This document shows, piece after piece, positions 1 through 64,000 of a stretch of 64,000 nucleotides of DNA (within the stretch, counting starts at the first letter, position 1; each line of letters begins with the position of its first letter). The notes beneath the pieces were generated by a model. That model was not told where the DNA came from. It did no database searches and was given only the letters and a program-made list of their open reading frames with translations. The DNA comes from an uncultured Paracoccaceae bacterium (GTDB lineage: Bacteria > Pseudomonadota > Alphaproteobacteria > Rhodobacterales > Rhodobacteraceae), in the NCBI GenBank assembly GCA_947495795.1, contig CANMAI010000005.1:62001-126000 (forward strand), in the 5' to 3' direction. The position numbers were made by a program, and so were the translations under genes.

Positions 1-116
1 TTGCCGTGGGTGGTGAGGGCCTTGGCGCTGTGGCGCACAGGATTCTCGTGGCCCTCTTCAAAAAGCACGGCATCGGTATAGGTGCCGCCGGTATCAAGGC
101 CGAGGAGGAGGGGCAT
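1..116 (-). CDS. Hydantoinase/oxoprolinase family protein, N-terminal fragment
   Basis: Only the first 38 codons are inside the window; the gene runs off the left edge. The start MPLLLGLDTGGTYTDAVLF carries the glycine-rich DTGGTxTD phosphate-binding motif that opens the hydantoinase A/5-oxoprolinase N-terminal domain (ATPase fold). Family members hydrolyse cyclic amides such as hydantoins or 5-oxoproline in the cytoplasm; the substrate cannot be inferred from this fragment. The ATG at 114-116 is preceded by a weak AGAGAA ribosome site. It lies 47 bp downstream of the DUF1993 gene on the same strand, so co-transcription is possible. Confidence 0.7.
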   Translation of the reverse strand, partial: MPLLLGLDTGGTYTDAVLFEEGHENPVRHSAKALTTHG

Positions 117-163
117 GGGCGCGTTCTCTGCGTTGGTCTTGGCTGTGGGGTAGCGCAAGCGGA

Positions 164-673
164 TCAGAAGCGAAAGCCGCTTGGGTAGCTGTGAAGCCCG
201 TCATAATCCGCCTTGCCGAGAGGCAGGCCCGATTGGCGGAGCGTGGCGTAGCCCATGGTGAGGTGGAAGAAGAAGTTTGGAAGCGCATAGAGGGAGAGAA
301 ATTCCGCGGCGCTTTGGGTAAGATCGGCCATTCCGGCGCGGTGTGTGATTATGCGCTGAGCTGCGCCGTTGAAGTGTTGAGGTTCCAGCGCGGCCAGCAG
401 GGCGGAGGCTTCTTTCCCCCGGCGAAGGAGGGCACTGCTGTCCGCGGCTTCGTTGGAAAGCTCTGGCACATCCCGGCCAATGAGGGGAAAGGTGGCCCGG
501 AGCGTGAAGCCCTGCGCCGTCTCAAGATGCTCTCCTGCCGTGAAGGTATCGGGTGCGATGCGCTCTGAAAGGGCTGCGCTGCCTTCGGGGCAGCGTGACA
601 CGATCACCCCGATGCGAGAGAGGTAGTGCAGGAACACCGGCACACTTGCCCTGAACAGCCCTTCATCCGTCAT
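164..673 (-). CDS. DUF1993 domain-containing protein
   Basis: 169 residues. The C-terminal half carries the family signature: a leucine/aromatic stretch (LYALPNFFFHLTMGYATLR), then GLPLGKADYDG at the end. DUF1993 proteins are small helical cytoplasmic proteins related to the DinB-like fold; no biochemical role is established. I chose the internal ATG at 671-673 (MTDEGLF) because the upstream part of the open frame is serine-rich and overlaps the membrane-protein gene. It follows that gene by only 7 bp, suggesting a short operon with the hydantoinase-type gene behind it. Confidence 0.75.
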   Translation of the reverse strand: MTDEGLFRASVPVFLHYLSRIGVIVSRCPEGSAALSERIAPDTFTAGEHLETAQGFTLRATFPLIGRDVPELSNEAADSSALLRRGKEASALLAALEPQHFNGAAQRIITHRAGMADLTQSAAEFLSLYALPNFFFHLTMGYATLRQSGLPLGKADYDGLHSYPSGFRF

Positions 674-680
674 GAATTGC

Positions 681-1079
681 CTAGCCGGAGCTACGCAGAG
701 AGCGGAGGAAAAGCCCGATCCCGCCGACGAGAAGCACGACGATGACGAGGAGATCAAACGCGCTCATCGTCACGAGTTGGAGGTTGAGGTTGGCAATTAC
801 GCCGAAGATGAGCGCAATAAGGGAGCCAATGGCGAGGAGCCAGCCGATGAAATTGCGGGAATTGTAGAAGATCATCCCGATGCCGAACATGAAGGGAATG
901 AGGACCATGCCGCTGGTGACCGCAAACCCGCCGAAGGAAAAAGCGACCGTTCCGAAGCCGAAGCTCGGGCGGACGATGATGCCGCGCAGAAGCAGGTAGC
1001 CGCCGCCGCACATCATGATCAGGCCCAGAAGAAAGCTGCCTGTCCCGCCCTCGGTGCCGCCTGCGCCGCGTCCTGCCAT
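681..1079 (-). CDS. Small integral membrane protein of unknown function
   Basis: 132 residues. After a glycine-rich N-terminus (MAGRGAGGTEGGTGSF) there are four hydrophobic segments: LLGLIMMCGGGYLLL, the VAFSFGGFAVTSGMVLIPF region, FIGWLLAIGSLIALIFGVI, and LLVIVVLLVGGIGLFL near the C-terminus. That predicts a four-helix inner-membrane protein. The start at 1077-1079 has a good GGAGAGAC ribosome site upstream; the longer open frame lacks one. I recognise no domain. It sits 7 bp upstream of the DUF1993 gene. Confidence 0.65.
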   Translation of the reverse strand: MAGRGAGGTEGGTGSFLLGLIMMCGGGYLLLRGIIVRPSFGFGTVAFSFGGFAVTSGMVLIPFMFGIGMIFYNSRNFIGWLLAIGSLIALIFGVIANLNLQLVTMSAFDLLVIVVLLVGGIGLFLRSLRSSG

Positions 1080-1777
1080 GTGTCTCTCCGCTCTTTTGCC
1101 TGATCTATGCCTATCCGTCTGAGCAGACGAATTCCAGATATATGACGTTGCGATTTTGGAGAAACGCAAGCCGCTTCTTTGCTGGCCAAGCGCAGGATCA
1201 AGCGGGTGGGGTTTCTGGGTAAAGCAGTGAAATCTACCGCTGGCGCTCCGGGTGTTGTCCCCAAAGGTCGGGGCCGACGCTCGACCTTGCTTTGTGGTGA
1301 GAATGCGTTTCAGATCGGCGTGGGCCGCGATGAACGATCCGCCAATGCATCAAAATCGCCTTGAGCAAGGCGACCGTACCATCGCCAGGACGCGGTACGC
1401 GTATGCTCTGCGCATCCAGAATTTGTCTTGTCGGTGAGTATGACTGCTCGATCGTCCGGAAGTTCCTTGGTTTCTCGGACGCCGGGTACCGCATGCTTCG
1501 TATTCCTAAGCGTCTGCCATGTCCCTTTTGAGCAAGCGTTTGGTCAACCACGCATTTATTTATCGCTGAAGTCTTTGAGGTCAGCCCCCATATTTCCGGC
1601 AATCAAGCCTTGGGTGCTTTGGTCGCGTCAAGCGGGAATGCGCTTTGTTTGTTAAGCGCGGCCGTGTCCTGAGGAACCTTTGAGAGGGAGTTTCAAACGT
1701 ATCTGTCATTAAAATTACAGAGTGGGGCTTGCTGGCGAATTAGTGAATGCATGTGAATAAACTGATTGGAGACGGCA
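1080..1777. other. Gene-poor stretch of about 700 bp
   Basis: No convincing gene in either strand. Open frames of 60-120 codons exist, but none has a ribosome site or a recognisable protein. A G-rich run near 1204-1220 and loss of GC near 1690-1777 suggest the promoter region of the gene starting at 1778. Composition is less GC-skewed than the flanking operons, consistent with decayed accessory DNA, but I could not identify a transposase remnant. Confidence 0.5.
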
Positions 1778-2365
1778 ATGATTATAAACCACAGCGATCA
1801 GAAAAGTGCGCGGCATCATGCCGATACTTTTTTTGGCGGGAGTTCGTTTGAGGCCGCAGATGTACCCTGGGTGAAAGTGGGCGGGCTTTATATGTCTGTC
1901 TGCATCACGGGGGAGAACTCCTGGGGGCCGATTGCACGGGATTTGAGCGGTGCTGGCAAGAAAGTCTGGGTGTTTACGGGCCGACACGGTGAGGCAAGCG
2001 GTAACCCTGTGGGCAAGGATGGTACGTTTCTGGCCAAGAAGATCTACGATATCGAGCATTTGCATGAAGATGAGAAGATCGTTGATGGCTTAAAGGGGGC
2101 AGGCATCAACGTAGAGCTCCTTGATCTCTACAAAGAGAATGACAAGCGGACGACGCAGAACCTGCAGGCGCTGATCAGCGGCAAGCTGAGTGGCGGTGAT
2201 GTGGTGGTTCTGGCTTGGTGCTTCTCGCTCTTTGCGATGAATGAGTATGACAAGGGCCTGAAAAACAGGGGTGTGGTGCATACAGCGATAGCGAATATGA
2301 ACTACGACACCTCGATTACATCCATCGTCACGAACAAGTATTCCTGGGTGCCCAAGCCCTGGTGA
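1778..2365 (+). CDS. Hypothetical protein, 195 aa
   Basis: I do not recognise this protein. It begins MIINHSDQKSARHHAD at an ATG with GGAG seven bases upstream; a TTG four codons earlier is the alternative. There is no signal peptide or membrane helix. Alternating hydrophobic strands and charged helices (KKVWVFTGRHGEA, INVELLDLYKEN, GGDVVVLAWCFSLF) suggest an alpha/beta, Rossmann-like cytoplasmic domain. It stands alone between a gene-poor stretch and an ArsR operon, with fewer G/C third positions than neighbours, so horizontal acquisition is possible. Confidence 0.6.
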   Translation: MIINHSDQKSARHHADTFFGGSSFEAADVPWVKVGGLYMSVCITGENSWGPIARDLSGAGKKVWVFTGRHGEASGNPVGKDGTFLAKKIYDIEHLHEDEKIVDGLKGAGINVELLDLYKENDKRTTQNLQALISGKLSGGDVVVLAWCFSLFAMNEYDKGLKNRGVVHTAIANMNYDTSITSIVTNKYSWVPKPW

Positions 2366-2461
2366 TTTTGGCAGAACCCTTTTCCGGTGTGGCGCGATTT
2401 TGCATCACCGGTGATCCTGCGTGTCAGAATAGTGTTTTCACACATTGAAAAGCATTTCTTC

Positions 2462-2483
2462 TATATAGCTTCTGTGCTATATA
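2462..2483. promoter_or_regulatory. Perfect inverted repeat upstream of ArsR gene (likely operator)
   Basis: TATATAGC (2462-2469) and GCTATATA (2476-2483) form perfect 8-bp arms around a 6-bp spacer, ending seven bases before the ATG of the ArsR-type regulator. Position and symmetry fit autorepression by a dimeric winged-helix regulator. Binding by this protein is inferred. Confidence 0.6.
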
Positions 2484-2490
2484 AATTCAC

Positions 2491-2844
2491 ATGCGTGATC
2501 TGAACACGGTTTTCTCAGCTTTGGCCGACCCGACGCGGCGGGCGGTTTTGGCTCAGCTTGCTTCCGGCGAGGCAAGCGTGATGGAGTTGGCGGCTTCTCA
2601 TAAAATGAGCCAGCCCTCGTTTTCCCGGCATATCCACGTGCTGGAGGAAGCGGGGCTGATCCTGCGGCGCGTGGAGGGAACAAGGCGGCCTTGCAGGTTG
2701 GCACCTAACGGGCTCGCCGCGCTGGAGCAGTGGATGGCTCTGATGCGCCGGGCGCTGGAGGCCAATTACGGGCGGCTGGACGGGGTACTTGCGGCAATGG
2801 GCGCGGAAGCGAAGGGGAACGATAATGACCAGGATGACACTTGA
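2491..2844 (+). CDS. ArsR-family winged-helix transcriptional regulator (SRPBCC-associated type)
   Basis: 117 residues. The opening FSALADPTRRAVLAQLASGE is the typical start of the ArsR subgroup that is not metal-sensing and travels with SRPBCC/AHSA1 proteins. A helix-turn-helix follows (VMELAASHKMSQPSFSRHIH), then the wing (LILRRVEGTRRPCRLA). There are no paired cysteine metal ligands. The downstream SRPBCC gene overlaps by 20 bp, so the two are translationally linked. A perfect palindrome directly upstream is the likely operator. A second copy of this pair lies at 44523-45276. Confidence 0.88.
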   Translation: MRDLNTVFSALADPTRRAVLAQLASGEASVMELAASHKMSQPSFSRHIHVLEEAGLILRRVEGTRRPCRLAPNGLAALEQWMALMRRALEANYGRLDGVLAAMGAEAKGNDNDQDDT

Positions 2845-3292
2845 AACTGAAGGCGAGGCGCATGTGGTTGTGAGGCGGCGGTTTGCTGCACCACCTGAAG
2901 CTGTGTTTCGGGCGCATACCGAGCCTGACTTGCTGCGACAATGGATGCTGGGACCGGAAGGATGGAACATGACCGAGTGCATCTCTGACGCGCGGCCGGG
3001 TGGACGAATGGCCTTTGGCTGGGAAGATGGCGCCGGTTCAAGTTTTCGTTTGACAGGGGAATATGAGATTGTCGAGCTGGGGCGGAGGATTGTGCATGTG
3101 GAGCGGATGCATATGCCGGACCCGACACCGGACAACCATATAGAGACGTTGTTCGAGCGCGATGGATCCGGAACCCTGATGACGCTGCGGATGACCTTGC
3201 CGGATGCGGCTACGCGGGCCGCGATGCTGGAGAGCGGGATGGCCGACGGGATGGAAGCGAGTTATGCGCGGCTTGACGGGCTGAGCGTGTAG
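2825..3292 (+). CDS. SRPBCC (AHSA1/START-like) domain protein
   Basis: 155 residues forming one SRPBCC helix-grip domain: the start VVVRRRFAAPPEAVFRAHTE, the tryptophan motif LLRQWMLGPEGW, central strands (GEYEIVELGRRIVHVERM), and a C-terminal helix (MADGMEASYARLDGL). Such proteins bind hydrophobic small molecules in a deep cavity; the ligand is unknown. Its ATG at 2825 lies inside the end of the ArsR gene. It is likely expressed under that regulator, perhaps acting on the same ligand. Confidence 0.85.
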   Translation: MTRMTLETEGEAHVVVRRRFAAPPEAVFRAHTEPDLLRQWMLGPEGWNMTECISDARPGGRMAFGWEDGAGSSFRLTGEYEIVELGRRIVHVERMHMPDPTPDNHIETLFERDGSGTLMTLRMTLPDAATRAAMLESGMADGMEASYARLDGLSV

Positions 3293-3300
3293 CCCACCGC

Positions 3301-3361
3301 CGCGCAACGCTCCGCCGGCGGTTCCCGCCCACCCACCCCACCGCCGACCAAGCGTTGCGCG
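3301..3361. repeat. Hairpin repeat with G-quadruplex loop, copy 1
   Basis: Outer arms CGCGCAACGCT (3301-3311) and AGCGTTGCGCG (3351-3361) are perfect 11-bp complements. Inner arms CGGCGGT (3316-3322) and ACCGCCG (3340-3346) are perfect 7-bp complements. The 17-base loop TCCCGCCCACCCACCCC reads on the minus strand as GGGGTGGGTGGGCGGG, four G-runs with single-base linkers. It lies between the SRPBCC and SDR genes. Copies 2 and 3 are at 5371 and 45465. Confidence 0.85.
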
Positions 3362-3442
3362 ACGGAGGGGTGGATGAAGGGTTGCATGTTTCCCGGAATG
3401 GGAGAGAGTGTGCCTATCTGCCCTGAGCCGAGAGGTGCGCGT

Positions 3443-4186
3443 GTGTCTGACCCATCTAAGACGAGAACGCTTTTGCTGACAGGGGCGAGCCGCGGGATTG
3501 GGCATGCGACTGTGCGGAAGTTTGCCGCCGAGGGGTGGCGTGTGATCAGCTGCTCTCGACAGGCCTTTTCAGATGAGTGCCCCTGGCCGGGAGGGGAGCG
3601 GAACCACATTCAGGTGGATCTCGGCGATCCGAACCAGACGATGGGGGCGATTGACGAGATCAAGGCCCGGCTGGACGGTGGGCGGCTGGATGCTCTGGTG
3701 AACAATGCAGGTATTTCGCCGAAAGGCGATGGTGGGGCGCGGCTCTCCACCCTCGATACGGATTTGCGTGTATGGGGGCAGGTATTCCATGTGAACTTCT
3801 TTGCCTCTGTCGTGTTGGCACGGGGGCTGCGGCGGGAGCTTTCCGCGGCAAAGGGCGCCGTGGTGAACGTAACGTCGATTGCGGGTTCGCGCGTGCATCC
3901 CTTTGCGGGTGCTGCCTATGCGACATCGAAGGCGGCACTGGCCGCTTTGACCCGGGAAATGGCCCATGATTTCGGGCCTTTGGGCGTGCGCGTGAATGCG
4001 ATAGCGCCGGGCGAAGTGGAGACGAGTATTCTGAGCGAAGGGACGGACAAGATCGTGGCGGGGCTGCCGATGCGCAGGCTGGGGCAGCCGGAAGAGGTGG
4101 CGAGCGCGATCTACTTCCTCTGTTCGGATCAGAGTTCCTACGTGTCCGGGACGGAGATCGAGGTGAACGGAGCACAGCACGTTTGA
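3443..4186 (+). CDS. Short-chain dehydrogenase/reductase (SDR, FabG-like)
   Basis: 247 residues from the GTG at 3443, which has GAGAGG upstream; the longer open frame would read through the hairpin tail. Classical SDR motifs are all present: TGASRGIG for the cofactor, NNAG, the catalytic serine in NVTSIAGS, and the YATSK tyrosine/lysine pair. The end SSYVSGTEIEVNGAQHV is typical of FabG-like NAD(P)-dependent oxidoreductases. The substrate is unknown. It follows the ArsR-SRPBCC pair across a G4 hairpin, the same order as at 44523-46250. Confidence 0.88.
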   Translation: MSDPSKTRTLLLTGASRGIGHATVRKFAAEGWRVISCSRQAFSDECPWPGGERNHIQVDLGDPNQTMGAIDEIKARLDGGRLDALVNNAGISPKGDGGARLSTLDTDLRVWGQVFHVNFFASVVLARGLRRELSAAKGAVVNVTSIAGSRVHPFAGAAYATSKAALAALTREMAHDFGPLGVRVNAIAPGEVETSILSEGTDKIVAGLPMRRLGQPEEVASAIYFLCSDQSSYVSGTEIEVNGAQHV

Positions 4187-4188
4187 AC

Positions 4189-4203
4189 GCCAGCTGGGCT
4201 GGC
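4189..4203. terminator. Short stem-loop after SDR gene
   Basis: GCCAGC-TGG-GCTGGC is a perfect 6-bp stem beginning three bases after the SDR stop codon, in the gap between two convergent genes. There is no U-tract, so intrinsic termination is only a possibility. Confidence 0.35.
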
Positions 4204-4257
4204 ACCTTGGTCTCCAGGACAGGCGCAGCTGTCGGTCTCAAAGATGGCAGCCGGGCC

Positions 4258-4392
4258 TTAGTGCGGCACCGGCATCTCTTTCATCACCTCCGCACTCGGG
4301 TGTGAGTTTTGCACCGTGAGACGGGAGCCCTCTTCGAAGCGTGTGATTCGAGCCCAGGCAATTTTCAGGCTTTCAGTCCCGCGATTGAGGGC
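4258..4392 (-). other. 44-codon open stretch in frame behind the PhzF stop codon
   Basis: Immediately after the TGA of the PhzF gene the same frame stays open for 44 codons to a TAA at 4258-4260, with protein-like content (for example LKIAWARITRFEEGSRL). There is no ATG/GTG start and PhzF homologues normally end where this one does. It may be the tail of a decayed gene, a small gene with a non-standard start, or chance. Coding status is not established. Confidence 0.25.
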
Positions 4393-5271
4393 TCAGAGTG
4401 TAAGCGCGCCGGACATCAAGACAACGCCCTGGCCGCCGACCCGGACACCTGTAATGGCTTCGCGGGGGCCGAGAATTTCTATCTCTGCTTGTCCGGGGCG
4501 GCCTATTCCGTGGCCTTGGTCGGCTTTGTATTTCGGGTTTTCGATAAGGCCCTCATGCCAGAGATATGCGGCCATGCAGCCGTTTGCGGCACCGGTGAAT
4601 GGATCTTCTGCGGGCATGGGCGGGGCGAGGAGGAGGCGGGAGTATATATCGCCGGTGCCAGCGCCTTCGAGTACGGTCAGGAAGGGCTCCATCAGGCCGC
4701 CCTGTGGGCCTTGGCGTCCGCGCCATGCTTCGAGGAGCGACACGTTGAGTTTTGCTCCTTCAAGAGCCTCACGTGATTTGAGAACCGTACAGCAGAAGGG
4801 CGTTCCGGTAGAGACGATGCGGGGGATCCCGAGGATATCGGACTGCTGGAGGCCGTAGATTGCGGCGATCTCTGCCGGATCTTCCGGGGCGCCGATGGTT
4901 GGGGCTGCCTGGGTCATCGTAATGGTGGTACCGGTGAGCTCGATTGGCAGGATGCCAGCGCCAACTTCGAGAGTGAAGGTGGCGTGGCCGTTCCGGAGCG
5001 GGACGAGGCCCCGGTGGAGGAGGGATGCAACGGTTGCGATGGTCGGGTGGCCTGCCATCGGGATCTCGCGGGTGGCGAGGTAATAGCGGGCGCCGAAATC
5101 GGCAACCTCGGACGGTACGATATAGGCGCATTCGGAGAGGCTGGTTTCCTGCACGAGGGCGAGGCGCTGTTCTGTGCTGATGTCCTCCGCCTCATGGACA
5201 ACCACGCAGCCATTGCCGCCGAAAGGCGTGGTGGTGAAGGCGTCTATCCAGTCAAATTGGTATTGCGGCAT
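4393..5271 (-). CDS. PhzF family isomerase/epimerase-like protein
   Basis: 292 residues, the usual PhzF length. The N-terminus (DWIDAFTTTPFGGNGCVVV) and the catalytic glutamate region (TSLSECAYIV) match the first half of the diaminopimelate-epimerase fold; AEDPFTGAANG is the second-half signature. PhzF isomerises a phenazine precursor, but most chromosomal homologues have unknown substrates and no phenazine genes occur here. The start at 5269-5271 has AAAGGAG upstream. It diverges from the RidA gene, with G4 hairpin copy 2 between them. Confidence 0.88.
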   Translation of the reverse strand: MPQYQFDWIDAFTTTPFGGNGCVVVHEAEDISTEQRLALVQETSLSECAYIVPSEVADFGARYYLATREIPMAGHPTIATVASLLHRGLVPLRNGHATFTLEVGAGILPIELTGTTITMTQAAPTIGAPEDPAEIAAIYGLQQSDILGIPRIVSTGTPFCCTVLKSREALEGAKLNVSLLEAWRGRQGPQGGLMEPFLTVLEGAGTGDIYSRLLLAPPMPAEDPFTGAANGCMAAYLWHEGLIENPKYKADQGHGIGRPGQAEIEILGPREAITGVRVGGQGVVLMSGALTL

Positions 5272-5370
5272 GGTGGGCTCCTTTTGAAGAAGTTTCGGCG
5301 CGGTTGGACCGGGGAGCAAGTAGGGGCGCGATGATGTTTCTTGATATGAGATATCTTGTGGTGTGCGCCC

Positions 5371-5437
5371 CGCAGCACGCCCTTCGAAGGGCGGTTCCCA
5401 CCCACCCACCCCACCGCCCCCCGAAGGCCGTGCTGCG
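5371..5437. repeat. Hairpin repeat with G-quadruplex loop, copy 2
   Basis: Outer 16-bp arms at 5371-5386 and 5422-5437 (CGCAGCACGCCCTTCG against its complement, one mismatch). Inner arms are GGGCGGT (5389-5395) and ACCGCCC (5413-5419). The loop TCCCACCCACCCACCCC gives GGGGTGGGTGGGTGGG on the minus strand. The loop and inner stem nearly match copy 1, while the outer stem differs. It lies in the divergent region between the PhzF and RidA genes. Confidence 0.85.
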
Positions 5438-5504
5438 AGGCGGGTTGTGCGAGCAGGGGAAGTGTGGCGAGATTGGCCCGTGCTTTAGAACGGGGGAGAC
5501 AGGC

Positions 5505-5894
5505 ATGCCGGAGTTTCATATGATTGCGGGTGGTCCGCGCCCAGTGGCACCTTTCAGCCACGCGGTTGAGGCTGATGGCTGGGTGATGCTGACCGGACAG
5601 ATGCCGACCGATCCGGACGCCCCCGATGCGCCTTTGCCGGAGGGGATCGCAGCGCAGACGCGGCAGGTGATGGACAACCTTGCATTGATCCTTGCAGGCT
5701 TGGATCTCGATCTTTCGAATGTGGTGCAGTGCCGGTGTTATCTGACTGAATTTGAACAGGATTATGAGGCGTTTAACACGGCTTATCAGAGCTACTTTCC
5801 GGTGGCGCGGCGCCCTGCGCGCACGACGATTGGCGTGACGGCACTGGCAGTGGGCGCGCTGGTGGAGATCGACATGGTTGCGCGAAGGCCCTGA
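5505..5894 (+). CDS. RidA family protein (enamine/imine deaminase-like)
   Basis: 129 residues, typical RidA (YjgF/YER057c) length. The start at 5505 follows GGGGGAGA. Features seen are PVAPFSHAVEADGWVMLTGQ, the trimer-core helix RQVMDNLALILAGL, and the conserved arginine segment ARRPARTTIGVTAL. RidA proteins hydrolyse reactive 2-aminoacrylate-type enamines produced by PLP enzymes; this subgroup's substrate is unknown. It precedes sbtA by about 120 bp on the same strand. Confidence 0.88.
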   Translation: MPEFHMIAGGPRPVAPFSHAVEADGWVMLTGQMPTDPDAPDAPLPEGIAAQTRQVMDNLALILAGLDLDLSNVVQCRCYLTEFEQDYEAFNTAYQSYFPVARRPARTTIGVTALAVGALVEIDMVARRP

Positions 5895-6012
5895 CCTTCG
5901 TTTTTCGGGATTTTCGAGCCGCAAAAACAGGTGCTTAGCTTGTAAAGGCAGCGGTTGGAAATTAGTTAATATGAAATCGGTTGACACCTTATCGGGGGAC
6001 CATCCCTTGGAC

Positions 6013-6987
6013 ATGATCCTTTCGCTTGCGGCAACGAACCTGCTGTCGCCCATTATCCTTTGCTTTGTGCTGGGCGTAGTGGCGGCGCTGGCGCGATCCG
6101 ATCTCAGCTTTCCCGAGGCTGTGGCGAAAGGTATGTCACTTTATCTGCTGTTCGCCATCGGTTTCAAGGGCGGGGCGAGCATTGCCGATCATGGGGTGGA
6201 TGCGCGGCTTCTGGCGTCGCTGCTCGCGGGTGTTGTGCTTTCCGCCGGGTTGCCTTTTGTGGCCTTCGGATTGTTGAGGGTTGTTACCAAGCTTTCGGTG
6301 CTGGATGCGGCGGCAGTGGCAGCGCATTACGGCTCGATATCGATCGTTACGTTTGTGGCGGCGACCTCGATCCTGCAGGCGCAGGGGATTGCCTCGGAGG
6401 GATATATGGTGGCGGTGGCGGCTGCTATGGAGGCGCCCGCGATTGTTTCGGCACTCTGGCTCCTTTCGCGTACCGGATCTGATGCGCGCAGCATGGATAG
6501 CGCGTTGATGCGGGAGATTTTGCTGAACGGTTCGATTGTGCTTCTTGTCGGGTCCTTCGCGATTGGCTGGATCACCGGGAACGATGGCCTGCGTGAGATC
6601 GCGCCTTTCATTACCGCGCCGTTCAAGGGTGTGCTTTGCCTCTTTCTTCTCGATATGGGGCTGGTGGCTGGTCGGGGGCTTATGCGGGCAAAGGGTGTCA
6701 TTTCCGGCCGCGTGGTCCTGTTCGGATTGATGATGCCGCTGATTGGCGCGAGTGCAGGATTGTTGGCGGCGTCTCTGCTGGGGCTTTCGCTCGGTGGTAC
6801 GGTGCTCTTGATGACGCTGTCCGCCTCCGCCTCTTACATCGCTGTGCCGGCTGCCATGCGCGTTGCCCTGCCGGAGGCGAACCCGGCGGTTTACCTCACG
6901 CTTTCGCTCGGGATCACCTTCCCGTTCAACCTTGTTCTTGGCATCCCGCTTTACGTGGCGGTGGCCAGCGCCGTGATGGGAGGATGA
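6013..6987 (+). CDS. sbtA: SbtA-type sodium-dependent bicarbonate transporter
   Basis: 324 residues, about ten membrane helices, matching the SbtA (DUF897) family: LYLLFAIGFKGGASIADHG near the start, AAAVAAHYGSISIVTFVAA in the middle, and SYIAVPAAMRVALPEANPA near the end. SbtA imports bicarbonate with sodium in cyanobacterial carbon-concentrating mechanisms; homologues occur in non-autotrophs. The start is uncertain: ATG 6013, TTG 6007 (best spaced from GGGGGA at 5994) or ATG 5971. One base separates it from the PII-like gene, as in known sbtA-sbtB operons. Confidence 0.85.
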   Translation: MILSLAATNLLSPIILCFVLGVVAALARSDLSFPEAVAKGMSLYLLFAIGFKGGASIADHGVDARLLASLLAGVVLSAGLPFVAFGLLRVVTKLSVLDAAAVAAHYGSISIVTFVAATSILQAQGIASEGYMVAVAAAMEAPAIVSALWLLSRTGSDARSMDSALMREILLNGSIVLLVGSFAIGWITGNDGLREIAPFITAPFKGVLCLFLLDMGLVAGRGLMRAKGVISGRVVLFGLMMPLIGASAGLLAASLLGLSLGGTVLLMTLSASASYIAVPAAMRVALPEANPAVYLTLSLGITFPFNLVLGIPLYVAVASAVMGG

Positions 6988-6988
6988 C

Positions 6989-7300
6989 ATGAAGATGCAT
7001 GACGCCAAGCGGATCGAGATTATCATTGAGGCCATCATGGAGAGGCGGCTGACTGATATACTGATCGCCGCTGGTGTAACGGGCTTCAGTGTGTTGCCGG
7101 TAAAAGGCGGTTCCGGCCGGACGGGGCAGTGGAGCCGGGCGGGGCAGATCAGCCGGGCCGAGGGGATGGTGGCCGTGGTGTGCCTGATAAAACCGGAGCG
7201 GCTGGATATTCTGCTGGAAGCGATATTCCCGGTGCTGGATCGGCATATTGGAGTGGTCAACATCACCGATGCCAAGGTGCTGCGGGTGGAGATGTTCTGA
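6989..7300 (+). CDS. sbtB: PII-like protein SbtB
   Basis: 103 residues with the PII ferredoxin-like fold: the helix AKRIEIIIEAIMERRLTDIL, GVTGFSVLPVKGG leading into a glycine-rich T-loop (GGSGRTGQWSRAGQ), then MVAVVCLIKPERLDILLEAI. Cyanobacterial SbtB binds adenine nucleotides (including cAMP) and inhibits SbtA. The placement one base behind sbtA, with GGGAGGA as ribosome site, strongly supports the same partnership here. The canonical PII uridylylation tyrosine motif is not apparent. Confidence 0.85.
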   Translation: MKMHDAKRIEIIIEAIMERRLTDILIAAGVTGFSVLPVKGGSGRTGQWSRAGQISRAEGMVAVVCLIKPERLDILLEAIFPVLDRHIGVVNITDAKVLRVEMF

Positions 7301-7369
7301 CGCCTGCCCTTTACTTTTTGCGCCGCGCAGGCTTTTTGCCTGAGTAAGGGTAGGCAAGAAGGCAGCGTT

Positions 7370-8179
7370 TTGACAGAAAGTGTGAGTGTGCGGGCCGCGC
7401 CCGAGGGCTGGCGGCTCTGGCTGCTTGAATTCTGGTGGTTTGGGCTGCGCCAGGCCTGGGCCTGCCTCTTTGGCGGGATCATGCTGGCGCTGATTGTGGC
7501 GACGCATCTTGTCTGGCCCGATGATGCCGCGATGCATCGTTATGATTTCCTGTTTCTGGCAGCTTTGGGCATTCAGGCTGGGCTGCTCGCCACCGGGCTG
7601 GAAAGCTGGGAAGAGGCGCGGGTGATCCTGCTCTTCCACATCGTCGGTACGGCGATGGAGGTGTTCAAGACCGCAGCTGGCAGCTGGATCTACCCGGAGG
7701 AGGCGATTTTTCATATTGGCGCAGTGCCGCTTTTCTCGGGCTTCATGTATTCGGCAGTGGGGTCCTACCTCGCTCGCGTTTGGCGGTTGTTTGACTTTCG
7801 GTTCACACGGTATCCGCCTTTCTGGGCAACGGTGGTGGTGAGTGTGCTGGCCTATATCAACTTCTTTTCGCATCACTACATATGGGATTTTCGGTATGTT
7901 CTGATTGCAGCGACGCTCATGCTCTACGGCCCATGTTGGGTGCATTACACGCCAAAGAGGATGCGGTTGCGGATGCCTTTGGCGTTCGGATTTTTGCTGG
8001 TGGCACTGTTCATCTGGTTTGCGGAAAACATCGGGACATTTGCGGGGGCGTGGATCTATCCGAACCAGAAGGAGGGGTGGAGTTTGGTCAGTATCTCCAA
8101 GCTCGGCTCTTGGTATCTTCTGATGATCCTGAGCTTTGTGATGGTAAGTGCCGTGGCCAAGCCCGAAAGAGAGGCTTGA
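7370..8179 (+). CDS. DUF817 family integral membrane protein
   Basis: 269 residues with eight predicted membrane helices. Conserved DUF817 features are WWFGLRQAWACLFGG at the start, two AGSWIYPEE / GAWIYPNQ motifs, and ALIVATHLVWP. The function of the family is unknown. A TTG start at 7370 with AAGAAGG upstream is preferred; a GTG at 7382 is possible. It follows sbtB by about 70 bp on the same strand and precedes glnE by 31 bp, so it could be transcribed with either. Confidence 0.85.
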   Translation: MTESVSVRAAPEGWRLWLLEFWWFGLRQAWACLFGGIMLALIVATHLVWPDDAAMHRYDFLFLAALGIQAGLLATGLESWEEARVILLFHIVGTAMEVFKTAAGSWIYPEEAIFHIGAVPLFSGFMYSAVGSYLARVWRLFDFRFTRYPPFWATVVVSVLAYINFFSHHYIWDFRYVLIAATLMLYGPCWVHYTPKRMRLRMPLAFGFLLVALFIWFAENIGTFAGAWIYPNQKEGWSLVSISKLGSWYLLMILSFVMVSAVAKPEREA

Positions 8180-8210
8180 CGGAGCCCGAGAAGCGACCAC
8201 CCTTGGTGCC

Positions 8211-10979
8211 ATGAAATTTCTCGATAGTATCCATAGCTATCCCTTGCCCTTTCAGGAGGCACCTGCCGCCGAAATGCGTGCGCGCTATCGGGATAGCGGC
8301 GTGTTTGCGGAGCTTGCAGCGGGAGTGGCTGGGTGTAGCCCCTACCTTGGCAATTTGCTCACGCGGGAAGAGGAATGGCTGCGAGAGGGGTTTGCGCTTT
8401 CGCCGGATGAAGGATTTGCTCGCTGCTTTGAGGGTGAGGAGGGTGTCGCCTTGCCTGCGACCCTGCGCCGGAGCAAGGGGCGGGCAGCGCTTTGGGCCGG
8501 ATTGGCGGATCTGGGCGGCATGTGGCCGCTGGAGGCTGTGACCGGGGCTTTGACCTCTCTTGCCGATTGGTCCGTGGGGGCTGCCATGGCCGAGCTTGTG
8601 GCGCAGGAGCGCGCACGGAGGAAACTGCCGGAGTGTGAAGCACCTTGTGGTGGGCTCTTTGCCCTGTCTATGGGCAAGATGGGCGCGGGAGAGTTGAACT
8701 ATTCTTCCGATATTGATCTCATTCTTCTCTTCGATGAGGCGCTTTATCCGGCGGAGGATTATTCCTCTGTGCGTTCGGCATTTATCCGGGTGGGCCAGAA
8801 GCTGGTGCGCATACTCTCAGACGTGACGGAGGGGGGGTATGTGTTCCGCACCGATCTGCGGCTGCGTCCCAATCCTTCGGTGACGCCCGTGGTGATCGGG
8901 ATGGGTGCTGCGGAGCGCTACTATGAGGCCGAGGGGCGCGGGTGGGAGCGTGCGGCGATGATCAAGGCGCGGGTATGTGCCGGGGATATCGACGCGGGGG
9001 AGCGTTTTCTGGACGATCTTGTGCCCTTTGTCTGGCGGCGGCATCTGGATTTTGCGGCCATTGAGGATGCGCATGCAATGCGGTTGCGTATTCGCGAACA
9101 CAAGGGGCTGGCTGGGCGGTTCAGCTTGCCCGGGCACAATGTTAAGCTGGGGCGGGGCGGCATTCGGGAGATCGAGTTTTTTGCGCAGACGCATCAGCTG
9201 ATCCTGGGTGGGAGGAACCCGGAGCTGCGGTGCCGAGAGACGAAACCCGCTTTGGCGGCTTTGGCTGCGGGTGGCTGGGTGCCGGAGGATCTGGCCGTGG
9301 AGCTCGCGGAGGCTTACACCGCGCACCGCGCGCTGGAGCATCGGTTGCAGATGCTGGAAGATGCGCAGACACATTCTTACCCGGAGAGCAGCGAGGCGCG
9401 GGTGCGGTTGGCGCGGTTCTGCGGTGCGGCGGATGAGGCGGCTTTCGAGGCAGGTGAGGCGGAGCGCTTTTTGCGGGTGCATGCTGCGATGGAGGGGTTC
9501 TTTACGCCGGATGCCGAGGGTGCACCGGACTGGGAGGGTTTTGCGGATCGGGAGACTGCAATGGCACGGGTGGAGAGTTGGCAAAGCCTGCCCGCGCTGC
9601 GTTCGGACCGGGCGCGGGGGATCTTCCGGCGGTTGGAGCCCAAAATTGCAGCGCGGCTTTCCACCGCCCAGATGCCGGATGAGGCGCTTGTGCAATTTGA
9701 TAGGTTTTTGAGAGGTTTGCCCGCGGGTGTTCAAGTGTTTTCTCTCTTTGAAGCCAATTCTGAACTGCTGGATTTGCTGGTTGAGATTTGCGCGGTGGCG
9801 CCTCGGCTTGCGGGATATCTCGGGCGGCATGCCGGTGTGCTGGACGCTGTGCTCTCGCCCGATTTCTTTGAGCCTTTGCCCGCTTGCGAAGTGCTGACCG
9901 CGCGGCTTTCGCAGGCCCTGGCGAAGGTGGATGATTATGAGCGGGCGCTGGATCATGTGCGCCGATGGGTGCGGGAACGGCATTTTCGGGTGGGTGTGCA
10001 GGCTTTGCGCGGGATTGCCACGCAGGATGCTGCCGCGCTCGATTATGCGGATTTGGCGGAGGCTGCCTTGCGTGCGCTGTTGCCCGTGGTGGTTGATGAG
10101 TTTGCGCGGCGGTTCGGGCCGCCACCGGGGGCGGGGTTGGCCGTGTTGGCGATGGGTAAGCTTGGCAGCCGGGACATGACGGCGGCTTCCGATCTGGATT
10201 TGATCGTGATCTACGACGCGGCGGGTGTGGAGGCCTCGGAAGGGCCGAAATCGCAGGCATCATCTGTTTACTACGCGCGACTGACAAAGGCCTTTCTCTC
10301 TGCCTTGACAGTGCCGACGGCGGAGGGCGGGCTGTACGAGGTGGATATGCGGCTTCGCCCATCCGGACGACAGGGGCCGGTGGCGACGGGGCTTTCAAGT
10401 TTTGCCACCTATCAGCGCGAGGAGGCCTGGACCTGGGAGCACCTGGCGTTGACGCGGGCACGGGTGGTTGCGGTGAGTGACGCAGACCTTGAGGCCCGCG
10501 TGATGGCGGCCGTGACGGATGGACTGGCGGCGGCAAGACCGCGTGACGTGGTCATGGCCGATGTGCGCGATATGCGGGCACGGCTTTTGGAGGCGAAGGG
10601 ACCCGGCAGCGCCTGGGAGGTGAAGGCAGGACCGGGGCGCTTGCTGGATATGGATCTCTATCTTCAGGCTGGCGCCTTGGTGACCGAATTGCGCGAGGTT
10701 GTGGCACCGAGGGAGATGATCGCGGGGCTTGAGGCGTCAGGTTTTCTCAGTGCTGTGGATGCCACTGTGATCTCGGAAGCCTATATGGTGTTTTCCACCG
10801 TGCAGCATCTGGCGCGTGTGGCTTTGGACGGGGCGTTGGTGCCCGAAGAACTGGGGGCAGGGTTCGCCGAGGTTTTGTGCAGTGCTTTGGGAGAGAAGGA
10901 TCTGGCGGCCGTGGAGGCACGGCTGGTATCAGATGCGTGTGCTGTTGCCGCGGTGATTGACGCCGGCGTGGGTGCGTGA
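8211..10979 (+). CDS. glnE: Bifunctional glutamine synthetase adenylyltransferase/deadenylylase
   Basis: 922 residues. GlnE controls glutamine synthetase by attaching and removing AMP in response to PII status. Two nucleotidyltransferase domains are visible: the N-terminal deadenylylase with GKMGAGELNYSSDIDLIL (about residues 154-170) and the C-terminal adenylyltransferase with MGKLGSRDMTAASDLDLIV (about 647-665), each with its DxD metal pair. PII-uridylyltransferase-linked linker regions lie between. The start MKFLDSIHSYPLPF at 8211 was chosen over an in-frame start inside the upstream gene. Confidence 0.95.
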   Translation: MKFLDSIHSYPLPFQEAPAAEMRARYRDSGVFAELAAGVAGCSPYLGNLLTREEEWLREGFALSPDEGFARCFEGEEGVALPATLRRSKGRAALWAGLADLGGMWPLEAVTGALTSLADWSVGAAMAELVAQERARRKLPECEAPCGGLFALSMGKMGAGELNYSSDIDLILLFDEALYPAEDYSSVRSAFIRVGQKLVRILSDVTEGGYVFRTDLRLRPNPSVTPVVIGMGAAERYYEAEGRGWERAAMIKARVCAGDIDAGERFLDDLVPFVWRRHLDFAAIEDAHAMRLRIREHKGLAGRFSLPGHNVKLGRGGIREIEFFAQTHQLILGGRNPELRCRETKPALAALAAGGWVPEDLAVELAEAYTAHRALEHRLQMLEDAQTHSYPESSEARVRLARFCGAADEAAFEAGEAERFLRVHAAMEGFFTPDAEGAPDWEGFADRETAMARVESWQSLPALRSDRARGIFRRLEPKIAARLSTAQMPDEALVQFDRFLRGLPAGVQVFSLFEANSELLDLLVEICAVAPRLAGYLGRHAGVLDAVLSPDFFEPLPACEVLTARLSQALAKVDDYERALDHVRRWVRERHFRVGVQALRGIATQDAAALDYADLAEAALRALLPVVVDEFARRFGPPPGAGLAVLAMGKLGSRDMTAASDLDLIVIYDAAGVEASEGPKSQASSVYYARLTKAFLSALTVPTAEGGLYEVDMRLRPSGRQGPVATGLSSFATYQREEAWTWEHLALTRARVVAVSDADLEARVMAAVTDGLAAARPRDVVMADVRDMRARLLEAKGPGSAWEVKAGPGRLLDMDLYLQAGALVTELREVVAPREMIAGLEASGFLSAVDATVISEAYMVFSTVQHLARVALDGALVPEELGAGFAEVLCSALGEKDLAAVEARLVSDACAVAAVIDAGVGA

Positions 10980-11030
10980 TGTGTGTTTGGACGGTGGGTT
11001 GCACTAACCCTACCACCTGGGGTTAAGCGT

Positions 11031-11936
11031 GTGGCGCTTCCGATTGTATACCATCCGGACTATATGGCTCCGCTGAAGCCCGGGCACCGTTTTCCGATGT
11101 CGAAATACGGATATCTGCGCGAGACCCTGATTGCTGAGGGGCTTTTGCCGGAGGTGGGCGGCTATCTGGCACCGGCGCCTGCACGGTTTGCCGAGATCGC
11201 CGCAGTGCATGCGCCTGACTATGTGGACCGTGTGTTCACGCAGACGCGGAGTGCAGCCGAGACGCGGGCCATCGGGTTGCCCGACACGGAGCGGGTGGCA
11301 CGCCGTGCGCGGCTATCGGCGGCCGGGACGACGCTGGCCGCGCGGTTGGCGCTGGAATACGGGGTTGCGTGCAATGCGGCAGGCGGAAGCCACCATGCGG
11401 GGCCCTTGGGCGGGGCTGGGTTTTGCGTGTTCAACGATGTGGCGGTGGCGGCGCGTGCCTTGCTGGATGCAGGGCAGGTGGCGCGCATTCTGATCGTGGA
11501 TCTTGATGTCCATCAGGGCGACGGTACCGCCCGCATCTTTGCAGAAACGCCTGCCGTTTTCACTTTTTCGGTTCATGCGGAGAGAAATTACCCTGAGGAG
11601 AAGGCCGTATCCGACTGGGATATCGGGCTGGCGGATGGCATCGAAGACGGGGAATATCTGGCCGTTTTGCGGGAGGCATTGCCAAAGGTACTGGCGCTGA
11701 ACCGGCCGGATATCGTGTTCTACAATGGGGGAGTGGACCCTCATGCAGCGGACAGGCTTGGGCGTTTGTGCCTTAGCGACGAAGGGATCTCGGCGCGGGA
11801 TGCGCTGGTGTTCTCCACCACGCGGGCCGCCGGAATTCCGGTTGTCGGCGTGCTGGGTGGGGGATATGACGCAGATATTGTTGCTCTTGGCGCGCGCCAC
11901 GCGCGGATGTTTGCGGCGGCGGCGGAATGGATGTGA
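11031..11936 (+). CDS. Histone deacetylase-like zinc amidohydrolase
   Basis: 301 residues, single HDAC/arginase-fold domain of the bacterial class IV-like type. Visible are the substrate loop HPDYMAPLKPGHRFPMSKY, the catalytic histidine pair in GGSHHAGPLGGAGFCVFND (about residue 120), the zinc aspartate/histidine DLDVHQGDGT (about 157), and the late GVDPHAADRLG loop. Such enzymes deacetylate polyamines, acetoin-like or other acetylated small molecules in bacteria; the substrate is unknown. GTG 11031 is taken as start, with a GGGG stretch upstream. It is followed closely by a small conserved gene. Confidence 0.9.
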   Translation: MALPIVYHPDYMAPLKPGHRFPMSKYGYLRETLIAEGLLPEVGGYLAPAPARFAEIAAVHAPDYVDRVFTQTRSAAETRAIGLPDTERVARRARLSAAGTTLAARLALEYGVACNAAGGSHHAGPLGGAGFCVFNDVAVAARALLDAGQVARILIVDLDVHQGDGTARIFAETPAVFTFSVHAERNYPEEKAVSDWDIGLADGIEDGEYLAVLREALPKVLALNRPDIVFYNGGVDPHAADRLGRLCLSDEGISARDALVFSTTRAAGIPVVGVLGGGYDADIVALGARHARMFAAAAEWM

Positions 11937-11952
11937 GGTGATGCGATGAGCG

Positions 11953-12240
11953 GTGGCGACAATGCCGAAGGGTGATCATCCGCTGGACCCGCGCGGGCTG
12001 ATCATGGAGGCTTACCGTATCGAGGGGATCAGCGGGCCTGATTGCCGGACTATCTTTTTCGATTGGGCCTTGGGGCTGGATGCTGGTGAAGACCCTAACG
12101 CCGCTATCGAGAGCCTTCTCGGACATTATGGGAACGGTGCGCCGAACCATCCGATGACGGATGTGCTCCGCGAGGGGTTGAGCACGTCTGCTCCGAAAAG
12201 ACGAAGTGGGCGGCGACGGAGTGTGCATCGGGATCAGTAG
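11953..12240 (+). CDS. Small conserved hypothetical protein (HDAC-linked)
   Basis: 95 residues from GTG 11953, or 92 from ATG 11962. The core MPKGDHPLDPRGLIMEAYRI, a conserved DCRTIFFDWALGL and PNHPMTDVLREGL, followed by a basic tail, resembles a short protein common in Rhodobacteraceae, without known function. No membrane helix or metal motif is visible. It is 16 bp behind the deacetylase-like gene and likely shares its transcript. Confidence 0.7.
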   Translation: MATMPKGDHPLDPRGLIMEAYRIEGISGPDCRTIFFDWALGLDAGEDPNAAIESLLGHYGNGAPNHPMTDVLREGLSTSAPKRRSGRRRSVHRDQ

Positions 12241-12310
12241 ATCGGTTGTTGTGAGCTTTCCGGCTTCACAAATGATGCGCTGTGCCTGAAACTCCGCCGA
12301 GGGAGTGCGT

Positions 12311-13480
12311 ATGCGAACACAGGTGGCAATTATTGGCGGCGGGCCTTCGGGGCTTTTGTTGGGGCAGCTTTTGGCGCGGTGCGGAATTGAGAGCGTGGTG
12401 CTGGAGCGCCAGACCAAGGCGTACGTACTCGGCCGGATCAGGGCGGGTGTGCTGGAGCGGGGGCTTGTGGAGCTGCTGCGCGAGGCGGGCTGTGCTGCGC
12501 GGCTGGAGCGTGAGGGCTTTGTGCATGATGGCGTGCTTATCGCATATGACAACAAGCAATTCCGCCTCGATTTCAAGGAATTGACTGGGGAGCACGTCAC
12601 CGTTTATGGGCAAACGGAGGTGACTACTGACCTGTACGCCGCACGGGAGGCTTCTGGTGGGGTGATCCACTACGAGGTGGAGGATGTGGTGATTGAGGGG
12701 GCGGAGGGTGATGCTCCGTTTGTCACGTACAGGATCGGCGGAAAGAACCATCGGCTCGATTGCGATTTTGTGGCTGGGTGCGACGGCTTTCATGGGGTGA
12801 GCCGGAAGACCATTCCGGAGGCTGTACGTACGGAATACGAGAAAGTGTATCCGTTCGGCTGGCTTGGCATTCTCTCGGAAACGCCGCCTGTAGATCCGGA
12901 GTTGATCTATGCCTGCTCGGAACGTGGGTTCGCGCTCTGCTCCATGCGAAATGAGGCGCTGAGCAGGTATTATGTGCAATGTGATGTGGCCGATGATCTG
13001 GAGGAGTGGAGCGATCAGGCTTTTTGGGATGAATTGCGGCGGCGGATACCGGCGGCAGCGGCTGATGCGCTGGTCACCGGACCATCGATTGAGAAATCCA
13101 TAGCGCCGCTGCGGTCCTTCGTGTGTGAGCCGATGCGGTGGGGACGGCTTTTTCTTTGTGGGGATGCGGCGCATATCGTACCGCCGACCGGGGCGAAGGG
13201 GCTGAATACAGCGGCTTCTGATGTGCATTACCTCTACACTGGCCTTCGGCAGTTCTACGAGGAGAAGGATGCGGAGGGGCTGGATCAGTATTCGGAGCGG
13301 GCGCTGGCACGGGTTTGGAAAGCGGAACGCTTCAGCTGGTGGTTCACCTCAACGATGCATCGCTTTCCGGGGCAGGCGGATTTTGACCTCAAGATGCAGC
13401 AGGCGGAACTGGCATTTCTTCGGAGCAGCCGGGATGCGCAGGCGGCTGTTGCGACCAACTATGTGGGGCTGCCTTATTGA
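12311..13480 (+). CDS. pobA: 4-hydroxybenzoate 3-monooxygenase
   Basis: 389 residues. PobA hydroxylates 4-hydroxybenzoate to protocatechuate using FAD and NADPH. Motifs: the N-terminal FAD fold GGGPSGLLLGQLL, VLGRIRAGVLE close to the family's RIRAGVLEQ signature, the DG motif GCDGFHGVSRK, and CGDAAHIVPPTGAKGLN (about residue 282). The ATG at 12311 follows GAGGGAG. It overlaps pcaD by one base, so hydroxylation and a later ring-cleavage-pathway step are co-expressed. Confidence 0.95.
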   Translation: MRTQVAIIGGGPSGLLLGQLLARCGIESVVLERQTKAYVLGRIRAGVLERGLVELLREAGCAARLEREGFVHDGVLIAYDNKQFRLDFKELTGEHVTVYGQTEVTTDLYAAREASGGVIHYEVEDVVIEGAEGDAPFVTYRIGGKNHRLDCDFVAGCDGFHGVSRKTIPEAVRTEYEKVYPFGWLGILSETPPVDPELIYACSERGFALCSMRNEALSRYYVQCDVADDLEEWSDQAFWDELRRRIPAAAADALVTGPSIEKSIAPLRSFVCEPMRWGRLFLCGDAAHIVPPTGAKGLNTAASDVHYLYTGLRQFYEEKDAEGLDQYSERALARVWKAERFSWWFTSTMHRFPGQADFDLKMQQAELAFLRSSRDAQAAVATNYVGLPY

Positions 13481-14262
13481 TGCGGGTTGTGGATTTCGGA
13501 GATGTGGCGTTGCATTGGCGCGAGGATGGGGATCCTGCGGGGATGCCGCTTGTCTTTGCCAATTCGCTTGGAACAGATCTGCGTCTCTGGGACGGGGTGG
13601 TGACTTTGCTGCCGAAGGGCGTGCGGGTCATCCGCTACGATATGCGTGGACATGGGCTTTCCGCCTGCCCGTCAGCACCCTATGCGATGGGAACCTTGGT
13701 GCGGGATGCCGAGCGGCTGCTGGAGCATCTTGGTATTTCGGATTGCGTGTTTATCGGGCTTTCCATCGGCGGAATGGTGGCGCAAAGGCTGGCGGTGAAG
13801 CGGCCCGATCTCGTGCGGGCGCTGGTACTTTCCAACACGGCCGTGAAGATGGGCACTGCGGCGATGTGGGAAGAGCGGATTGCGGCCATTCGCTCGGGTG
13901 GGATTGCGGCGTTGACCGATGCCATTATGGAGCGCTGGTTTTCGCCCGACTTTCGGGGAAAACCAGAGCTTGGGCTTTGGCGCGCCATGCTGGAACGCAC
14001 GCCGGTTGAGGGCTATGTGGGCTGTTCGGCTGCGATTGCCGGGACGGACCTGCTGACGCCCACATCCGGGCTGCGGTTGCCGGTGCTTGGGATTGCGGGC
14101 AGTGAAGATGGGGCGAGCCCGCCTGATCTGGTTCGTGAGACGGTGGATCTGGTACCCGGGGCTGAATTTGCGCTGATGCGCGGTGCTGGGCATCTGCCGT
14201 GCGTGGAGCAGCCCGAGGCCTATGCGGGCCTGCTTTCAGAATTTGTGGCGGGCTTAATGTAG
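13480..14262 (+). CDS. pcaD: 3-oxoadipate enol-lactonase
   Basis: 260 residues, alpha/beta hydrolase. PcaD hydrolyses 3-oxoadipate enol-lactone to 3-oxoadipate in the protocatechuate branch. Seen are the oxyanion stretch ANSLGTDLRLWD, the nucleophile elbow GLSIGGMVAQ (serine about residue 94), and the catalytic histidine in GAGHLPCVEQP. It starts on the last base of the pobA stop codon. The rest of the branch (pcaHG, pcaB, pcaC, pcaIJ) is not in this window. A related hydrolase is possible but the pobA linkage favours PcaD. Confidence 0.88.
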   Translation: MRVVDFGDVALHWREDGDPAGMPLVFANSLGTDLRLWDGVVTLLPKGVRVIRYDMRGHGLSACPSAPYAMGTLVRDAERLLEHLGISDCVFIGLSIGGMVAQRLAVKRPDLVRALVLSNTAVKMGTAAMWEERIAAIRSGGIAALTDAIMERWFSPDFRGKPELGLWRAMLERTPVEGYVGCSAAIAGTDLLTPTSGLRLPVLGIAGSEDGASPPDLVRETVDLVPGAEFALMRGAGHLPCVEQPEAYAGLLSEFVAGLM

Positions 14263-14341
14263 ATCGGTGAACCTACACCCCTCTCAAGGGCTGATTTGGC
14301 ATTCGGGCCTTATTTTCGGCCCAGCAGACTTGGAGCCTGAT

Positions 14342-14444
14342 TAAACCGTTTCCAAATATATCGAAATAGTCAGAACACTGCCAAGCCTTCGGCGCACTTG
14401 GGCTTTTATCGAGAGGATGTCTAAGGTTATTTGGAAACGCTTTA
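14342..14444. repeat. MITE-like 103-bp element with terminal inverted repeats
   Basis: Ends carry 17-bp inverted repeats with one mismatch (TAAACCGTTTCCAAATA at 14342-14358 against 14428-14444); the inner 12 bp are perfect. The interior can fold further (GCCAAG and CTTGGGC around a TTCGGCG turn). It lies between convergent pcaD and the peptidase gene. No other copy is evident in the window. Confidence 0.5.
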
Positions 14445-14448
14445 GGAT

Positions 14449-14467
14449 GGTGGGCAGATTGCCCACC
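14449..14467. terminator. Stem-loop between convergent genes
   Basis: GGTGGGCA-GAT-TGCCCACC, a perfect 8-bp stem with a 3-base loop, lies 24 bp beyond the stop of the peptidase gene and downstream of pcaD. There is no U-tract. It may serve as a bidirectional transcript end. Confidence 0.45.
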
Positions 14468-14491
14468 CTACGGGCTCCACGGGGTTTTGCG

Positions 14492-15865
14492 CTATTCTGT
14501 CAGTGCGTCGAGAATGCGGATCCAGCTGCGGATGCCCTTCTGATAGCTTGAGAGATTGTACTTCTCATTGGGGCTGTGGATGTTGTCGTCATCGAGACCA
14601 TACCCGATGAGCACGCTATCCGTATCGAGGTAGGTGCGGAAATGGCCGACAATGGGGATTGAGCCGCCTGAGCCGATGAAGACGGCATCGTTTGGCCACT
14701 CATCCGAGAGAGCGGCCTGGGCTTTGGCGAATTCGGGTGCTTCGATCGGCATGGTGGTGGCGCCTGCCGTATCCTTGCCGCGGAATTCTACCGAGCAATC
14801 GGGAGGCAGGTTGGCCATGACGAAATCCCGGAAGCTTTGCTGGATGTCATCGGCATCCTGCGTTCCGACAAGGCGGAAGCTGACTTTGGCGGAGGCCTTT
14901 GACGGCAGCACGGTCTTGAAGCCTGCGCCCGTGTATCCACCCCATATACCGTTGATGTCGCAGGTGGGCCGGGACCATACCTGCTCCAACACACTGCGGC
15001 TCTCTTCACCAGCCGGCTTTGAAAGGCTGACATCGCCGAGGAACTTTGCCGCATCGAAGGGCAGCGCATCCCATGAGGCTTTTACATCTGCCGGGAGTTC
15101 AGGCACGCCTTCGTAAAAACCGGGGAGCGTGACGCGGCCCTGATCGTCATGGAGGTTGCCGAGAATTTTGGTGAGGACGCGGATCGGGTTGATCGCCGGG
15201 CCGCCATACATGCCGGAATGAAGATCTCTGTCGGGCCCGCTGATTGTGAAATCCTCTTGCGCCATACCGCGCAGCATCGTGGTGATCGCAGGCGTTTCAG
15301 GATCAAACATGCCGGTATCACAGACAAGTGCGATATCGGCCTTGAGCTCTTCCGCATTCGCCTTGAGGAAGGGGATGAGGGAGGGAGAGCCGGATTCTTC
15401 CTCGCCCTCGAAGAGAATCGTGATATTGCCCGGAAGCGTACCGGTTGCGACTTTCCACGCGCGGCAGGCTTCCACGAATGTCATCAACTGGCCTTTATCG
15501 TCCGATGCGCCCCGCGCACGAATGACCTTGCCGCCCTCAGTATCCTCCAGCACGGGATCAAAGGGATCACGGTTCCAGAGATCGAGCGGATCTACCGGCT
15601 GCACATCGTAATGGCCGTAAAAGAGGATATGGGGCCCGGGTGCCTTATGATGGGCAACAACCATTGGGTGGCCGGGTGTATCGCGACGAGAGGCTTCAAA
15701 GCCCAGTTCCGTCAGGTCTCTCACGAGCCAATCGGCAGCCTCCTGGCAGGGCTCTTTGTAAGCAGGGTCGGTGGATATGCTTTGAATGCGCAAGAGATCG
15801 AACAGCCGTGTGACGGATGCATCCAGTTGTGCATCAGCCGCGTTGAGGATGGAGATCAATTGCAT
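14492..15865 (-). CDS. M20-family metallopeptidase (dipeptidase-like)
   Basis: 457 residues. Two-zinc M20/M25/M40 peptidase: HILFYGHYDVQPVDPLDLW holds the first zinc histidine and aspartate, ARGASDDKGQL the bridging aspartate, FEGEEESGSPSL the catalytic and binding glutamates, DRDLHSGMYGGP the dimerisation-domain histidine, and NIHSPNEKYNL the last zinc histidine. The length and YGHYDVQP wording match the M20 dipeptidase subgroup. The ATG at 15863-15865 has AAAAGG upstream; the longer open frame is AT-rich and non-coding in character. Confidence 0.92.
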   Translation of the reverse strand: MQLISILNAADAQLDASVTRLFDLLRIQSISTDPAYKEPCQEAADWLVRDLTELGFEASRRDTPGHPMVVAHHKAPGPHILFYGHYDVQPVDPLDLWNRDPFDPVLEDTEGGKVIRARGASDDKGQLMTFVEACRAWKVATGTLPGNITILFEGEEESGSPSLIPFLKANAEELKADIALVCDTGMFDPETPAITTMLRGMAQEDFTISGPDRDLHSGMYGGPAINPIRVLTKILGNLHDDQGRVTLPGFYEGVPELPADVKASWDALPFDAAKFLGDVSLSKPAGEESRSVLEQVWSRPTCDINGIWGGYTGAGFKTVLPSKASAKVSFRLVGTQDADDIQQSFRDFVMANLPPDCSVEFRGKDTAGATTMPIEAPEFAKAQAALSDEWPNDAVFIGSGGSIPIVGHFRTYLDTDSVLIGYGLDDDNIHSPNEKYNLSSYQKGIRSWIRILDALTE

Positions 15866-16074
15866 GGGGGATACCTTTTTACCTTCGCAGTTTTGCCGAG
15901 AATGAAGATGCAGGTAGGGGAAGTGAAGGTAGATTTTGTGGTGAAAAGAGAGAAAGCTCACAGTTTTCTTGGAGGATGGCTCTAAGAGAATCAGCCCAGT
16001 GGTGCCGTTAGCCGGAGTGCATTTATCTAAAAGTGATCAGATTTTTAGAAATTCAACCCCAGGATGTTTCTAGG

Positions 16075-17226
16075 CTATCCCTTGTGGATCCAGCCCCCGC
16101 CGAGCACGCGCTCGCCCTCCGGCGCGTAAAACACGCAGGCCTGGCCTGGCGCTATTCCTTCTTCGGCTGCAAGAAGCTCCACCTCCGCCGTTGTGGATGA
16201 GAGCGGACGGACCGTTGCGGGCCGTGGCGGACGTGTGGAGCGCACTTTTACCTCAACGGACCAGCCGCCTTCAGGGCATGCCTCAAAACCGCCATCTCCC
16301 AGCCAGTTAATCTCCTTTACCGGGATTGTGGTGCGGGAGAGTGCCTCTTTCGGTCCGACGATGACCTGGCGCGTGTCCGGATCCAGCTTGACCACGTAGA
16401 ATGGTTCGCCCCCGCCCACACCAAGCCCTCGGCGCTGGCCGATCGTGTAGTGGATTACGCCCTGATGCTGGCCAAGGACACGGCCATCGAGATGCACGAT
16501 CTCTCCAGCCTCCGCGGCGCCGGGGCGCAGCTTTTCGATCACTGCGGCATAAGAGCCGTTGGGGACAAAACAGATATCCTGACTGTCCGGTTTGTCCGCG
16601 ACGACCAGGCCGAACTCACGCGCAAGGGCACGCGTTTCCTCCTTGGATTTCAGATGTCCGAGCGGAAAACGCAGGTAGTCCAGCTGCTCCTGTTGTGTGG
16701 AGAAAAGAAAATAGCTCTGATCGCGCTGGGGGTCTGCTGCACGGTGGAGTTCTGCACCCTGGGCACCCATCTTGCGCTGAATGTAATGGCCTGTGGCCAT
16801 GCAGTCCGCGTCCAGTTCCTTGGCTGTCTCAAGAAGATCGCGAAATTTTACACGTTCGTTGCAGCGGATACATGGAATGGGCGTTGCACCAGCGAGATAG
16901 GCATCGGCGAACTCATCGATCACCGCTTCCTGAAAGCGGTTCTCATAATCCAGAACATAGTGGGGGAAGCCCATTTCCTCGGCCACGCGGCGTGCATCAT
17001 GGATGTCGCGCCCGGCACAGCAGGCACCTTTTTTGGCAAGAGCTGCCCCGTGATCATAGAGCTGAAGTGTGATGCCCACCACATCATAGCCCTCGCGGGC
17101 AAGCTGAGCTGCCACCACGGAGCTATCCACGCCACCGGACATCGCAACGAGAACGCGTGTCTCGGCGGGCGATTTCGCAAAGCCGAGACTGTTCCGCCCA
17201 GGCTGGAGTGTTGGTGCTGCGTGCAT
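16075..17226 (-). CDS. mnmA: tRNA-specific 2-thiouridylase
   Basis: 383 residues. MnmA thiolates uridine 34 of tRNA for Lys, Glu and Gln. The PP-loop [11 protein letters not shown] lies near residue 30; the catalytic cysteine is in [14 protein letters not shown] and the partner cysteine in [17 protein letters not shown] and [10 protein letters not shown] are further family motifs. It diverges from sciP, a neighbourhood common in Rhodobacterales. The ATG at 17226 follows AGAGAGA. Confidence 0.96.
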
Positions 17227-17352
17227 TTGATCTCTCTCGAAGTATGGTGAGATATAATAAAAGTCGAAACAGTCTCAACCCCTTGTTTCACACGGGCTTA
17301 ACACCTGCTCTCTAAACACGGCTTCGGGTGAACAGAACACAAGGGGTGAGAG

Positions 17353-17631
17353 ATGTACATTCGACGCGAGAAGGGGCCGGTCTTTGTTACAATGCCGGAT
17401 GGAAAGAAGATGAGCCGAGCGGACCTGCCGGCACCTTCCACAACGCGCTGGGTGGCGCGTCGGAAGGCGGCTGTTGTAAATGCGGTTAATGCCGGTTTGA
17501 TCCAGGAAGAGGAAGCTTGCGATATGTACGGGCTTTCTGCTGAGGAGCTGCACAGCTGGCGTGTTGCAATGCAGACTCATGGCAGCCGAGCCTTGAAAGC
17601 TACCTCTGTTCAAAAGTATAGACAACTTTAA
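17353..17631 (+). CDS. sciP: CtrA inhibitor SciP (DUF1153)
   Basis: 92 residues, the whole DUF1153 domain: PDGKKMSRADLPAPSTTRWV, RRKAAVVNAVNAGLI, and the helix-turn-helix ACDMYGLSAEELHSWRVA. In Caulobacter SciP binds DNA/CtrA and blocks CtrA-dependent promoters in early cell cycle; in Rhodobacterales it affects motility and gene-transfer-agent genes. Located 100 bp upstream of ctrA on the same strand. AAGGGGTGAGAG upstream supplies the ribosome site. Confidence 0.93.
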   Translation: MYIRREKGPVFVTMPDGKKMSRADLPAPSTTRWVARRKAAVVNAVNAGLIQEEEACDMYGLSAEELHSWRVAMQTHGSRALKATSVQKYRQL

Positions 17632-17685
17632 CGAGAGTGGTTAATATCTGCGATTAGTAACACCGTGTTAACCATTGGTCCTTAA
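17628..17685 (+). promoter_or_regulatory. Cluster of TTAA half-sites upstream of ctrA
   Basis: TTAA occurs at 17628, 17641, 17668 and 17682 in the ctrA leader, the last two flanking TTAACCA. CtrA recognises TTAA half-sites, classically seven bases apart; here the pairs are nine and ten bases apart, so autoregulation is suggested but not matched to consensus. Confidence 0.3.
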
Positions 17686-17731
17686 TCATCAGTGCAATCT
17701 GCGAGTGTGAGCCGATTTTTGGAGGTTTCTG

Positions 17732-18451
17732 ATGCGTGTACTTTTGGTTGAGGATGATCCAACCACTGCGAAGAGCATTGAGATGATGCTGACAAGCGCC
17801 AATCTCAACGTTTATGCAACCGATCTCGGCGAAGAAGGGATCGATCTGGCGCGTATCTATGACTACGATTTGATCCTTTTGGATCTGAACCTTCCTGACA
17901 TGAACGGCCACGAAGTGCTGCGTCAGTTGCGGATGTCGAAGATCGAGACGCCGATCCTGATCCTCTCCGGAATGGATGATACCGAAAACAAGATAAAGGG
18001 ATTTGGTTTCGGTGCAGATGACTACATGACGAAGCCCTTCCACAGGGAAGAGTTGATCGCTCGGATCCATGCCATTGTTCGGCGATCAAAGGGTCATGCT
18101 CAATCCGTTATCGAGACCGGTCGCTTTAAAGTGAACCTTGATGCGAAGACAGTTGAGGTAGATGGAATGCCCGTGCATTTGACGGGCAAAGAATACCAGA
18201 TGCTGGAGTTGTTGAGCCTGCGCAAGGGCACGACGCTGACAAAAGAAATGTTTCTCAACCATCTTTATGGTGGAATGGATGAGCCTGAGCTTAAAATAAT
18301 TGATGTATTTATCTGCAAGCTACGCAAGAAGCTTTCCGAGGCGACTGGTGGCGACAACTACATCGAAACTGTTTGGGGTCGCGGATATGTCCTGCGGGAT
18401 CCGGTGCAGGAAGAAATGGACGAAGGTGCGAAGCTAGCAGTGGGCGCGTGA
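17732..18451 (+). CDS. ctrA: Cell-cycle response regulator CtrA
   Basis: 239 residues. OmpR-type regulator: receiver domain with acidic pair EDD (residues 7-9), phospho-acceptor aspartate in [13 protein letters not shown] (about 51), lysine in TKPFHREEL, and a C-terminal winged helix ending in [13 protein letters not shown]. CtrA is the master regulator of cell cycle, flagella and gene-transfer agents in alphaproteobacteria. A strong GGAGGT lies six bases before the ATG. The sciP-ctrA order supports the identity. Confidence 0.97.
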
Positions 18452-18629
18452 GCGTATCCGAAGACGTGTCGCAACAACGAGTGGAATCATGGTAGGCGCT
18501 ACAGCGATTACTGTGGTTCTTTGAATATGGAGAGCCTTGCCTGAGCTACTCCCCAATTGTTGGACATCATCTGGCGTAAATTAAGTTACATTTTGCACCT
18601 GCTGATCAGCTATTTCAATTCTCTGACGG

Positions 18630-19326
18630 TGGGCCAAGGCTGGTCGCCGCTAGACGATCCTCGCGCAGCTAGGCCTTCACTCGCCGTTTCGGCGTCTTGT
18701 CTCTCAGTTACAAGCTTATCTCGTTGTAAAGGCGGTAGGTCCTCTTGGCCTTCATCCATTGCCCGGCAAGCAAATTGGCAAAGCTATTTCTGCCGAGAGG
18801 GGGCCAGAACACCCCTCGCCACAAGACGTGAATGCGCCTATATCCACAGCGTGCACGCCTCTCCGCTACTTCCTTAATACGCTTTTTGAGATCGGCCTGC
18901 TCATAACCTTGCGGTTGGTCGTGATACGCCGAGCGATGTGCCCGAAGAACACCACGGGCACGTCGGATTCTGACGCCCAAAATCGACCCAAGATCATTGA
19001 ACAGTTCTCAGCGACGAGCAGGCCTCCGAGCTTTTGTCTGATAACGTCCGCTCGCCTTTGTCCTCGGACCAATGGCAGACAAGGCTCGCCATCGCCTTGT
19101 CCAGAGACAGATCAGCCACCAGCCGCTTCAACCTGGCATTCTCCTTATCCAACGTCCTCAAATACTTCATCTCGAACGGCATCAATCCTGCATACTTCCT
19201 GCGCCAGTGGTAGAAAGTGGCGTCAGCGATCCCGGCTTTGCGGCAAACTTTGGCGATGCTCGCGCCATCTTCTTCCTGCTTCAGCACAAATGCAATCTGC
19301 GCTTCTGTGAACTTGCTTTGCTTCAT
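18630..19326 (-). pseudogene. Degenerate IS3-family transposase (OrfA plus broken OrfB)
   Basis: OrfA starts at 19326 (MKQSKFTEAQIAFVLKQ) with the Tnp_1 helix-turn-helix and leucine-zipper (ENARLKRLVADLSLDKAM), then diverges from the expected end. OrfB survives as fragments in other frames: LKKRIKEVAERRARCGYRRI, about 25 unrelated codons, then KRTYRLYNEISL, a stop, and LRDKTPKRRVKA followed by another stop. Frameshifts, an insertion and stops show a dead element of the IS407-like branch, truncated before the DDE core. Inverted terminal repeats were not found. Confidence 0.8.
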
Positions 19327-19410
19327 AGAACTCTTCTTCTCACGCACGCGGGATCATAAACGGAGAATTACAGCTAACTTTGGTCCCGTCTTCAGGCGGC
19401 AGGTGAGCTG

Positions 19411-19704
19411 ATAAAAATGCGCCACCCTTGAGCCAACGGTCAGGCCGAGCACATGCTTTTCGGCGATCGCAAGCGATCACCTGTCGGCCGGCGGAACCGG
19501 ACAATTCAGGATGCCACCGTCAAACGCTTCCACTACGAGACCCACGACCATCTCGTAGACTTCTTGGATGCCTGCAACTATGCGCGGCGATAACAGACGT
19601 TGGGCGGCCCTACGCCATACGAACACATTTGCAGATGCGGGACTTCAGAACGGCATAGGTTCATGGTCAATCCAATCCACCAGATGCCTGGACTGAACGC
19701 CTAG
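19411..19704 (+). pseudogene. IS481-family transposase, C-terminal remnant
   Basis: The plus-strand frame ending TAG at 19702-19704 reads a decayed integrase-core end: HP-stop-ANGQAEHM, RNRTIQDATVKRFHYETHD, FLDACNYARR-stop-QTLGG, TPYEHICRCGTSE and NPIHQMPGLNA. These align with the IS481-type tail that normally reads NGQ, ATVKR, NFARR, TPYE and HQMPGLN. Two in-frame stops and missing codons make it non-functional. It abuts the IS3 remnant. Confidence 0.75.
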
Positions 19705-19708
19705 TCTT

Positions 19709-19816
19709 TTTAACGAAGTCAAATACTTTCGGCACATCGCCTTACGCTTCGGGAAAATCGTTAGTTCGTTCAAAGCCATTATAGATCACGCATACGCAAT
19801 AAAGTGGATCACCTAA
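19709..19816 (+). pseudogene. Possible IS5-like transposase C-terminal scrap
   Basis: A 35-codon open stretch ending at TAA 19814-19816 begins FNEVKYFRHIALRFGK, similar in pattern to the end of IS5-family transposases (KxFRRIATRYDK). It has no start and no other recognisable motif. Its position directly behind the IS481 remnant supports a mobile-element origin, but the match is short. Confidence 0.35.
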
Positions 19817-19844
19817 GGACAGACCCCTTTCAGTCCAAATTCTT

Positions 19845-20188
19845 TCATGTAATCGCACCATCGAAATGCCGGATGTGAATATCCGCGATGCTTGTTAGAT
19901 CTGAGAGGCGAAGGTTGACGGCCGTGCGTGCGCCCTCGGCCATCAGATTTTCCCAATGGGTTGCCAGCCACAGGTTTTGCAGGTGTGAAGGGCCATGTTC
20001 TTATCGCCGCGGCTGTAGCGCGGCGTGGTGCCCGCATTTGCTGAAATCGCCAAGTTCTCGATGGGACCATGGCCCCAAAGCGTGCCGAGGCGATGGCAGA
20101 TGGAGTGGTTGCATGCGGCGATTTGGGCGAAATTTTCATTCAAAGTGAAGTGGACCGCGCCGCAATGGCATTTTCCTTCCAATGACAT
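19845..20188 (-). pseudogene. GFA-family protein gene, frameshifted
   Basis: Starting at ATG 20186-20188 the frame reads MSLEGKCHCGAVHFTL with the CxC zinc motif, ACNHSIC, and HTCKTCGWQPIG, all glutathione-dependent formaldehyde-activating enzyme (GFA) family features, then hits TGA. The next frame continues with family-like sequence (MAEGARTAVNLRLSDL and IRHFDGAI) to 19845. A single-base frameshift near 19955 inside GGGAAAA therefore splits the gene. It could be a real inactivation, in keeping with the adjoining IS scraps, or a sequencing error in a homopolymer. Confidence 0.7.
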
Positions 20189-20300
20189 GACGCAGGCCTT
20201 CCCTTTGGAGCGATTGCGGATAAAGACGTTGATTGCCGGGCACAATACGATTTGACTGGCAAACAATGTGGGAGGCTTGAGACCTCTCGATGGAGGATCT

Positions 20301-21170
20301 ATGGACAGTCTGCTGCAAGTTTTTCTACCGCTTTCGCTCGCTTTTATCATGTTTTCGTTGGGTTTGGGGCTGAAGGTCGGCGATTTTGTTCGGGTTGTGC
20401 GCCAGCCCGTGGGCTTTCTGGCGGGCGTTGTGGCGCAGATGGTTTTGCTGCCCCTGGTCGCATATCTGCTGGTGACTGCGTTCGGTGTGACGGGTGAACT
20501 GGCCGTGGGCGTGATGATCCTTTCGGTTTGCCCGGGCGGGGTAACCTCCAACATGATGACGCGACTGGCTGGGGGAAACCTAGCGCTCTCGATCAGCCTT
20601 ACCGGGATTGTGAGCCTTGCTTCGGTGGTGACCGTTCCTTTGTGGGTCGTGTTCTGGGCGGGGCTCTTTATGGGAGAAGCGGCACCGGAGATTGATATCA
20701 CCTCCCTCGGGATTGCGATGTTCGCAATCACGGCAGTGCCGGTATTTCTCGGGATGATTTTTCGCAGTCTGGCACCGGCCCTCGTGGCGCGGATCGAACG
20801 TGTTGTGAGTGGAATTGCGGCGGTTTTGTTCGTGGTGATCATAGTCGGTGCGCTTGCCTCTTTCTGGGATGTATTCATTGCAAACCTTGTGACGCTGGGC
20901 CCGCTTCTGGCGGTGATGGTAGCGATGCTACTGGCAGTGGGCTGGGGGATGGCGATGCTTCTCGGGCTGAAAGTAAGGGATAGGGCGGCGGTTTCCGTGG
21001 AGGCTGGTTTGCAGAACGGCACTTTGGGAATTGCCGTGGCCGGGTTGATCGTGGGCGGAAGCGATGCGCTTTCAGCGATGGCCCTGCCTTCGGGCGTTTA
21101 CGGCATCCTGATGTATGTGATCGGGTTGCCTGCCGTGCTCTGGATGCGAAGGCTGACAAGGGGAGCCTGA
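20301..21170 (+). CDS. BASS/SBF-family transporter (bile acid:sodium symporter-like)
   Basis: 289 residues with nine to ten membrane helices. Typical signatures are LAFIMFSLGLGLKVGDF, the discontinuous helix ILSVCPGGVTSNMMTRLAGG (helix 4 substrate/sodium site), and EAGLQNGTLGIAVA (helix 9). BASS proteins import organic anions such as pyruvate, pantoate or sulfonated compounds with sodium. A GGAGGATCT ribosome site precedes ATG 20301. It overlaps the FAD dehydrogenase gene by one base, so its substrate probably feeds that enzyme. Confidence 0.88.
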   Translation: MDSLLQVFLPLSLAFIMFSLGLGLKVGDFVRVVRQPVGFLAGVVAQMVLLPLVAYLLVTAFGVTGELAVGVMILSVCPGGVTSNMMTRLAGGNLALSISLTGIVSLASVVTVPLWVVFWAGLFMGEAAPEIDITSLGIAMFAITAVPVFLGMIFRSLAPALVARIERVVSGIAAVLFVVIIVGALASFWDVFIANLVTLGPLLAVMVAMLLAVGWGMAMLLGLKVRDRAAVSVEAGLQNGTLGIAVAGLIVGGSDALSAMALPSGVYGILMYVIGLPAVLWMRRLTRGA

Positions 21171-22813
21171 TGGAGGCTGATATTCTGATCATCGGTGCCG
21201 GGCTGGCTGGATTGGTTGCGGCTTGTGGAGCGGCGGACCGGGGCAAGCGGGTACATCTGCTTGATCAGGAGGGTCGCCAGAACCTCGGGGGGCAGGCGTT
21301 CTGGTCTCTCGGGGGGCTTTGTATGATTGATACGCCCGAGCAGCGGCGGATGCGGATCCGGGACAGCCATGCCCTGGCAGCGGCAGATTGGGCGGGCTCC
21401 GCCCAGTTTGACAGGAACGAGGATCATTGGCCGCGTGCTTGGGCGGCTGCATATCTTGAGTTTGCGAGCGGTGAGATGCGACGCTGGTTGCATGGGTTGG
21501 GTATGCGGTGGTTCCCGGTGGTGGGCTGGGCCGAGCGGGGCGGGAGTTTCGGGAGCGGGCACGGCAATTCGGTACCGCGCTTTCATCTGACATGGGGAAC
21601 CGGCCCGGGAGTGCTTGCGCCGTTTGTGGCGCGGATACGTGAGCATGAGAAGGCAGGGCGGGTGAGCTTCGGATTTCGGCATCGGGTGACGCGACTGAAT
21701 GTGAGCGAAGGGTTCGTGCGCGGTGTTGCCGGTGATATTCTGGCGGCCGATGATGCGGTGCGCGGAGCCGCGACCAGCCGCGAAGCTGTGGGCGATTTCG
21801 AGATCGCGGCAGATCAGGTGATCATCACATCCGGTGGGATTGGCGGAAATTTCGAGATGGTGCGGCGGAACTGGCCGGAAGCGCGGTTGGGGCCGATGCC
21901 GCCGGTGGAGGCGCTGGTGAGTGGCGTGCCGCAGCATGTGGACGGGCTGATGCTGGATGTGGCGGCGGAGGCCGGTGTTTCGCTGATCAATACGGACCGG
22001 ATGTGGCACTACACGGAGGGTGTGCAGAACTGGGATCCGATCTGGCCGCATCATGGCATCCGGATTTTGCCCGGCCCATCTTCGATGTGGTTTGATGCTG
22101 AAGGCAAGCGCTTGCCAGTGCCGTGCCTGCCGGGATTTGATACGCTTTCAACGTTGAAGGAAATCTGTAGTCGCGGGCATGATCATTCGTGGTTCGTGCT
22201 GACGCAGAAGATCATCGAGAAAGAGTTTGCGCTCTCTGGTTCCGAACAAAACCCGGATTTCACCTCCGGTAAATGGGCAGAGGTGCTGAAATCGCGCCTC
22301 GGGAAAGGGGCTACCGAGGCTGTGGAAGCGTTTAAGACGCATGGCGCAGACTTCATCGTGACGGATGATTTCAATGAGTTGGTGAAGGGGATGAATGCGC
22401 TTGGAGGGCGGATTGATGGTGCGGCCCTGCGGGCGGAGATTGAAGCGCGGGATCGACAGATCGACAACAGTTTCTCCAAGGATGCGCAGGTGACGGCCAT
22501 TCACGGCGCAAGGAACTATCTGGGCGACAAGCTGATCCGCACAGCCAAGCCTCACAAAATTCTTGATCCGGCCAACGGGCCGCTGATTGCCGTGAAGCTG
22601 CATATCCTGACGCGGAAGTCTTTGGGTGGCATTCACACGGATCTGGACTGTCGCGTGCTCGACAGCGCCGGCGCGCCCATTGCGGGCCTTTATGCGGCCG
22701 GTGAGGCGGCCGGTTTTGGTGGCGGCGGTTATCATGGCTACAACGCGTTGGAGGGGACCTTCCTCGGCGGTTGCCTTTTTTCAGGCCGCAAGGCCGGGCG
22801 TGCTGTGGAATGA
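21170..22813 (+). CDS. FAD-binding dehydrogenase (KstD/fumarate reductase-like flavoprotein)
   Basis: 547 residues. The N-terminal dinucleotide motif ILIIGAGLAGLVAACGAADR, LGGQAFWSLGGLCMID, and the C-terminal FAD segment YAAGEAAGFGGGGYHGYNAL place it in the fumarate-reductase/3-ketosteroid-delta1-dehydrogenase-like flavoproteins, the subgroup often annotated FAD-binding dehydrogenase. No signal peptide, so cytoplasmic. The substrate is unknown. It is translationally coupled to both the transporter (1-bp overlap) and the transaldolase-like gene (4-bp overlap). Confidence 0.88.
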   Translation: MEADILIIGAGLAGLVAACGAADRGKRVHLLDQEGRQNLGGQAFWSLGGLCMIDTPEQRRMRIRDSHALAAADWAGSAQFDRNEDHWPRAWAAAYLEFASGEMRRWLHGLGMRWFPVVGWAERGGSFGSGHGNSVPRFHLTWGTGPGVLAPFVARIREHEKAGRVSFGFRHRVTRLNVSEGFVRGVAGDILAADDAVRGAATSREAVGDFEIAADQVIITSGGIGGNFEMVRRNWPEARLGPMPPVEALVSGVPQHVDGLMLDVAAEAGVSLINTDRMWHYTEGVQNWDPIWPHHGIRILPGPSSMWFDAEGKRLPVPCLPGFDTLSTLKEICSRGHDHSWFVLTQKIIEKEFALSGSEQNPDFTSGKWAEVLKSRLGKGATEAVEAFKTHGADFIVTDDFNELVKGMNALGGRIDGAALRAEIEARDRQIDNSFSKDAQVTAIHGARNYLGDKLIRTAKPHKILDPANGPLIAVKLHILTRKSLGGIHTDLDCRVLDSAGAPIAGLYAAGEAAGFGGGGYHGYNALEGTFLGGCLFSGRKAGRAVE

Positions 22814-23466
22814 GGCTCTATCTCGATACGGCGGATCAGGCGGCCTGGGGGGAGCTGATGTCGCTGGGCATTTTTCACGGGATCACGACCAATCCGTTGC
22901 TGGCCGCAAGGGTGGGGATGACCTACCGCGAGATTGATTGGCGGGCCATGGCTGGCAGGGCGCGGGAACTCGGTGCCAAGGAGTTGCACGCGCAGGTGTT
23001 CGGGCCGGTGGAGGCGTTTGCGGATTGGGCCGGGCGTCTCTATGAAGCTGGGGCTGTGGAGGGTATCGAGACCGTTGTGAAAGTGCCTCTGGTTGAGCCG
23101 GCTATTCGCATGGTGCCGGAGATCAAGGCACTGCGCGGTAAGGTGCTGATGACCGCATGTTACGATGCAAAGCAGATGCTGGTGGCGCAGGGCCTTGGCG
23201 CCGATTACATAGCGCCCTACTACGGGCGCATGGTGGAGGCGGGGATAGACGCGACCGCGCATCTGGTGCGGATGCAGGCGATGTCACAACTGGCGGAGGT
23301 TCCCTGCCGGGTGATGGTTGCCTCGCTTCGGTCATCTCAGCAGATTGTTGATCTGGCTTTGGCAGGGTTGGATACGTTCACGATAGCGCCACCTATTGCG
23401 CGAGATTTGTTGGACGACCCTCTGACACGGGAAGCCTACGCAGCATTCGAGACAGCTGCCAAGTAG
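22810..23466 (+). CDS. Transaldolase-family protein (fructose-6-phosphate aldolase-like)
   Basis: 218 residues, the short transaldolase class. MRLYLDTADQAAWGEL, GITTNPLLAARVG, the Schiff-base lysine in ETVVKVPLVEP, and ADYIAPYYGRM are diagnostic. Short members include MipB/TalC transaldolases and fructose-6-phosphate aldolases; with this context it may instead cleave or build a less usual sugar. ATG 22810 overlaps the previous stop. Three overlapping genes define a transporter-oxidoreductase-aldolase unit. Confidence 0.88.
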   Translation: MRLYLDTADQAAWGELMSLGIFHGITTNPLLAARVGMTYREIDWRAMAGRARELGAKELHAQVFGPVEAFADWAGRLYEAGAVEGIETVVKVPLVEPAIRMVPEIKALRGKVLMTACYDAKQMLVAQGLGADYIAPYYGRMVEAGIDATAHLVRMQAMSQLAEVPCRVMVASLRSSQQIVDLALAGLDTFTIAPPIARDLLDDPLTREAYAAFETAAK

Positions 23467-23474
23467 CAGAAGGG

Positions 23475-24260
23475 CTATCTGCCGATCAGAAAATCGACCG
23501 TTGGCAGGATGTCGAGTTCAGCCAGCGCTATTTCAACCTCTTTGGCACGTTCCAATTGGGTTGCATCCGTTGTGATCACATTCGTTTCCTGTGTCGCAAC
23601 AAGCGTACCAGGGCCAATATCGAAAGTGAGTGCGAAACCGGGGAGGCTTGCAGGTGCAATCCGCGCCGGAAACCAACCCATCCAGCCGTCCCAGGCCCGG
23701 TGCTCGAACACCCGATCATAAATACCATAGTTTGGCGAACCCACACTGACGTAAAGCGGGGTGCGCCAATCAACGATCGTGCCGACAACACGCACCCATT
23801 CCTGGAGCGTAAGCGTGTGGGGCGGGGTTGAGTCTTCATTATAGCCGAAGAACCCGAGTGTGTTGTTCTCACTGTGTTCAAGGCCTCCCGAATAACTTAG
23901 CCCGGCTGTATAGTAGTTCGCGGCGGATCGCTGAATGGCGGCGCTGAATCCCAAAGTGTCGAAGGCAAAGAGCGCATCTGTATCTCCGAGAGTACGCAGA
24001 TAATCAATGAATTCGTCGGGGTTTTGGATAATGTCCAACCCGGAATTCTGGTTGTGCTCCTTCTCCGTGCGAACCTGCCGCCACTCCTCAACATAGCGGT
24101 TTGTGCCTGCAAGTCTTCCCGCAAGGTGGAGGAAACTGATTACTCCTTCAGACAATGGTTCGGGTCGAAAAGGAAAGCTCGCACTGAGATGAGGTAAATC
24201 GGAACCGCGGGGACGCGTGCGCAGACGTTCCAACATTTCGGAGCGGGCCTGGTCGTTCAT
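23475..24260 (-). CDS. Imm52-family immunity protein (TsiT-like)
   Basis: 261 residues with no signal peptide or membrane helix. The C-terminal half (RAWDGWMGWFPARIAPASL, then ITTDATQLERAKEVEIALAE, ending LDILPTVDFLIGR) resembles the Imm52 immunity domain, the partner of Tox-REase-5 nucleases. The ATG at 24260 has AGGACAG upstream and lies at the stop of the toxin gene, the expected toxin-then-immunity order. It probably blocks the toxin in the producer's cytoplasm by binding. Confidence 0.78.
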   Translation of the reverse strand: MNDQARSEMLERLRTRPRGSDLPHLSASFPFRPEPLSEGVISFLHLAGRLAGTNRYVEEWRQVRTEKEHNQNSGLDIIQNPDEFIDYLRTLGDTDALFAFDTLGFSAAIQRSAANYYTAGLSYSGGLEHSENNTLGFFGYNEDSTPPHTLTLQEWVRVVGTIVDWRTPLYVSVGSPNYGIYDRVFEHRAWDGWMGWFPARIAPASLPGFALTFDIGPGTLVATQETNVITTDATQLERAKEVEIALAELDILPTVDFLIGR

Positions 24261-24261
24261 T

Positions 24262-25110
24262 TCAACTGTCCTCCCAATAACCGTAGGTATCTTCGGATCC
24301 ATCTGCATAGAGCTCTCGCACAAACTCTGTGCCACTGGGGGCAAGATGGTAGGGAACGTGGCGATTTTTAACTTCCCAGTAACTCCTATCACGGCACATG
24401 GCGACGAATTGCCAGTTTACTTCATCATCGCTAAATACCCATTCCAGCGTTGCTCTTGGCCATTCTGTCATCATCGCGGCGTATTGGGCAAACAACTGCG
24501 GTCTGAAGGCATTTTGGAGCGTTCCGAGAAACGGCTTCCTCGGATTTCTTAACCTGTAATTAGGAGCGTTCTGGTCGAGAAAATCCCGATATCCGAGTTT
24601 GCATTCGAGCAATCTGCACTGGCTGAAAACGAGTCCGTCCCATGACTGCAATCTCCCCAACTTCCAGTTCCATTCCTGAATACCGACGGTCAGCTTGTTT
24701 TCATCGTCCGCGGATGCCTGGAACACGAACCATCCCACAACGTGGTGTTGATAGAGCGCGCCTCTTGCCGCTGGTGAAGGCTTTTGCACAGTGCCACCGG
24801 CAAAGCTGCGGATGAAAGGACTGCCTTCCTGTGCTGGCTTGCACATCTCACAATCCTGTTCAGGGTTGTCCTCGCAACGTTCTTTGGCTCTTGTTTCAGT
24901 GTCGTAGTCGAAGGGGGGCGGGAATGGTTTCGGTTGTTCGCGCTCTGGTTCGGGCTCTGGCTCAGGGTCGCTATTGCGCGTCAGGATATCGGGCAGCTCA
25001 ATGCGTCCGATTTCCTCCTCCTCAAGGATGCGGCGGGCTGTGATCGCGGCGCCGCCTGCCAGTAGAATACCGATGCCCCAGTAGATGAGCGGGATTGCCG
25101 GTGCGACCAT
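24262..25110 (-). CDS. Tox-REase-5 nuclease toxin (TseT-like T6SS effector)
   Basis: 282 residues. A hydrophobic helix near residues 5-24 (IPLIYWGIGILLAGGAAI) is followed by a Pro/Glu-rich linker, a four-cysteine patch (ERCEDNPEQDCEMCK), and the nuclease domain. GALYQHHVVGWFVF, the aspartate in LQSWDGLVFSQC and the ExK pair in LLECKLGYRDF fit the restriction-endonuclease-fold toxin 5. The related Pseudomonas TseT is a DNase delivered by the type VI system. Start MVAPAIPL chosen at 25110, after the DUF4123 stop. No T6SS structural gene is in the window. Confidence 0.8.
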   Translation of the reverse strand: MVAPAIPLIYWGIGILLAGGAAITARRILEEEEIGRIELPDILTRNSDPEPEPEPEREQPKPFPPPFDYDTETRAKERCEDNPEQDCEMCKPAQEGSPFIRSFAGGTVQKPSPAARGALYQHHVVGWFVFQASADDENKLTVGIQEWNWKLGRLQSWDGLVFSQCRLLECKLGYRDFLDQNAPNYRLRNPRKPFLGTLQNAFRPQLFAQYAAMMTEWPRATLEWVFSDDEVNWQFVAMCRDRSYWEVKNRHVPYHLAPSGTEFVRELYADGSEDTYGYWEDS

Positions 25111-25114
25111 GCTT

Positions 25115-26122
25115 TTACCACCATACCTTGATGGCACCATCAGTACGGGTGCCGTAGTGCTTCATTATCGCACAGAGATCGCGAAATCTATCGTCTGCTG
25201 TGGGCGGATCCGCTTTTACAGCCTGCCATCCGGGCTCTTCGCAGAGGGCGGGCCAGATGCGGGGGTATTTAATGATCGCGAGCAGGAGGAAGCGGGCGCG
25301 AAGCCGCGCATCCATCAGCCCGGCTGCGTAGATCTCATCAACTGCCTCAAATAAGGACGGCCAAAGCGCCCTCGATGTGTGGCCATAGCGGGCGGCTTCC
25401 TCAGGGTAGTTTTCGTGGAAATCCTCTGCCTGTTCAAACATGTTTGCGTAGAAACGGGCGCGCTTGAGATTTTCTCTTAGATCAGCAGGCAGAGGTTCAC
25501 GGCTTTCAAGTGGTTCTGGCGAGATTTCGAACATGCTTCCGTGGTGTGGCGCATGAAAGAGGATGCGCTGGCCGCCAAAGATAATCCTGAGCGTCTTCTC
25601 CAGTGCCGGAAGTTTCGCCTTTCGCGCACAAAACGCTTCCAAAATCCCCGGCTCCCAGAACCGGAAGAAGGTTTCTCGGCCCTGATCGTCCTTGAGCTTG
25701 GTGAACTTTCGCAAGTGCCGCCAGAGATCTTCGATCGGTTTGGCTGTGCGAATGAAGAGTGCCGCGTTGTGGCGCCAGAACTGCCAGGGTGCGTCGCTCC
25801 CATCCTCCGTAAAGAGGTTGCGCGTGAAAGTGCTCCCATTTTCAAGCTGGACCAGCCAAGGTGCAGACCCGCCGAGCGCTGCGCGTGCGTTTCCCTTGAA
25901 AAGGCATTTGTGTTGTAGTTTCGATGCGGAAAGATGCTCCTCAAGGCCGGGGATACGCGCGGCATCCATGAGAGCGAAAAGAGCTTGCGGCGCATTTGGG
26001 CTATCGGCTGGGGAAGTGCTCTTGCCAAAGAGGGTGTGCTCCAGCATCTCGGGTACGGAGCGTTTGGGATCTGATCCAAACTGATCGTCGAGCGGCTGAA
26101 TGTTTTGGATTTCGACGATCAT
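25115..26122 (-). CDS. DUF4123 T6SS effector adaptor/chaperone (TecT/TAP-1-like)
   Basis: 335 residues. The DUF4123 hallmark is the start LFALMDAARIPGLEEHL, LQHKCLFKG, APWLVQLENGS, and TFFRFWEPGILEAFC, with a helical C-terminal extension (TSRALWPSLFEAVDEIYAAG). DUF4123 chaperones load a specific effector on its VgrG or PAAR tip. Here it is the first gene of an adaptor-toxin-immunity trio with 4-bp spacing to the toxin. No PAAR or VgrG gene sits upstream; the next gene that way is kpsE. Confidence 0.85.
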   Translation of the reverse strand: MIVEIQNIQPLDDQFGSDPKRSVPEMLEHTLFGKSTSPADSPNAPQALFALMDAARIPGLEEHLSASKLQHKCLFKGNARAALGGSAPWLVQLENGSTFTRNLFTEDGSDAPWQFWRHNAALFIRTAKPIEDLWRHLRKFTKLKDDQGRETFFRFWEPGILEAFCARKAKLPALEKTLRIIFGGQRILFHAPHHGSMFEISPEPLESREPLPADLRENLKRARFYANMFEQAEDFHENYPEEAARYGHTSRALWPSLFEAVDEIYAAGLMDARLRARFLLLAIIKYPRIWPALCEEPGWQAVKADPPTADDRFRDLCAIMKHYGTRTDGAIKVWW

Positions 26123-26260
26123 GCCGGAGCCTGCTCATATGCTTTGTCAAGCGAGACTGCCAGCTATTGGCCTTCTGTTAAAGAGGGCGGCGTGGTTTTT
26201 GCTCTGAGTTTGCGGTGAATTGCAATCGGGCGCAGCAAGAACCGCGCCCGAGCGCTAATA

Positions 26261-27832
26261 TCAGACACTGACCTGTTCTCTGAGAATTGAGGCCGTCAGC
26301 GAGAGCAATATGTAGATTCCGGAGAAGACGATGAAGGCAAGAAGTGTTCCCTCGAACTTCTTCGGGTAGGTGGCATCCACCGGCGCGATCGGCGCCACAC
26401 TAATCGAGATGTAGCGGGTTTGGCGGCTGGCCTCCAACTGAGCGGCTTCAGCCGAGGATATGGCCTCCTGCAAGATCAACTGGCGGATTGCCAGTCGCGA
26501 TTCCGCCAGCCTCAGTTCCGAGGTGATCCCCGCGAGGGAAGCGTTCCCGCCCGATGTCTGTGTAAGATCGCTTCGCAATTCCCGGATCCGCTGGCTAAAA
26601 CGGTCAATCTCCGCCCGCAGGATATTGACGCGGGAGCGGTTCGGAGCCGGGTTGGCCAGCAATTCCGAGAGATTGAGGTTCTTGATCTCAAGCTCCTGCT
26701 CCAGTGTATTGATGATGGCCATTTTGCCCTGAATTTCGAGTTCCGGGCTTAAAACCTCCAGCTGTTGCTGAAGGGAAACGATCTCTTGCGTTGCCTCTTC
26801 CACGGCCAGTTGAGAGCCCTCCAGCCGCTTCAAGGCCTCCTCCATCTGATCACCGCGCGCTTCCAGCGTCAGTCCGTCAACGCGGCCCTCAGCATATTCG
26901 ACCAGTGCTTCGGAGAACTTTTGGCTGTCTTCGGGTGTGGAGGCGACAACGGACATGCGGATGATGCCTTCTGTCGGATCATAGCCGATTGTCACGTTCT
27001 TAGCGAAAAGGTCGTAGGCCTCATCCAGTGAAGCATCGGCGGGCAGGCGCTGGATCCGGTCGATTTTCGGGTTCTTGAAGTGTTCGGAATAGCCAAAGTC
27101 CGCCTCCAGTCGAAGGAAGGCCTCGCGCGAAGAAAGATAGCCCTGGACCACGGTACTGTCCTGCGCCGTTGCCAGCCCAGTACCAGCCAGAAGGCCGCCG
27201 AGACCACCGGCAGATGCCGGATTTTCCGTTGTCTGGATTACGAATTGGCTGTTTGTCTCGTACATATCCGTTGCGATGAAAGTATAGTAGTAGCCGACGA
27301 CAAATGTGGGCACGAAAACAAACAGTGTCAGCCGCAACAGCATTGCAGTAAGGCGGCGACGGCGACGGCGCACAAGATCGCGCTGGATCTTGGCAACTTC
27401 TATTTTGCGCCGCTCTTTCTCAACGTCGGCCTTGTGCTCTGTTGCTAGCGCATTGTCCTCATCCGGGGCACGCATTACGGCTGCTGCGCCTGTAGCGGCC
27501 TGCGCCGCAACTTGCACGTTTTTGGCCTTTACAAGTTCTTTGCCCGTGGCTTGGGGTTTTTGATCTGGCTTACCCTGTTTTTTGGGCGGATCACTGGCCA
27601 TATCCAAGATCGATTCATCATTGGCAAAAACGTTCACACCGTGTTTGGCAACGAGATGCAGAGCCTCTGCAGGGCTTGAAAACTCGAGCCCCAGTTCACG
27701 CGCACGACGCATCGCCATCTTGCGGTGGCGCGGCATGATTTTGCGGCCCTTTGGGTCGATATATGCGGGAAAGTTTTCCTGCTTTACCGCTGCTGGTGAA
27801 GCTTGGGGAGGTTTTTTCTCTTCGTCGGCCAT
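26261..27832 (-). CDS. kpsE: Capsule polysaccharide export protein, KpsE/CtrB-like
   Basis: 523 residues. A PCP-type inner-membrane protein: helix about 163-187 (LRLTLFVFVPTFVVGYYY), periplasmic coiled-coil region (MEEALKRLEGSQLAVEEATQ and following), and a C-terminal helix (LLAFIVFSGIYILLSLTA), with the VAPIAPVDATYPKK segment before it. Such proteins link ABC-driven capsule export to the outer membrane. About 160 highly charged, Ala/Lys-rich cytoplasmic residues precede the first helix, an unusually long extension also seen in some Rhodobacteraceae. It follows kpsT on the same strand. Confidence 0.85.
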   Translation of the reverse strand: MADEEKKPPQASPAAVKQENFPAYIDPKGRKIMPRHRKMAMRRARELGLEFSSPAEALHLVAKHGVNVFANDESILDMASDPPKKQGKPDQKPQATGKELVKAKNVQVAAQAATGAAAVMRAPDEDNALATEHKADVEKERRKIEVAKIQRDLVRRRRRRLTAMLLRLTLFVFVPTFVVGYYYTFIATDMYETNSQFVIQTTENPASAGGLGGLLAGTGLATAQDSTVVQGYLSSREAFLRLEADFGYSEHFKNPKIDRIQRLPADASLDEAYDLFAKNVTIGYDPTEGIIRMSVVASTPEDSQKFSEALVEYAEGRVDGLTLEARGDQMEEALKRLEGSQLAVEEATQEIVSLQQQLEVLSPELEIQGKMAIINTLEQELEIKNLNLSELLANPAPNRSRVNILRAEIDRFSQRIRELRSDLTQTSGGNASLAGITSELRLAESRLAIRQLILQEAISSAEAAQLEASRQTRYISISVAPIAPVDATYPKKFEGTLLAFIVFSGIYILLSLTASILREQVSV

Positions 27833-27885
27833 TCAGCTTCCTATTCGCCTCGCAGGGTGCGTATTTACCCAGCCTGCAAGGGCCA

Positions 27886-28539
27886 TCAATTCATGTAGTT
27901 GTAAAGCTCTTTGGCGTCTTCGAGCGTTTCGAACATGTGCAGGCGTCCGTCCTGCAACACGGCAGCACTTTTGCAGTATTTTTCCAGGATCTTGTCGCTG
28001 TGCGAGACAATAACCACGGTACCGGTTGTCAGCCGTTCGTGAAGAATTGCCCCGGCACGGCGGTTGAACTGAGCATCCATCGTTGAAGGCATGCCCTCAT
28101 CTATCAGGTAGATATCAAAATCGAGGCTGAGCATGAGCGCAAAGGTGAAGCGCGAACGCATGCCCTGGCTATAGGTGCCCACCGGCATGGTGAAATACTC
28201 TTTGATATCACAGAGATAGCGCGTAAAGCTTTCCACATAGTCGGGATCCAGCCCGTAAAGGCGAGCAACGTAGCGAGAGTTTTCCTGCGCCGTCTGCTTG
28301 TAGTTGATGCCGCTGACAACGCCGAGTGGAAACGAGATCTTCGAAGTACGGATGATGCGCCCTTCGTCGGCCTTTTCCAGACCTGCCATCATGTTGATGA
28401 TGGTGGTCTTTCCGGTGCCATTGGGCGCAAGAATGCCAAGGCTGTTTCCCAACTCCACCCGAAATGAAGCCTGATCCAATATTACCTTGCGGGATTGGCC
28501 TGTCCAAAAAGACTTGGAGACGTTTGTAAATTCAATCAT
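27886..28539 (-). CDS. kpsT: Polysaccharide ABC transporter ATP-binding protein, KpsT-like
   Basis: 217 residues. Walker A is in LAPNGTGKTTIINMM (about 37-46), the signature region is TYSQGMRSRFTFALML, and Walker B is FDIYLIDEGMP followed by the switch histidine in VIVSHS. The short size and wording match KpsT/CtrD-type ATPases that power capsule polysaccharide export with the permease KpsM. KpsM is not adjacent: NhaA lies upstream and KpsE downstream, so the permease must be elsewhere. Confidence 0.88.
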   Translation of the reverse strand: MIEFTNVSKSFWTGQSRKVILDQASFRVELGNSLGILAPNGTGKTTIINMMAGLEKADEGRIIRTSKISFPLGVVSGINYKQTAQENSRYVARLYGLDPDYVESFTRYLCDIKEYFTMPVGTYSQGMRSRFTFALMLSLDFDIYLIDEGMPSTMDAQFNRRAGAILHERLTTGTVVIVSHSDKILEKYCKSAAVLQDGRLHMFETLEDAKELYNYMN

Positions 28540-28687
28540 TGCCGATCACACGCGTTCGTTGCACGGGGTTGTCTGCTAATTCGGAGCCTGTAGTGACATG
28601 CTGTATATTGAGCATGAGTGCTTCAATTTTGCTTAAGCGGTACATAGCAACACAGGCGCTGACTTGCAAGAAACCCGAAAATTTGGC

Positions 28688-28720
28688 AAAAAACGGCCCC
28701 AAAAAGGCTCGTTTTGGCCG
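28688..28720 (-). terminator. Intrinsic terminator after nhaA
   Basis: Read on the minus strand, CGGCC pairs with GGCCG around an AT-rich loop and is followed by six T residues, starting five bases beyond the nhaA stop. It separates nhaA from the capsule genes. Confidence 0.65.
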
Positions 28721-28724
28721 ATTT

Positions 28725-30023
28725 TCACGATTCTTGCCTCGCCACTCCGATCACTTTTGCCACTCCGAACGAGATCGCAGCAGCGGCAAAGCTGAAGAGC
28801 GCGCCCATTTTTGCAGCATCCTGTACAGCGCCGGGCTCGAACGCGACGGAAGCGATGAAGAGTGATACGGTGAAGCCTATGGCTGCGACCCATCCGAGGA
28901 TGAAGAGATCGGCGATGCGCATGCCTTCTGGAAGGCCGAGCCGCATAGGCCCGGCAGCGATCCAGCCCATAGCGAATATCCCGAATGGCTTGCCGATGAG
29001 GAGGCCGGCGAGAACAAGCCATGTCGGGGAGCCAATTGAGGAAAACTCAACGCCCGCATTCATCAAGCCGAAGAAGAAAAGAACCACCTCGACAGGTGAC
29101 CTGAGCAGATGTTCGATGTGATTGAGGAGATCTTTCAGATGGGTCTCTGCGGCAGAAAAGATGCCGAACGCGCGGTCCGCATGGGGAATGGTAGCGACGA
29201 TGGGCAAAAGGCCAAGGGCGGGGTGGATGCCGCTTTCCTGAAAGCCGTACCAGCAGACGGCACCAGCTGCCAGATAGGGCCAGAAGCCAAGTGTTTCCCG
29301 CACAAAGGTGGAGGCCGGGCGGCTTTGCTTGCCGCGATCCATCCGGCGGGGCAGCCAATTGGCCAGAAGGAAAACAGCGATTGCGGCGGAAAAAGATATG
29401 AGAAGCCAACCCGGGGCGAGATCGCCCGATGGATAGAAGACGGCCAGAATGATCAGGCCCGCCGCATCATCGGCTATAGCGAGGAGGAGGAGAAAGCGCA
29501 CGGCGGGGTGGCCTGCGCCAAAGATCAGGCGGCCGACCAGGTAGGAAAAGGCGATATCCGTTGCGGTTGGTATCGCCCAGCCATTGGCCACGGCGTCGAA
29601 CGTTGTGGACCCCATCATTGTGGCGAGACCCAGATAAACGGCAATCGGCCCGAACATACCACCAGATGTCGCGATGAGAGGAGTGAGAGCTTTGCTGCCA
29701 CGCAAGCTGCCGGATTTGAGTATGACGGCCTCCCAAACCTCTTTCCCGGCCATGGCAAAGAAGAAGGCCATAAGGATATCATTGATGAGATAGTGCAGGG
29801 ATAGAACGCGGCGCGTAGGTTCCGGTACGAGCTCCTCTGCGCCATGTCCGTACGTCTTTGCCCAATACTCGAAAGGCACGCCGACAAAATCGTTTGCCCA
29901 GAGGGGGGTTTCGACAAAATGGTGATAGCCGTGGGGATCTGCGTTTGCCCAGAAAAGCGCTATGAGTGCGCCGAAGACGAGGAGGAGCGAGTAGTTTCTC
30001 AGAAATTCCCAGACACGGTACAT
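28725..30023 (-). CDS. nhaA: Na+/H+ antiporter NhaA
   Basis: 432 residues with about twelve helices. NhaA exchanges two protons for one sodium to control pH and sodium. Motifs: INDILMAFFFAMAGKEVWEA, GWAIPTATDIAFSYLVG (discontinuous helix 4), and the ion-binding aspartate pair in LLAIADDAAGLIILA. VVLFFFGLMNAGVEF and the late LGWVAAIGFTVSLF complete the family pattern. The start MYRVWEFLRNYSLLL lies at 30023. An intrinsic terminator follows. Confidence 0.95.
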   Translation of the reverse strand: MYRVWEFLRNYSLLLVFGALIALFWANADPHGYHHFVETPLWANDFVGVPFEYWAKTYGHGAEELVPEPTRRVLSLHYLINDILMAFFFAMAGKEVWEAVILKSGSLRGSKALTPLIATSGGMFGPIAVYLGLATMMGSTTFDAVANGWAIPTATDIAFSYLVGRLIFGAGHPAVRFLLLLAIADDAAGLIILAVFYPSGDLAPGWLLISFSAAIAVFLLANWLPRRMDRGKQSRPASTFVRETLGFWPYLAAGAVCWYGFQESGIHPALGLLPIVATIPHADRAFGIFSAAETHLKDLLNHIEHLLRSPVEVVLFFFGLMNAGVEFSSIGSPTWLVLAGLLIGKPFGIFAMGWIAAGPMRLGLPEGMRIADLFILGWVAAIGFTVSLFIASVAFEPGAVQDAAKMGALFSFAAAAISFGVAKVIGVARQES

Positions 30024-30102
30024 AGGCGCTCTTCCCCAATTTTGTCAGCCGTTTTAAAAGCTTAGAGGGAAGAAGCTTGGGCCTGCAATGGCTTTGGGCT
30101 GT

Positions 30103-31128
30103 TCAGGCTATCACACTCCAGAGAGTGCCTGCTATGAGGGAGCCGGTGAAGGCGAAGGCGAGATAGCCTGCAAAGACTCGCGGTTTGACGAGTGCCCAGA
30201 CTGCGATGGCGGCTGGAATACAGGAGACACCTCCTGCGATGACAAAGGCCATGGCGGCACCCGGGGCCATGCCCTGCTCTATGAGGCCCGCGAGGAGAGG
30301 AACGGCGGCATAGCCGTTGAGATAGGCCGGGCCACCGAGAAGGGAGGCGAGGAAAATGGTGCCGAAACCCTGCCCACCAAGGGTTTGGGCGATGAATTCG
30401 GCGGGGATGAAGCGGACCATCAGAGCTTCCAGAAGATAGGCGAGCGCGAGCCATTTGAGGAGGAAGGCGGCGTTTGTGAGGGCTGTTTCGGTGAAGGTTT
30501 CGCGACGGTCGGGGGCCTGCCAGAACTTCCACAAGGGTTTGCCTTCAAACGGTTTTTTGGCGCCGCAGCATCGGCCTGTGGGGCCATCTTCGCGGAGAGG
30601 GTTGATGAAGGCGGGTGTGTTCGCCAGAAGCCTTACGCTGAAGCCGCCGAAGAGGCCGAGGCCGATGGCAGCGAGCGTTTTAGCAATGGCGAAATCGAGG
30701 CCTAAGGCACTGGTTGTAATGAGAAACATCGCCGGATCCATCAACGGAGATGCGAGCCAGAAGGCCATGACGGCGGCAAGAGGTGTGCCGAGTGCGAGCA
30801 TGGCGGCGATGAAGGGAATGACCTCGCAGGAGCAGAAGGGTGAGAGGCCGCCGAGGAGAGCTGCCATGAAGATCATGCGGGTCTGATTACCTTCAAAAGC
30901 CTTGGCCAGAAGGGTTTCCGCGCCTGTTGCCTTGAGGTAGGCGATGGCGAAAACGGCGAAGGCGATGAAGATGGCTGTGTGGCCGAGAGCACTGAGTGTA
31001 TCCCAGATGATACCCCAAAGCTCCGCCGGTACCCAGATAGCGGTGCCTGCCAAAATGGCAACAAAAACAAGCCATACGCGGTCTATCTTTATGCGCTTTG
31101 TCGCGAGGGGTGCGGTGGTATCAGCCAT
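30103..31128 (-). CDS. ArsP-like permease (DUF318 family)
   Basis: 341 residues, eight or more membrane helices. GLSPFCSCEVIPFIAAMLAL is the conserved cysteine motif of the DUF318/ArsP permeases, which export trivalent organoarsenicals; the second repeat contains GGVSCIPAAIAVW. A Cys-Cys pair sits in the loop (TGRCCGAKKPFEG). The start MADTTAPLATKR at 31128 overlaps the end of the ArsR gene by 8 bp. Other members of the family export different compounds, so the substrate is inferred from the regulator. Confidence 0.85.
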   Translation of the reverse strand: MADTTAPLATKRIKIDRVWLVFVAILAGTAIWVPAELWGIIWDTLSALGHTAIFIAFAVFAIAYLKATGAETLLAKAFEGNQTRMIFMAALLGGLSPFCSCEVIPFIAAMLALGTPLAAVMAFWLASPLMDPAMFLITTSALGLDFAIAKTLAAIGLGLFGGFSVRLLANTPAFINPLREDGPTGRCCGAKKPFEGKPLWKFWQAPDRRETFTETALTNAAFLLKWLALAYLLEALMVRFIPAEFIAQTLGGQGFGTIFLASLLGGPAYLNGYAAVPLLAGLIEQGMAPGAAMAFVIAGGVSCIPAAIAVWALVKPRVFAGYLAFAFTGSLIAGTLWSVIA

Positions 31129-31465
31129 GAGTGTGCCCTTCGTGCGACGTGCCGTCGGCATCGGCGCAACAGTTGAGGAGAAGATACTGGGATAGCGTTT
31201 CAACCCGCCCGAATGCGGCGACGGAGATGATGGAGCGGCCTTCGCGACGTTGCGTAACCAATTGGGATTGTGTGAGAAATCTGAGGTGATGCGTTAATGT
31301 AGAGGCGCTGATCCCGGTTTTGGCGGAGATATCGCCTGCGGCCAAACCTTTTGGCCCGGCGGCCACCAGCGTTTGCAGAACGGAGAGGCGCTGGCCGGAA
31401 CCGAGCGCGGCGAAGGCTTGGGCTGCCTCTTCGATATCGAGCGGGAGGGTGCGTGTTTCGATCAT
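31121..31465 (-). CDS. ArsR-family metalloregulator
   Basis: 114 residues. Winged helix with AFAALGSGQRLSVLQTL, TGISASTLTHHLRFLTQSQL and a wing (VTQRREGRSIISVA). The C-terminal tail LLLNCCADADGTSHEGHTHG has vicinal cysteines and histidines that could bind arsenite or a soft metal, similar to C-terminal-site ArsR repressors. It overlaps the permease gene by 8 bp, and an imperfect palindrome lies just before its start, pointing to an autoregulated arsR-arsP operon. Confidence 0.88.
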   Translation of the reverse strand: MIETRTLPLDIEEAAQAFAALGSGQRLSVLQTLVAAGPKGLAAGDISAKTGISASTLTHHLRFLTQSQLVTQRREGRSIISVAAFGRVETLSQYLLLNCCADADGTSHEGHTHG

Positions 31466-31467
31466 GA

Positions 31468-31491
31468 TTTGATATTTGCAGAAGTATCGAA
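31468..31491. promoter_or_regulatory. Imperfect palindrome upstream of arsR-type gene
   Basis: TTTGATA (31468-31474) and TATCGAA (31485-31491) are complementary at six of seven positions around a 10-base spacer, directly upstream of the regulator's ATG. This is a plausible operator for the ArsR protein. Confidence 0.45.
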
Positions 31492-31655
31492 ATGAGTCAA
31501 GTGCCGTGCCGAAACTGAAAGCTGGGTTTGGTATGGTTTTGGTACGGGTTTGGTAATGCGACGTGTTTGCTCAGGTATTCGGCGCAAAACGTGATCCGAA
31601 TCTGGGTTTACCGGATAGCGCGCCGCGCTACTCTCGCAAGGAGGGGAGAGTACTG

Positions 31656-32516
31656 ATGATCAGACTTTTGACGTTACTTGTTGCAGCTGCCACCGCGAGT
31701 ACGGCTGCGGCAGACACACCCTTCGCGACATTCGATAAGGCTGGGCCAGAGGTATTGAACGACCCGCATGATCTGGCGATCGGACCGGATGGGCGGCTTT
31801 ACGTGGCCGACAAGTTCGCCAACCGCATCGCGATACTGGACCCGGAGACGCTGGAGCTGATGGGCACATTCGCGGCGGGTCAGTTGCCCGGCGTGCATGA
31901 TATCGCCTTCGGGCCGGACGGGCGCGTGGCCGTGGCGGTGACAGGGCGGGACGGTGTTGTGGTGTTTGACGGCATCACGGAGCCGCCCAAGCCGCTGCTC
32001 TCGCTTTATGCCGCCCGCTCCGAGGGGGCGGTGATCCACTCCAACGGCAAGGTCTATGCCATGGCGGGCGGCGCGGGCGCGCTGATCGCGTATGAGGGGG
32101 ATGTGCCGGTGGCGCAGGCTGCTGGCCTCTGGGGTGCGCATGATGTGGCCGAAGCCCCGGATGGCACACTTTGGGCGGCCGATAATCGGGGCCGGCGGCT
32201 GGTGCAGTATTCGCAGGACTTGACGGAGTTGCAGGTGCTGGAAGGCCCGGAATTCGGTTTTGCGGGCCCGCGCTATCTGGATGTGGATGCCGATGGGCGG
32301 CTTGTGGTTGCTGATCAGGATGCGCACCGGATCCTGATGATTGACCCGTTGGCGCCGGAAGGCGCGCGGCTGGTGGGGGTGCTGGGAGATGGCGAGCCGG
32401 GCAAGGGGCCGGGCAAGTTCGATGACCCTGAGGGTGTGGCGATTGACGGCGCGCGTTACTATTTTGCCGATAGCGACAACAACAGGGTTGTGCGGTATGT
32501 GGTGGTGCTGAACTGA
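31656..32516 (+). CDS. Secreted NHL-repeat/beta-propeller protein
   Basis: 286 residues. A signal peptide (MIRLLTLLVAAATASTAAAD) directs it to the periplasm. The mature protein consists of about six NHL/SMP-30-like blades, each with a DxxGRLYVAD-type strand: IGPDGRLYVADKFANR, APDGTLWAADNRGRR, DADGRLVVADQDAHR, GARYYFADSDNNRVVRY. Such propellers bind ligands or partner proteins; no catalytic motif is clear. GGAGGGGAGAG precedes ATG 31656. It may be transcribed with the redoxin gene 29 bp downstream. Confidence 0.78.
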   Translation: MIRLLTLLVAAATASTAAADTPFATFDKAGPEVLNDPHDLAIGPDGRLYVADKFANRIAILDPETLELMGTFAAGQLPGVHDIAFGPDGRVAVAVTGRDGVVVFDGITEPPKPLLSLYAARSEGAVIHSNGKVYAMAGGAGALIAYEGDVPVAQAAGLWGAHDVAEAPDGTLWAADNRGRRLVQYSQDLTELQVLEGPEFGFAGPRYLDVDADGRLVVADQDAHRILMIDPLAPEGARLVGVLGDGEPGKGPGKFDDPEGVAIDGARYYFADSDNNRVVRYVVVLN

Positions 32517-32545
32517 AACGCTGCGCGTGAGCTGGAGGGAAAGAT

Positions 32546-33091
32546 ATGCTACTGGATACACCCGTTTGCGATTTTGGCTGGAAGGCACCGGAGTTCACGC
32601 TGAAGGATCCAGAGGGACGGGCCTTCACGATGTCTGATCATCTGGGCGAGAAGGGGCTTCTGGTGGCGTTTCTCTGCAACCATTGCCCTTATGTGAAGGC
32701 CATCGGAGAGCGGTTTGCGGAGGACACGGCAGAGCTGACGGCGGCAGGCATTGGCGTGCTTGGTGTGATGTCCAATGACTACCGCGATTATGCAGAGGAC
32801 AGCCCGCCGAATATGCTGCGGTTTGCGGCCTCTTACGGGTGGAAATTTCCGTATCTGGTGGATGAGGACCAGAGCGTGGGCAAGGCTTACGGTGCTGTTT
32901 GCACGCCGGATTTCTTTGGGTTCAACAAGGATGGCGGCCTGCAGTATCGCGGGCGTCTGGATGACGCGCGGATGGGCGGTGGTGCCGGGCGGGTGCGCGA
33001 ACTTGTGGATGCGATGAAGGCGATTGCCGAAACGGGCGAGGGGCCGGCGGAGCAGACGCCCTCCATGGGGTGCTCCATCAAGTGGTCCTGA
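32546..33091 (+). CDS. Thioredoxin-fold redoxin (AhpC/TSA-like)
   Basis: 181 residues. The N-terminus DFGWKAPEFTLKDPEGRAF and the active site FLCNHCPYVKAIGERF (CxxC) define the thioredoxin-family protein type often annotated as thioredoxin family protein/redoxin domain. A cis-proline is expected at GAVCTPDFFGFN. No signal peptide, so likely cytoplasmic. It probably reduces peroxides or protein disulfides; the partner is unknown. The UDG-like gene begins two bases after its stop. Confidence 0.85.
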   Translation: MLLDTPVCDFGWKAPEFTLKDPEGRAFTMSDHLGEKGLLVAFLCNHCPYVKAIGERFAEDTAELTAAGIGVLGVMSNDYRDYAEDSPPNMLRFAASYGWKFPYLVDEDQSVGKAYGAVCTPDFFGFNKDGGLQYRGRLDDARMGGGAGRVRELVDAMKAIAETGEGPAEQTPSMGCSIKWS

Positions 33092-33092
33092 T

Positions 33093-33692
33093 ATGAGTGC
33101 GGATGTGGCGCTGGCGGATGTGAGTGCGGAGATTTCCGCCTGCCGGATTTGCCGGGAGCGGTTTGCCGCAACCGCCACGGCGCACGCGCCGCGGCCCGTG
33201 GCCTGGCTTTCCGAGGCGCCCATTCTGATCTGCGGGCAGGCGCCGGGTGCGCGGGTGCACAAATCGGGCATTCCCTTTGATGATCCTTCGGGCGACAGGT
33301 TGCGCGACTGGCTGGGCGTGGACCGGGCGGCTTTTTACGATCGGGCGCGGTTTGCGGTTTTGCCGATGGCGTTCTGCTTTCCGGGATATGACGCTAAGGG
33401 TTCTGATCTGCCGCCGCCGAAAGTGTGTGCGGATACGTGGCGGGCGCGGGCGTTGGGTGCTATGCCCGGTGTGAAGCTGATGCTGCTGGTGGGGGGCTAT
33501 GCGCAGACATGGCATCTCGGCACGCGGAACGTAACCGAGACGGTGGCGGCGTGGCGCGACCATGTGCCAGCCGTTCTGCCCTTGCCGCATCCTTCGTGGC
33601 GGAATACGGGATGGCTGAAGAAGAACCCGGATTTCGAGGCGGAGCTTGTGCCGTGGTTGCGGGCGCGGGTGGCGGAGGTGTTGAGCGGATGA
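33093..33692 (+). CDS. Uracil-DNA glycosylase-family protein
   Basis: 199 residues. Motif A appears as ILICGQAPGARVHKSGIPF with DDPSGDRLRDWLG, and motif B as LPLPHPSWRNTGWLKKNPDF. An N-terminal CxxC (ISACRICRERF) could be part of an Fe-S or zinc site. This short subgroup (uracil-DNA glycosylase family) has not been well characterised and may act on other bases or nucleic-acid features. It is coupled to the redoxin gene upstream and overlaps the SseB gene by 4 bp. Confidence 0.82.
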   Translation: MSADVALADVSAEISACRICRERFAATATAHAPRPVAWLSEAPILICGQAPGARVHKSGIPFDDPSGDRLRDWLGVDRAAFYDRARFAVLPMAFCFPGYDAKGSDLPPPKVCADTWRARALGAMPGVKLMLLVGGYAQTWHLGTRNVTETVAAWRDHVPAVLPLPHPSWRNTGWLKKNPDFEAELVPWLRARVAEVLSG

Positions 33693-34453
33693 CGGCCCTG
33701 GACGGTGCGCATGGCGCGATGATGGCGGATGAAGAAGCCGAGGCCGGGCGCATGGCGTTTTACGCGGCGTTGCGGGCTTCGGAGCTGTTCGTGCTTCTGG
33801 AAGAGGAGCCGGTGGGGGAGAGCGCGAAGCTTCTGGTGATGGAGACGGAGGACGGGCCGGTGGCGCTGGTGTTCGATACGGAGTCGCGGATGGCCGAGTT
33901 TCTGGAAGCACCAATGCCTTACCTCGGCATCTCGGGCCGAAAGCTGGCGGAGATGCTGGCCGGGCAGGGGATTGCCCTCGGGCTGAACCTCGGGGTAGCG
34001 CCTTCGGCCATTCTGCTGGGGCCGGAGGCTGTGGACTGGATGGTGGAGAATGCGCCCGATGCCGTGGCGGTGGTGAATGCTGTGCCGCGCGAGATTTACG
34101 TGCCGCGTGATGTGCCGGAAGCCGTGCTTGTGGCGCTGGATCGTGGGTTGGCGCGGCTGGCCGGAGTGGCGGGGGCGGCGTGGCTGGTGGGTGCGACCTA
34201 TGCGGATGGTGGCTCGGGCAGCCTGCTGGCGCTGGGCGGTGTGGTGCCGGGGGATAGGGGGGCCGTGGCGGATACGGTGGCGGAAGCCTTGCAGTTTTCC
34301 GGCGTGGAGGCGGCGGCACTGGATGTGATCTTCCTCGACGATAGGTTTATGGCGGACCGGCTGGCCGAGGTGGGGCTGCGCTTTGATATCCCCGAGCTGG
34401 CTGTGGCGGCACCGATCACCCGCGACCCGGATGCGCCGCCGCGATTGATCTGA
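33689..34453 (+). CDS. SseB-domain protein
   Basis: 254 residues. The N-terminal half (AFYAALRASELFVLLEEEP, VALVFDTESRMAEFLE, GIALGLNLGVAPSAILL) matches the SseB N-terminal domain; the C-terminal half (VALDRGLARLAGVAGAAWLV and following) is the companion domain. The related enhanced-serine-sensitivity proteins have no known biochemical activity. ATG 33689 overlaps the previous stop (ATGA). No signal peptide. Confidence 0.78.
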   Translation: MTALDGAHGAMMADEEAEAGRMAFYAALRASELFVLLEEEPVGESAKLLVMETEDGPVALVFDTESRMAEFLEAPMPYLGISGRKLAEMLAGQGIALGLNLGVAPSAILLGPEAVDWMVENAPDAVAVVNAVPREIYVPRDVPEAVLVALDRGLARLAGVAGAAWLVGATYADGGSGSLLALGGVVPGDRGAVADTVAEALQFSGVEAAALDVIFLDDRFMADRLAEVGLRFDIPELAVAAPITRDPDAPPRLI

Positions 34454-34465
34454 GGCTGATCCCGC

Positions 34466-35404
34466 TCAGTACCCTTTGACGCGGTCGACCAGATTGGGCG
34501 GGGTTTGACCATTCTCGAACATCTCGATCGTCTTTGCGACGGCGACGGCGGCCGTGCTGGTGCGCGTGGCCGAGGCGATATGTGGGGTAACGGTGACGTT
34601 GGGGTGCGCCCAGTAGGGGCTGGCCTTCGGGAGAGGTTCCTCCCGGAAGACATCCAGCGTGGCGTGGGCGATATGCCCTGCATCCAGCGCATCCAGAAGG
34701 GCATCATCGTCGATCAGCGGGCCGCGACCTGGATTGAGGATGCGCGCACCTTTGGGCATATGCGCGAGTGTTTGCGCGTTGATGATGTTTTGCGTGTCCC
34801 GTGTTTCCGGCAGAAGGAGGACGAGGATTTCCGCGCGTTGCAAGGCTTTCTTGAGGCCTTTTGCACCGGAGAGGCAGGCGAGGCCGGAGATGGATTTCTC
34901 GGACCGGCTCCACCCTGTGACGGAAAAGCCGAGCGTGCTGAGGGTTTTGCCGACGGCGGAGCCGAGTGCGCCGAGGCCGAGGATTGTGATGTGGCGATCT
35001 GCGGCGAGGGGGGGGATGATATCCTCCTCCCAGACATTGCCGGATTGGGTGGCGAGGTGGCGATCCATGCCAAGATGGTAGCGCAGTGTGTGGCCCGCGA
35101 CCCATTCCGACATGCCGCGTGTGAGGCCCGGATCTATCATGCGGGTGAGGGGCTGGGTCAACGTGGTATTGCCCACGATCCTTTCCACCCCCGCCCAGAG
35201 CGAGACGACGGCCTTGGTGCGTACGAAAGGCGTGAAATCGTGGATCGCACCGGCAGGGGAATAGACGACGTAATCGGCATCCCCGGGCAGGATCGCCCGG
35301 CTGAAGCGCACATCGAAGCCCCGCGCCTCCAGTGCTTCGGGAATGGCGGTTCTGTAGGCTTCCCAATCGCGGGGATTGGCGTCGTAGAGAATTTCGAGCG
35401 TCAT
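34466..35404 (-). CDS. Glyoxylate/hydroxypyruvate reductase A-like 2-hydroxyacid dehydrogenase
   Basis: 312 residues. D-isomer 2-hydroxyacid dehydrogenase with the NAD(P) motif ILGLGALGSAVGKTL and the catalytic arginine (SLWAGVERI and NPGRGPLIDDDALL), glutamate (LDVFREEPLP) and histidine (TVTPHIASATR). The N-terminal half and spacing match GhrA, which reduces glyoxylate and hydroxypyruvate. The ATG at 35404 is preferred over an upstream in-frame start with no ribosome site. It is 10 bp downstream of rodA, so may be co-transcribed with the cell-shape genes. Confidence 0.88.
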   Translation of the reverse strand: MTLEILYDANPRDWEAYRTAIPEALEARGFDVRFSRAILPGDADYVVYSPAGAIHDFTPFVRTKAVVSLWAGVERIVGNTTLTQPLTRMIDPGLTRGMSEWVAGHTLRYHLGMDRHLATQSGNVWEEDIIPPLAADRHITILGLGALGSAVGKTLSTLGFSVTGWSRSEKSISGLACLSGAKGLKKALQRAEILVLLLPETRDTQNIINAQTLAHMPKGARILNPGRGPLIDDDALLDALDAGHIAHATLDVFREEPLPKASPYWAHPNVTVTPHIASATRTSTAAVAVAKTIEMFENGQTPPNLVDRVKGY

Positions 35405-35414
35405 TTCGGAATAC

Positions 35415-36554
35415 TTATCTTGGCCTGTGAATATGGGCGCTTTGAACAAGACCGAATGCGGCCATGAGCACGAGCATTGCTGAGCCGCCATAGGAGACGA
35501 GCGGGAGTGGGACGCCGACCACAGGGATGAGGCCCATCACCATCGCCATGTTGACGGCGAAGAAGAAGAAGAAGGTGGCGGCGATCCCGCCGGTGAGAAG
35601 TGCGCCGAAGCGATCCCGGTTGCGCATGGCTGATACCAAGCAGAACACCACTACCAAAAGGTAAAGCATCAGAAGAGAGATGGAGCCGACAAAGCCGAAT
35701 TCTTCGGCGAGGGTGGTAAAGATGAAATCTGTATGCTTTTCGGGCAGGAAGTTGAGCCGTGTTTGCGTGCCTTCCATGAAACCGCGCCCCGAGAGGCCGC
35801 CCGAGCCGAGCGCGATCTTGGATTGGGTGATGTGGTAGCCTGAGCCAAGCGGATCAAGCGACGGATCGAGAAAGGTCTCGATGCGCTTGTACTGATAATC
35901 CTTCAGGATTTGCCAGCTTTCCCCTCTGCTCATCATCACAAGCGATACAAGGCCAACCCCGCCACTGACGGCCGCTATGAAATACCAGAGCGAGACACCT
36001 GCGAGAAACATCACCACGCCGCCGCTGGCCACGATCAGGATCGCGGTGCCGAGATCCGGCTGCTGGAGGACCATTGCGGTGGGGATGAGTGTGAGGACAA
36101 GAGGCAGAGCGACCCAAAGCGGGCGCGAGACCTTCTCTCGCGGCAGCCAATCATAATAGAGCGCCAGCATCATCACGAGGGCTATTTTCATCAGTTCCGA
36201 GGGTTGGAGCATGATGAAGCCGAGATCGATCCAGCGTTGGGCGCCCATGCCGATGGAGCCGAAGAACTCCACAATGATCAGGAGGACAATGCCCGCCGCA
36301 TAGGCAATAGGGGCTATGCCGCGCCAGAAGCGGATATGGATGAAGCCCACGATAAACATGGCGGCCAACCCGAGCCCGAAGCGGATCATCTGCGCTTTGG
36401 CCCAGGGCTCGAATGAGCCGCCCGCGACGGAGTAGAGCATCAGGAAGCCGACGGATGCGACGGTGGCCAGAAGGAGGGTGAGGGCCCAGTTTAGATGGAG
36501 CACCTTGGCAAGCCCGGTGGGGATGCCGCGATCTGCCTGATCGAGAAAGGTCAT
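35415..36554 (-). CDS. rodA: Rod-shape SEDS glycosyltransferase RodA
   Basis: 379 residues with ten membrane helices. RodA polymerises peptidoglycan glycan strands during side-wall elongation with the transpeptidase PBP2. SEDS motifs: GAQRWIDLGFIMLQPSELMK, the conserved aspartate in QQPDLGTAILIVASG, FLPEKHTDFIFTTLAEEFGF, and GVPLPLVSYGGSAM. Its ATG overlaps the mrdA stop by 4 bp, giving coupled translation with its partner enzyme. Confidence 0.96.
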   Translation of the reverse strand: MTFLDQADRGIPTGLAKVLHLNWALTLLLATVASVGFLMLYSVAGGSFEPWAKAQMIRFGLGLAAMFIVGFIHIRFWRGIAPIAYAAGIVLLIIVEFFGSIGMGAQRWIDLGFIMLQPSELMKIALVMMLALYYDWLPREKVSRPLWVALPLVLTLIPTAMVLQQPDLGTAILIVASGGVVMFLAGVSLWYFIAAVSGGVGLVSLVMMSRGESWQILKDYQYKRIETFLDPSLDPLGSGYHITQSKIALGSGGLSGRGFMEGTQTRLNFLPEKHTDFIFTTLAEEFGFVGSISLLMLYLLVVVFCLVSAMRNRDRFGALLTGGIAATFFFFFAVNMAMVMGLIPVVGVPLPLVSYGGSAMLVLMAAFGLVQSAHIHRPR

Positions 36555-38485
36555 GCCCTGTCGCTCGTTGAGGGGGGCGGTGTTTCTTCCACCGGTGGCT
36601 CTGCGGCGCGGAGCGCCTCGATCTTGTCCCGTTCCTCTGCGGGGTAGGCCTCCAGCGGTGGCACGGGGCCGTAGAGGCAGCGGAGCATGATATCGCGCGC
36701 TATCGGTGCGGCCGCCACAGAGCCGCCGCCGCCATGCTCCACGATCACGGCCATCGCATAGCGCGGATCGGTGTAGGGTGCGTAGCTGACAAAGAGCGCA
36801 TGATCGCGCCGCTCCCAGGGGAGATCCTTGTTCTTGAAGACGCCGCGTGCGCGTTCTTCCGGCGTGATGATGCGCACCTGGCTCGTGCCGGTTTTGCCCG
36901 CCATCCGGTTTTCAGGATCGACGATGCGCGAGCGGCGGGCCGTGCCGCGCCTGCCATTGACCACATCGAACATGCCGCGCCGAACGAGGCCAAGGCTCTG
37001 TTCGGATATATCAAGCTCTGCGGGAGGCGGTTTTGCGGTGGGCTGGCCTTCGACCGCGCGGATGAGGCGGGGCGTGATTTCGCGGCCGCTGGCGATCCGG
37101 GCTGTCATGACTGCGAGTTGCAGTGGAGAGGCAAGCATGAAGCCCTGGCCGATGCCGGAGTTGAGCGTATCGCCCACCAGCCAATCTTCATCATGGACCC
37201 TTCGCTTCCACGCCTTTGTGGGGGTGAGGCCTTCCGAGATGGCGGGCAACGGCAGATCGTGCTTGATGCCGATGCCAAGGCGATTGGCCATCGCGGTGAT
37301 TTTTTCGATGCCGACGCGGCGGGCCACATCATAATAGTAGACATCGCAGGAAAACTTCAGGCTTTCGTTGAGATCGGTATGCCCGTGGCCGCCCCGTTTC
37401 CAGCAGTGGAAGCGGCGCCGGCCGAGCTGGTAGTGGCCGGGGCAATAAACGGTCTCTCCCGGGCCGACGACGCCTGCCTCCAGCGCTGCGAGTGCGACCA
37501 CCATTTTGAAGGTGGAGCCAGGCGGGTAGGCACCCGAGACGGCCTTGTTGGACAGCGGGCGGTAGGGATCGTTGAGCAGCTCGTTCCAGTTGCCGGTGGA
37601 AATGCCGAAGACGAAGGCGTTGGGATCGAAGCTGGGAGCGGAGGCGGAAACGATGATTTCGCCTGTTTTGACATCGAGCACGACGGCGGCCGAGCTTTGA
37701 CCAGCCATGCGCTTGAGCGCGTAGGCCTGAAGCTCCTTATCAATTGTGAGATGGAGATCCTGCCCGGCAATCCCTTCCGTGCGTTCCAGTTCACGCATCA
37801 CGCGGCCCGCTGCATTCACCTCAATACGGGAATTGCCCGCGCCGCCGCGCAGGCCGCCTTCCACCCGCTGCTCGATGCCGGTTTTGCCGATCTGGAAGTC
37901 GGGGATCTGGAGCAGGGGATCCGGGTCTTCCACACGGTTGAGATCGCGCTCGCTGACCGGGCCGACATAGCCCACGATATGAGCGAAGTTTTCCAGCTCC
38001 GGGTAGTGGCGGGTGAGGCCCACTTCTGTGGTCACGCCGGGAAGTGCGGGGGCGTTGGCGGCGACGCGCGCAATCTCCTCCCATGAGAGATGTTCGGTTA
38101 CCGTGACGGGAACGAAGGCGGAGCGCTGACGCATTTCCTTCAGCACCTTTTCCTGCCGGTCGGGCGGCAGGGGGATGAGGCGGGAGAGCTTGTGAAGCGT
38201 TTCCTCCGGATTATCGGTCTGTTCGCGCACTACGGTGACGCGGTAGTTCTGCTGGTTGACAGCGATGGGCTTGCCGTTGCGATCAAAGATAAGGCCGCGT
38301 GCGGGGGGGAGGAGGCGGATGTTGACGCGGTTTTCCTCGGCCAGAAGGCGGAACGTATCGGCCTGTTCCACCTGAAGCTGGCGCATCCGGTAGCCGAGCC
38401 CGCCGACAACGCCGAGCTTGAGGCCAAGCAGCATGAGCCCGCGCCGGGTGACATAGGTGGGCGTGGTCTGTGAAGGCCGCCTCAT
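36551..38485 (-). CDS. mrdA: Penicillin-binding protein 2 (elongation transpeptidase)
   Basis: 644 residues. Cross-links peptidoglycan with RodA in the rod complex. A short cytoplasmic start and one membrane anchor (LMLLGLKLGVVGGLGY) are followed by the pedestal domain (PPARGLIFDRNGKPIAVNQQ) and the transpeptidase domain: active-site SxxK in PPGSTFKMV (about 325), SCD in LKFSCDVYYYD, and KTGTS (about 532). The start MRRPSQTTP overlaps the mreD stop by 4 bp. The much longer upstream open frame is the mreD shadow. Confidence 0.96.
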   Translation of the reverse strand: MRRPSQTTPTYVTRRGLMLLGLKLGVVGGLGYRMRQLQVEQADTFRLLAEENRVNIRLLPPARGLIFDRNGKPIAVNQQNYRVTVVREQTDNPEETLHKLSRLIPLPPDRQEKVLKEMRQRSAFVPVTVTEHLSWEEIARVAANAPALPGVTTEVGLTRHYPELENFAHIVGYVGPVSERDLNRVEDPDPLLQIPDFQIGKTGIEQRVEGGLRGGAGNSRIEVNAAGRVMRELERTEGIAGQDLHLTIDKELQAYALKRMAGQSSAAVVLDVKTGEIIVSASAPSFDPNAFVFGISTGNWNELLNDPYRPLSNKAVSGAYPPGSTFKMVVALAALEAGVVGPGETVYCPGHYQLGRRRFHCWKRGGHGHTDLNESLKFSCDVYYYDVARRVGIEKITAMANRLGIGIKHDLPLPAISEGLTPTKAWKRRVHDEDWLVGDTLNSGIGQGFMLASPLQLAVMTARIASGREITPRLIRAVEGQPTAKPPPAELDISEQSLGLVRRGMFDVVNGRRGTARRSRIVDPENRMAGKTGTSQVRIITPEERARGVFKNKDLPWERRDHALFVSYAPYTDPRYAMAVIVEHGGGGSVAAAPIARDIMLRCLYGPVPPLEAYPAEERDKIEALRAAEPPVEETPPPSTSDRA

Positions 38486-39009
38486 GCGACACCGCCCATT
38501 CTGCCCCGCTCCGCCTCGGGTGCGCGGATGCGGAGGACGCCGTAGAGCGTGAAGGCTATGAGCGGGTAGAGGCCGGTGGTGATTGCATACTGGAAGAGCA
38601 TCCGGCCTGCCGGCGGGTTGGGCACGAGGGAAAGCGAGAGGATGAGCGACTGGAGGAGGAGCATGAGGCCGAAGAGAATGGCGAAGGTGACCCATTCGAA
38701 GAGGAAGGGCCTGTCGTGATGGCCGCGGGACTGGATGCGCAGGAATTCGGTGGCCATCAGGACCATGAAGCACCAGAGGCCGGGCGGGCGGGAGAGGATG
38801 AAATCGGCCATGAGGAAGATCGCGACGATCAGCAGCACGGGCGTGCTGTCTGGCCGACGGAGCACCCAGGCGGCGGTGAGGGCGAAGAGGAGGTCGGGCC
38901 AGATGAGCGCATCGGCCTGCAGTTCCAGCGGGAGAAGCTGGAGGAGGATAAGGAGGGTGGTAAGGCCGAGGAACATCAGCGATTTGAGGAGCGGGGAGTT
39001 GGCCTTCAT
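38482..39009 (-). CDS. mreD: Rod-shape-determining protein MreD
   Basis: 175 residues, five to six membrane helices and little else (LGLTTLLILLQLLPLEL, LIWPDLLFALTAAWVL, RPPGLWCFMVLMATEFL). The WPDLLF and ATEFLRIQ stretches match MreD, which joins MreC and MreB in the membrane part of the elongation complex. It overlaps mreC and mrdA by 4 bp each, consistent with a single polycistronic transcript. Confidence 0.9.
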   Translation of the reverse strand: MKANSPLLKSLMFLGLTTLLILLQLLPLELQADALIWPDLLFALTAAWVLRRPDSTPVLLIVAIFLMADFILSRPPGLWCFMVLMATEFLRIQSRGHHDRPFLFEWVTFAILFGLMLLLQSLILSLSLVPNPPAGRMLFQYAITTGLYPLIAFTLYGVLRIRAPEAERGRMGGVA

Positions 39010-39926
39010 TGCGAGGCCCCCTCTGTGGCACGGCTTTCCTCGATGGTTTCCAGCGCATCGCCCGGCAGGGCCGGGCCGATCAGCTCTCCGGGGCCCACGA
39101 TCTGCTCCGAAGGGGCCTGACGGAGCACGCGGATAAATTCCAGCCTGCGGTAATCGGCGGCGAGGCGGACGCGGAGCCTGCCATCTGGGCCGGTGGCGAC
39201 GGTGCCGATCAGGATATCGGCCGGGAAGAGGCCGCCATCGCCCGAGGTCATCACGCGGTCTCCGGGGCGGACTTCCTCGATGCTTTCGATGAAATCGAGG
39301 ACGGGCGCGTTGGTATTGTCGCCCGAGACAAGGGCGCGTTGGCCGGAATCGGGGAGGATGGAGGGCACTTTGGAGTTGATGTCCGTCAACAGGATCACGC
39401 GGCTTGTGGTATCGCCGACACCTGAGATGCGACCGACGAGGCCGAGACCGTCGACCGTGGCGGAGCCATCCTGCACACCGTCGATGCGGCCTATGTTGAG
39501 GAGGCCGGACTGGCGGAAGGGGCTGCCGCTATCTGCGATCACCTCTCCGGCCACAAAGCGCAGGCGGGGGGAGAGGCGGACGTTGTTGAGCGCGCGGAGG
39601 CGGGCGTTTTTCTCCTCCAACTGGAGGGCCGCCTCGCGCCAGCCTTTCATACGCTGTAATTCGCGGCGCAGTTCGCGGTTTTGCGCATACACCTCTTCCA
39701 GCGTCTGATAGTCGCTGATCATCCGGTTGATCGAGGTGAGCGGGTTGAGCGACCACTCGATATTGGGCACGACGCGATCCAGAATGGCGATGCGCAGGGT
39801 TTCCACGCGCGGGTTATCTATCCGCCAGAGGAGGAAAAGGGCGAGCAGGAAAACCGAGACCCCGGTGATCAGGATCCGGCGGATCGTGCGCCACATTGCA
39901 GAGACTTCATTGTCGCCCGTTGCCAC
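39006..39926 (-). CDS. mreC: Rod-shape-determining protein MreC
   Basis: 306 residues. One N-terminal membrane helix (ILITGVSVFLLALFLLW), a coiled coil (about 70-115, QNRELRRELQRMKGWREAAL), then the beta-rich periplasmic domain (FVAGEVIADSGSPFRQSGLL, GLVGRISGVGDTTSRVILL, DILIGTVATG). MreC scaffolds PBP2 and the MreB filaments. A GTG start at 39926 has GAGGG upstream; ATG 39896 is the alternative. It overlaps mreD by 4 bp and follows mreB by 31 bp. Confidence 0.94.
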   Translation of the reverse strand: MATGDNEVSAMWRTIRRILITGVSVFLLALFLLWRIDNPRVETLRIAILDRVVPNIEWSLNPLTSINRMISDYQTLEEVYAQNRELRRELQRMKGWREAALQLEEKNARLRALNNVRLSPRLRFVAGEVIADSGSPFRQSGLLNIGRIDGVQDGSATVDGLGLVGRISGVGDTTSRVILLTDINSKVPSILPDSGQRALVSGDNTNAPVLDFIESIEEVRPGDRVMTSGDGGLFPADILIGTVATGPDGRLRVRLAADYRRLEFIRVLRQAPSEQIVGPGELIGPALPGDALETIEESRATEGASQ

Positions 39927-39957
39927 GCTTGCCCTCGTTTACGCGCTGCCGCTCTGG

Positions 39958-41169
<1,212 letters not shown>

Positions 41170-41248
41170 TTAAGGTGAATTTGACTTGTTCTCTACAACA
41201 CTGGCGGCTAACCACGCGCTTGAAATTTCACGTTCGGAGACGTCCTCT

Positions 41249-42031
41249 ATGACAGCTGCGCCGGTTCCCTTCATCGTTCTCGGGACGATCCGCTCGGGCT
41301 CGTACAATCTGGTGAGCCTGCTGGATTCCGCGCCTGACCTTGTGTGCTACGGAGAAGTTTACAAGCAGCGATATGTGGAACTTCCCGAGCCTGCGCTGAA
41401 GACCCTGGGACTGACGCGGATGGATACTGGGAAGCGCGATGCGCTTGGAGGTGAGCTGGTCGGTGCCCTGCGTGATCTCAATCCGCACCAGTCTACTGGT
41501 TTCAAGCTTTTTCCCGGTCACCTTAAAGGCCGCCCGTTCCTGCGCAAGATGATGTTCTCGGGGCGCTTTCGGATGGTTCTGCTGACGAGGCCTTTGCTTG
41601 AGATCCTTGTCTCTTTCCTTATTGCGGAGAAGACCGGGAAATACACCTCGCAACCAGAAGCCCTGCCGGAGGACCATCAGGTTGGGGTGACGGAGGAAGA
41701 TATCGTCGCAGCGGAGGGCTTCATTCAGAGGCATCGCAAGATATGCCGAGAGTTAAGGACCGCCGCAGGAGTTGAGGTTTTCGATATCAGCTACAAGGGT
41801 ACGCAGAACCCTGACATGCTGCAGAAACTGCTGGAGTTTCTCGGTTCTGACGCTGATGCGAGCAACCTCAAGACATCGTTTAGCAAGCAATCGAGCTCTG
41901 AACTGCATGAGCGCGTCGAAAACTGGGAGGCGCTGGCAGCGCTTCTGACAAGGACTGACCGGGTGAGCTATCTTGAGGCTGCAGGATATGACAGTTCGGG
42001 CGCCCTTATTGGCTCTGAGTGTCATCTCTGA
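41249..42031 (+). CDS. Sulfotransferase-like protein
   Basis: 260 residues. FIVLGTIRSGSYNLVSLL near the start is the 5'-phosphosulfate-binding loop type (RSGSxxL) of sulfotransferases, and RFRMVLLTRPLLEILVSFLI corresponds to the 3'-phosphate region. It is related to the loosely defined bacterial sulfotransferase family that modifies polysaccharides or lipids; the acceptor is unknown. ATG 41249 follows GGAGA; the longer frame lacks support. It converges on leuA across a hairpin. Confidence 0.7.
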   Translation: MTAAPVPFIVLGTIRSGSYNLVSLLDSAPDLVCYGEVYKQRYVELPEPALKTLGLTRMDTGKRDALGGELVGALRDLNPHQSTGFKLFPGHLKGRPFLRKMMFSGRFRMVLLTRPLLEILVSFLIAEKTGKYTSQPEALPEDHQVGVTEEDIVAAEGFIQRHRKICRELRTAAGVEVFDISYKGTQNPDMLQKLLEFLGSDADASNLKTSFSKQSSSELHERVENWEALAALLTRTDRVSYLEAAGYDSSGALIGSECHL

Positions 42032-42035
42032 AAGC

Positions 42036-42064
42036 GTCTGCAGGCTCCGGAGAGGCCTGCAGAC
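42036..42064. terminator. Bidirectional hairpin between sulfotransferase gene and leuA
   Basis: GTCTGCAGGC (42036-42045) pairs perfectly with GCCTGCAGAC (42055-42064) around a 9-base loop, filling the 40-bp gap between two convergent stop codons. Either strand lacks a U-tract. Confidence 0.55.
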
Positions 42065-42071
42065 CAGTGCC

Positions 42072-43613
42072 TTAGGAGGTCATCGCTGCGGGCGCTGACT
42101 TTTCGCGCCGGACGATGAGCTTGTTGAGTGCGTTGACATAGGCTTTTGCGGAGGCGACCACGGTATCGGTCTCCGATGCCTGACCGGTGACGATCTTGCC
42201 GCCTTCTTCCATCCGCACGGTTACGGTGGCCTGGGCATCAGTGCCTTCTGTGACGGCATGGACCTGATAGAGCGCCAGTTCCGCCTCATGCGGGAAGAGG
42301 CGGGTGATGGCGTTGAAGGTTGCATCGACCGGGCCATCGCCCTGTGCCGTCACCTGATGATCCTGTCCGTCGATGGTGAGCGTGAGATCCGCGCTTTGCG
42401 GGGCTTCGGTGCCGCAGATCACCCGCAGGAATTTCACCTTGATCGTATCGTGCCCGGCGCTGGTGGTGCTGTCGGCCATCATCGCAAGAAGGTCGTCATC
42501 GTAGATTTCCTTCTTGCGATCTGCCAGAGCCTTGAATCGGACGAAGACATCGTTGAGCTGATTGTCGCCAAGCTGGAAGCCGAGCGCTTCGAGTTTGGAG
42601 CGGAGGGCGGCGCGGCCGGAATGCTTGCCCATGACGAGATTGCTTTCGGTAAGGCCGACATCTTCGGGCGCCATGATCTCGAATGTGCCCGCGTGTTTCA
42701 GCATGCCGTCCTGATGGATGCCGCTTTCGTGTGCGAAGGCGTTCTTGCCGACGATGGCCTTGTTGTACTGAACGGCGAAGCCCGAGACATGCGCGACGCG
42801 GCGGGAGATCTGCATGATCTTGGTGGTGTCGATGCCGGTATCAAAGGGCATGATATCGTGGCGGACTTTCATGGCCATCACGACCTCTTCGAGCGCGGTG
42901 TTGCCCGCCCGTTCGCCGAGGCCGTTGATGGTGCATTCGATCTGGCGGGCACCTGCCTCTACGGCGGCAAGGCTGTTGGCCGTCGCCATTCCAAGATCGT
43001 TGTGGCAATGCGTGGCGATTGTGATTTCGTCCATGCCCGGCACGCGTTCGAGCAGCATCCGGATGATGTCCGCGCTTTCGCGGGGGGCGGTGTAGCCGAC
43101 GGTATCGGGGATGTTGATTGTGGTGGCACCTGCCTTGATCGCAATCTCGCAGACGCGGGCGAGGTAATCATCCTCGGTGCGGGTTGCGTCCATCGGGCTC
43201 CATTGCACGTTGTCGCAGAGGTTGCGGGCGTGGGTGACAGTGGCGTGGATCTTATCGGCCATCGCTTCCTTATCGAGCTTTACCTGAAACTCGCGGTGAA
43301 GCGGTGAGGTGCCGATGAAGGTGTGGATGCGGGGGCGCTTGGCGTGTTTGACTGCCTCCCAGCAGCGGTCAATATCGCCGAAGCTGGCACGGGAGAGGCC
43401 GCAGATGACGGCGTTTTGGGTTTGGGCAGCGATCTTGCTGACGGCCTCGAAATCGCCGTCGGAGGCGATCGGGAAGCCCGCTTCTATGATATCGACGCCC
43501 ATCTCATCGAGGAGCTGGGCGATTTCCAGCTTTTCGGTGAGGGTCATCGTGGCGCCGGGGCTTTGCTCTCCGTCGCGCAAGGTGGTGTCGAATATCTGCA
43601 CTCTGTTGGTCAT
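42072..43613 (-). CDS. leuA: 2-isopropylmalate synthase
   Basis: 513 residues, the usual LeuA length. First committed step of leucine synthesis: acetyl-CoA plus 2-oxoisovalerate. The HMGL-type barrel has DTTLRDGEQSPGATM (metal aspartate), TINIPDTVGYTAPRE, and the HxH metal pair in IATHCHNDLGMATAN. The C-terminal LeuA regulatory dimerisation domain (about 390-510) includes ALYQVHAVTEGTDAQATV and gives leucine feedback. It lies 34 bp downstream of an RNA-ligase-like gene on the same strand. Confidence 0.96.
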   Translation of the reverse strand: MTNRVQIFDTTLRDGEQSPGATMTLTEKLEIAQLLDEMGVDIIEAGFPIASDGDFEAVSKIAAQTQNAVICGLSRASFGDIDRCWEAVKHAKRPRIHTFIGTSPLHREFQVKLDKEAMADKIHATVTHARNLCDNVQWSPMDATRTEDDYLARVCEIAIKAGATTINIPDTVGYTAPRESADIIRMLLERVPGMDEITIATHCHNDLGMATANSLAAVEAGARQIECTINGLGERAGNTALEEVVMAMKVRHDIMPFDTGIDTTKIMQISRRVAHVSGFAVQYNKAIVGKNAFAHESGIHQDGMLKHAGTFEIMAPEDVGLTESNLVMGKHSGRAALRSKLEALGFQLGDNQLNDVFVRFKALADRKKEIYDDDLLAMMADSTTSAGHDTIKVKFLRVICGTEAPQSADLTLTIDGQDHQVTAQGDGPVDATFNAITRLFPHEAELALYQVHAVTEGTDAQATVTVRMEEGGKIVTGQASETDTVVASAKAYVNALNKLIVRREKSAPAAMTS

Positions 43614-43647
43614 TGTCTTGTCCTCTGAATGTCTTTGGGAGGGAGGC

Positions 43648-44187
43648 CTATTTGAAGCCGAAATCCCGCCGTTTGATTTTTGCCATGCGCCCGTCTGGGT
43701 GATGGAAGACGATCCCTTCGCCGACCAGGCTTTCCAGAAAATCCCGCAGCCCTTCGAAATCGCGGGGACAATCCTCGAACTGCTCCGCTTTTGCGTGAGC
43801 CACCATGGTGTGGGCTTCGGCTTTTTCCGGATTTCCCTGAACCTTTGGGCCGATCAGCTCATAAGTGCCGGGCTTTGGATCGGTTACGCTGGCGATCCCT
43901 TCGAGATGCCATTTATCCGTGGGCTCGACCGGCATCCAGCCGACCGACTTCCCCGTAACAGGATCCTCCGCTGCGAGGGTGAAGCCGGGCGGAAGGGCAG
44001 CACCGGGCTTGATCTCGCGCCGTTTCCACCAGGTTATGCCGTCGAACATTGTGCAGGTGCCGTCATATTTGCGGGTCGCGGTGCCTTCGCTCGCGAGTAC
44101 CCAGAGACAATCGGGGTGCGGAGTGTTGAGAACACGGGAAGGATTACCTTCAAAATCGCGGTTGAAGACTGTGGGTGTCTTTCTCAT
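43648..44187 (-). CDS. RNA-ligase-family protein (DUF5565/HsRnl C12orf29-like)
   Basis: 179 residues. The nucleotidyltransferase motifs are in order: motif I TRKYDGTCTMF with lysine 40 as the expected AMP acceptor, then WWKRREIKPGAALPPGF, motif III GTYELIGPKVQGNPE, motif IV GEGIVFHHPDGR, and motif V MAKIKRRDFGF. This set matches the small 5'-3' RNA ligases related to human C12orf29. It probably adenylylates itself with ATP and joins RNA ends; the biological substrate is unknown. ATG 44187 is 34 bp upstream of leuA. Confidence 0.8.
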   Translation of the reverse strand: MRKTPTVFNRDFEGNPSRVLNTPHPDCLWVLASEGTATRKYDGTCTMFDGITWWKRREIKPGAALPPGFTLAAEDPVTGKSVGWMPVEPTDKWHLEGIASVTDPKPGTYELIGPKVQGNPEKAEAHTMVAHAKAEQFEDCPRDFEGLRDFLESLVGEGIVFHHPDGRMAKIKRRDFGFK

Positions 44188-44263
44188 CTCATCGCTCCCG
44201 CCGCTTCTGATGTGCGCGGCGCGATGATTGATACCGTTTAAGAAGTGTCATGGAGTTGTGCCT

Positions 44264-44389
44264 TGTTCAGCATTTCAGATTATCCGTTGGGCTTTTCGGT
44301 GCGGCGCGTTTCCCCTGAGCGGGCGCACCGGAACCGGCACGCTCAGGGGCGTGTAAGGAGGAGGCCGGAAAGGAGATCTGTGCTGAACA
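44264..44389. other. Structured intergenic element, possible regulatory RNA
   Basis: TGTTCAGCA (44264-44272) pairs with TGCTGAACA (44381-44389), bracketing the element. Inside, CCCCTGAGCG (44312-44321) pairs with CGCTCAGGGG (44340-44349), and CGGTGCG (44297-44303) pairs with CGCACCG (44324-44330) located in that loop. The interleaved order allows a pseudoknot or two alternative folds. It lies 77 bp upstream of the RNA-ligase gene (minus) and 130 bp upstream of an ArsR gene (plus). It does not match a riboswitch known to me. Confidence 0.4.
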
Positions 44390-44475
44390 TAGCGCTTTAT
44401 ATACCGGGGGGTTGTGGGGGTGGCCAAGAGAAAAGCGCTGTTTTGGGTGAAAAAAGCTTGATATGAAACTATAAG

Positions 44476-44494
44476 GTTTCTATTTAATAGAAAC
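44476..44494. promoter_or_regulatory. Perfect palindrome upstream of second ArsR gene (likely operator)
   Basis: GTTTCTATT and AATAGAAAC are perfect 9-bp arms with a single-base spacer, 28 bp before the ArsR start. An outer ATATGA/TCATAT pair (44461-44466, 44504-44509) adds symmetry. This is a likely autoregulatory site for the adjacent regulator. Confidence 0.6.
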
Positions 44495-44522
44495 TAAATG
44501 GTATCATATGGAGGTAGATACG

Positions 44523-44849
44523 ATGATGAACGCTGGCGAGGGTGCATTTCGCGCTCTGGCAGATCCGACGCGGCGGGCGATTCTCTCGCTTCTGGCGGAG
44601 GAGGACATGACGATTGGGCGGGTTGCGGAGAATTTCGCGATGACGCGCCCGGCGATCAAGAAGCATCTGGGCATTCTGGAGGAGGGCCAGTTGATCCGCG
44701 TGGAAGCGCGGGGGCGGGAGCGGGTGAACCGCTTCAATCCCGAAGGGCTGCGCGCAGTGACGGGATGGTTGGGAGAGCTGGACCGGTTCTGGAACCTGCG
44801 GCTGGACCGCCTGAAAGCAGAAATTGAAAGGGATATGAAAGATGAGTGA
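44523..44849 (+). CDS. ArsR-family regulator, second SRPBCC-associated copy
   Basis: 108 residues from ATG 44523, which has GGAGGT seven bases upstream; ATG 44508 overlaps that site and is unlikely. GAFRALADPTRRAILSLLAE, MTIGRVAENFAMTRPAIKKH and the wing LIRVEARGRERVNRFNPEG are characteristic. No metal-binding cysteines. The SRPBCC gene overlaps by 8 bp. Same layout as the pair at 2491-3292. Confidence 0.88.
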   Translation: MMNAGEGAFRALADPTRRAILSLLAEEDMTIGRVAENFAMTRPAIKKHLGILEEGQLIRVEARGRERVNRFNPEGLRAVTGWLGELDRFWNLRLDRLKAEIERDMKDE

Positions 44850-45276
44850 TGTGATGGAAATGGGCGTGGATGTACCGCTGGTGAAAACGGTATTCATCTC
44901 GGCCCCGCGGGAGAAGGTGTGGGCTTATCTAACGGAGAAGGAGTATCTCGGCCGCTGGTGGCAGGATGCGGCGGCGGATCTCAAGCCGGACTCGGAATAT
45001 ACCTTGCTTGACAGCAAGGGGGACCGGCTGGTTTGGGGGCGTGTGGTGGCGTGGGAGCATCCTGCGAAACTGGTGACGACGTTCGAGATCGGGATGCTGC
45101 AGGGCAAGGAGACGACCGTGACATGGGAACTGGCAGCCGTGCCGGGTGGCACGCGCTTGCGCGTGACCCACGCGGGGATCATGGCGGAAGGCGGGCCGGA
45201 AGTGCCTGTGTTCGGCGGACTGGATGCCGGTTGGGACAAGCACTTCATGACACTGCGGGAGCTGGCCAGCGGCTGA
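44842..45276 (+). CDS. SRPBCC (AHSA1-like) domain protein, second copy
   Basis: 144 residues. One SRPBCC domain: KTVFISAPREKVWAYLTEKE, YLGRWWQDAAADLKPDSEYT, VVAWEHPAKLVTTFEIG, and GWDKHFMTLRELA at the C-terminus. Predicted to bind a hydrophobic ligand. ATG 44842 lies inside the ArsR coding end, giving coupling. Sequence is only loosely like the copy at 2825, so this is a parallel arrangement, not a recent duplicate. Confidence 0.86.
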   Translation: MSDVMEMGVDVPLVKTVFISAPREKVWAYLTEKEYLGRWWQDAAADLKPDSEYTLLDSKGDRLVWGRVVAWEHPAKLVTTFEIGMLQGKETTVTWELAAVPGGTRLRVTHAGIMAEGGPEVPVFGGLDAGWDKHFMTLRELASG

Positions 45277-45464
45277 GCGGCTCCGGTGCGCCCTTGAGGC
45301 GCACCGGGTTTCATTTTCGGAGAGCGCCCGGTTTATTGCTCTGCGAACGCGACCGCAGAATAGCCGGGCGGATATTGGCACAACTGCAGGGTCGGTGATG
45401 TCTTTCCGGTTCCGGAAACTCTGGTGGAGATCCGGAGCACGCGGGAATGGCATTGCGCACAAAC

Positions 45465-45547
45465 CCGTCCAGCCCGGCGCATCCTTTTCGCGGCAGCGCC
45501 CACCCGCCCGCCCCGCTGCCGCGAAAAGGATGCGCCGGGCTGGACGG
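45465..45547. repeat. Hairpin repeat with G-quadruplex loop, copy 3 (34-bp perfect stem)
   Basis: Arms at 45465-45498 and 45514-45547 are perfectly complementary over 34 bp (outer ends CCGTCCAGCCCGGC and GCCGGGCTGGACGG). The 15-base loop CCCACCCGCCCGCCC gives GGGCGGGCGGGTGGG on the minus strand, again four G-runs with single-base linkers. The stem sequence differs from copies 1 and 2, while the loop design is shared. It lies between SRPBCC and SDR genes, as copy 1 does. Confidence 0.9.
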
Positions 45548-45575
45548 AGATACGCGGCGGGCTAGGTTCGCGGGG

Positions 45576-46250
45576 ATGAAAATGAAACCGGAATTGCGGA
45601 TTTTGCTGATCGGGGCCTCCGGCGGGATCGGGCAGGCCCTGGCGGCTGCTTTCGATGGAGCGACGCTGTTTACGCTCAGCCGCTCGGGCGATGGGCTGGA
45701 TGTAACCGATGAGGCCTCGGTTGCCGGGGCAGCGGCCAGGCTGGAAGGCCCGTTTGATCTTATTTTCGATGCCACGGGTGGGCTGGAAATTGGCGGCAGA
45801 GGGCCGGAGAAGGCATTGGCGGAGATTGATGCCGGTGCGATGGCCGCACAGTTTGCGTTGAACGCGATCGGGCCCGCGCTGATGCTGAAGCATTTTGCAC
45901 CACTTCTGGCGCGGGACAAGCGCGCTGTGTTTGCCACGCTTTCGGCACGGGTCGGCTCCATCGGAGATAACCGGATAGGGGGCTGGATTTCCTACCGCGC
46001 GGCGAAGGCTGCGCAAAACCAGATTGTGCGGACGGCCGCGATAGAGATGCGGCGGCGAAACAAGGAGAGCATTGTGGTGGCGCTGCATCCCGGCACGGTG
46101 GCCACGGATTTGAGTGCGCAGTATCTCGGGCGGCACAAGTCTGTGACGCCAGGGGAGGCTGCCAGCAACCTGGTGCGGGTATTGCAGGGACTGACGCCCG
46201 CGCATTCCGGCGGGTTCTACGATTATGCAGCCAAGGAGATCCCCTGGTGA
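45576..46250 (+). CDS. Short-chain dehydrogenase/reductase, photolyase-linked
   Basis: 224 residues. NAD(P) motif ILLIGASGGIGQALAAAF, then active-site serine in FATLSARVGSIGDN, and the tyrosine/lysine pair in SYRAAKAAQNQIV; C-terminal PAHSGGFYDYAAKEIPW is typical of the CsgA/C-factor-like SDR subgroup found beside bacterial cryptochromes. Start ATG 45576 (MKMKPELR) excludes the hairpin that the longer frame would translate. It overlaps the photolyase gene by 4 bp. Confidence 0.86.
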   Translation: MKMKPELRILLIGASGGIGQALAAAFDGATLFTLSRSGDGLDVTDEASVAGAAARLEGPFDLIFDATGGLEIGGRGPEKALAEIDAGAMAAQFALNAIGPALMLKHFAPLLARDKRAVFATLSARVGSIGDNRIGGWISYRAAKAAQNQIVRTAAIEMRRRNKESIVVALHPGTVATDLSAQYLGRHKSVTPGEAASNLVRVLQGLTPAHSGGFYDYAAKEIPW

Positions 46251-47773
46251 CGCGGCTGGTTTTGGTATTGGGGGATCAGCTTTCCGAGGATCTGAGTGCG
46301 CTGCGGCAGGCGGACAAGACCTCCGACATTGTGGTGATGGCTGAGGTGCGGGCTGAAGCGACGTATGTGAAGCATCACAAGAAGAAGATTGCGTTTCTCT
46401 TCAGTGCGATGCGCCACTTTGCCGAGAGCCTGCGCGCCGATGGCTGGCAGGTGGCCTATGGGCGGTATAGCGACGGAGAGACGGGACGCTCCATCGGAGA
46501 GGAGCTTTTGCGCCGGGCCGCGGAGCATGGCGCGGAGGAGGTGCTGGCAACGCGCTGCGGGGAGTGGCGCTTGCGGCATCATCTGGAGGACCTTCCGCTG
46601 AAGATGACTGTTCTGCCCGATGACCGTTTTATTGCCACGGAAGCCGAATTCGGCGATTGGGCGGAGGGGCGCAAGCAGTTGCGGATGGAGTATTTCTACC
46701 GGGAGATGCGGCGGAAAACCGGACTGTTGATGGATGGCGATGATCCCGAGGGCGGCAAGTGGAATTATGATGCCGAGAACCGCAAGCCTGCGAAGGGTGA
46801 TCTCTTCATGCCTGCGCCGATGCAGCATTCGGCGGATCGGATTACGGAAGAGGTTCTCGACCTGGTGGAGGCCGAATTTGCCGACCATCCCGGAGATCTG
46901 CGGCCCTTCTGGTTTGGGGTGGACAGCACAGCCGCCAAGCGGGCCTGCACCAGGTTCATGAAGGAGGCATTGCCGCAGTTTGGCGATTATCAGGATGCGA
47001 TGCTGGAGGGGGAGGCGTTTCTCTATCACTCGGTGATCTCGCTCTACCTCAATGCCGGTTTGCTGGATCCTTTGGAGGTGTGCAAGAAGGCGGAGGAGGT
47101 TTATCGCGCGGGTGATGCGCCATTGAATGCGGTGGAGGGGTTTATTCGGCAGATCCTCGGCTGGCGGGAATTCGTGCGTGGTATTTATGATTTGAAGGGG
47201 CCTGATTATGTGGAGGGCAACTTCCTTGGTGCCGGGCGGGATTTGCCGGAGTTTTACTGGACCGGCGAGACGGACATGGCCTGTGTAAAGGCTGCCGTGG
47301 ATCAGACGATGGCGGAGGGGTATGCGCATCACATCCAGCGATTGATGGTAACAGGCACGTTTGCGCTGCTGGCGGGGGTGGAGCCGCGTCAGGTGCATGA
47401 GTGGTATCTGGCGGTATATGTGGATGCCTATGAGTGGGTGGAGGTGCCCAATGTGATCGGGATGAGCCAGTTTGCGGATGGGGGCGTGGTGGGCTCGAAA
47501 CCCTATGCGGCTTCGGGCGCGTATATTGACCGGATGTCTGATTACTGTGCCGGGTGCCGATATGATGTGAAGCAGAAGGCGGGCGAGGGGGCGTGCCCGT
47601 TCAATCCGCTTTATTGGGATTTTCTGATACGCAATCGGGAGAAGCTGGGGAACAATCCACGGATGGGGCAGATGTACCGGACATGGGAGAAGATGGGTGA
47701 CGAGAAGAAGGAGGCGGCGCGCGAAAGTGCGGCCTCCGTTCTGGAGCGGTTGGATGATGGGGCGCGGGTCTGA
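46247..47773 (+). CDS. Fe-S bacterial cryptochrome/photolyase (PhrB/CryB type)
   Basis: 508 residues. Opening LVLVLGDQLSEDLSALRQ is the FeS-BCP signature, followed by the helical FAD domain (AVEGFIRQILGWREFVRGIY, YAHHIQRLMVTGTFALLAGV, DAYEWVEVPNVIGMSQFADG). C-terminal cysteines in DYCAGCRYDVKQK and GACPFNPLYW, with an earlier cysteine, suit the 4Fe-4S cluster. Family members repair (6-4) photoproducts or sense blue light. The GTG start overlaps the SDR stop, so the two are one unit. Confidence 0.93.
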   Translation: MTRLVLVLGDQLSEDLSALRQADKTSDIVVMAEVRAEATYVKHHKKKIAFLFSAMRHFAESLRADGWQVAYGRYSDGETGRSIGEELLRRAAEHGAEEVLATRCGEWRLRHHLEDLPLKMTVLPDDRFIATEAEFGDWAEGRKQLRMEYFYREMRRKTGLLMDGDDPEGGKWNYDAENRKPAKGDLFMPAPMQHSADRITEEVLDLVEAEFADHPGDLRPFWFGVDSTAAKRACTRFMKEALPQFGDYQDAMLEGEAFLYHSVISLYLNAGLLDPLEVCKKAEEVYRAGDAPLNAVEGFIRQILGWREFVRGIYDLKGPDYVEGNFLGAGRDLPEFYWTGETDMACVKAAVDQTMAEGYAHHIQRLMVTGTFALLAGVEPRQVHEWYLAVYVDAYEWVEVPNVIGMSQFADGGVVGSKPYAASGAYIDRMSDYCAGCRYDVKQKAGEGACPFNPLYWDFLIRNREKLGNNPRMGQMYRTWEKMGDEKKEAARESAASVLERLDDGARV

Positions 47774-47785
47774 CTGCAACTGCCG

Positions 47786-49540
47786 CTAGAGCAGAATGCT
47801 TTCAGTGATGTCTGCTGCTGTAAGGCCCTCAAGTACAACCGTGATTTCTACTTCTGTGGAGAGGGCAAAGCTTTGGCTTGTCTGGTTGAAGACCAGATGT
47901 GCCGCCCCATTGATCGTGGAGATGGACACCATATCCGCAAGGGCATCTACGCCTCGGATGCCGAGCCTGTCCTGAGCCAGATTGAAATCCGTTATGGTCA
48001 CGCGCGCGTCCTGCCCGAATTCGTTGAAATGGAACGTATCTGCACCTCCTCCGCCGGAGAGGCCTGAGATTGAAGCCTCGTTGGTGAAGATGTTGAAACG
48101 GTCGGTGCCGCCGTTGCCCGCCACGCTGGCGGCGGCGGAGAATACGAAGAACGTGTCGTTGCCTGCGCCACCTGAAATTGTGGAGCCCGATTGCGAACCC
48201 TCGCCTGCACGGGTGCCGATGTTGAAGATATCGTTGCCTGCTCCACCAAAGGCGCGGTGGTCTTCGCCCGTGATGTTCAGCCTGTCTGCTCCGTCGCCTG
48301 CGTAGATTGTGTTTGCGGTGCCGCGCACGAGGGCCACGTCGTCTCCGGTTCCGAGATTGGCGAGGCTGCCGGAATAGTTTGCGGAAAGGGTAACCCTGTC
48401 GTCTCCGTCACCTCCGAAGGCCGCGCCGCGCCACATGAATATCTGGTCGTTCCCGCTGCCGCCCTGAACCTCTGCGCCAACACCGAAGATGTTGATCCTG
48501 TCATTGCCGCCATCTCCCGAGACGGTGGCGCGGTTGCCCTCAACCGTTATCAGATCCGTGCCCGCGCCGCCCGAGACGGTGACATCTGTGCCGGTGCTTT
48601 CGATTGTGTCGTTCTGGGCGTTGCCGAACAGGCGGGTGCCGTTGGCAGTGCTGATAAGGGTATCGGCTCCGTCGCCGCCGGTGAGGAGGCTTTGCGCGCC
48701 GGTGTTGATGAGCCTGTCATTGCCTGCGCCGCCGTGCATCGTGTTCTGCCCGGCCCCTCCGTTCATGATGTCGTTTCCGGCAGCGCCGAGCATTGTATCG
48801 TTGCCGCCTCTGCCTCTCATCGTGTCATTGCCGGCAAGGCCTGCGAGACGATCATTGCCGGAGCCGCCCTCCAGAATATCGGCCAGAAGGCCGCCGGTGA
48901 TGCGGGAATCCACATTGCGGGCGATGATCGTATTGGTGAAATCGCGCGCGCCGAGATAGTTCTCGAAGTTGATGATGCGGCCGCCATACATGCCTTCGAT
49001 CAGTGTGGTGCCTTCCAGCGCATTGATCGTTATATTCGATTGCATGGTGCGGGCATCCACCGTGTCGATGCCGGTGCCGCCATCAAGTTCGCTGATGTCG
49101 ATGAAGTTCACCACCCGGTCATTTCCGCCCTGGAGCAGAATTCCGAAGGCGTTGTCTCCGCTGATCACGGTGTCGTTGACATCGCCCATCACCACATATT
49201 CGATGTTGAGGAACTGATCGCGCTCTCCGTTCTGGAAGATGCGGCCCGTCTCGAAATTGAGATAGACGGGGCGGAGGAGGCCAAAGAAATTCAGCTCGTC
49301 AAAACCGTTGCCGCCATCGAGCACATCCTGACCGCCACCGAAGTTGACGGGCTCGCCGATCACCAATTCGGGGATGGGACCGAAGAGATCGATGAGGCCA
49401 CCGCCCCAGTTGAACTCCCCCTCGAAGATGAAATCATCGCCGTAGCCCGCGTTGATATAGTCGTCGCCGGGCAGGCCGGTGAGCCTGTCAAAGCCGGGGC
49501 CGCCTATTATGGTATCGTTGCCGCTGGTGGGAGGGGGCAT
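47786..49540 (-). CDS. RTX calcium-binding secreted protein
   Basis: 584 residues with no Sec signal. At least fifteen GGxGxDxhh nonapeptide blocks form calcium-binding beta-rolls (for example GGAGNDRL, GGSGNDRLAGLAGND, GGDGADTL, GGAGNDIFNIG). The C-terminal end (LEGLTAADITESILL after a valine-rich stretch) fits a type I secretion signal. No catalytic module is visible, suggesting a structural, adhesion or surface role. No ABC exporter lies beside it. Its stop lies 13 bp from the convergent photolyase stop. Confidence 0.88.
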   Translation of the reverse strand: MPPPTSGNDTIIGGPGFDRLTGLPGDDYINAGYGDDFIFEGEFNWGGGLIDLFGPIPELVIGEPVNFGGGQDVLDGGNGFDELNFFGLLRPVYLNFETGRIFQNGERDQFLNIEYVVMGDVNDTVISGDNAFGILLQGGNDRVVNFIDISELDGGTGIDTVDARTMQSNITINALEGTTLIEGMYGGRIINFENYLGARDFTNTIIARNVDSRITGGLLADILEGGSGNDRLAGLAGNDTMRGRGGNDTMLGAAGNDIMNGGAGQNTMHGGAGNDRLINTGAQSLLTGGDGADTLISTANGTRLFGNAQNDTIESTGTDVTVSGGAGTDLITVEGNRATVSGDGGNDRINIFGVGAEVQGGSGNDQIFMWRGAAFGGDGDDRVTLSANYSGSLANLGTGDDVALVRGTANTIYAGDGADRLNITGEDHRAFGGAGNDIFNIGTRAGEGSQSGSTISGGAGNDTFFVFSAAASVAGNGGTDRFNIFTNEASISGLSGGGGADTFHFNEFGQDARVTITDFNLAQDRLGIRGVDALADMVSISTINGAAHLVFNQTSQSFALSTEVEITVVLEGLTAADITESILL

Positions 49541-49868
49541 GGGGTTCTCCAGAGTTTTTCGGGCCAGTATTCTTTTGGGGGTTGGGTGAGGAAACAGAAG
49601 TTTGTGGCGTCATTCAAGCGCGAAGCAGACGATACGCGTTTTTAGGCGGAAAAGTGTTTGGATCAGGCGAATGGTGCTGTTTTGCCGAGTGTGCGGGTGC
49701 ACCGCCGCCTGTCACCTTCGGACTGACTACCGGGCGGGGAAGTGGTGAGTGCGCCGGTCGATGGTCCGGCGAGACATGCGACCGCTTTGCTGGAGCGAAG
49801 TGGACATACGTTGAAAAGATACCCATGTCCGCTTCCGCTCTAATCGTAAGATCAGTTATGTTTGCGCT
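49541..49868. other. Intergenic region with two hairpins
   Basis: About 330 bp, upstream of both the RTX gene and a hypothetical gene. It holds CGCCGG/CCGGCG around an 8-base loop near 49752 and an AAGTGGACAT/ATGTCCGCTT imperfect repeat near 49798-49834. No gene is supported. It probably carries divergent promoters. Confidence 0.4.
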
Positions 49869-50384
49869 ATGTCAGATTTCAAATCACAGATTGCGCGCCA
49901 TCGGGACAAGCTGAATGAACTGCACGAGCGCATTCACACAACATCCAAAGTAAGAGACCGCTCGGAAGCGCATAAGCAAACTTGGGAAGACGCATGCAGC
50001 GAATTCCACGGCTTTCGGTCGGAGATTGACAACTACTTCGATGAGGTCAGCGCCGAAACTATAACGGAAGACAATCAGATCAGGCAGTTCGTGTTTGATT
50101 ATCTATCTGTTGATCCGATTTATTTTCGGTCAGGCTACGAGAAAGAGAACCTGTTGAGGTTGCTAAAGGCACTTGACTTGACTGATGAAGAGAAGGAAGT
50201 TCTTCGCCGGACTACCCTTCGCCGCATTCGTAACGGCGCCCTACGAGAATTTCGACGATTCTGTCAGTTCATCCCAAAAGTTCAGAATGATGCCTTCGTT
50301 GGTGAACTCCGATTGGAAGCAAAGTCCAGCGACGTACAAGTTCAACGAAGAGCAGCATTCGCCTTGGAGTATGTCGTCGATTAG
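49869..50384 (+). CDS. Hypothetical protein, 171 aa
   Basis: I do not recognise it. All-helical in character and rich in Arg, Glu, Lys and Asp (KSQIARHRDKLNELHERIH, LLRLLKALDLTDEEKEVLRR), without membrane helices or a signal. Lower GC and more relaxed codon use than neighbours point to horizontal acquisition. The segment SLTDEEKEVL-like plus IRQFVFDYLSVDPIYF may be a small RNA- or protein-binding helical module. No ribosome site is obvious before ATG 49869. Confidence 0.5.
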   Translation: MSDFKSQIARHRDKLNELHERIHTTSKVRDRSEAHKQTWEDACSEFHGFRSEIDNYFDEVSAETITEDNQIRQFVFDYLSVDPIYFRSGYEKENLLRLLKALDLTDEEKEVLRRTTLRRIRNGALREFRRFCQFIPKVQNDAFVGELRLEAKSSDVQVQRRAAFALEYVVD

Positions 50385-50562
50385 CTGTCTTCTAGGCTTT
50401 AAAAGCGGACGTCCAATCAGTTACAGCACTTGTCAAAATGGGCTCGGAGCGGACATTGATGCATTGGTAGCATCCAGCAGTGCTAGCTCGAAATCTGCAC
50501 GGAAAATCTCAAGCTTGGGCCGGTGTCGCGACTTATGGGTCAGCTATCCGGGAAAGCCGAAA

Positions 50563-51564
50563 TCAGGTGAGTATGCGTTGTTGTTTTCCATCAAAGAGAA
50601 AGGCATCCGCGTCCTGGAAGTCGATTGCGATGGTCTCGCCGACGGAGGCCTTGTGTTGGCCGAAGAGTCGGACGGTGAGGGTTTCTTCTCCTTCGGAGAG
50701 GACCACGAGATTGGTATCTCCGCCGAGGCGTTCGACATGGGTTATCCTGCCCCGGATGCGCCCGGTTTGGGAGAGTGAAAGATGCTCGGGCCGGATGCCG
50801 AGCGTTGCGCCTTCAGGAAGTTGCAAGCCGGATTGGGTGAGGAAATTCATCGATGGCGAGCCCAGAAAACCGGCGACAAACTGGTTGGCGGGGTTGTTGT
50901 AGAGCTCCATTGGCGAGCCTACCTGCTCCACCTCTCCATCCCGCAGCACGACGATCTTGTCGGCGAGGGTCATCGCTTCGATCTGATCGTGGGTCACGTA
51001 AATCATCGAGGCGCTGAGCGTTCTGTGCAGATCAGCGATCTCGATCCGCGTGTTCATGCGCAGCGCCGCGTCGAGATTGGAGAGCGGCTCGTCGAAGAGA
51101 AAGAGCTTCGGTTCACGCACGATGGCGCGCCCGATGGCCACGCGCTGGCGCTGGCCGCCGGAAAGATCGGAGGGGCGGCGATCCACATAGGCTTTCAGAT
51201 CGAGCATCTTGATGGCTTTATTGACGCGCTCTTCGATCACGGATTTTGGTTGTTTTTCCTGCCTCAGGCCGAGGCCCATATTGTCGCGCACGCTGAGATG
51301 CGGGTAGAGGGCGTAGGACTGGAAGACCATCGCGATGCCGCGCTTTGCGGGTGGTGTGGCGTTTACGATCTCTCCACCGATGGAGACGGTGCCGGAGGTC
51401 GCATCCTCCAGCCCGGCGATCACCCTGAGGAGCGTTGATTTTCCGCAGCCGGAGGGGCCTACGAAAACAACGAACTCACCGTCCTCGACTGTGAGGCTTA
51501 TGTTTTTGAGAACTTCAACTGAGCCGAAGGATTTGGAGATGTTCTCAAGCTTCAGGGCGGTCAT
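50563..51564 (-). CDS. Sugar ABC transporter ATP-binding protein (UgpC/MalK-type)
   Basis: 333 residues. Walker [12 protein letters not shown] (36-44), Q-loop [15 protein letters not shown], signature [15 protein letters not shown] (about 135), Walker [17 protein letters not shown], switch histidine in [14 protein letters not shown], and a C-terminal TOBE/OB regulatory domain ([10 protein letters not shown]). It energises the two permeases upstream for import of an amino sugar or related compound. ATG overlaps the Gfo/Idh stop by 4 bp; last gene of the operon. Confidence 0.93.
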
Positions 51565-52586
51565 TTTGCCTCTCCCAGATCTATCGGTTTGCCGGTGCGG
51601 ATGCTTTCATCGGCGGCGAGGCAGATGCGGAGGGATTGCACGGCGTCGGACATATGGCGGGTGAGGTCGATATCCTCTGTTATCGCCCGGACCATGTAGG
51701 CTTGCTCGGCGTTGCAGAGTTGCTGATGGCCCGGCTCGTCCGGCATCTCGATGATCCGGTCGCCGCCCCGCCGGTGAACCAGGATGGAGCCGACCTTCGT
51801 GTGCCCATCCACATCGTCGGATGCGCCCTTGTTGCCATCGCTGATCGAGACAGCCCCTTGGGGGGAGATGACGTCTTTTACGAAGAATGCGGTTTCGGAC
51901 ATCATCGGGCCCCACCCCGCTTCGTACCAGCCGACGGAGCCATCATCGAAGATCACCTGGAACTGACCGTAGTTGTACATGTCGGGTGCGATCTCTTCCG
52001 TGAGGCGCAGGCCCATGCCATTGACGCGAACGGGCCGGGCGTCGGTGATCTGGCACATCACATCAACGTAGTGCACGCCGCAATCGACAATCGGGCTGGT
52101 GGTTTGCATCAGCGCCTTGTGCGTTTCCCATGTGGGGCCATCGGATTGCTGGTTGAGGTTCATGCGGAAGACATATGGGCCGCCGAGGGCGCGGGCTTCC
52201 GAGACCAGCTTTTGCCAGCTGGGGTGATGGCGGAGGATGTAGCCGACCACCAGCTTGCGATTGAAGCGTCGGGCGGTTTGCACGACGCTTTCGGCATCCG
52301 CGACGGTTGTTGCCAGCGGTTTTTCGATGAAGACATCGGCACCTGCTTCCATCGCTGCAATCGCGTATTCCGCATGGCTGTCCGAATAGGTTGCGATGCA
52401 GACGAGGGCAGGGTGGGTTTTGAGCCCTTCCTCGAAGGTTTCAAAACGCGGATACGTGCGGAGTTCGGTAGGCAGATCCACCGGTGAGCGGTTGACGAGG
52501 CCCACGATCTCGGCTTCTGGATGAGCGTGGTAGGCCAGCGCATGGGAGCGCCCCATATTGCCGAGACCTGCGACAAGCACCTTCAT
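51561..52586 (-). CDS. Gfo/Idh/MocA-family NAD(P)-dependent oxidoreductase
   Basis: 341 residues. N-terminal Rossmann motif [18 protein letters not shown], the [17 protein letters not shown] lysine-proline stretch with the EKP motif, and a C-terminal alpha/beta barrel-like domain with [14 protein letters not shown], which holds catalytic acid/histidine candidates. Family enzymes oxidise or reduce sugars and inositol derivatives. In this amino-sugar operon it may handle a modified or lactyl-sugar. It overlaps both neighbours by 4 bp. Confidence 0.9.
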
Positions 52587-53419
52587 TTGACTGCCCCCGA
52601 TGTGATGCCGCGGATGAGCTGGCGCGAGAATATGACGTAGAGGCCCATCACCGGAAGGATCGCGAGGGAGAGTGCGGACAGGACCGCGTTCCAGTCGGTC
52701 ACGAACTGGCCGATGAAGACCTGTGAGCCGAGGGTGAGGGTCTTCACCTCCTCCGCCGGGGCGAGGATGAGCGGGAACCAGAGGTCGTTCCAGATAGGGA
52801 TCATGTTGAAGACGGCGACTGTCGCCATTGCGGGCCGCACGAGCGGCAGGACGAGGCGGAAGAAAATGCGGTATTCGCTGAGCCCGTCGATCCGGCCCGC
52901 GTTCTTCAGATCGTCGCTGACCTGCCGCATAAACTCGCTGAGGATGAAAACGGCGAGCGGCAGACCTTGGGCTGTGTAGACGAGGATCAGCGCCCAGAGC
53001 GTGTTTACCAGCCCTGTTTGCACCATCATTTCCAGAATGGCGACGGTGCCGATGCGGATGGGGATCATGATGCCGAGGGCGAGGTAGAGGCCCATCAGCG
53101 TGTTGCCGCGGAAACGATATTCGGCCAGTGCGAAGGCCGCCATCGCGCCGAAGAGCAGGATGAAGAAGAGGGAGGCAACGGTGACGATCATCGAGTTCTG
53201 GAAATAGAGGAAGAAATCCCCTTGTTTCAGAACCGTTTCATATCCGATGAGGGAGAAGCTTTCAGCATTGGGCAGCGCCAATGGTTCCCGGAAGATGGCT
53301 TTGCGGGTCTTGAAGCTGTTGATCACGATCACGCAGACCGGGAAGAGCGCGATGATCGTGTAAAGGATCAGGGCTGCGTGGGCTGCTGCGGTGTTGAAGG
53401 GGTTTTGGCGGGCTTTCAC
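52583..53419 (-). CDS. Sugar ABC transporter permease (MalG-type)
   Basis: 278 residues with six membrane helices. The EAA-loop LKNAGRIDGLSEYRIFFRLV near residue 190 marks the ATPase docking site, and the C-terminus ends in a typical [10 protein letters not shown]. Works with the MalF-type permease and the ATPase. It overlaps the Gfo/Idh gene by 4 bp. Confidence 0.92.
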   Translation of the reverse strand: MKARQNPFNTAAAHAALILYTIIALFPVCVIVINSFKTRKAIFREPLALPNAESFSLIGYETVLKQGDFFLYFQNSMIVTVASLFFILLFGAMAAFALAEYRFRGNTLMGLYLALGIMIPIRIGTVAILEMMVQTGLVNTLWALILVYTAQGLPLAVFILSEFMRQVSDDLKNAGRIDGLSEYRIFFRLVLPLVRPAMATVAVFNMIPIWNDLWFPLILAPAEEVKTLTLGSQVFIGQFVTDWNAVLSALSLAILPVMGLYVIFSRQLIRGITSGAVK

Positions 53420-53428
53420 GGGGTTTAC

Positions 53429-54355
53429 TCAGAACTGATAGCGACGCATGCGCGACTGGATGCCGAAGAGATAGAGGCAGACACCGACAAGGATGATGGC
53501 GAACATGGCAGAGGCGATGGTGGAGCCCATATGCGGATCGCCCAGTTGAAGCTGGAAGCCGAAGAAGGTGCGGTACATGAAGGTGCCAAGGATATCGGTT
53601 GAGAAATCGGGCCCTGCCAACGCGCCTTGGGCGGCATAGATCAGATCGAAGGCATTGAAATTGGCAACGAAGGTCAGGATGGAGATGATGCCGATGGAGG
53701 GCAGGATGAGCGGCAGCTTGATCTTCCAGAAGGCGGAGAAGCCTGTGATGCCATCGACCTCTGCCGCCTCCAGTATTTCATCCGGGATCGAGAGGAGGGC
53801 GGCGTAAATGAGCATCATCGGGATGCCGACGAATTGCCAGACGGAGACGAGGGAGAGCGTGGTGAGCGCATAGGCCTCTTTGCCGAGCCAGGGCGCGTAA
53901 AGTGATTTGAGGCCGACGGCATCGAGCATGCCGGGGGCGATGCCCCAGATGGGAGAGAGGATCAGCTTCCACGCGAAGCCCACAATGACGAAGGAAAGGA
54001 TTGTGGGGATGAAGATGGCCGAGCGGTAGAAACTGGCGAAGCGCAGGCGCGGGTGGCTGAGGATTGCGGCAAGTGCAACGCCGATAGGATTTTGCACGAG
54101 CATGTGGATCAGGAAGAACCAGAAGTTGTTGGCGAGCGCGTTCCAGAACTGATCTGACCAGACGGTGTTGCCAAAGAGCGTGCGGAAATTCTCCAGCCCT
54201 ACGAAGACGCGGCTCTGATCAACCTCTGTGAAGAGAGAGAGCCGTAATGTGTTGAAGAGGGGGTAGATCATCACGGCCGTGTAGACGAGCACGGCAGGTG
54301 CGAGGAAGACGATGATGTGCCATCTGATCCGGCTTTGACGGCGCTGTTCTGGCAT
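53429..54355 (-). CDS. Sugar ABC transporter permease (MalF-type)
   Basis: 308 residues with six membrane helices (IIVFLAPAVLVYTAVMIYPL and onward) and the EAA-loop LEAAEVDGITGFSAFWKIKL. The start at 54355 (MPEQRRQ) is favoured because AGGATAGCC lies just upstream; ATG 54382 has no ribosome site. It is 9 bp upstream of the MalG-type permease. A hairpin at 54438-54470 separates it from the binding-protein gene. Confidence 0.9.
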   Translation of the reverse strand: MPEQRRQSRIRWHIIVFLAPAVLVYTAVMIYPLFNTLRLSLFTEVDQSRVFVGLENFRTLFGNTVWSDQFWNALANNFWFFLIHMLVQNPIGVALAAILSHPRLRFASFYRSAIFIPTILSFVIVGFAWKLILSPIWGIAPGMLDAVGLKSLYAPWLGKEAYALTTLSLVSVWQFVGIPMMLIYAALLSIPDEILEAAEVDGITGFSAFWKIKLPLILPSIGIISILTFVANFNAFDLIYAAQGALAGPDFSTDILGTFMYRTFFGFQLQLGDPHMGSTIASAMFAIILVGVCLYLFGIQSRMRRYQF

Positions 54356-54437
54356 CTGGCTATCCTGCGATTTCAGGGGCATTTTCGGGAGAAATCGGGC
54401 CGTTGCCTCGGCGGTTTAAACGGCGAAGCGGTGCACA

Positions 54438-54470
54438 GCCCCGAAGCACAGGAATGACTGGCTTCGGGGC
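54438..54470 (-). terminator. Stem-loop between binding-protein and permease genes
   Basis: GCCCCGAAGC and GCTTCGGGGC form a perfect 10-bp stem with a 13-base loop, 16 bases beyond the binding-protein stop. Such stem-loops often stabilise or partly terminate the binding-protein mRNA so that it is made in excess over the permeases. Confidence 0.6.
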
Positions 54471-54486
54471 AGGCGGGGGGCCTGAT

Positions 54487-55740
54487 CTATTGTTGTGGCG
54501 CGTACCAGCTTGCGAGGCCTTCTTGCAGACGCGCGCCCGCATCTTCGGGGCTTTCTTCTCCTTTGATCACGGCCACGGAAGCGTTCCATGTATCGTTCTC
54601 AAGGTTGGGTGTGCCGCGCGAGAGGATTTGGTAGGTGGAGCGGATCGAGCTTTCACACGCGCTGCGCCACGAGATGAATTCCTGCGCGAGCGGATCTTCA
54701 AGTTCTACCGGAGCCGAAGAGAGCGGGAAGAAGCCGGGGAGGGCATTGGCGTAGAGTGTTGCAAACTCCGCCGAGCCCACCCAGTTGAGGAAGGTCTTGG
54801 CCGTCTCGGGGTTTTCGGTTTTCGCGTTCATCCCGATCCCGATATCGGTGTGATCGGAGATGTAGCATGTGTCGCCTGCATTCGCGACAGGGGGATAGAA
54901 GGCGCCCATCTCGAAATCGGCAAGGCCGTTGAAACCCGATATTTCCCACGAGCCTGCGGGATAGATGGCGGCGCGGCCCAGCGTGAAGATGTTCTGGCTG
55001 TCGGGGTAGGTTTGGGCCTCGTACCCATCGCCGAGATAGGCGCCCCATTTGGCAAGCTGGCGGTAGGGGGCCACCCATGCCTCATCTGTGAGCTTCTGCT
55101 CGCCGGAGATCAGGGCGAGGCGGCCTTCCTCACCCTTCCAGTAATTGGGGCCGATGTTGTTATAGCCCATCGTGGCCGCTTCCCACTGGTCATTCGTGCC
55201 CATTGCCATCGGGATGTAGGTGCCGTCTTCCTTGATCTTTTCCAGGACGGCGAAGAATTCAGCCTCGGTTTTGGGCACCTCTACGCCCACTTCGGCAAAC
55301 GCCTCCTTGTTGTAGATGAAGCCGTGGATCACGGAAGCCATGGGAACGCAGAACTGAACGGATGCGTCATCCGTGCTCCAGCCCGATTTGGCGACGGGGG
55401 AGAAGTTGGCCATGCCTTCGATATCGCTGATATCGGCCAGGTGACCGGCCTCGAAGAGTGCGAGCGAGGCGTCGAAGGGGCGGCAGGTGATGATATCGCC
55501 CGCCGAGCCTGCATCCAGCTTGGAGTTCAGCACGGCGTTGTATTCCGCCGGAGCGGAGGGTGTGAACTTCACCGTTATGCCGGGATGCGCGGCTTCGAAT
55601 GCCGGGATGATTTCGTTCTGCCAGATGGCAAGATCATCGTTGCGCCAGCTTTCAATGCTCAAGGTAGCGTCTTGCGCAAAGGCGGTGCCTGTCAGAAGGC
55701 TACTTGCCAGAAATGCGCCTGTCAGCGTGAGTTTGATCAT
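54487..55740 (-). CDS. Sugar ABC transporter substrate-binding protein
   Basis: 417 residues. Signal peptide MIKLTLTGAFLASSLLTGTA followed by FA and QD, so periplasmic. Family-1 extracellular binding protein with SIESWRNDDLAIWQNEIIPA, NAVLNSKLDAGSAGDII, the hinge regions and GRAAIYPAGSWEISG. The associated murQ, nag genes and GntR regulator suggest an amino sugar (GlcNAc, MurNAc or a disaccharide) as ligand. The first 41 bp overlap the murQ end. Confidence 0.92.
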   Translation of the reverse strand: MIKLTLTGAFLASSLLTGTAFAQDATLSIESWRNDDLAIWQNEIIPAFEAAHPGITVKFTPSAPAEYNAVLNSKLDAGSAGDIITCRPFDASLALFEAGHLADISDIEGMANFSPVAKSGWSTDDASVQFCVPMASVIHGFIYNKEAFAEVGVEVPKTEAEFFAVLEKIKEDGTYIPMAMGTNDQWEAATMGYNNIGPNYWKGEEGRLALISGEQKLTDEAWVAPYRQLAKWGAYLGDGYEAQTYPDSQNIFTLGRAAIYPAGSWEISGFNGLADFEMGAFYPPVANAGDTCYISDHTDIGIGMNAKTENPETAKTFLNWVGSAEFATLYANALPGFFPLSSAPVELEDPLAQEFISWRSACESSIRSTYQILSRGTPNLENDTWNASVAVIKGEESPEDAGARLQEGLASWYAPQQ

Positions 55741-56668
55741 GGTCTTCTCCCGTGTTGTACTTGGTAAGTTTGGTTTTGTTATGGTTGAGGCAGGGGGCAA
55801 GGTGGCCGTGATGCTGCGCGAGCAGGGTGTTTGCCTCTGCCGCGCTGCGGCCGGAGGCTATCAGTATCGCTGGTTTGACTGCGCCTTCAGCGGCCTGAAG
55901 TGCCCCCTTGGCATCGACTTCGGGTACGCCAGCCGCCGTTTGAACGACTTGTGTGGCCCGGTGGCGCAGTTTGGCGTTGTCTGCGATCAGATTGACCATC
56001 ATGCCCTGATAGACATGCCCAAGCTGGATGCCCATCAGCGTGGACATCGCGTTCAGAGCGGCTTTCTGCGCGGTTCCGGCGGCGAGCCTCGTAGAGCCCG
56101 CGACGACCTCCGTGGGTGTGATCAGGCAGATAGGAATATCGGAGCTGGCGAGGAGAGGTGTGTTGGGTGTGCATGTGATCGCTATTATTCTGGCTCCGGC
56201 CTCTCGTGCCTTTGCTGACATCGCAAGGGCGTAGGGCGTGGTGCCGCTGGCGCTGAGGATGATGGCCGCGTCGCCGGGAGCAAAATCGGCGCTGTCCGCC
56301 AAGGTTACATCGTCTTCGACATCGCCTGTCATGGCGGCACTCGTCGGCACGCCGCCCGCCATATGGATGCGAATGCGCGCGGCCGGTACGCCGAAGGTTC
56401 CCGGCAGTTCGCAGGCATCGGCAAGGGCCATCAGGCCCGAACTGCCTGCCGCTGCGTAGACAAGATTGCAGCCAGCGCGGATCGCCTCCGACATCACCCT
56501 TGCGCCCTCTGCGAGGGCGGTTGCCGCGTTGCCTACAGCGGTGATTGCAGCCTTTTGGCCGTCCAGCATCAGATCTACCGCCGCATCGGCGCTCAGGGCG
56601 TCGATGGCCGAGAAAGCGGACGGCGATTGTGCCTTCGTCTGCGTGATCTGATTCTCCATATGGATCAT
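55700..56668 (-). CDS. murQ: N-acetylmuramic acid 6-phosphate etherase-like SIS protein
   Basis: 322 residues. SIS fold with LVYAAAGSSGLMALADACE and LPGTFG, the MurQ-specific stretch (AGTSGRLGVLDAxECPPTFG in E. coli) carrying the catalytic glutamate, ILSASGTTPYALAMSAKARE, and EVVAGSTRLAAGTAQKAALN. MurQ cleaves the lactyl ether of MurNAc 6-phosphate to GlcNAc 6-phosphate and D-lactate. The start is taken at 56668; 56659 or 56698 are possible. Its 3' end overlaps the binding-protein gene by 41 bp. Confidence 0.88.
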   Translation of the reverse strand: MIHMENQITQTKAQSPSAFSAIDALSADAAVDLMLDGQKAAITAVGNAATALAEGARVMSEAIRAGCNLVYAAAGSSGLMALADACELPGTFGVPAARIRIHMAGGVPTSAAMTGDVEDDVTLADSADFAPGDAAIILSASGTTPYALAMSAKAREAGARIIAITCTPNTPLLASSDIPICLITPTEVVAGSTRLAAGTAQKAALNAMSTLMGIQLGHVYQGMMVNLIADNAKLRHRATQVVQTAAGVPEVDAKGALQAAEGAVKPAILIASGRSAAEANTLLAQHHGHLAPCLNHNKTKLTKYNTGEDHDQTHADRRISGK

Positions 56669-56669
56669 A

Positions 56670-56796
56670 ATACCTTTTAGATACCTTTTGTCTACCATTT
56701 AGAGTTTGTGCGGCGTGATGCCGAAAATATCAGCCCAATTCTGCGCATGGACTCCAGATAAGCCTTCATTTTCGCCGAAAGGTATTATATAGGTAT
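56670..56796. promoter_or_regulatory. Divergent promoter with AGGTAT direct repeats (likely NagR operators)
   Basis: On the murQ side, ATACCT occurs at 56670-56675 and 56681-56686 with a related TCTACC at 56691. On the kinase side, AGGTAT occurs at 56780-56785 and 56791-56796. Both sets have an 11-bp period, one DNA turn, and face outward next to the start codons. They are the best candidate binding sites for the GntR regulator encoded at 57693. Confidence 0.55.
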
Positions 56797-56799
56797 TAT

Positions 56800-57696
56800 A
56801 TGAGTAATTTGACGCAAGCCCTTCTGATTGGCGTGGATGGTGGTGGCACCGGATGCCGTGTGGCCATTGGCACGGAAAGGGATGGCGTGCTTGCCGATGC
56901 CTCTGGTGGCCGGGCAAATGTGGCGACGGACCTGCCGCTTGCGATCCGCAATATTGAGAATACTGTCTCTGCTGCTCTGGCGAAGTTTGGCGGTGATCCG
57001 GGCGATTTGAGGCGCGCGGTTGCCCATCTCGGGCTTGCAGGCGTTATGACTCCGCAAGATGCGAGCCGGGTGTGCGATGCTTTGCCCTACGCAAAGTGTG
57101 TTGTGACGGATGACCGGCCAACGGCTTTGGTGGGAGCGCTTGGCGAGCGTGACGGGTTTTTAGTATCGGTTGGTACTGGCACGATTATGGCCGCACGCCG
57201 GGCAGGGCAGTTTAGGTATGTGGGTGGTTGGGGGTTCTATCTTTCCGATCAGGCTTCCGGTGCATGGCTCGGGCGTGCGGCGCTGGTGCGCGTGCTGCTG
57301 TGTGTGGATGGATTGCTGGGCCACACCGATCTGACGCGCGATTTGCTGGCGAAATTCAATAATGACCCGAATGAGATTGTTGCGTTCAGCGTCGGGGCTG
57401 TCCCCGGTGATTACGGGGCATTCGCCCCAGCCGTTTTTGATGCGGCAGGGCGTGGGGATGCTATCGGGCTGGTGCTGGTGGAGGAGGGTGTGGATTACAT
57501 TCTGCGCGGCCTTTCTGTGCTGGGCTTTCGGGATGGCGATATCTTGTGCCTGACTGGTGGGGCGGGGCCGCGATATGAGGCGTTTCTGCCCGAAGCGGTG
57601 AGGCAGGGCATAACACCGCCTGGACATTCTGCCGTTCATGGTGCGTTTCAGATGGCGCGTGTTGCGGCACAGGAAAGCGCGCGTGTGCCATCATGA
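56800..57696 (+). CDS. BadF/BcrAD-type ATPase, N-acetylglucosamine kinase-like
   Basis: 298 residues. Phosphate-1 motif LLIGVDGGGTGCRVAIG, FLVSVGTGTIMAAR for phosphate-2, and CLTGGAGPRYEAFL for the adenosine loop. The BadF family includes GlcNAc and glucosamine kinases; in this cluster it likely phosphorylates imported GlcNAc or MurNAc, supplying the 6-phosphate substrates for MurQ and NagA. Ribosome site AGG lies within the repeat upstream. It overlaps the GntR gene by 4 bp. Confidence 0.88.
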   Translation: MSNLTQALLIGVDGGGTGCRVAIGTERDGVLADASGGRANVATDLPLAIRNIENTVSAALAKFGGDPGDLRRAVAHLGLAGVMTPQDASRVCDALPYAKCVVTDDRPTALVGALGERDGFLVSVGTGTIMAARRAGQFRYVGGWGFYLSDQASGAWLGRAALVRVLLCVDGLLGHTDLTRDLLAKFNNDPNEIVAFSVGAVPGDYGAFAPAVFDAAGRGDAIGLVLVEEGVDYILRGLSVLGFRDGDILCLTGGAGPRYEAFLPEAVRQGITPPGHSAVHGAFQMARVAAQESARVPS

Positions 57697-58451
57697 ATGT
57701 TGCAGAGTTCCTCTCCCCTCGTGGCTGGCTCGTTCCGGAGGACGGGCCACGCTATGTGCAATTGCGCAAGCGGCTGGCCGAAGGGGTTGAACGGGGTATT
57801 CTGAAGGCGGGATCCTCCCTGCCGCCTGAGCGTGAGATTGCCTCCATCACAGATCTTTCGCGCGTGACGGTGCGCAAGGCGATCCGGGCGTTGGCCGAGG
57901 AAGGTGTGATTGTCCAGAAACAGGGCTCGGGTTCGTTTGTGGCATCTTCCGCACCGCAGATCGAGCAATCCCTTTCACGGCTGACGTCTTTTACGGAAGA
58001 TATGTCTCGGCGGGGGATGGCTTCAACGAGCCGTTGGCTGGAGCGCGGCGTGTTCATGCCCTCGCCCGATGAAGTTCTGGCGCTGGCGCTTTCTCAGGAC
58101 GCCTCCGTCTCGCGCCTTGCCCGCCTTCGAACCGCCGACGAGCGGCCTATGGCGATCGAGCGGGCCTCACTTCCGATGGATATCCTGCCCAATCCGCTTC
58201 TTGTGGAGACTTCACTTTATGAGGTTCTGGAGGCATCCGGCCTGCGTCCTGTGCGGGCATTGCAAAAGATTTCCGCCATTAATCTGCGGCGGGCCGATGC
58301 GGAATTGCTTGATGTCGCCGAGGGCGAGGCGGGGCTGCGGATTGAGCGTACTTCCTATCTGGCCGATGGGCGCGTTGTTGAGTTTACCCAATCGATCTAC
58401 CGCGGAGACGCCTACAATTTCGTGGCCGAGCTTCGCCTCGCAAAAGAATAG
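57693..58451 (+). CDS. GntR-family (HutC/UTRA) regulator, NagR-like
   Basis: 252 residues. N-terminal winged helix (SLPPEREIASITDLSRVTV, RKAIRALAEEGVIVQKQGSG) and a C-terminal UTRA effector domain (MAIERASLPMDILPNPLL, VVEFTQSIYRGDAYNFVAEL). UTRA domains of NagR/DasR types bind GlcN6P or GlcNAc6P, here fitting the enzyme context. Probably represses both divergent operons through the AGGTAT repeats. It overlaps the kinase gene by 4 bp. Confidence 0.9.
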   Translation: MNVAEFLSPRGWLVPEDGPRYVQLRKRLAEGVERGILKAGSSLPPEREIASITDLSRVTVRKAIRALAEEGVIVQKQGSGSFVASSAPQIEQSLSRLTSFTEDMSRRGMASTSRWLERGVFMPSPDEVLALALSQDASVSRLARLRTADERPMAIERASLPMDILPNPLLVETSLYEVLEASGLRPVRALQKISAINLRRADAELLDVAEGEAGLRIERTSYLADGRVVEFTQSIYRGDAYNFVAELRLAKE

Positions 58452-58460
58452 GGCTGCCAT

Positions 58461-59492
58461 ATGAGTAATGATGAGACGCAGATGCGCCGTGAGGTGCTGG
58501 AGATACCGGGTGCCGTGAGCCGCTTGCTTGCGAACCAGGCGGATGCAGTAAGGGGCACCGCTGACGCACTACGCGCGCGGGATCCGTCTTTCATGATCAG
58601 TGTCGCCCGTGGCTCATCGGACCATGTTGCAACCTATCTGAAATATGCTTCCGAGCTTCTGACAGGGACACCGATTGCATCTGTAGGGCCTTCTATCGCG
58701 TCGGTTTACAAGCGCAGACTGAAACTGGGTGGCAGTGCCTGCCTTTCCGTTTCGCAATCCGGCAAGAGCCCGGATATCGTGGAGATGGCACGTATGGCGC
58801 GGGGCTGCGGTGCCTTGTCTATCGCTATCACGAATGATCCTGCATCGCCGCTGGCCGAGGTGAGTGACCATACGCTTTACATCGACGCGGGGGCGGAACT
58901 GAGCGTTGCGGCAACAAAGACATTTGTGAATTCTGCTGTGATCGGCATCTGGCTTCTGGCGGAATGGGCGGAGGATGCAGATTTGCGCGCTGCCATCCTG
59001 ACGCTTCCGGAGCATCTGGAGCGTGCCGTCCGGCAGGACTGGGGGAGCGCGCGCGCAGCACTGGGCGCGCGCAATTCCATATTCTGTCTGGGGCGCGGCC
59101 CGGCTTATGCGATCTCCAACGAGGCGGCGCTTAAATTCAAGGAAACATGCCAGATTCATGCGGAATCCTATTCCTCGGCGGAGGTGCTTCACGGCCCCGT
59201 CTCTATCGTGGATGCTGGTTTTCCGGTTATGGCATTGGCCTCGGGCGATGTGGCTGAAGCTGCCCTTGCGGGTGTGGCGGATGAGATTGCAGCAAAGGGC
59301 GCCAAGGTTTTTGCGACAAGCTCTCTGGTAAAAACGGCCGATAGCCTGCCCGTGGTGCGCACCGGCCATTCCCTGACGGATCCGATTGCGCTGATTGCCA
59401 GCTTTTATGCGATGGTTGAAAGCGTTGCGGCCGCAAGGGGGATAAATCCTGATGCCCCGCGACATCTTAAAAAGGTGACGGAGACGGTATGA
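58461..59492 (+). CDS. SIS-domain glucosamine-6-phosphate deaminase (NagB-II type)
   Basis: 343 residues, two SIS domains. FMISVARGSSDHVATYLK, LSVSQSGKSPDIVEMARM, AVAATKTF-like segment (SVAATKTFVNSAVIG), and ESYSSAEVLHGPVSIVDAG match the GlmS-derived isomerase/deaminase that lacks the glutaminase domain. Converts GlcN6P to fructose-6-phosphate plus ammonia, the last step after NagA. Starts 9 bp behind the GntR gene and overlaps nagA by 4 bp. Confidence 0.9.
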   Translation: MSNDETQMRREVLEIPGAVSRLLANQADAVRGTADALRARDPSFMISVARGSSDHVATYLKYASELLTGTPIASVGPSIASVYKRRLKLGGSACLSVSQSGKSPDIVEMARMARGCGALSIAITNDPASPLAEVSDHTLYIDAGAELSVAATKTFVNSAVIGIWLLAEWAEDADLRAAILTLPEHLERAVRQDWGSARAALGARNSIFCLGRGPAYAISNEAALKFKETCQIHAESYSSAEVLHGPVSIVDAGFPVMALASGDVAEAALAGVADEIAAKGAKVFATSSLVKTADSLPVVRTGHSLTDPIALIASFYAMVESVAAARGINPDAPRHLKKVTETV

Positions 59493-60631
59493 GCGAAGTG
59501 GAAAAGGCCCTCGTGGGTGCAAATATCCACGATGGGACACGCCTTCACGAAGGTGCGGCACTGCTGGCATTCCGGGACGGCAGTGCAGAGATTGTTGCGC
59601 GCGATACGTTGGCGGAGGGAATGCCTCTGCATATTCTGGATGGCGGAACGATCATGCCCGGGTTCGTGGACCTGCAGGTGAATGGCGGCGGCGGTGTGAT
59701 GTTCAATGATGATCAATCCGTCGCGACGCTGCGCATGATTGCGGATGCCCATGTTGGCATGGGCACTGCCGCTCTGTTGCCCACGTTGATCACCGATACA
59801 CCCGAGAGGACACGCGCTGCTATTGCGGCGGTTGGACAGGCTATTGCGGATGAGGTTGTGGGCGTTATAGGCATCCACCTCGAGGGCCCGCATCTTTCCG
59901 TTGCCCGCAAGGGTGCACATGATGCGCGCCTGATCCGGCCTATGACCGACGGCGATATGCGAGAGATTCTGGCAGCGGGTGAGCGGTTGCCGAACGTGAT
60001 GGTGACGGTGGCACCCGAGAACTGCCGGATGGATCAGATCCGTGCGCTATCGGAGGCCGGGGTGGTCGTCTCGCTTGGTCACACGGATGCGAGTTACGAT
60101 ACATGTATGGCGGCTTTTGACGCGGGTGCGCGCTGCGTGACCCATCTTTTCAACGCGATGAGCCAGTTGGGGAACCGAGAGCCCGGGCTTGTCGGTGCTG
60201 CACTCTCTCGTGGAGATGTTTATGCGGGGCTGATCGCGGATGGCATCCACGTGCATCCCGCAGCCATGCGTGCGGCGTTCGCTGCCAAGAAGGGGGCTGC
60301 GCGCATCTTTCTGGTGACAGACGCAATGGCTACGGCAGGATCGTCCATCACCGAGTTCGCGCTGAATCACCGCAAGGTTTTGCGGCGGGAAGGGCGGCTT
60401 ACCCTCGCCGATGGAACTCTGGCGGGGGCTGATCTGGACATGACGCGGGGCATTTCCGTACTGGTCAACCAACTCGGCCATGATGTGGCCAGCGCGATTT
60501 CGAGGACTACGGCGATACCTGCCGGTATTTTGAGGCAGAACGATGGATATGGCAGGTTTTGTGGAAGAGTGGACGGCCTGATCCATGTGGATCGGGGCTT
60601 GGAGCGTGTAAAGAAGATTGGAGAACTCTGA
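59489..60631 (+). CDS. nagA: N-acetylglucosamine-6-phosphate deacetylase
   Basis: 380 residues. Amidohydrolase fold: IMPGFVDLQVNGGGGVMFND near the start (residues about 55-75), metal glutamate in GIHLEGPHLSVARKG, histidines in SLGHTDASYDT and CVTHLFNAMSQLGNREPGL, catalytic aspartate in LVTDAMATAGS. Deacetylates GlcNAc6P for the deaminase. Last gene of the kinase-nagR-deaminase-nagA operon. Confidence 0.95.
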   Translation: MSEVEKALVGANIHDGTRLHEGAALLAFRDGSAEIVARDTLAEGMPLHILDGGTIMPGFVDLQVNGGGGVMFNDDQSVATLRMIADAHVGMGTAALLPTLITDTPERTRAAIAAVGQAIADEVVGVIGIHLEGPHLSVARKGAHDARLIRPMTDGDMREILAAGERLPNVMVTVAPENCRMDQIRALSEAGVVVSLGHTDASYDTCMAAFDAGARCVTHLFNAMSQLGNREPGLVGAALSRGDVYAGLIADGIHVHPAAMRAAFAAKKGAARIFLVTDAMATAGSSITEFALNHRKVLRREGRLTLADGTLAGADLDMTRGISVLVNQLGHDVASAISRTTAIPAGILRQNDGYGRFCGRVDGLIHVDRGLERVKKIGEL

Positions 60632-60647
60632 ATTCGTTCGGTTCAGG

Positions 60648-60673
60648 AGCACCCGCAGCGGGACGTGCTTTTG
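60648..60673 (+). terminator. Possible terminator after nagA
   Basis: AGCAC pairs with GTGCT around CCG/CGG, followed by four T residues, 17 bases beyond the nagA stop. The remaining bases to 60841 hold no gene I can support. Confidence 0.45.
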
Positions 60674-60841
60674 CGATCTCTACGGGGCTTGCCAAATAGG
60701 GCTGATGCCGGGTTTTGTGACACAGACAGCTGTGCACTTGCAGCCGTGTGATCCTCCCGGATATCAATCAGATCTGTCTGTACAGTGTCTATCTTGTCCT
60801 GGAGGCGGATATTCTGCAATGCCTTCACTGTCTCTTCCGGA

Positions 60842-61081
60842 TCAGTCTATGTCCTGATTTTCGGCGGAATCCATCAATCGGCGGATATGGGTCGAAAAGG
60901 CGAGCGTTGCCGGGAGGCCGATCAGGGCTCCGATCAGGATTGACCAGCCAGTGGACAGCACCGGAAGCCCGACCCAGCTGCCGATCAGCGATGCAAAAAA
61001 GACGTTCACAGCCATCGCACCTGCGCCGAAAGGATAAAGTACGAGGGCAATCTGACGCTTTGTCCAGCCTTCCCGTATCAT
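60842..61081 (-). CDS. Small membrane protein at the end of the nor operon (NnrT-like candidate)
   Basis: 79 residues, two hydrophobic segments: PFGAGAMAVNVFFASLIGSW and SILIGALIGLPATLAF. The opening WTKRQIALVLYPFGAGA resembles small proteins listed as NnrT in Rhodobacteraceae nitric-oxide-reductase operons. Its function is not established. It overlaps the preceding 57-residue gene by 4 bp (ATGA), confirming it belongs to the same transcript as norD. Confidence 0.6.
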   Translation of the reverse strand: MIREGWTKRQIALVLYPFGAGAMAVNVFFASLIGSWVGLPVLSTGWSILIGALIGLPATLAFSTHIRRLMDSAENQDID

Positions 61082-61251
61082 CGCCGCGCAACCAACCAGT
61101 GAATGGCGGCAAGTGCGCCAATCAGAGCGATACAGGCCAATCCGAACCAGAATTCGGCCGTAGCTGACTGGGCCTGCGGGATGGGCCTATCGAAGCTTTC
61201 AGCGGAAGCCTGCGTGGTGGCAATAATCGTCAGCAACACCGAAAATCTCAT
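61078..61251 (-). CDS. Small secreted/anchored protein behind norD
   Basis: 57 residues. An N-terminal signal-like start (MRFSVLLTIIATTQASAESF) and one C-terminal helix (FWFGLACIALIGALAAIHWL) flank a short SFDRPIPQAQSATAE linker. Homologous small open frames follow norD in related bacteria; its role in NO reductase assembly is inferred only. It begins 1 bp after the norD stop. Confidence 0.6.
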   Translation of the reverse strand: MRFSVLLTIIATTQASAESFDRPIPQAQSATAEFWFGLACIALIGALAAIHWLVARR

Positions 61252-61252
61252 A

Positions 61253-63142
61253 TCAAGTCTCCTGTGTGAGCGTGCGGTAGATCTCCGGCAGTACGCGCGT
61301 AAGCCGTTCCGGATCGGGCAGTAGAGAAAACCCGCCGCGCCCGAAAATGCGTGCAAACCAGTCCTGTCCGTCTTCATCTATAATGATCCCGTGCAGGCTC
61401 TGGCCTGATCTGCGTGCCTCGACCACTGCCATATGGCTGTCTTCGATACCGTGCTGGCCTTCGTAGTGATCGAGGTCATTGGGTTTGCCGTCGGTCAAAA
61501 CGATCAGCAGCTTTCGTTCTGTCGTTTCTTCGGATAGCTGTGCGCTGACGTGCCGAATAGCCGCCCCTAGCCGAGTGTAGTGGCCTGGCTTGAGCGCGCC
61601 GATATTGGCTGTTACGGTTGGCCCCAATTCTTCCGAAAAATCCTTGCAGCGGGTCAGAAAAACACGGTCGCGCCGGAGTGAGGAAAACCCCCAAATACCC
61701 AGACGATCACCGGCCGCGTCTATCCCCACTGACAGGGCGGCCATGGCGTTGCGGGCGATGTCAATTACGCAAGTCTCGCCGATTGCGGCTTCGGTGGAGC
61801 GCGATGTATCGATCAGGAAGGCGACTGAGAGGTTGCGCTCGATCTGGCGTGCGTCTTGCCAGATGCGATCACTGCCGCGGCCGGTTGCCATAAAATCGGC
61901 TTTGGAGGCGACCAACGCATCAAGATCCAACTCGGCTCCGTCTACCTGGCGGGGTTGCAGGATGCGGCGTGGGCGGAGGACTTCAAATTGGCGTCGGACG
62001 GCGCGGATTTGGCGTTGATTGGGATGGAACGGGTTTTGCGCGTCCGGCTGGGCCGGAGCATCCAGAACGCGGCAATGATCGACCATGTAATCGCGTGTTC
62101 GGTGGTTCCATTCCGGATAGGTGTATTCGCCCGAAAGCATTTCGTGGTCGGCGTCCGCCGGGGACAGATCCAAATGCAGGCGCAGCCGTGTGGCTGCCCG
62201 CCTGTCGTGCCCCGACAATGTGATGATATCCTGATCATCTGCGGCTTTCGCGGCATTTTCGTCATCGTTATCATCAACGCTTCGGTTGATGTTCATGGAC
62301 TCGACCCAAGACAGGATTGATTCAAACCGGTGGATTATGAAGCTGTCCTTGCGGTGTGTCTGATCCTGATCTTTGCGTTCGCCCAGCTTGCGGTTTGCCA
62401 TGGCGGCAGCAGGGGCCGGGCCGGGCGTTTCGGCGTTGTCGTCAGCCGCTTTGCCTGCGTTGCCCGGTGATACGAACCGCAGCCAGATCGGCACCGGCGC
62501 AAAGGGCAGGTAGTTGCGCGGCTGGATATCTTCCGGAGGTGCAGAGCTCTTGGTGCCAAGCTGCCTGCGGATGGCCTGCTCGACCTCTACTTCCACGCTG
62601 GACGCGATACGGTTCGGCCGCTGCGCCAGACAGTGCTCCACCATTTTTGCATAGGATTGGCGCAAGCCGGGACAGGCCTCAAAAGCCCGATCCGCGCTGG
62701 CGGCATTCGCCCGTATCTGAGCGTGATCATTGATCAGCAAGCCTGGTCCGCTCGGATCGAATTCATCGGTCTGAGCCAAGGCAGCAATGGTCACCAGCCA
62801 AAGGTAGGCGTCCCTGTTCAACCTGGGATCAGGGAATGCGGCCATAACAGGTGGCAGGGCCAATCGCTCTCCATCGATTGTTGCGATCCATTCATGCGCC
62901 CGCTCGGCGGCGACCTTCTGCTTCACCGATCTGCGGTGGCGAACGAGGGTGGCAGGGCATTCTGTGATCTCGACCCCTGCCTTGCCGCCGAGCGCGCGGA
63001 ACAGAACAGAGAGGCTGGGCTGCAGGGTACGCATCTCACAGGCCGCATCGGGGTAGCTGACAGGAATACCCATCCCGCTGGCCATATCGTGCCAGATATT
63101 GCCAACCGTTTCTTCCGGCTCCATGAGATCAAGTAATTTCAT
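61253..63142 (-). CDS. norD: Nitric oxide reductase accessory protein NorD (VWA domain)
   Basis: 629 residues. The C-terminal von Willebrand A domain has the MIDAS motif AFLIDTSRSTEAAIG (about 440), with IVLTDGKPNDLDHYEG later. NorD works with the AAA+ protein NorQ to activate NorBC. ATG 63142 follows GGATAA and lies just after the norQ stop. A linker rich in Asp, Asn and Ala is visible near the middle. Confidence 0.93.
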   Translation of the reverse strand: MKLLDLMEPEETVGNIWHDMASGMGIPVSYPDAACEMRTLQPSLSVLFRALGGKAGVEITECPATLVRHRRSVKQKVAAERAHEWIATIDGERLALPPVMAAFPDPRLNRDAYLWLVTIAALAQTDEFDPSGPGLLINDHAQIRANAASADRAFEACPGLRQSYAKMVEHCLAQRPNRIASSVEVEVEQAIRRQLGTKSSAPPEDIQPRNYLPFAPVPIWLRFVSPGNAGKAADDNAETPGPAPAAAMANRKLGERKDQDQTHRKDSFIIHRFESILSWVESMNINRSVDDNDDENAAKAADDQDIITLSGHDRRAATRLRLHLDLSPADADHEMLSGEYTYPEWNHRTRDYMVDHCRVLDAPAQPDAQNPFHPNQRQIRAVRRQFEVLRPRRILQPRQVDGAELDLDALVASKADFMATGRGSDRIWQDARQIERNLSVAFLIDTSRSTEAAIGETCVIDIARNAMAALSVGIDAAGDRLGIWGFSSLRRDRVFLTRCKDFSEELGPTVTANIGALKPGHYTRLGAAIRHVSAQLSEETTERKLLIVLTDGKPNDLDHYEGQHGIEDSHMAVVEARRSGQSLHGIIIDEDGQDWFARIFGRGGFSLLPDPERLTRVLPEIYRTLTQET

Positions 63143-63146
63143 CGCG

Positions 63147-63941
63147 TTATCCGTAGATCGTGGCAATGAGATCGCGCAGGGCTTGTTTGATTTCCGGCTC
63201 GTCAGTGAGTGGCTCAATGATTGCGGCTTCGAGAGCCTGATCTACGCTTATCTCATTTGCCATCAAGCTGGCAGCATAGATAAGCAGGCGGGTTGAGACG
63301 CCTTCTTCCAGATCCATTCCGGACAAAGCGCGTATGTGCCCGGCCAGACGAACCAGGGGTTTGACGCGGGCCGGATCCAACCCGCTTTCCTGCGCCACAA
63401 GCGCGATCTCGATATCCGGTTTTGGAAAATCGAAAGTGGCGGAGAGGAACCTCTGCCGTGTTGACGGCTTCAGGCGCTTGAGCACGTTCTGATAGCCAGG
63501 ATTGTAGGAGGCGACGAGCATGAAACCTCTGGGGGCAGCAAGCTCCTCGCCCGTTCGATCAATCATCAGTGTGCGCCGGTTATCCGTTAAGGGGTGCAGC
63601 ACAACAGTTACATCCTTGCGGGCCTCCACTACCTCATCCAGATAGCAGATCCCTCCTTCGCGGACAGCGCGGGTGAGTGGCCCATCGACCCAGACCGTTT
63701 CGCCGCCCTTCAGGAGGTAGCGTCCGATCAGATCTGCGGCGGAGAGATCATCGTGACAAGCGACTGTATGGAGAGATTTGCCCAGACGCGCTGCCATATG
63801 TTCGACGAAGCGGGTTTTGCCGCAGCCGGTGGGCCCCTTCAGAAGAAGGGGCAGGCCCGTGCTGTGGGCGGTTTCAAACAGCGCGCATTCACGCGCTGTT
63901 TCCTGATAAAAGGGGATCCTCGGCGCGGATTGCACATTCAT
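63147..63941 (-). CDS. norQ: AAA+ ATPase NorQ (CbbQ/NirQ/NorQ family)
   Basis: 264 residues. Walker A LLKGPTGCGKTRFVEHM (about 34-42), Walker B ICYLDEVVEAR, sensor-1 GFMLVASYNPGYQ, arginine-finger region STRQRFLSATF. It is a MoxR-type chaperone that inserts iron into or activates NO reductase together with NorD. Start MNVQSAPRIP at 63941 is followed at 4 bp by norD. Confidence 0.94.
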   Translation of the reverse strand: MNVQSAPRIPFYQETARECALFETAHSTGLPLLLKGPTGCGKTRFVEHMAARLGKSLHTVACHDDLSAADLIGRYLLKGGETVWVDGPLTRAVREGGICYLDEVVEARKDVTVVLHPLTDNRRTLMIDRTGEELAAPRGFMLVASYNPGYQNVLKRLKPSTRQRFLSATFDFPKPDIEIALVAQESGLDPARVKPLVRLAGHIRALSGMDLEEGVSTRLLIYAASLMANEISVDQALEAAIIEPLTDEPEIKQALRDLIATIYG

Positions 63942-63944
63942 CGC

Positions 63945-64000
63945 TCACTCCCCCGGCACGAAGTTGGGGCCGGGCGCGATGATCTCATCCTTGCGCACCA
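63945..64000 (-). CDS. norB: C-terminal tail of NorB (partial)
   Basis: The final codons read KDEIIAPGPNFVPGE before a TGA, ending 3 bases before the norQ start. The position upstream of norQ-norD and the tail sequence suggest the large subunit of nitric oxide reductase. The rest of the gene lies outside the window, so the call rests on context. Confidence 0.55.
   Translation of the reverse strand, partial: VRKDEIIAPGPNFVPGE

What the first reader, a model, noticed from the sequence alone, without database searches (positions are those of the whole stretch)
3301..45547. Family of intergenic hairpins that display a perfect G-quadruplex motif in the loop
Three elements share a design: a GC-rich stem (different sequence each time), and a loop of four C-runs separated by single bases. 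On the minus strand these read GGGGTGGGTGGGCGGG (3301-3361), GGGGTGGGTGGGTGGG (5371-5437) and GGGCGGGCGGGTGGG (45465-45547). Copies 1 and 2 share the inner stem GCGGT/ACCGC and loop. Copy 3 has a perfect 34-bp stem. Conserved loop with free stem suggests selection for a fold, not for sequence. Possible roles: transcription roadblock, mobile repeat, replication or recombination site.
Basis: seen in the sequence. Interest (0 to 1): 0.78.

Follow-up and report, generated by a model that had tools for sequence, protein, structure and literature searches.

The report
Replication-oriented G-quadruplex hairpins after genes
This marine-type bacterium and some of its relatives carry dozens of long DNA hairpins, mostly just after genes, whose stems nearly all differ but whose loops share one G-quadruplex motif that in most of the copy-rich genomes examined points one way relative to chromosome strand composition, a pattern that ordinary repeats or transcription stop signals do not explain.

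Summary
The own genome (4.84 Mb, Rhodobacteraceae) has 34 exact copies of the motif, all in the loop of a long hairpin. Stems differ (median pairwise identity 0.41; one pair of 561 at 0.88) but covary strongly. In 462 kb searched without regard to loops, 12 of 16 long hairpins carry this loop. It is patchy in the family (38 of 149 genomes, own included); in a class-wide draw of 190 only the own genome matched. Hairpins lie close to stop codons, rarely between divergent genes, usually without T-tracts. Orientation follows GC skew: the C-rich loop is on the positive-skew (by convention leading) strand in 33 of 34 own copies and 39 of 39 listed copies of relative G096. The quadruplex strand would then be the leading-strand template: opposite to the usual bacterial G4 bias (PMC12581993), but the more stable orientation for one such repeat in E. 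coli (PMC10530614). Two of eight copy-rich genomes examined lack the polarity. I read it as a REP-like 3'-end structural repeat whose polarity replication sets; function is untested.

The parts
3293..3369 (-). Hairpin copy 1: arms 3293-3322 and 3340-3369; motif 3324-3338 plus C at 3339; G-rich strand is the minus strand
   Evidence: 58.3 bits, minus strand; starts directly after the TAG of an AHSA1-domain gene
5366..5442 (-). Hairpin copy 2: arms 5366-5395 and 5413-5442; motif 5397-5411 plus C at 5412; one of the two own copies that I place between divergent genes
   Evidence: 61.2 bits, minus strand
45465..45547 (-). Hairpin copy 3: perfect 34-bp arms 45465-45498 and 45514-45547; motif 45499-45513
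   Evidence: 70.8 bits, minus strand
2834..3292 (+). Gene upstream of copy 1 (AHSA1 domain); its stop codon abuts the hairpin; start as placed by my gene script
4393..5271 (-). Gene on the left of copy 2, reading away from it; PhzF-type by recall, homologues of 50-66% identity in many Rhodobacteraceae
   Evidence: family name recalled
45577..46250 (+). Short-chain dehydrogenase gene downstream of copy 3; start chosen by eye
   Evidence: Pfam adh_short on the longer reading frame

Best explanation
A family of extragenic palindromes, found here only in Rhodobacteraceae, with 34 exact copies in this genome, that works as a structural 3'-end repeat in the manner of REP elements. Each unit is a stem of about 17-34 bp with largely free but complementary sequence, closed by one fixed loop: on one strand GGGG-Y-GGG-Y-GGG-Y-GGG, a very compact three-tetrad G-quadruplex motif. 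SHOWN by computation: the family, its loop conservation, covariation of stems, position close to stop codons, rarity of T-tracts, restriction to the family in the genomes searched, and an orientation that follows GC skew in six of eight copy-rich genomes examined. INFERRED: (1) positive GC skew marks the leading strand, so the G-rich strand is the leading-strand template; (2) the hairpin acts where transcription ends or where an operon is punctuated (3'-end protection, pausing or insulation of transcripts running either way), because it sits there whatever the direction of the gene; (3) the polarity is imposed by replication: a (G3Y)4 palindrome folds and is deleted when its G-strand is the lagging-strand template, so mainly copies with the G-strand on the leading template persist.
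For: 34 exact motif copies, all in hairpins; a model built from them recovers all 34 and 4 more, one of these at E = 0.85; covariation; 12 of 16 long hairpins in 462,235 bases carry this loop, 0 long hairpins in one first-order Markov sequence of contig length. Spacers are pyrimidine on the G-strand in 383 of 390, as a G4 would favour (recalled). Divergent context 2 of 34 (one by hand correction of a gene call) against 52 of 198 intergenic regions, p = 0.008. By the gene calls, and taking each arm as 31 nt, 15 of 34 stems begin within 17 nt of the stop of a gene on the C-strand, and 26 of 34 lie within 35 nt of a stop on one strand or the other. Polarity: 33 of 34 (one of the 33 has a skew of only 0.010), 18 of 19 in low-copy relatives (two of the 19, the exception among them, within 0.004 of zero), 39 of 39 listed of 41 in G096, 6 of 6 G122, 5 of 5 G078, 7 of 8 G020 loci, 11 of 13 Albimonas donghaensis. 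In the own genome gene orientation does not explain it: codirectional contexts are 12 with and 9 against the C-strand (corrected). Shared neighbourhoods across genera: the bet operon in five, an agmatinase-like gene in three (names recalled). In E. coli plasmids (G3T)8 mutated 5- to 174-fold more when the G-strand was the lagging template (PMC10530614, passages).
Against: G063 has no polarity (C-loop on the positive-skew strand in 8 of 15) and neither has Albimonas pacifica (9 of 15). One G096 locus (L156) has negative local skew although a 20-kb sample nearby is positive. In five relatives codirectional copies are 17 with and 7 against the C-strand, so gene direction may contribute there. The 3'-end position by itself is ordinary: intergenic stem-loops in general prefer convergent regions and the 50 bp after stop codons (PMC1590033, passages). 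The E. coli paper also reports a repeat, the (G4T)4 dimer, that mutated 4-fold more with its G-strand on the leading template. Turnover is high: next to the VWA gene none of 10 orthologues has the downstream hairpin and one has one upstream. One own pair (L004, L005) shares 88% of its stem, which suggests copying of whole hairpins. The base-pair mismatches favour G on the G-strand (199 against 23), but in the own genome only in the inner 14 bp (outer part 10 against 7), so they do not prove which strand folds in the outer stem. No RNA or G4 data exist. rRNA could not be located to check replication direction.
Confidence: 0.42

Rival explanations
1. The palindromes are written by replication. 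A strong G4 on the leading-strand template stalls the polymerase; the nascent strand folds back and copies its own earlier stretch, so the loop stays constant and the stem becomes a perfect inverted copy of whatever lies beside it. Polarity and free stems follow without any function.
For: Stems are mostly locus-specific and often perfect. Mismatches lie in the inner 14 positions (76 of 434) and are rare at positions 15-24 (12 of 310) in 31 own copies, as expected if the outer stem is rewritten after priming inside; relatives with shorter arms also show a loose tip and a tight base. [quoted passage not shown]
Against: Stems share a weak consensus (median identity 0.41) and one pair is 88% identical with unrelated flanks, so the stem can travel with the loop. 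Covariation is explained equally well by selection. The loop length is fixed, which stalling alone would not require. The family restriction and the 3'-end position need further assumptions. The loose tip could also come from a demand for G next to the quadruplex.
Confidence: 0.18
2. A selfish miniature element that inserts into single-stranded lagging-strand template next to gene ends, like IS200/IS605-type or REP elements, and is mobilised in trans.
For: Copy number is patchy: 0, 1 or tens of copies in relatives. Seven identical 51-bp copies lie at unrelated sites in G063, each followed directly by a second hairpin of unique sequence. In G096 six copies lie inside a repeat of several hundred bases (one of them only partly). 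Own copies L004 and L005 have 88% identical stems and unrelated flanks. An orientation bias is expected of insertion into single-stranded template (recalled).
Against: No Y1 transposase in the own genome and in only 1 of 10 genomes tested. Apart from that one pair no own stems are more than 75% identical (561 pairs). Some neighbourhoods are shared across genera.
Confidence: 0.25
3. Ordinary intrinsic (Rho-independent) terminators of a GC-rich genome with an unusual loop.
For: Position near stop codons and avoidance of divergent pairs, as for intergenic stem-loops in general (PMC1590033, passages). Some stems in relatives look terminator-like, e.g. in G122. Hairpins without a T-tract have been proposed to terminate (PMC8355165, passages).
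Against: TTT within the first 6 nt after the stem in 4 of 130 hairpins. Stem and loop are far longer than the usual 4-14 bp and 5-10 nt given in PMC8355165. Copies lie inside the bet operon. Terminators would not be expected to follow GC skew.
Confidence: 0.1

Closest known systems
REP / BIME repetitive extragenic palindromes (GTAG and CGTC families; PMC3733652, passages read)
   Same: Dispersed intergenic palindromes, mainly between unidirectional and convergent genes, patchy among species
   Different: REPs have a conserved stem with a GTAG or CGTC tag and often a RAYT transposase; here the loop is conserved, the stem is mostly free, no such tag was seen and no Y1 transposase is in the own genome; no replication polarity was mentioned in the passages read
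PIT / TMECO intrastrand-triplex repeats of E. coli (PMC4666352: abstract, section 18, part 1 of section 20, passages)
   Same: Dispersed G/C-rich structured intergenic units (23 in E. coli MG1655), no transposase found beside them
   Different: TMECO: stems more conserved than loops, no strand bias, more often upstream of genes; here the reverse on all three counts
Xanthomonas and Nostoc G4-forming heptad repeats (PMC4692102, passages, part of the abstract among them)
   Same: G4-capable repeats within about 50 bp of stop codons, rare between divergent genes
   Different: Tandem repeats, not described as hairpins in the passages read; in Xanthomonas no preference for leading or lagging strand
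Intergenic stem-loops in general (PMC1590033, passages)
   Same: Prefer convergent regions and the 50 bp after a stop codon, so this part of the pattern is ordinary
   Different: No shared loop motif or replication polarity in the passages read
General bacterial G4 strand bias (Quadrupia, PMC12581993, passages)
   Same: G4 motifs distributed unequally on the replicating strands
   Different: G4s are generally enriched on the leading strand; here, by GC skew, they lie on the lagging strand, so the G-strand would be the leading template
Neisseria pilE G4 (recalled)
   Same: Compact G3 quadruplex of similar sequence, effect dependent on orientation
   Different: A single recombination site, no free-stem hairpin family

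Membership tests
REP/BIME element | Conserved stem with GTAG or CGTC tag | tested here: not met
   stems have only a weak consensus; the loop is the conserved part; the tags were looked for by eye in the column counts, not by a search
REP/BIME element | Associated Y1 tyrosine transposase (RAYT) | tested here: not met
   PF01797 absent in the own genome; found in 1 of 10 genomes tested
REP/BIME element | Extragenic, mainly between convergent or codirectional genes | tested here: met
   32 of 34, against 146 of 198 intergenic regions
Intrinsic terminator | T-tract after the stem | tested here: not met
   TTT within the first 6 nt in 4 of 130 hairpins, C-strand reading; on the G-strand side AAA before the stem likewise in 4 of 130
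Intrinsic terminator | Ends transcripts | not testable with these tools
   no RNA data
PIT/TMECO triplex motif | Conserved stem, variable loops, no strand bias | tested here: not met
   loop G-runs invariant, stems mostly free, strong strand bias
G-quadruplex motif | Four runs of at least three G with short loops | tested here: met
   folding itself not tested
Known Rfam RNA family | Match at gathering score | tested here: not met
   no match in the window; copies 1 and 2 also searched permissively, nothing at the hairpins
KOPS or Chi-type polar site | G-rich octamer on the leading strand (recalled) | tested here: not met
   by GC skew the G-rich strand is on the lagging strand

The most novel reading that the evidence does not exclude
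Replication makes and renews these palindromes: a conserved G-quadruplex on the leading-strand template is a programmed stall point at which the nascent strand folds back and rewrites its flank into a perfect hairpin, giving a self-maintaining family in which the loop is inherited and the stem is, as a rule, locally written.
Probability: 0.15. Interest if true: 0.9.

Novelty: new variant of a known kind. Interest (0 to 1): 0.72.

Why it matters
It is a natural, genome-wide series of combined hairpin and G4 motifs in a nearly fixed orientation to GC skew, in marine-type bacteria some of which are cultured species. It lets two open questions be tested directly: whether replication decides which strand may carry a quadruplex, and whether long palindromes are kept by selection or rewritten by template switching. 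It also runs against the reported leading-strand enrichment of bacterial G4s. In the part of the genome searched, it accounts for most (12 of 16) of the long inverted repeats.

Tried and rejected
Rejected: a known RNA family; chance C-runs (motif matches without a stem do occur in relatives, e.g. L038, L039, L043, and were not counted as hairpins); gene orientation as the cause of the polarity in the own genome (in relatives it is not excluded); terminator with T-tract; RAYT-driven REPs; KOPS-like role (GGGNAGGG is not enriched in the window).

Led nowhere: rRNA as a marker of replication direction (no match in any of the 3 genomes). The idea that A.C mismatches prove that the G-strand folds: in the own genome the bias is limited to the inner 14 bp and includes G.A and G.G, so it may only mean extra G beside the quadruplex. 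No paper was read whole.

For this I lowered the best explanation (0.45 to 0.42), the written-by-replication rival (0.20 to 0.18) and the novel case (0.18 to 0.15), and raised the mobile rival (0.20 to 0.25).

Dropped rows: L109 and L110 (model hits without an exact motif in a good stem) are missing from the 19, and L184 from G078; G022:C14:31230 was not fetched. The listing shows 39 of 41 G096 matches. Own copies C3:142382, C9:240124, C7:266187 and C12:154271 (model only) are not among the 34. Of Albimonas pacifica 14 of 34 matches and of A. donghaensis 13 of 15 were fetched as loci. Scripts kept 31-32 of the 34 own copies after a stem-score cut. The gene calls are from a codon-usage script of mine; L010 was corrected by hand from ++ to divergent. 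The intergenic background comes from 398 kb of two contigs.
Full report
CHECK. The window is C5:62001-126000 of a 4.84-Mb, 55-contig genome. Its closest named relatives by one window protein are Rhodobacteraceae such as Pseudoruegeria, Albimonas and Actibacterium at about 65% identity.

FAMILY. The motif CCC-N-CCC-N-CCC-N-CCC has 34 exact matches in the own genome. All 34 lie in the loop of a long hairpin: 17 to 30 of the 30 stem positions nearest the loop pair. In every one of the 34 the base after the motif is C, so the G-strand reads GGGG-N-GGG-N-GGG-N-GGG. Over 130 hairpins from several genomes the spacers are purines on the C-strand in 383 of 390 cases and never C. Stems differ: over 561 pairs the median identity is 0.41, six pairs reach 0.70, and one pair (L004, L005) reaches 0.88 with unrelated flanks. 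On an ungapped 55-column alignment the stem gives 82.9% paired cells against 49.6% in shuffles, with a covariation score of 0.802 against 0.214; sliding the partner by 1-3 columns drops pairing to 39-51%. A covariance model built from the 34 recovers them and finds 4 more in the own genome at E up to 1. In the window it scores 58-71 bits for the three copies and at most 12.2 for any other place, setting aside the opposite strands of the same three. A search for long inverted repeats that ignores loop sequence found 16 in 462,235 bases; 12 carry this loop. Of the 14 motif copies known in those stretches it recovered 12.

STEM ARCHITECTURE. In 31 own copies the inner 14 positions are mismatched in 76 of 434 cells and positions 15-24 in 12 of 310; pairing stops near position 30. 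In relatives the median arm is 17-25 bp, again with mismatches towards the tip. Mismatches carry G on the G-strand in 199 cases against 23 on the C-strand, but in the own genome the outer part shows no bias (10 against 7). So the tip is G-rich on the quadruplex strand rather than simply wobble-tolerant.

PLACE. In the own genome the contexts, read along the C-strand, are ++ 13, +- 11, -- 9, -+ 1 by script, or ++ 12 and -+ 2 after hand correction of copy 2. Background is ++ 60, -- 53, -+ 52, +- 33 of 198 intergenic regions of 60 bases or more in 398 kb. Divergent regions are avoided (p = 0.008). By these gene calls, with arms taken as 31 nt, 15 of 34 stems begin within 17 nt of the stop codon of the gene on the C-strand, and 26 of 34 lie within 35 nt of a stop codon on one strand or the other. 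Such a position is common to bacterial intergenic stem-loops (PMC1590033, passages). The neighbouring genes have no common function among 10 tested: deaminase, corrin methylase, MgtE, AAA, adenylosuccinate synthetase, MatE, FG-GAP, AHSA1, short-chain dehydrogenase, one without a match. TTT within the first 6 nt after the stem: 4 of 130.

POLARITY. The C-rich loop lies on the strand with positive local GC skew in 33 of 34 own copies (the exception is L006, and L027 is almost zero). On contig C1 the orientation of the five copies changes twice, each time with the sign of the skew. In G096 all 39 listed copies agree per contig: 26 on C1 and C7 with the C-loop on the plus strand, 13 on C8, C9 and C10 with it on the minus strand. 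The 20-kb samples are positive over the part of C1 and C7 that holds the hairpins, except about zero at C1:20k, and negative on C9 and C8 (one sample); C10 was not sampled, its copy agrees by local skew. Of 15 G096 loci read locally, 14 agree. Low-copy relatives: 18 of 19. G122 6 of 6, G078 5 of 5, G020 7 of 8, Albimonas donghaensis 11 of 13. Exceptions: G063 8 of 15 and Albimonas pacifica 9 of 15, genomes with weak local skew. In the own genome gene direction does not explain it: codirectional copies are 12 with and 9 against the C-strand. In five relatives the figures are 17 and 7, so there it may contribute. If positive skew marks the leading strand, as is usual (recalled, not tested here), the G-strand is the leading-strand template and the C-strand the lagging-strand template.

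SPREAD. 38 of 149 genomes of the family match, the own one included. In a class-wide draw of 190 genomes, a few of the same family among them, only the own one matched, with stricter filters. Named genomes: Albimonas pacifica 34, A. donghaensis 15, Cochlodiniinecator piscidefendens 2, Seohaeicola saemankumensis 1, and none in 10 others. Some genomes hold the hairpin in the same neighbourhood: the betaine operon in five genera, after betB in three and after betC in two (one genome has both), before betA in one (bet names by recall from sequences); an agmatinase-like gene in three genera. The stems there differ. Yet turnover is clear: of 10 orthologues of the gene next to L016 none has the downstream hairpin and one has one upstream, and only 3 of 13 A. 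donghaensis loci share neighbours with the 14 A. pacifica loci compared.

SIGNS OF COPYING. In G063 seven copies share an identical 51-bp unit at unrelated sites, each followed directly by a second hairpin of unique sequence. In G096 six copies lie in a longer repeat. In the own genome one pair looks copied. No Y1 transposase accounts for this.

READING. The element works like a REP: an extragenic palindrome near gene 3' ends, lying in transcripts from either side. It is not a member of the REP families considered: no conserved stem of that kind and no Y1 transposase in the own genome. It is not a canonical terminator. Its polarity matches plasmid experiments in E. coli, in which (G3T)8 mutated 5- to 174-fold more with the G-strand on the lagging template; another repeat there, the (G4T)4 dimer, behaved the other way (PMC10530614, passages). 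It is opposite to the general leading-strand enrichment of bacterial G4s (PMC12581993, passages). The Xanthomonas G4 repeats near stop codons show no such strand preference (PMC4692102, passages), nor does the E. coli triplex repeat (PMC4666352, section 18). The P. denitrificans nasT quadruplex is a different sequence (PMC5123632, passages). I therefore favour a 3'-end structural repeat filtered by replication. A bolder reading, that replication itself writes the stems by fold-back synthesis at the quadruplex, would explain the mostly free stems, the perfect outer arms and the polarity, and is not excluded.

Noticed in passing
G063 loci L194-L202: A subfamily of this hairpin: seven copies (L194-L200) share an identical 51-bp unit at unrelated sites, each followed directly by a second hairpin with a unique stem; two more copies of the subfamily, in L166 and L171, have no such neighbour in the scan.
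   Followed up: partly
G096 loci L185, L186, L188-L191: Six copies of the hairpin lie inside a longer dispersed repeat of several hundred bases, L186 only in part.
   Followed up: no
G000:C1:343256 and G000:C1:772022 (L004, L005): Two own hairpins with 88% identical stems but unrelated flanks, as if one had been copied.
   Followed up: no
G096 contig C1, about 0.9-1.7 Mb: No listed hairpin in this half of the contig although skew stays positive to about 1.35 Mb; copies may thin out towards the terminus.
   Followed up: no
L065-L069 (G001, G007): Long poly-C runs in relatives, several at or near contig ends.
   Followed up: partly
G000:C8:216108 and G000:C6:183300: Two long hairpins with other loops.
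   Followed up: no
window, 7 places listed: GGGNAGGG lies 6 times on the plus and once on the minus strand, fewer than expected in total (7 against 14).
   Followed up: no

What the first reader, a model, noticed from the sequence alone, without database searches (positions are those of the whole stretch)
43648..44187. Small C12orf29-like RNA ligase in a bacterium, directly upstream of leuA
All nucleotidyltransferase motifs are in order in only 179 residues (KYDG, ELIGPKVQG, EGIVFHH, KIKRRDF). The closest relative I recognise is human HsRnl, an RNA ligase linked to oxidative-stress survival. It shares a 34-bp junction with leuA and has no tRNA-repair partner (RtcB, polynucleotide kinase) nearby. 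An RNA-repair role in this lineage appears undescribed.
Basis: partly seen in the sequence, partly recalled or inferred. Interest (0 to 1): 0.62.

Follow-up and report, generated by a model that had tools for sequence, protein, structure and literature searches.

The report
Phage-type RNA ligase behind leucine attenuator
A small RNA-repair enzyme of an already described family, common in phages, has been inserted between the leucine-sensing control region and the leucine-synthesis gene leuA of one bacterium, so it is probably made when leucyl-tRNA runs short.

Summary
The ORF is real: 179 aa, minus strand, 34 bp before leuA. It belongs to the RLIG1/C12orf29 family (Pfam RLIG1 just above cut-off; phrog_14301 'RNA ligase' E 2e-50). 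AlphaFold2 gives pLDDT 96; the top PDB match is Yasminevirus RLIG1 (E 4e-13). All seven catalytic residues mapped from that structure are present. 'Undescribed in bacteria' is overstated: bacterial and phage homologues have been assayed or surveyed (PMC11494293, PMC10364804), and the closest relatives found are phage and bacterial proteins of similar size (up to 60% identical), not the human enzyme. The Rhodobacteraceae leu attenuator (Leu-rich leader peptide MFSTDLLSGLLLTRP plus two competing hairpins) lies just upstream of the ligase. A covariance model built without the window finds it at E 1e-17, and finds exactly one copy in 192 of 199 family genomes. In 149 genomes inspected leuA follows it, usually about 67 nt after the hairpin; a congener has the empty site. 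The ligase is thus a lineage-specific insertion into the leuA transcription unit, predicted to be co-expressed with leuA and induced by low leucyl-tRNA. Function beyond RNA ligation is inferred.

The parts
43648..44187 (-). RLIG1-family (PF17720, phrog_14301) 5'-3' RNA ligase gene, 179 aa; K40, D42, R56, E110, H131, E157, K170 correspond to Yasminevirus RLIG1 K73, D75, R89, E174, H195, E240, K253
   Evidence: residue roles from PMC11494293
44195..44199 (-). Shine-Dalgarno-like GGGAG of the ligase, 7 nt before its ATG
   Evidence: sequence
44343..44390 (-). leu leader peptide ORF MFSTDLLSGLLLTRP (5 Leu of 15 codons), UGA stop inside the first hairpin arm
   Evidence: aligned leader in congener G001 is MFSASTLRLTGLLTRP
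44287..44378 (-). Rhodobacteraceae leu attenuator, match to covariance model R1 (72.7 bits, E 1e-17)
44312..44349 (-). hairpin A, CCCCTGAGCG...CGCTCAGGGG, 10 bp
44297..44330 (-). alternative hairpin B, CGGTGCG...CGCACCG, which crosses hairpin A and competes with its inner stem
   Evidence: U-A instead of the common C-G pair, shared with congener G001
44398..44427 (-). probable leu promoter, TTGGCC - 18 nt - TATATA, 7 nt before the leader ATG
   Evidence: sequence; TTGGCC and TATAA are kept in congener G001; not found by the consensus scan
43640..44285 (-). inserted segment of about 646 bp relative to congener G001, mostly ligase ORF; ends approximate
   Evidence: ends set by hand: CCCAAC / CCAAAG kept in G001
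42072..43613 (-). leuA (2-isopropylmalate synthase), gene after the ligase in the unit; own SD AGAGGA at 43621-43626

Best explanation
A phage-type RLIG1-family ATP-dependent RNA ligase gene was acquired horizontally and landed between the leu attenuator and leuA. Shown by sequence: family, predicted fold, active site, and the intact leader peptide plus attenuator upstream with leuA downstream on the same strand. Inferred: the enzyme adenylates K40, passes AMP to a 5'-phosphate RNA end and seals it to a 3'-OH end, most likely broken tRNA anticodon loops. Inferred: it is transcribed from the leu promoter together with leuA and is raised when leucyl-tRNA is scarce, because ribosomes stall on the leader Leu codons and shift the A/B hairpin choice. 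The leucine control most likely reflects capture of a host promoter rather than a dedicated design. Cleaned ends (5'-P, 3'-OH) would have to come from other enzymes, since no full Pnkp was found.
For: Family: PF17720 26.1 bits against cut-off 25; phrog_14301 E 2e-50; profile against PDB 9c6l E 5e-24. Fold: pLDDT 96.4, best 12 PDB hits are all Yasminevirus RLIG1 chains, E 4e-13 at best. Active-site residues invariant or nearly so in 25 homologues. Insertion: congener G001 has attenuator then leuA directly, with the same divergent ArsR (80%) and AHSA1 (50%) genes. Attenuator: R1, built from 17 relatives without the window, hits upstream of the ligase and nowhere else in the genome; 192 of 199 family genomes carry one copy and leuA follows it in all 141 fetched. 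Horizontal origin: 2 of 397 family genomes, 1 of 385 class genomes; in the tree it sits with 30 viral and 4 bacterial rows (97/87); GC3 0.66 against 0.78 for leuA.
Against: No expression or activity data. Hairpin B is not followed by a U-run, so the terminator is not a canonical intrinsic one and the step that is regulated (transcription, Rho, or translation) is unknown. If control normally acts on the leuA translation start, the ligase rather than leuA is now the near target. A private promoter for the ligase cannot be excluded (one weak sigma-70-like match at 44224-44251, about the chance level). The Pfam match covers only residues 107-178.
Confidence: 0.78

Rival explanations
1. Dedicated RNA-damage circuit: the leader peptide acts as a sensor of intact, charged tRNA-Leu; when a nuclease (phage, toxin or the cell's own) cuts tRNA-Leu, ribosomes stall, attenuation is relieved and the ligase is made to repair the tRNA.
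For: Position right after the leu attenuator; RLIG1 proteins seal tRNA anticodon loops in vitro (PMC11494293); the genome also encodes a PrrC-like AAA_13 protein, a candidate anticodon nuclease.
Against: One genome only; none of the 30 ligase-homologue loci searched has this attenuator; the same slot holds an unrelated cupin gene in 9 other genomes, so it accepts genes without an RNA link; no nuclease specific for tRNA-Leu was found here.
Confidence: 0.1
2. Neutral phage-derived passenger: an active or decaying phage ligase kept only because it does not harm leuA expression, with no role in the host.
For: Tree position among phage genes, near absence in relatives, long end branch 0.87, no partner genes nearby.
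Against: Full-length ORF with every catalytic residue intact and a good Shine-Dalgarno; a dead passenger should lose motifs. Selection cannot be measured from one sequence.
Confidence: 0.3
3. Phage-defence counterplay: a prophage-style anti-restriction ligase that repairs tRNAs cut by anticodon nucleases, as proposed for viral RLIG1 and known for T4 Rnl1.
For: 277 related stretches in viral contigs; identifiable neighbours in viral contigs are largely replication and recombination genes; proposal in PMC11494293.
Against: No phage genes next to this copy; it now answers to a host biosynthetic promoter; no kinase/phosphatase partner.
Confidence: 0.2
4. A nucleotidyltransferase of this fold that modifies protein or another acceptor and is not an RNA ligase.
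For: Only self-adenylylation chemistry is fixed by the motifs; no RNA-binding domain is present in this 179-aa protein.
Against: RLIG1 homologues without the extra RNA-binding domain of T4 Rnl1 ligate RNA (PMC11494293); the fold search returns only RNA ligases above noise.
Confidence: 0.05

Closest known systems
RLIG1 / C12orf29 (human; Yasminevirus PDB 9c6l, 9c6m)
   Same: Same fold (Foldseek E 4e-13), same seven catalytic residues, same order of motifs I-V
   Different: 179 aa against a 277-aa chain (Yasminevirus) and about 325 aa (human, from memory); about 22% identity in the fold alignment; lacks the insertions; bacterial genomic setting
Phage and bacterial DUF5565/phrog_14301 RNA ligases (e.g. 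Mycobacterium phage Gengar gp78, Cellulophaga phage phi10:1, Streptomyces plasmids, Microvirga)
   Same: Same length class, end-to-end match, up to 60% identity, same conserved EGxVFHHPDGRM block
   Different: Those found lie among phage genes, on plasmids or in unrelated loci; none of the 30 genome loci searched is behind this leu attenuator
leuA leader-peptide attenuators of proteobacteria
   Same: Leu-rich leader ORF, competing hairpins, upstream of leuA
   Different: Not matched by any Rfam family in the window; no U-run after hairpin B; here a foreign gene sits between attenuator and leuA
T4 Rnl1 / Rnl2 (PF09414, PF09511) with Pnk
   Same: Same three-step lysyl-AMP chemistry expected
   Different: No PF09414 hit in the genome, weak fold match only (E 0.1 to T4 Rnl1), no Pnk partner

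Membership tests
RLIG1/C12orf29 RNA ligase | Match to the curated family model (PF17720) | tested here: met
   26.1 bits against cut-off 25, residues 107-178; phrog_14301 E 2e-50 over the whole protein
RLIG1/C12orf29 RNA ligase | Catalytic residues of motifs I, Ia, III, IIIa, IV, V | tested here: met
   K40/D42, R56, E110, H131, E157, K170 align with Ysp K73/D75, R89, E174, H195, E240, K253 (roles)
RLIG1/C12orf29 RNA ligase | RLIG1 fold | tested here: met
   AlphaFold2 pLDDT 96.4, pTM 0.85; top 12 PDB matches are 9c6l/9c6m
RLIG1/C12orf29 RNA ligase | Auto-adenylation and sealing of 5'-P to 3'-OH RNA | not testable with these tools
   needs purified protein
T4 Rnl1/Rnl2-type RNA ligase | Match to PF09414 / close fold | tested here: not met
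   no PF09414 match in the genome; T4 Rnl1 fold E 0.1
Pnkp/Hen1 or RtcB repair operon | Repair partner beside the gene | tested here: not met
   neighbours are leuA, ArsR, AHSA1, SDR, DPRP; RtcB-RtcR lies on contig C4; no full Pnkp
leu ribosome-mediated attenuator | Leu-rich leader ORF upstream of a leu biosynthetic gene, conserved in relatives | tested here: met
   (leaders in most family genomes examined)
leu ribosome-mediated attenuator | Two alternative hairpins kept by compensatory change | tested here: met
   94.8% of cells paired, 4 pairs with changes on both sides, slid controls 31-55% paired; only 17 sequences and many invariant pairs, so moderate strength
leu ribosome-mediated attenuator | Intrinsic terminator with U-run | tested here: not met
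   hairpin B is followed by AAAAGCCC; no minus-strand terminator found
leu ribosome-mediated attenuator | Response to leucine or leucyl-tRNA | not testable with these tools
   needs RNA measurements

The most novel reading that the evidence does not exclude
The ligase is under a tRNA-Leu charging sensor that doubles as a tRNA-damage sensor: loss of intact leucyl-tRNA lifts attenuation and directly induces the enzyme that can reseal the tRNA.
Probability: 0.08. Interest if true: 0.75.

Novelty: new member of a known kind. Interest (0 to 1): 0.38.

Why it matters
The enzyme itself adds one more bacterial member to a described RNA-ligase family. The location makes its regulation predictable: the ligase should rise with leucine or leucyl-tRNA shortage. 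It gives a simple way to test whether a phage-type tRNA ligase has been domesticated by a host, and it shows that the slot behind the Rhodobacteraceae leu attenuator occasionally takes up other genes.

Tried and rejected
Human enzyme as closest relative: rejected, phage and bacterial homologues are far closer. Rfam search of the window and of 43500-44600: nothing credible. tRNA genes near homologues, reported as enriched in PMC10364804: few seen here, 4 of 30 genome loci and 8 of 60 viral loci, three of the latter with undefined anticodon; no control was run, so this neither confirms nor refutes that report. Neighbour-family tallies for genome and viral loci: no recurring repair partner; a mix of replication and recombination genes in phage-like loci. 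Same attenuator at other ligase loci: none. A second Rhodobacteraceae copy (L002/L033) is a contig-edge fragment near a queE-like gene, not leuA. A regular-expression test for a conserved -10 box upstream of leaders was badly designed (both strands counted) and is not used.

Full report
OBSERVATION. The reported ORF is real, on the minus strand, 43648-44187, 179 aa, ATG start with a GGGAG Shine-Dalgarno, and leuA starts 34 bp after its stop. The motifs quoted are all present.

WHAT THE PROTEIN IS. It matches PF17720 RLIG1 just above its curated cut-off (26.1 against 25 bits, residues 107-178) and phrog_14301 'RNA ligase' over its whole length (E 2e-50). Its closest solved structures are 9c6l and 9c6m, Yasminevirus RLIG1, by sequence (E 2e-15; profile E 5e-24) and by fold (AlphaFold2 pLDDT 96.4; Foldseek E 4e-13, all top 12 hits; then Naegleria ligase at E 6e-3 and T4 Rnl1 at E 0.1). 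Residues shown in PMC11494293 to matter in Yasminevirus RLIG1 (K73, D75, R89, E174, H195, E240, K253) align with K40, D42, R56, E110, H131, E157, K170 here; E110, E157 and K170 are invariant and the rest nearly invariant in 25 homologues.

RELATIVES. Homologues of the same small size occur sporadically: 31 loci in GTDB genomes from many phyla, two labelled Thermoplasmata and one DPANN archaeon, 20 phage records, 13 plasmid records and 277 stretches in viral contigs. A tree of 111 rows puts the window protein in a set of 35 rows, 30 viral and 4 bacterial besides itself (97/87), on a long end branch; viral and bacterial labels are interleaved, with at least 12 changes forced by supported branches. 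In its own lineage the gene is nearly absent: 2 of 397 family genomes, the other a contig-edge fragment beside other genes, neither of the two congeners, and 1 of 385 class genomes. GC3 is 0.66 against 0.78 for leuA. Horizontal gain, probably from a phage-type source, is the simplest reading; the donor is not identified.

THE ADDRESS. Upstream of the ligase on the same strand lies a 15-codon ORF, 44390-44343, MFSTDLLSGLLLTRP, whose stop codon falls in the first arm of a strong hairpin. Leu-rich leader ORFs are found upstream of leuA in most of the relatives examined, usually 120-230 nt before it; in the window the leader is 777 nt before leuA. In the congener G001 the leader (MFSASTLRLTGLLTRP), hairpins and leuA follow one another directly, and ArsR and AHSA1 homologues lie divergently upstream as in the window, so the site is syntenic and empty. 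The insertion is about 646 bp (43640-44285, ends set by hand) and is mostly the ligase ORF.

TESTS OF THE ATTENUATOR. From 17 relatives, without the window, I aligned the leader region. Two helices are kept: A (10 bp, 100% paired) and B (7 bp, 87% paired), which cross and compete; 4 pairs change on both sides, and slid controls pair in only 31-55% of cells. The evidence is moderate because many pairs never vary. A covariance model of the leader region with hairpin A hits the window at 44287-44378 minus with 72.7 bits, E 1e-17; it is the only hit in the genome. It hits once in each of 192 of 199 family genomes. I inspected 141 of these (30 loci returned, 111 fetched) and leuA follows in every one, median 67 nt after hairpin A; eight more were seen among the loci. 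Nine of these 149 have a 117-118 aa cupin gene (Cupin_2) in the gap; none but the window has the ligase. So the slot is usually empty, takes a cupin in about 6% of genomes, and takes the ligase once.

MECHANISM. Shown: the order promoter-like TTGGCC-18-TATATA, leader, A/B hairpins, ligase, leuA, all on one strand with short gaps and no minus-strand terminator found between. Inferred from established knowledge of leader-peptide attenuation (general principle in the abstract of PMC1183508): stalling at Leu codons under low leucyl-tRNA changes the hairpin choice and raises downstream expression. Not resolved: hairpin B lacks a U-run, so the regulated step may be Rho-dependent or translational. 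With the ligase inserted, translational control would fall on the ligase rather than on leuA. The enzyme is inferred to use the three-step ligase reaction on 5'-P/3'-OH RNA; tRNA halves are the substrate best supported by work on homologues (PMC11494293).

PARTNERS. None beside it. The genome has RtcB beside RtcR on contig C4, no full Pnkp, no PF09414 ligase, and a 774-aa AAA_13 protein on C21 that matches PADLOC PDC-S06 strongly and PrrC weakly over its C-terminal part. The last is a candidate anticodon nuclease and a lead only.

NOVELTY. The protein is a new member of a known kind; bacterial and phage members were assayed in PMC11494293 and surveyed in PMC10364804. I found no paper on a Rhodobacteraceae leu attenuator in the held library, and no Rfam family matches, but subscription journals are not held, and comparative work on proteobacterial attenuators from the early 2000s is known to me only from memory. 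The placement of an RNA ligase under a leucyl-tRNA sensor is, as far as I could search, undescribed. It may be chance: one genome, and a slot that also takes a cupin.

Noticed in passing
44287-44378 (-) and 192 of 199 family genomes: A conserved Rhodobacteraceae leu attenuator (leader peptide plus competing hairpins A and B), one copy per genome, for which no Rfam 15 family scored in the window.
   Followed up: yes
L056, L099, L117, L123, L127, L130, L132, L182, L204: A 117-118 aa cupin gene sits between the leu attenuator and leuA in 9 of 149 genomes; its function and the reason for the link to leuA are unknown.
   Followed up: partly
45465-45547: Perfect 34-nt inverted repeat with a 15-nt loop (CCGTCCAGCCCGGCGCATCCTTTTCGCGGCAGCG) just before the SDR gene; single such element in the genome apart from one 3-mismatch half site.
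   Followed up: partly
L300:1414-3738 (G000:C21): 774-aa AAA_13 protein with a CPFC zinc-hook-like motif; strong PADLOC PDC-S06 hit, weak PrrC hit in the C-terminal part; possible RloC/PrrC-like anticodon nuclease in the same genome.
   Followed up: partly
L070:1444-2928 and 3119-3754 (G000:C4): RtcB-like protein divergent from RtcR, so the host has a separate RNA-repair locus.
   Followed up: partly
44189-44251 (-): 20-codon ORF MTLLKRYQSSRRAHQKRRER whose stop lies one base before the ligase ATG; could couple translation or be chance.
   Followed up: no
L010:8438-12782: In an Atribacteria MAG the ligase is in a tight overlapping cluster with a RecA-like protein, a phage endonuclease I-like protein, a PD-(D/E)XK nuclease and an AAA ATPase, i.e. 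a phage-like segment.
   Followed up: no
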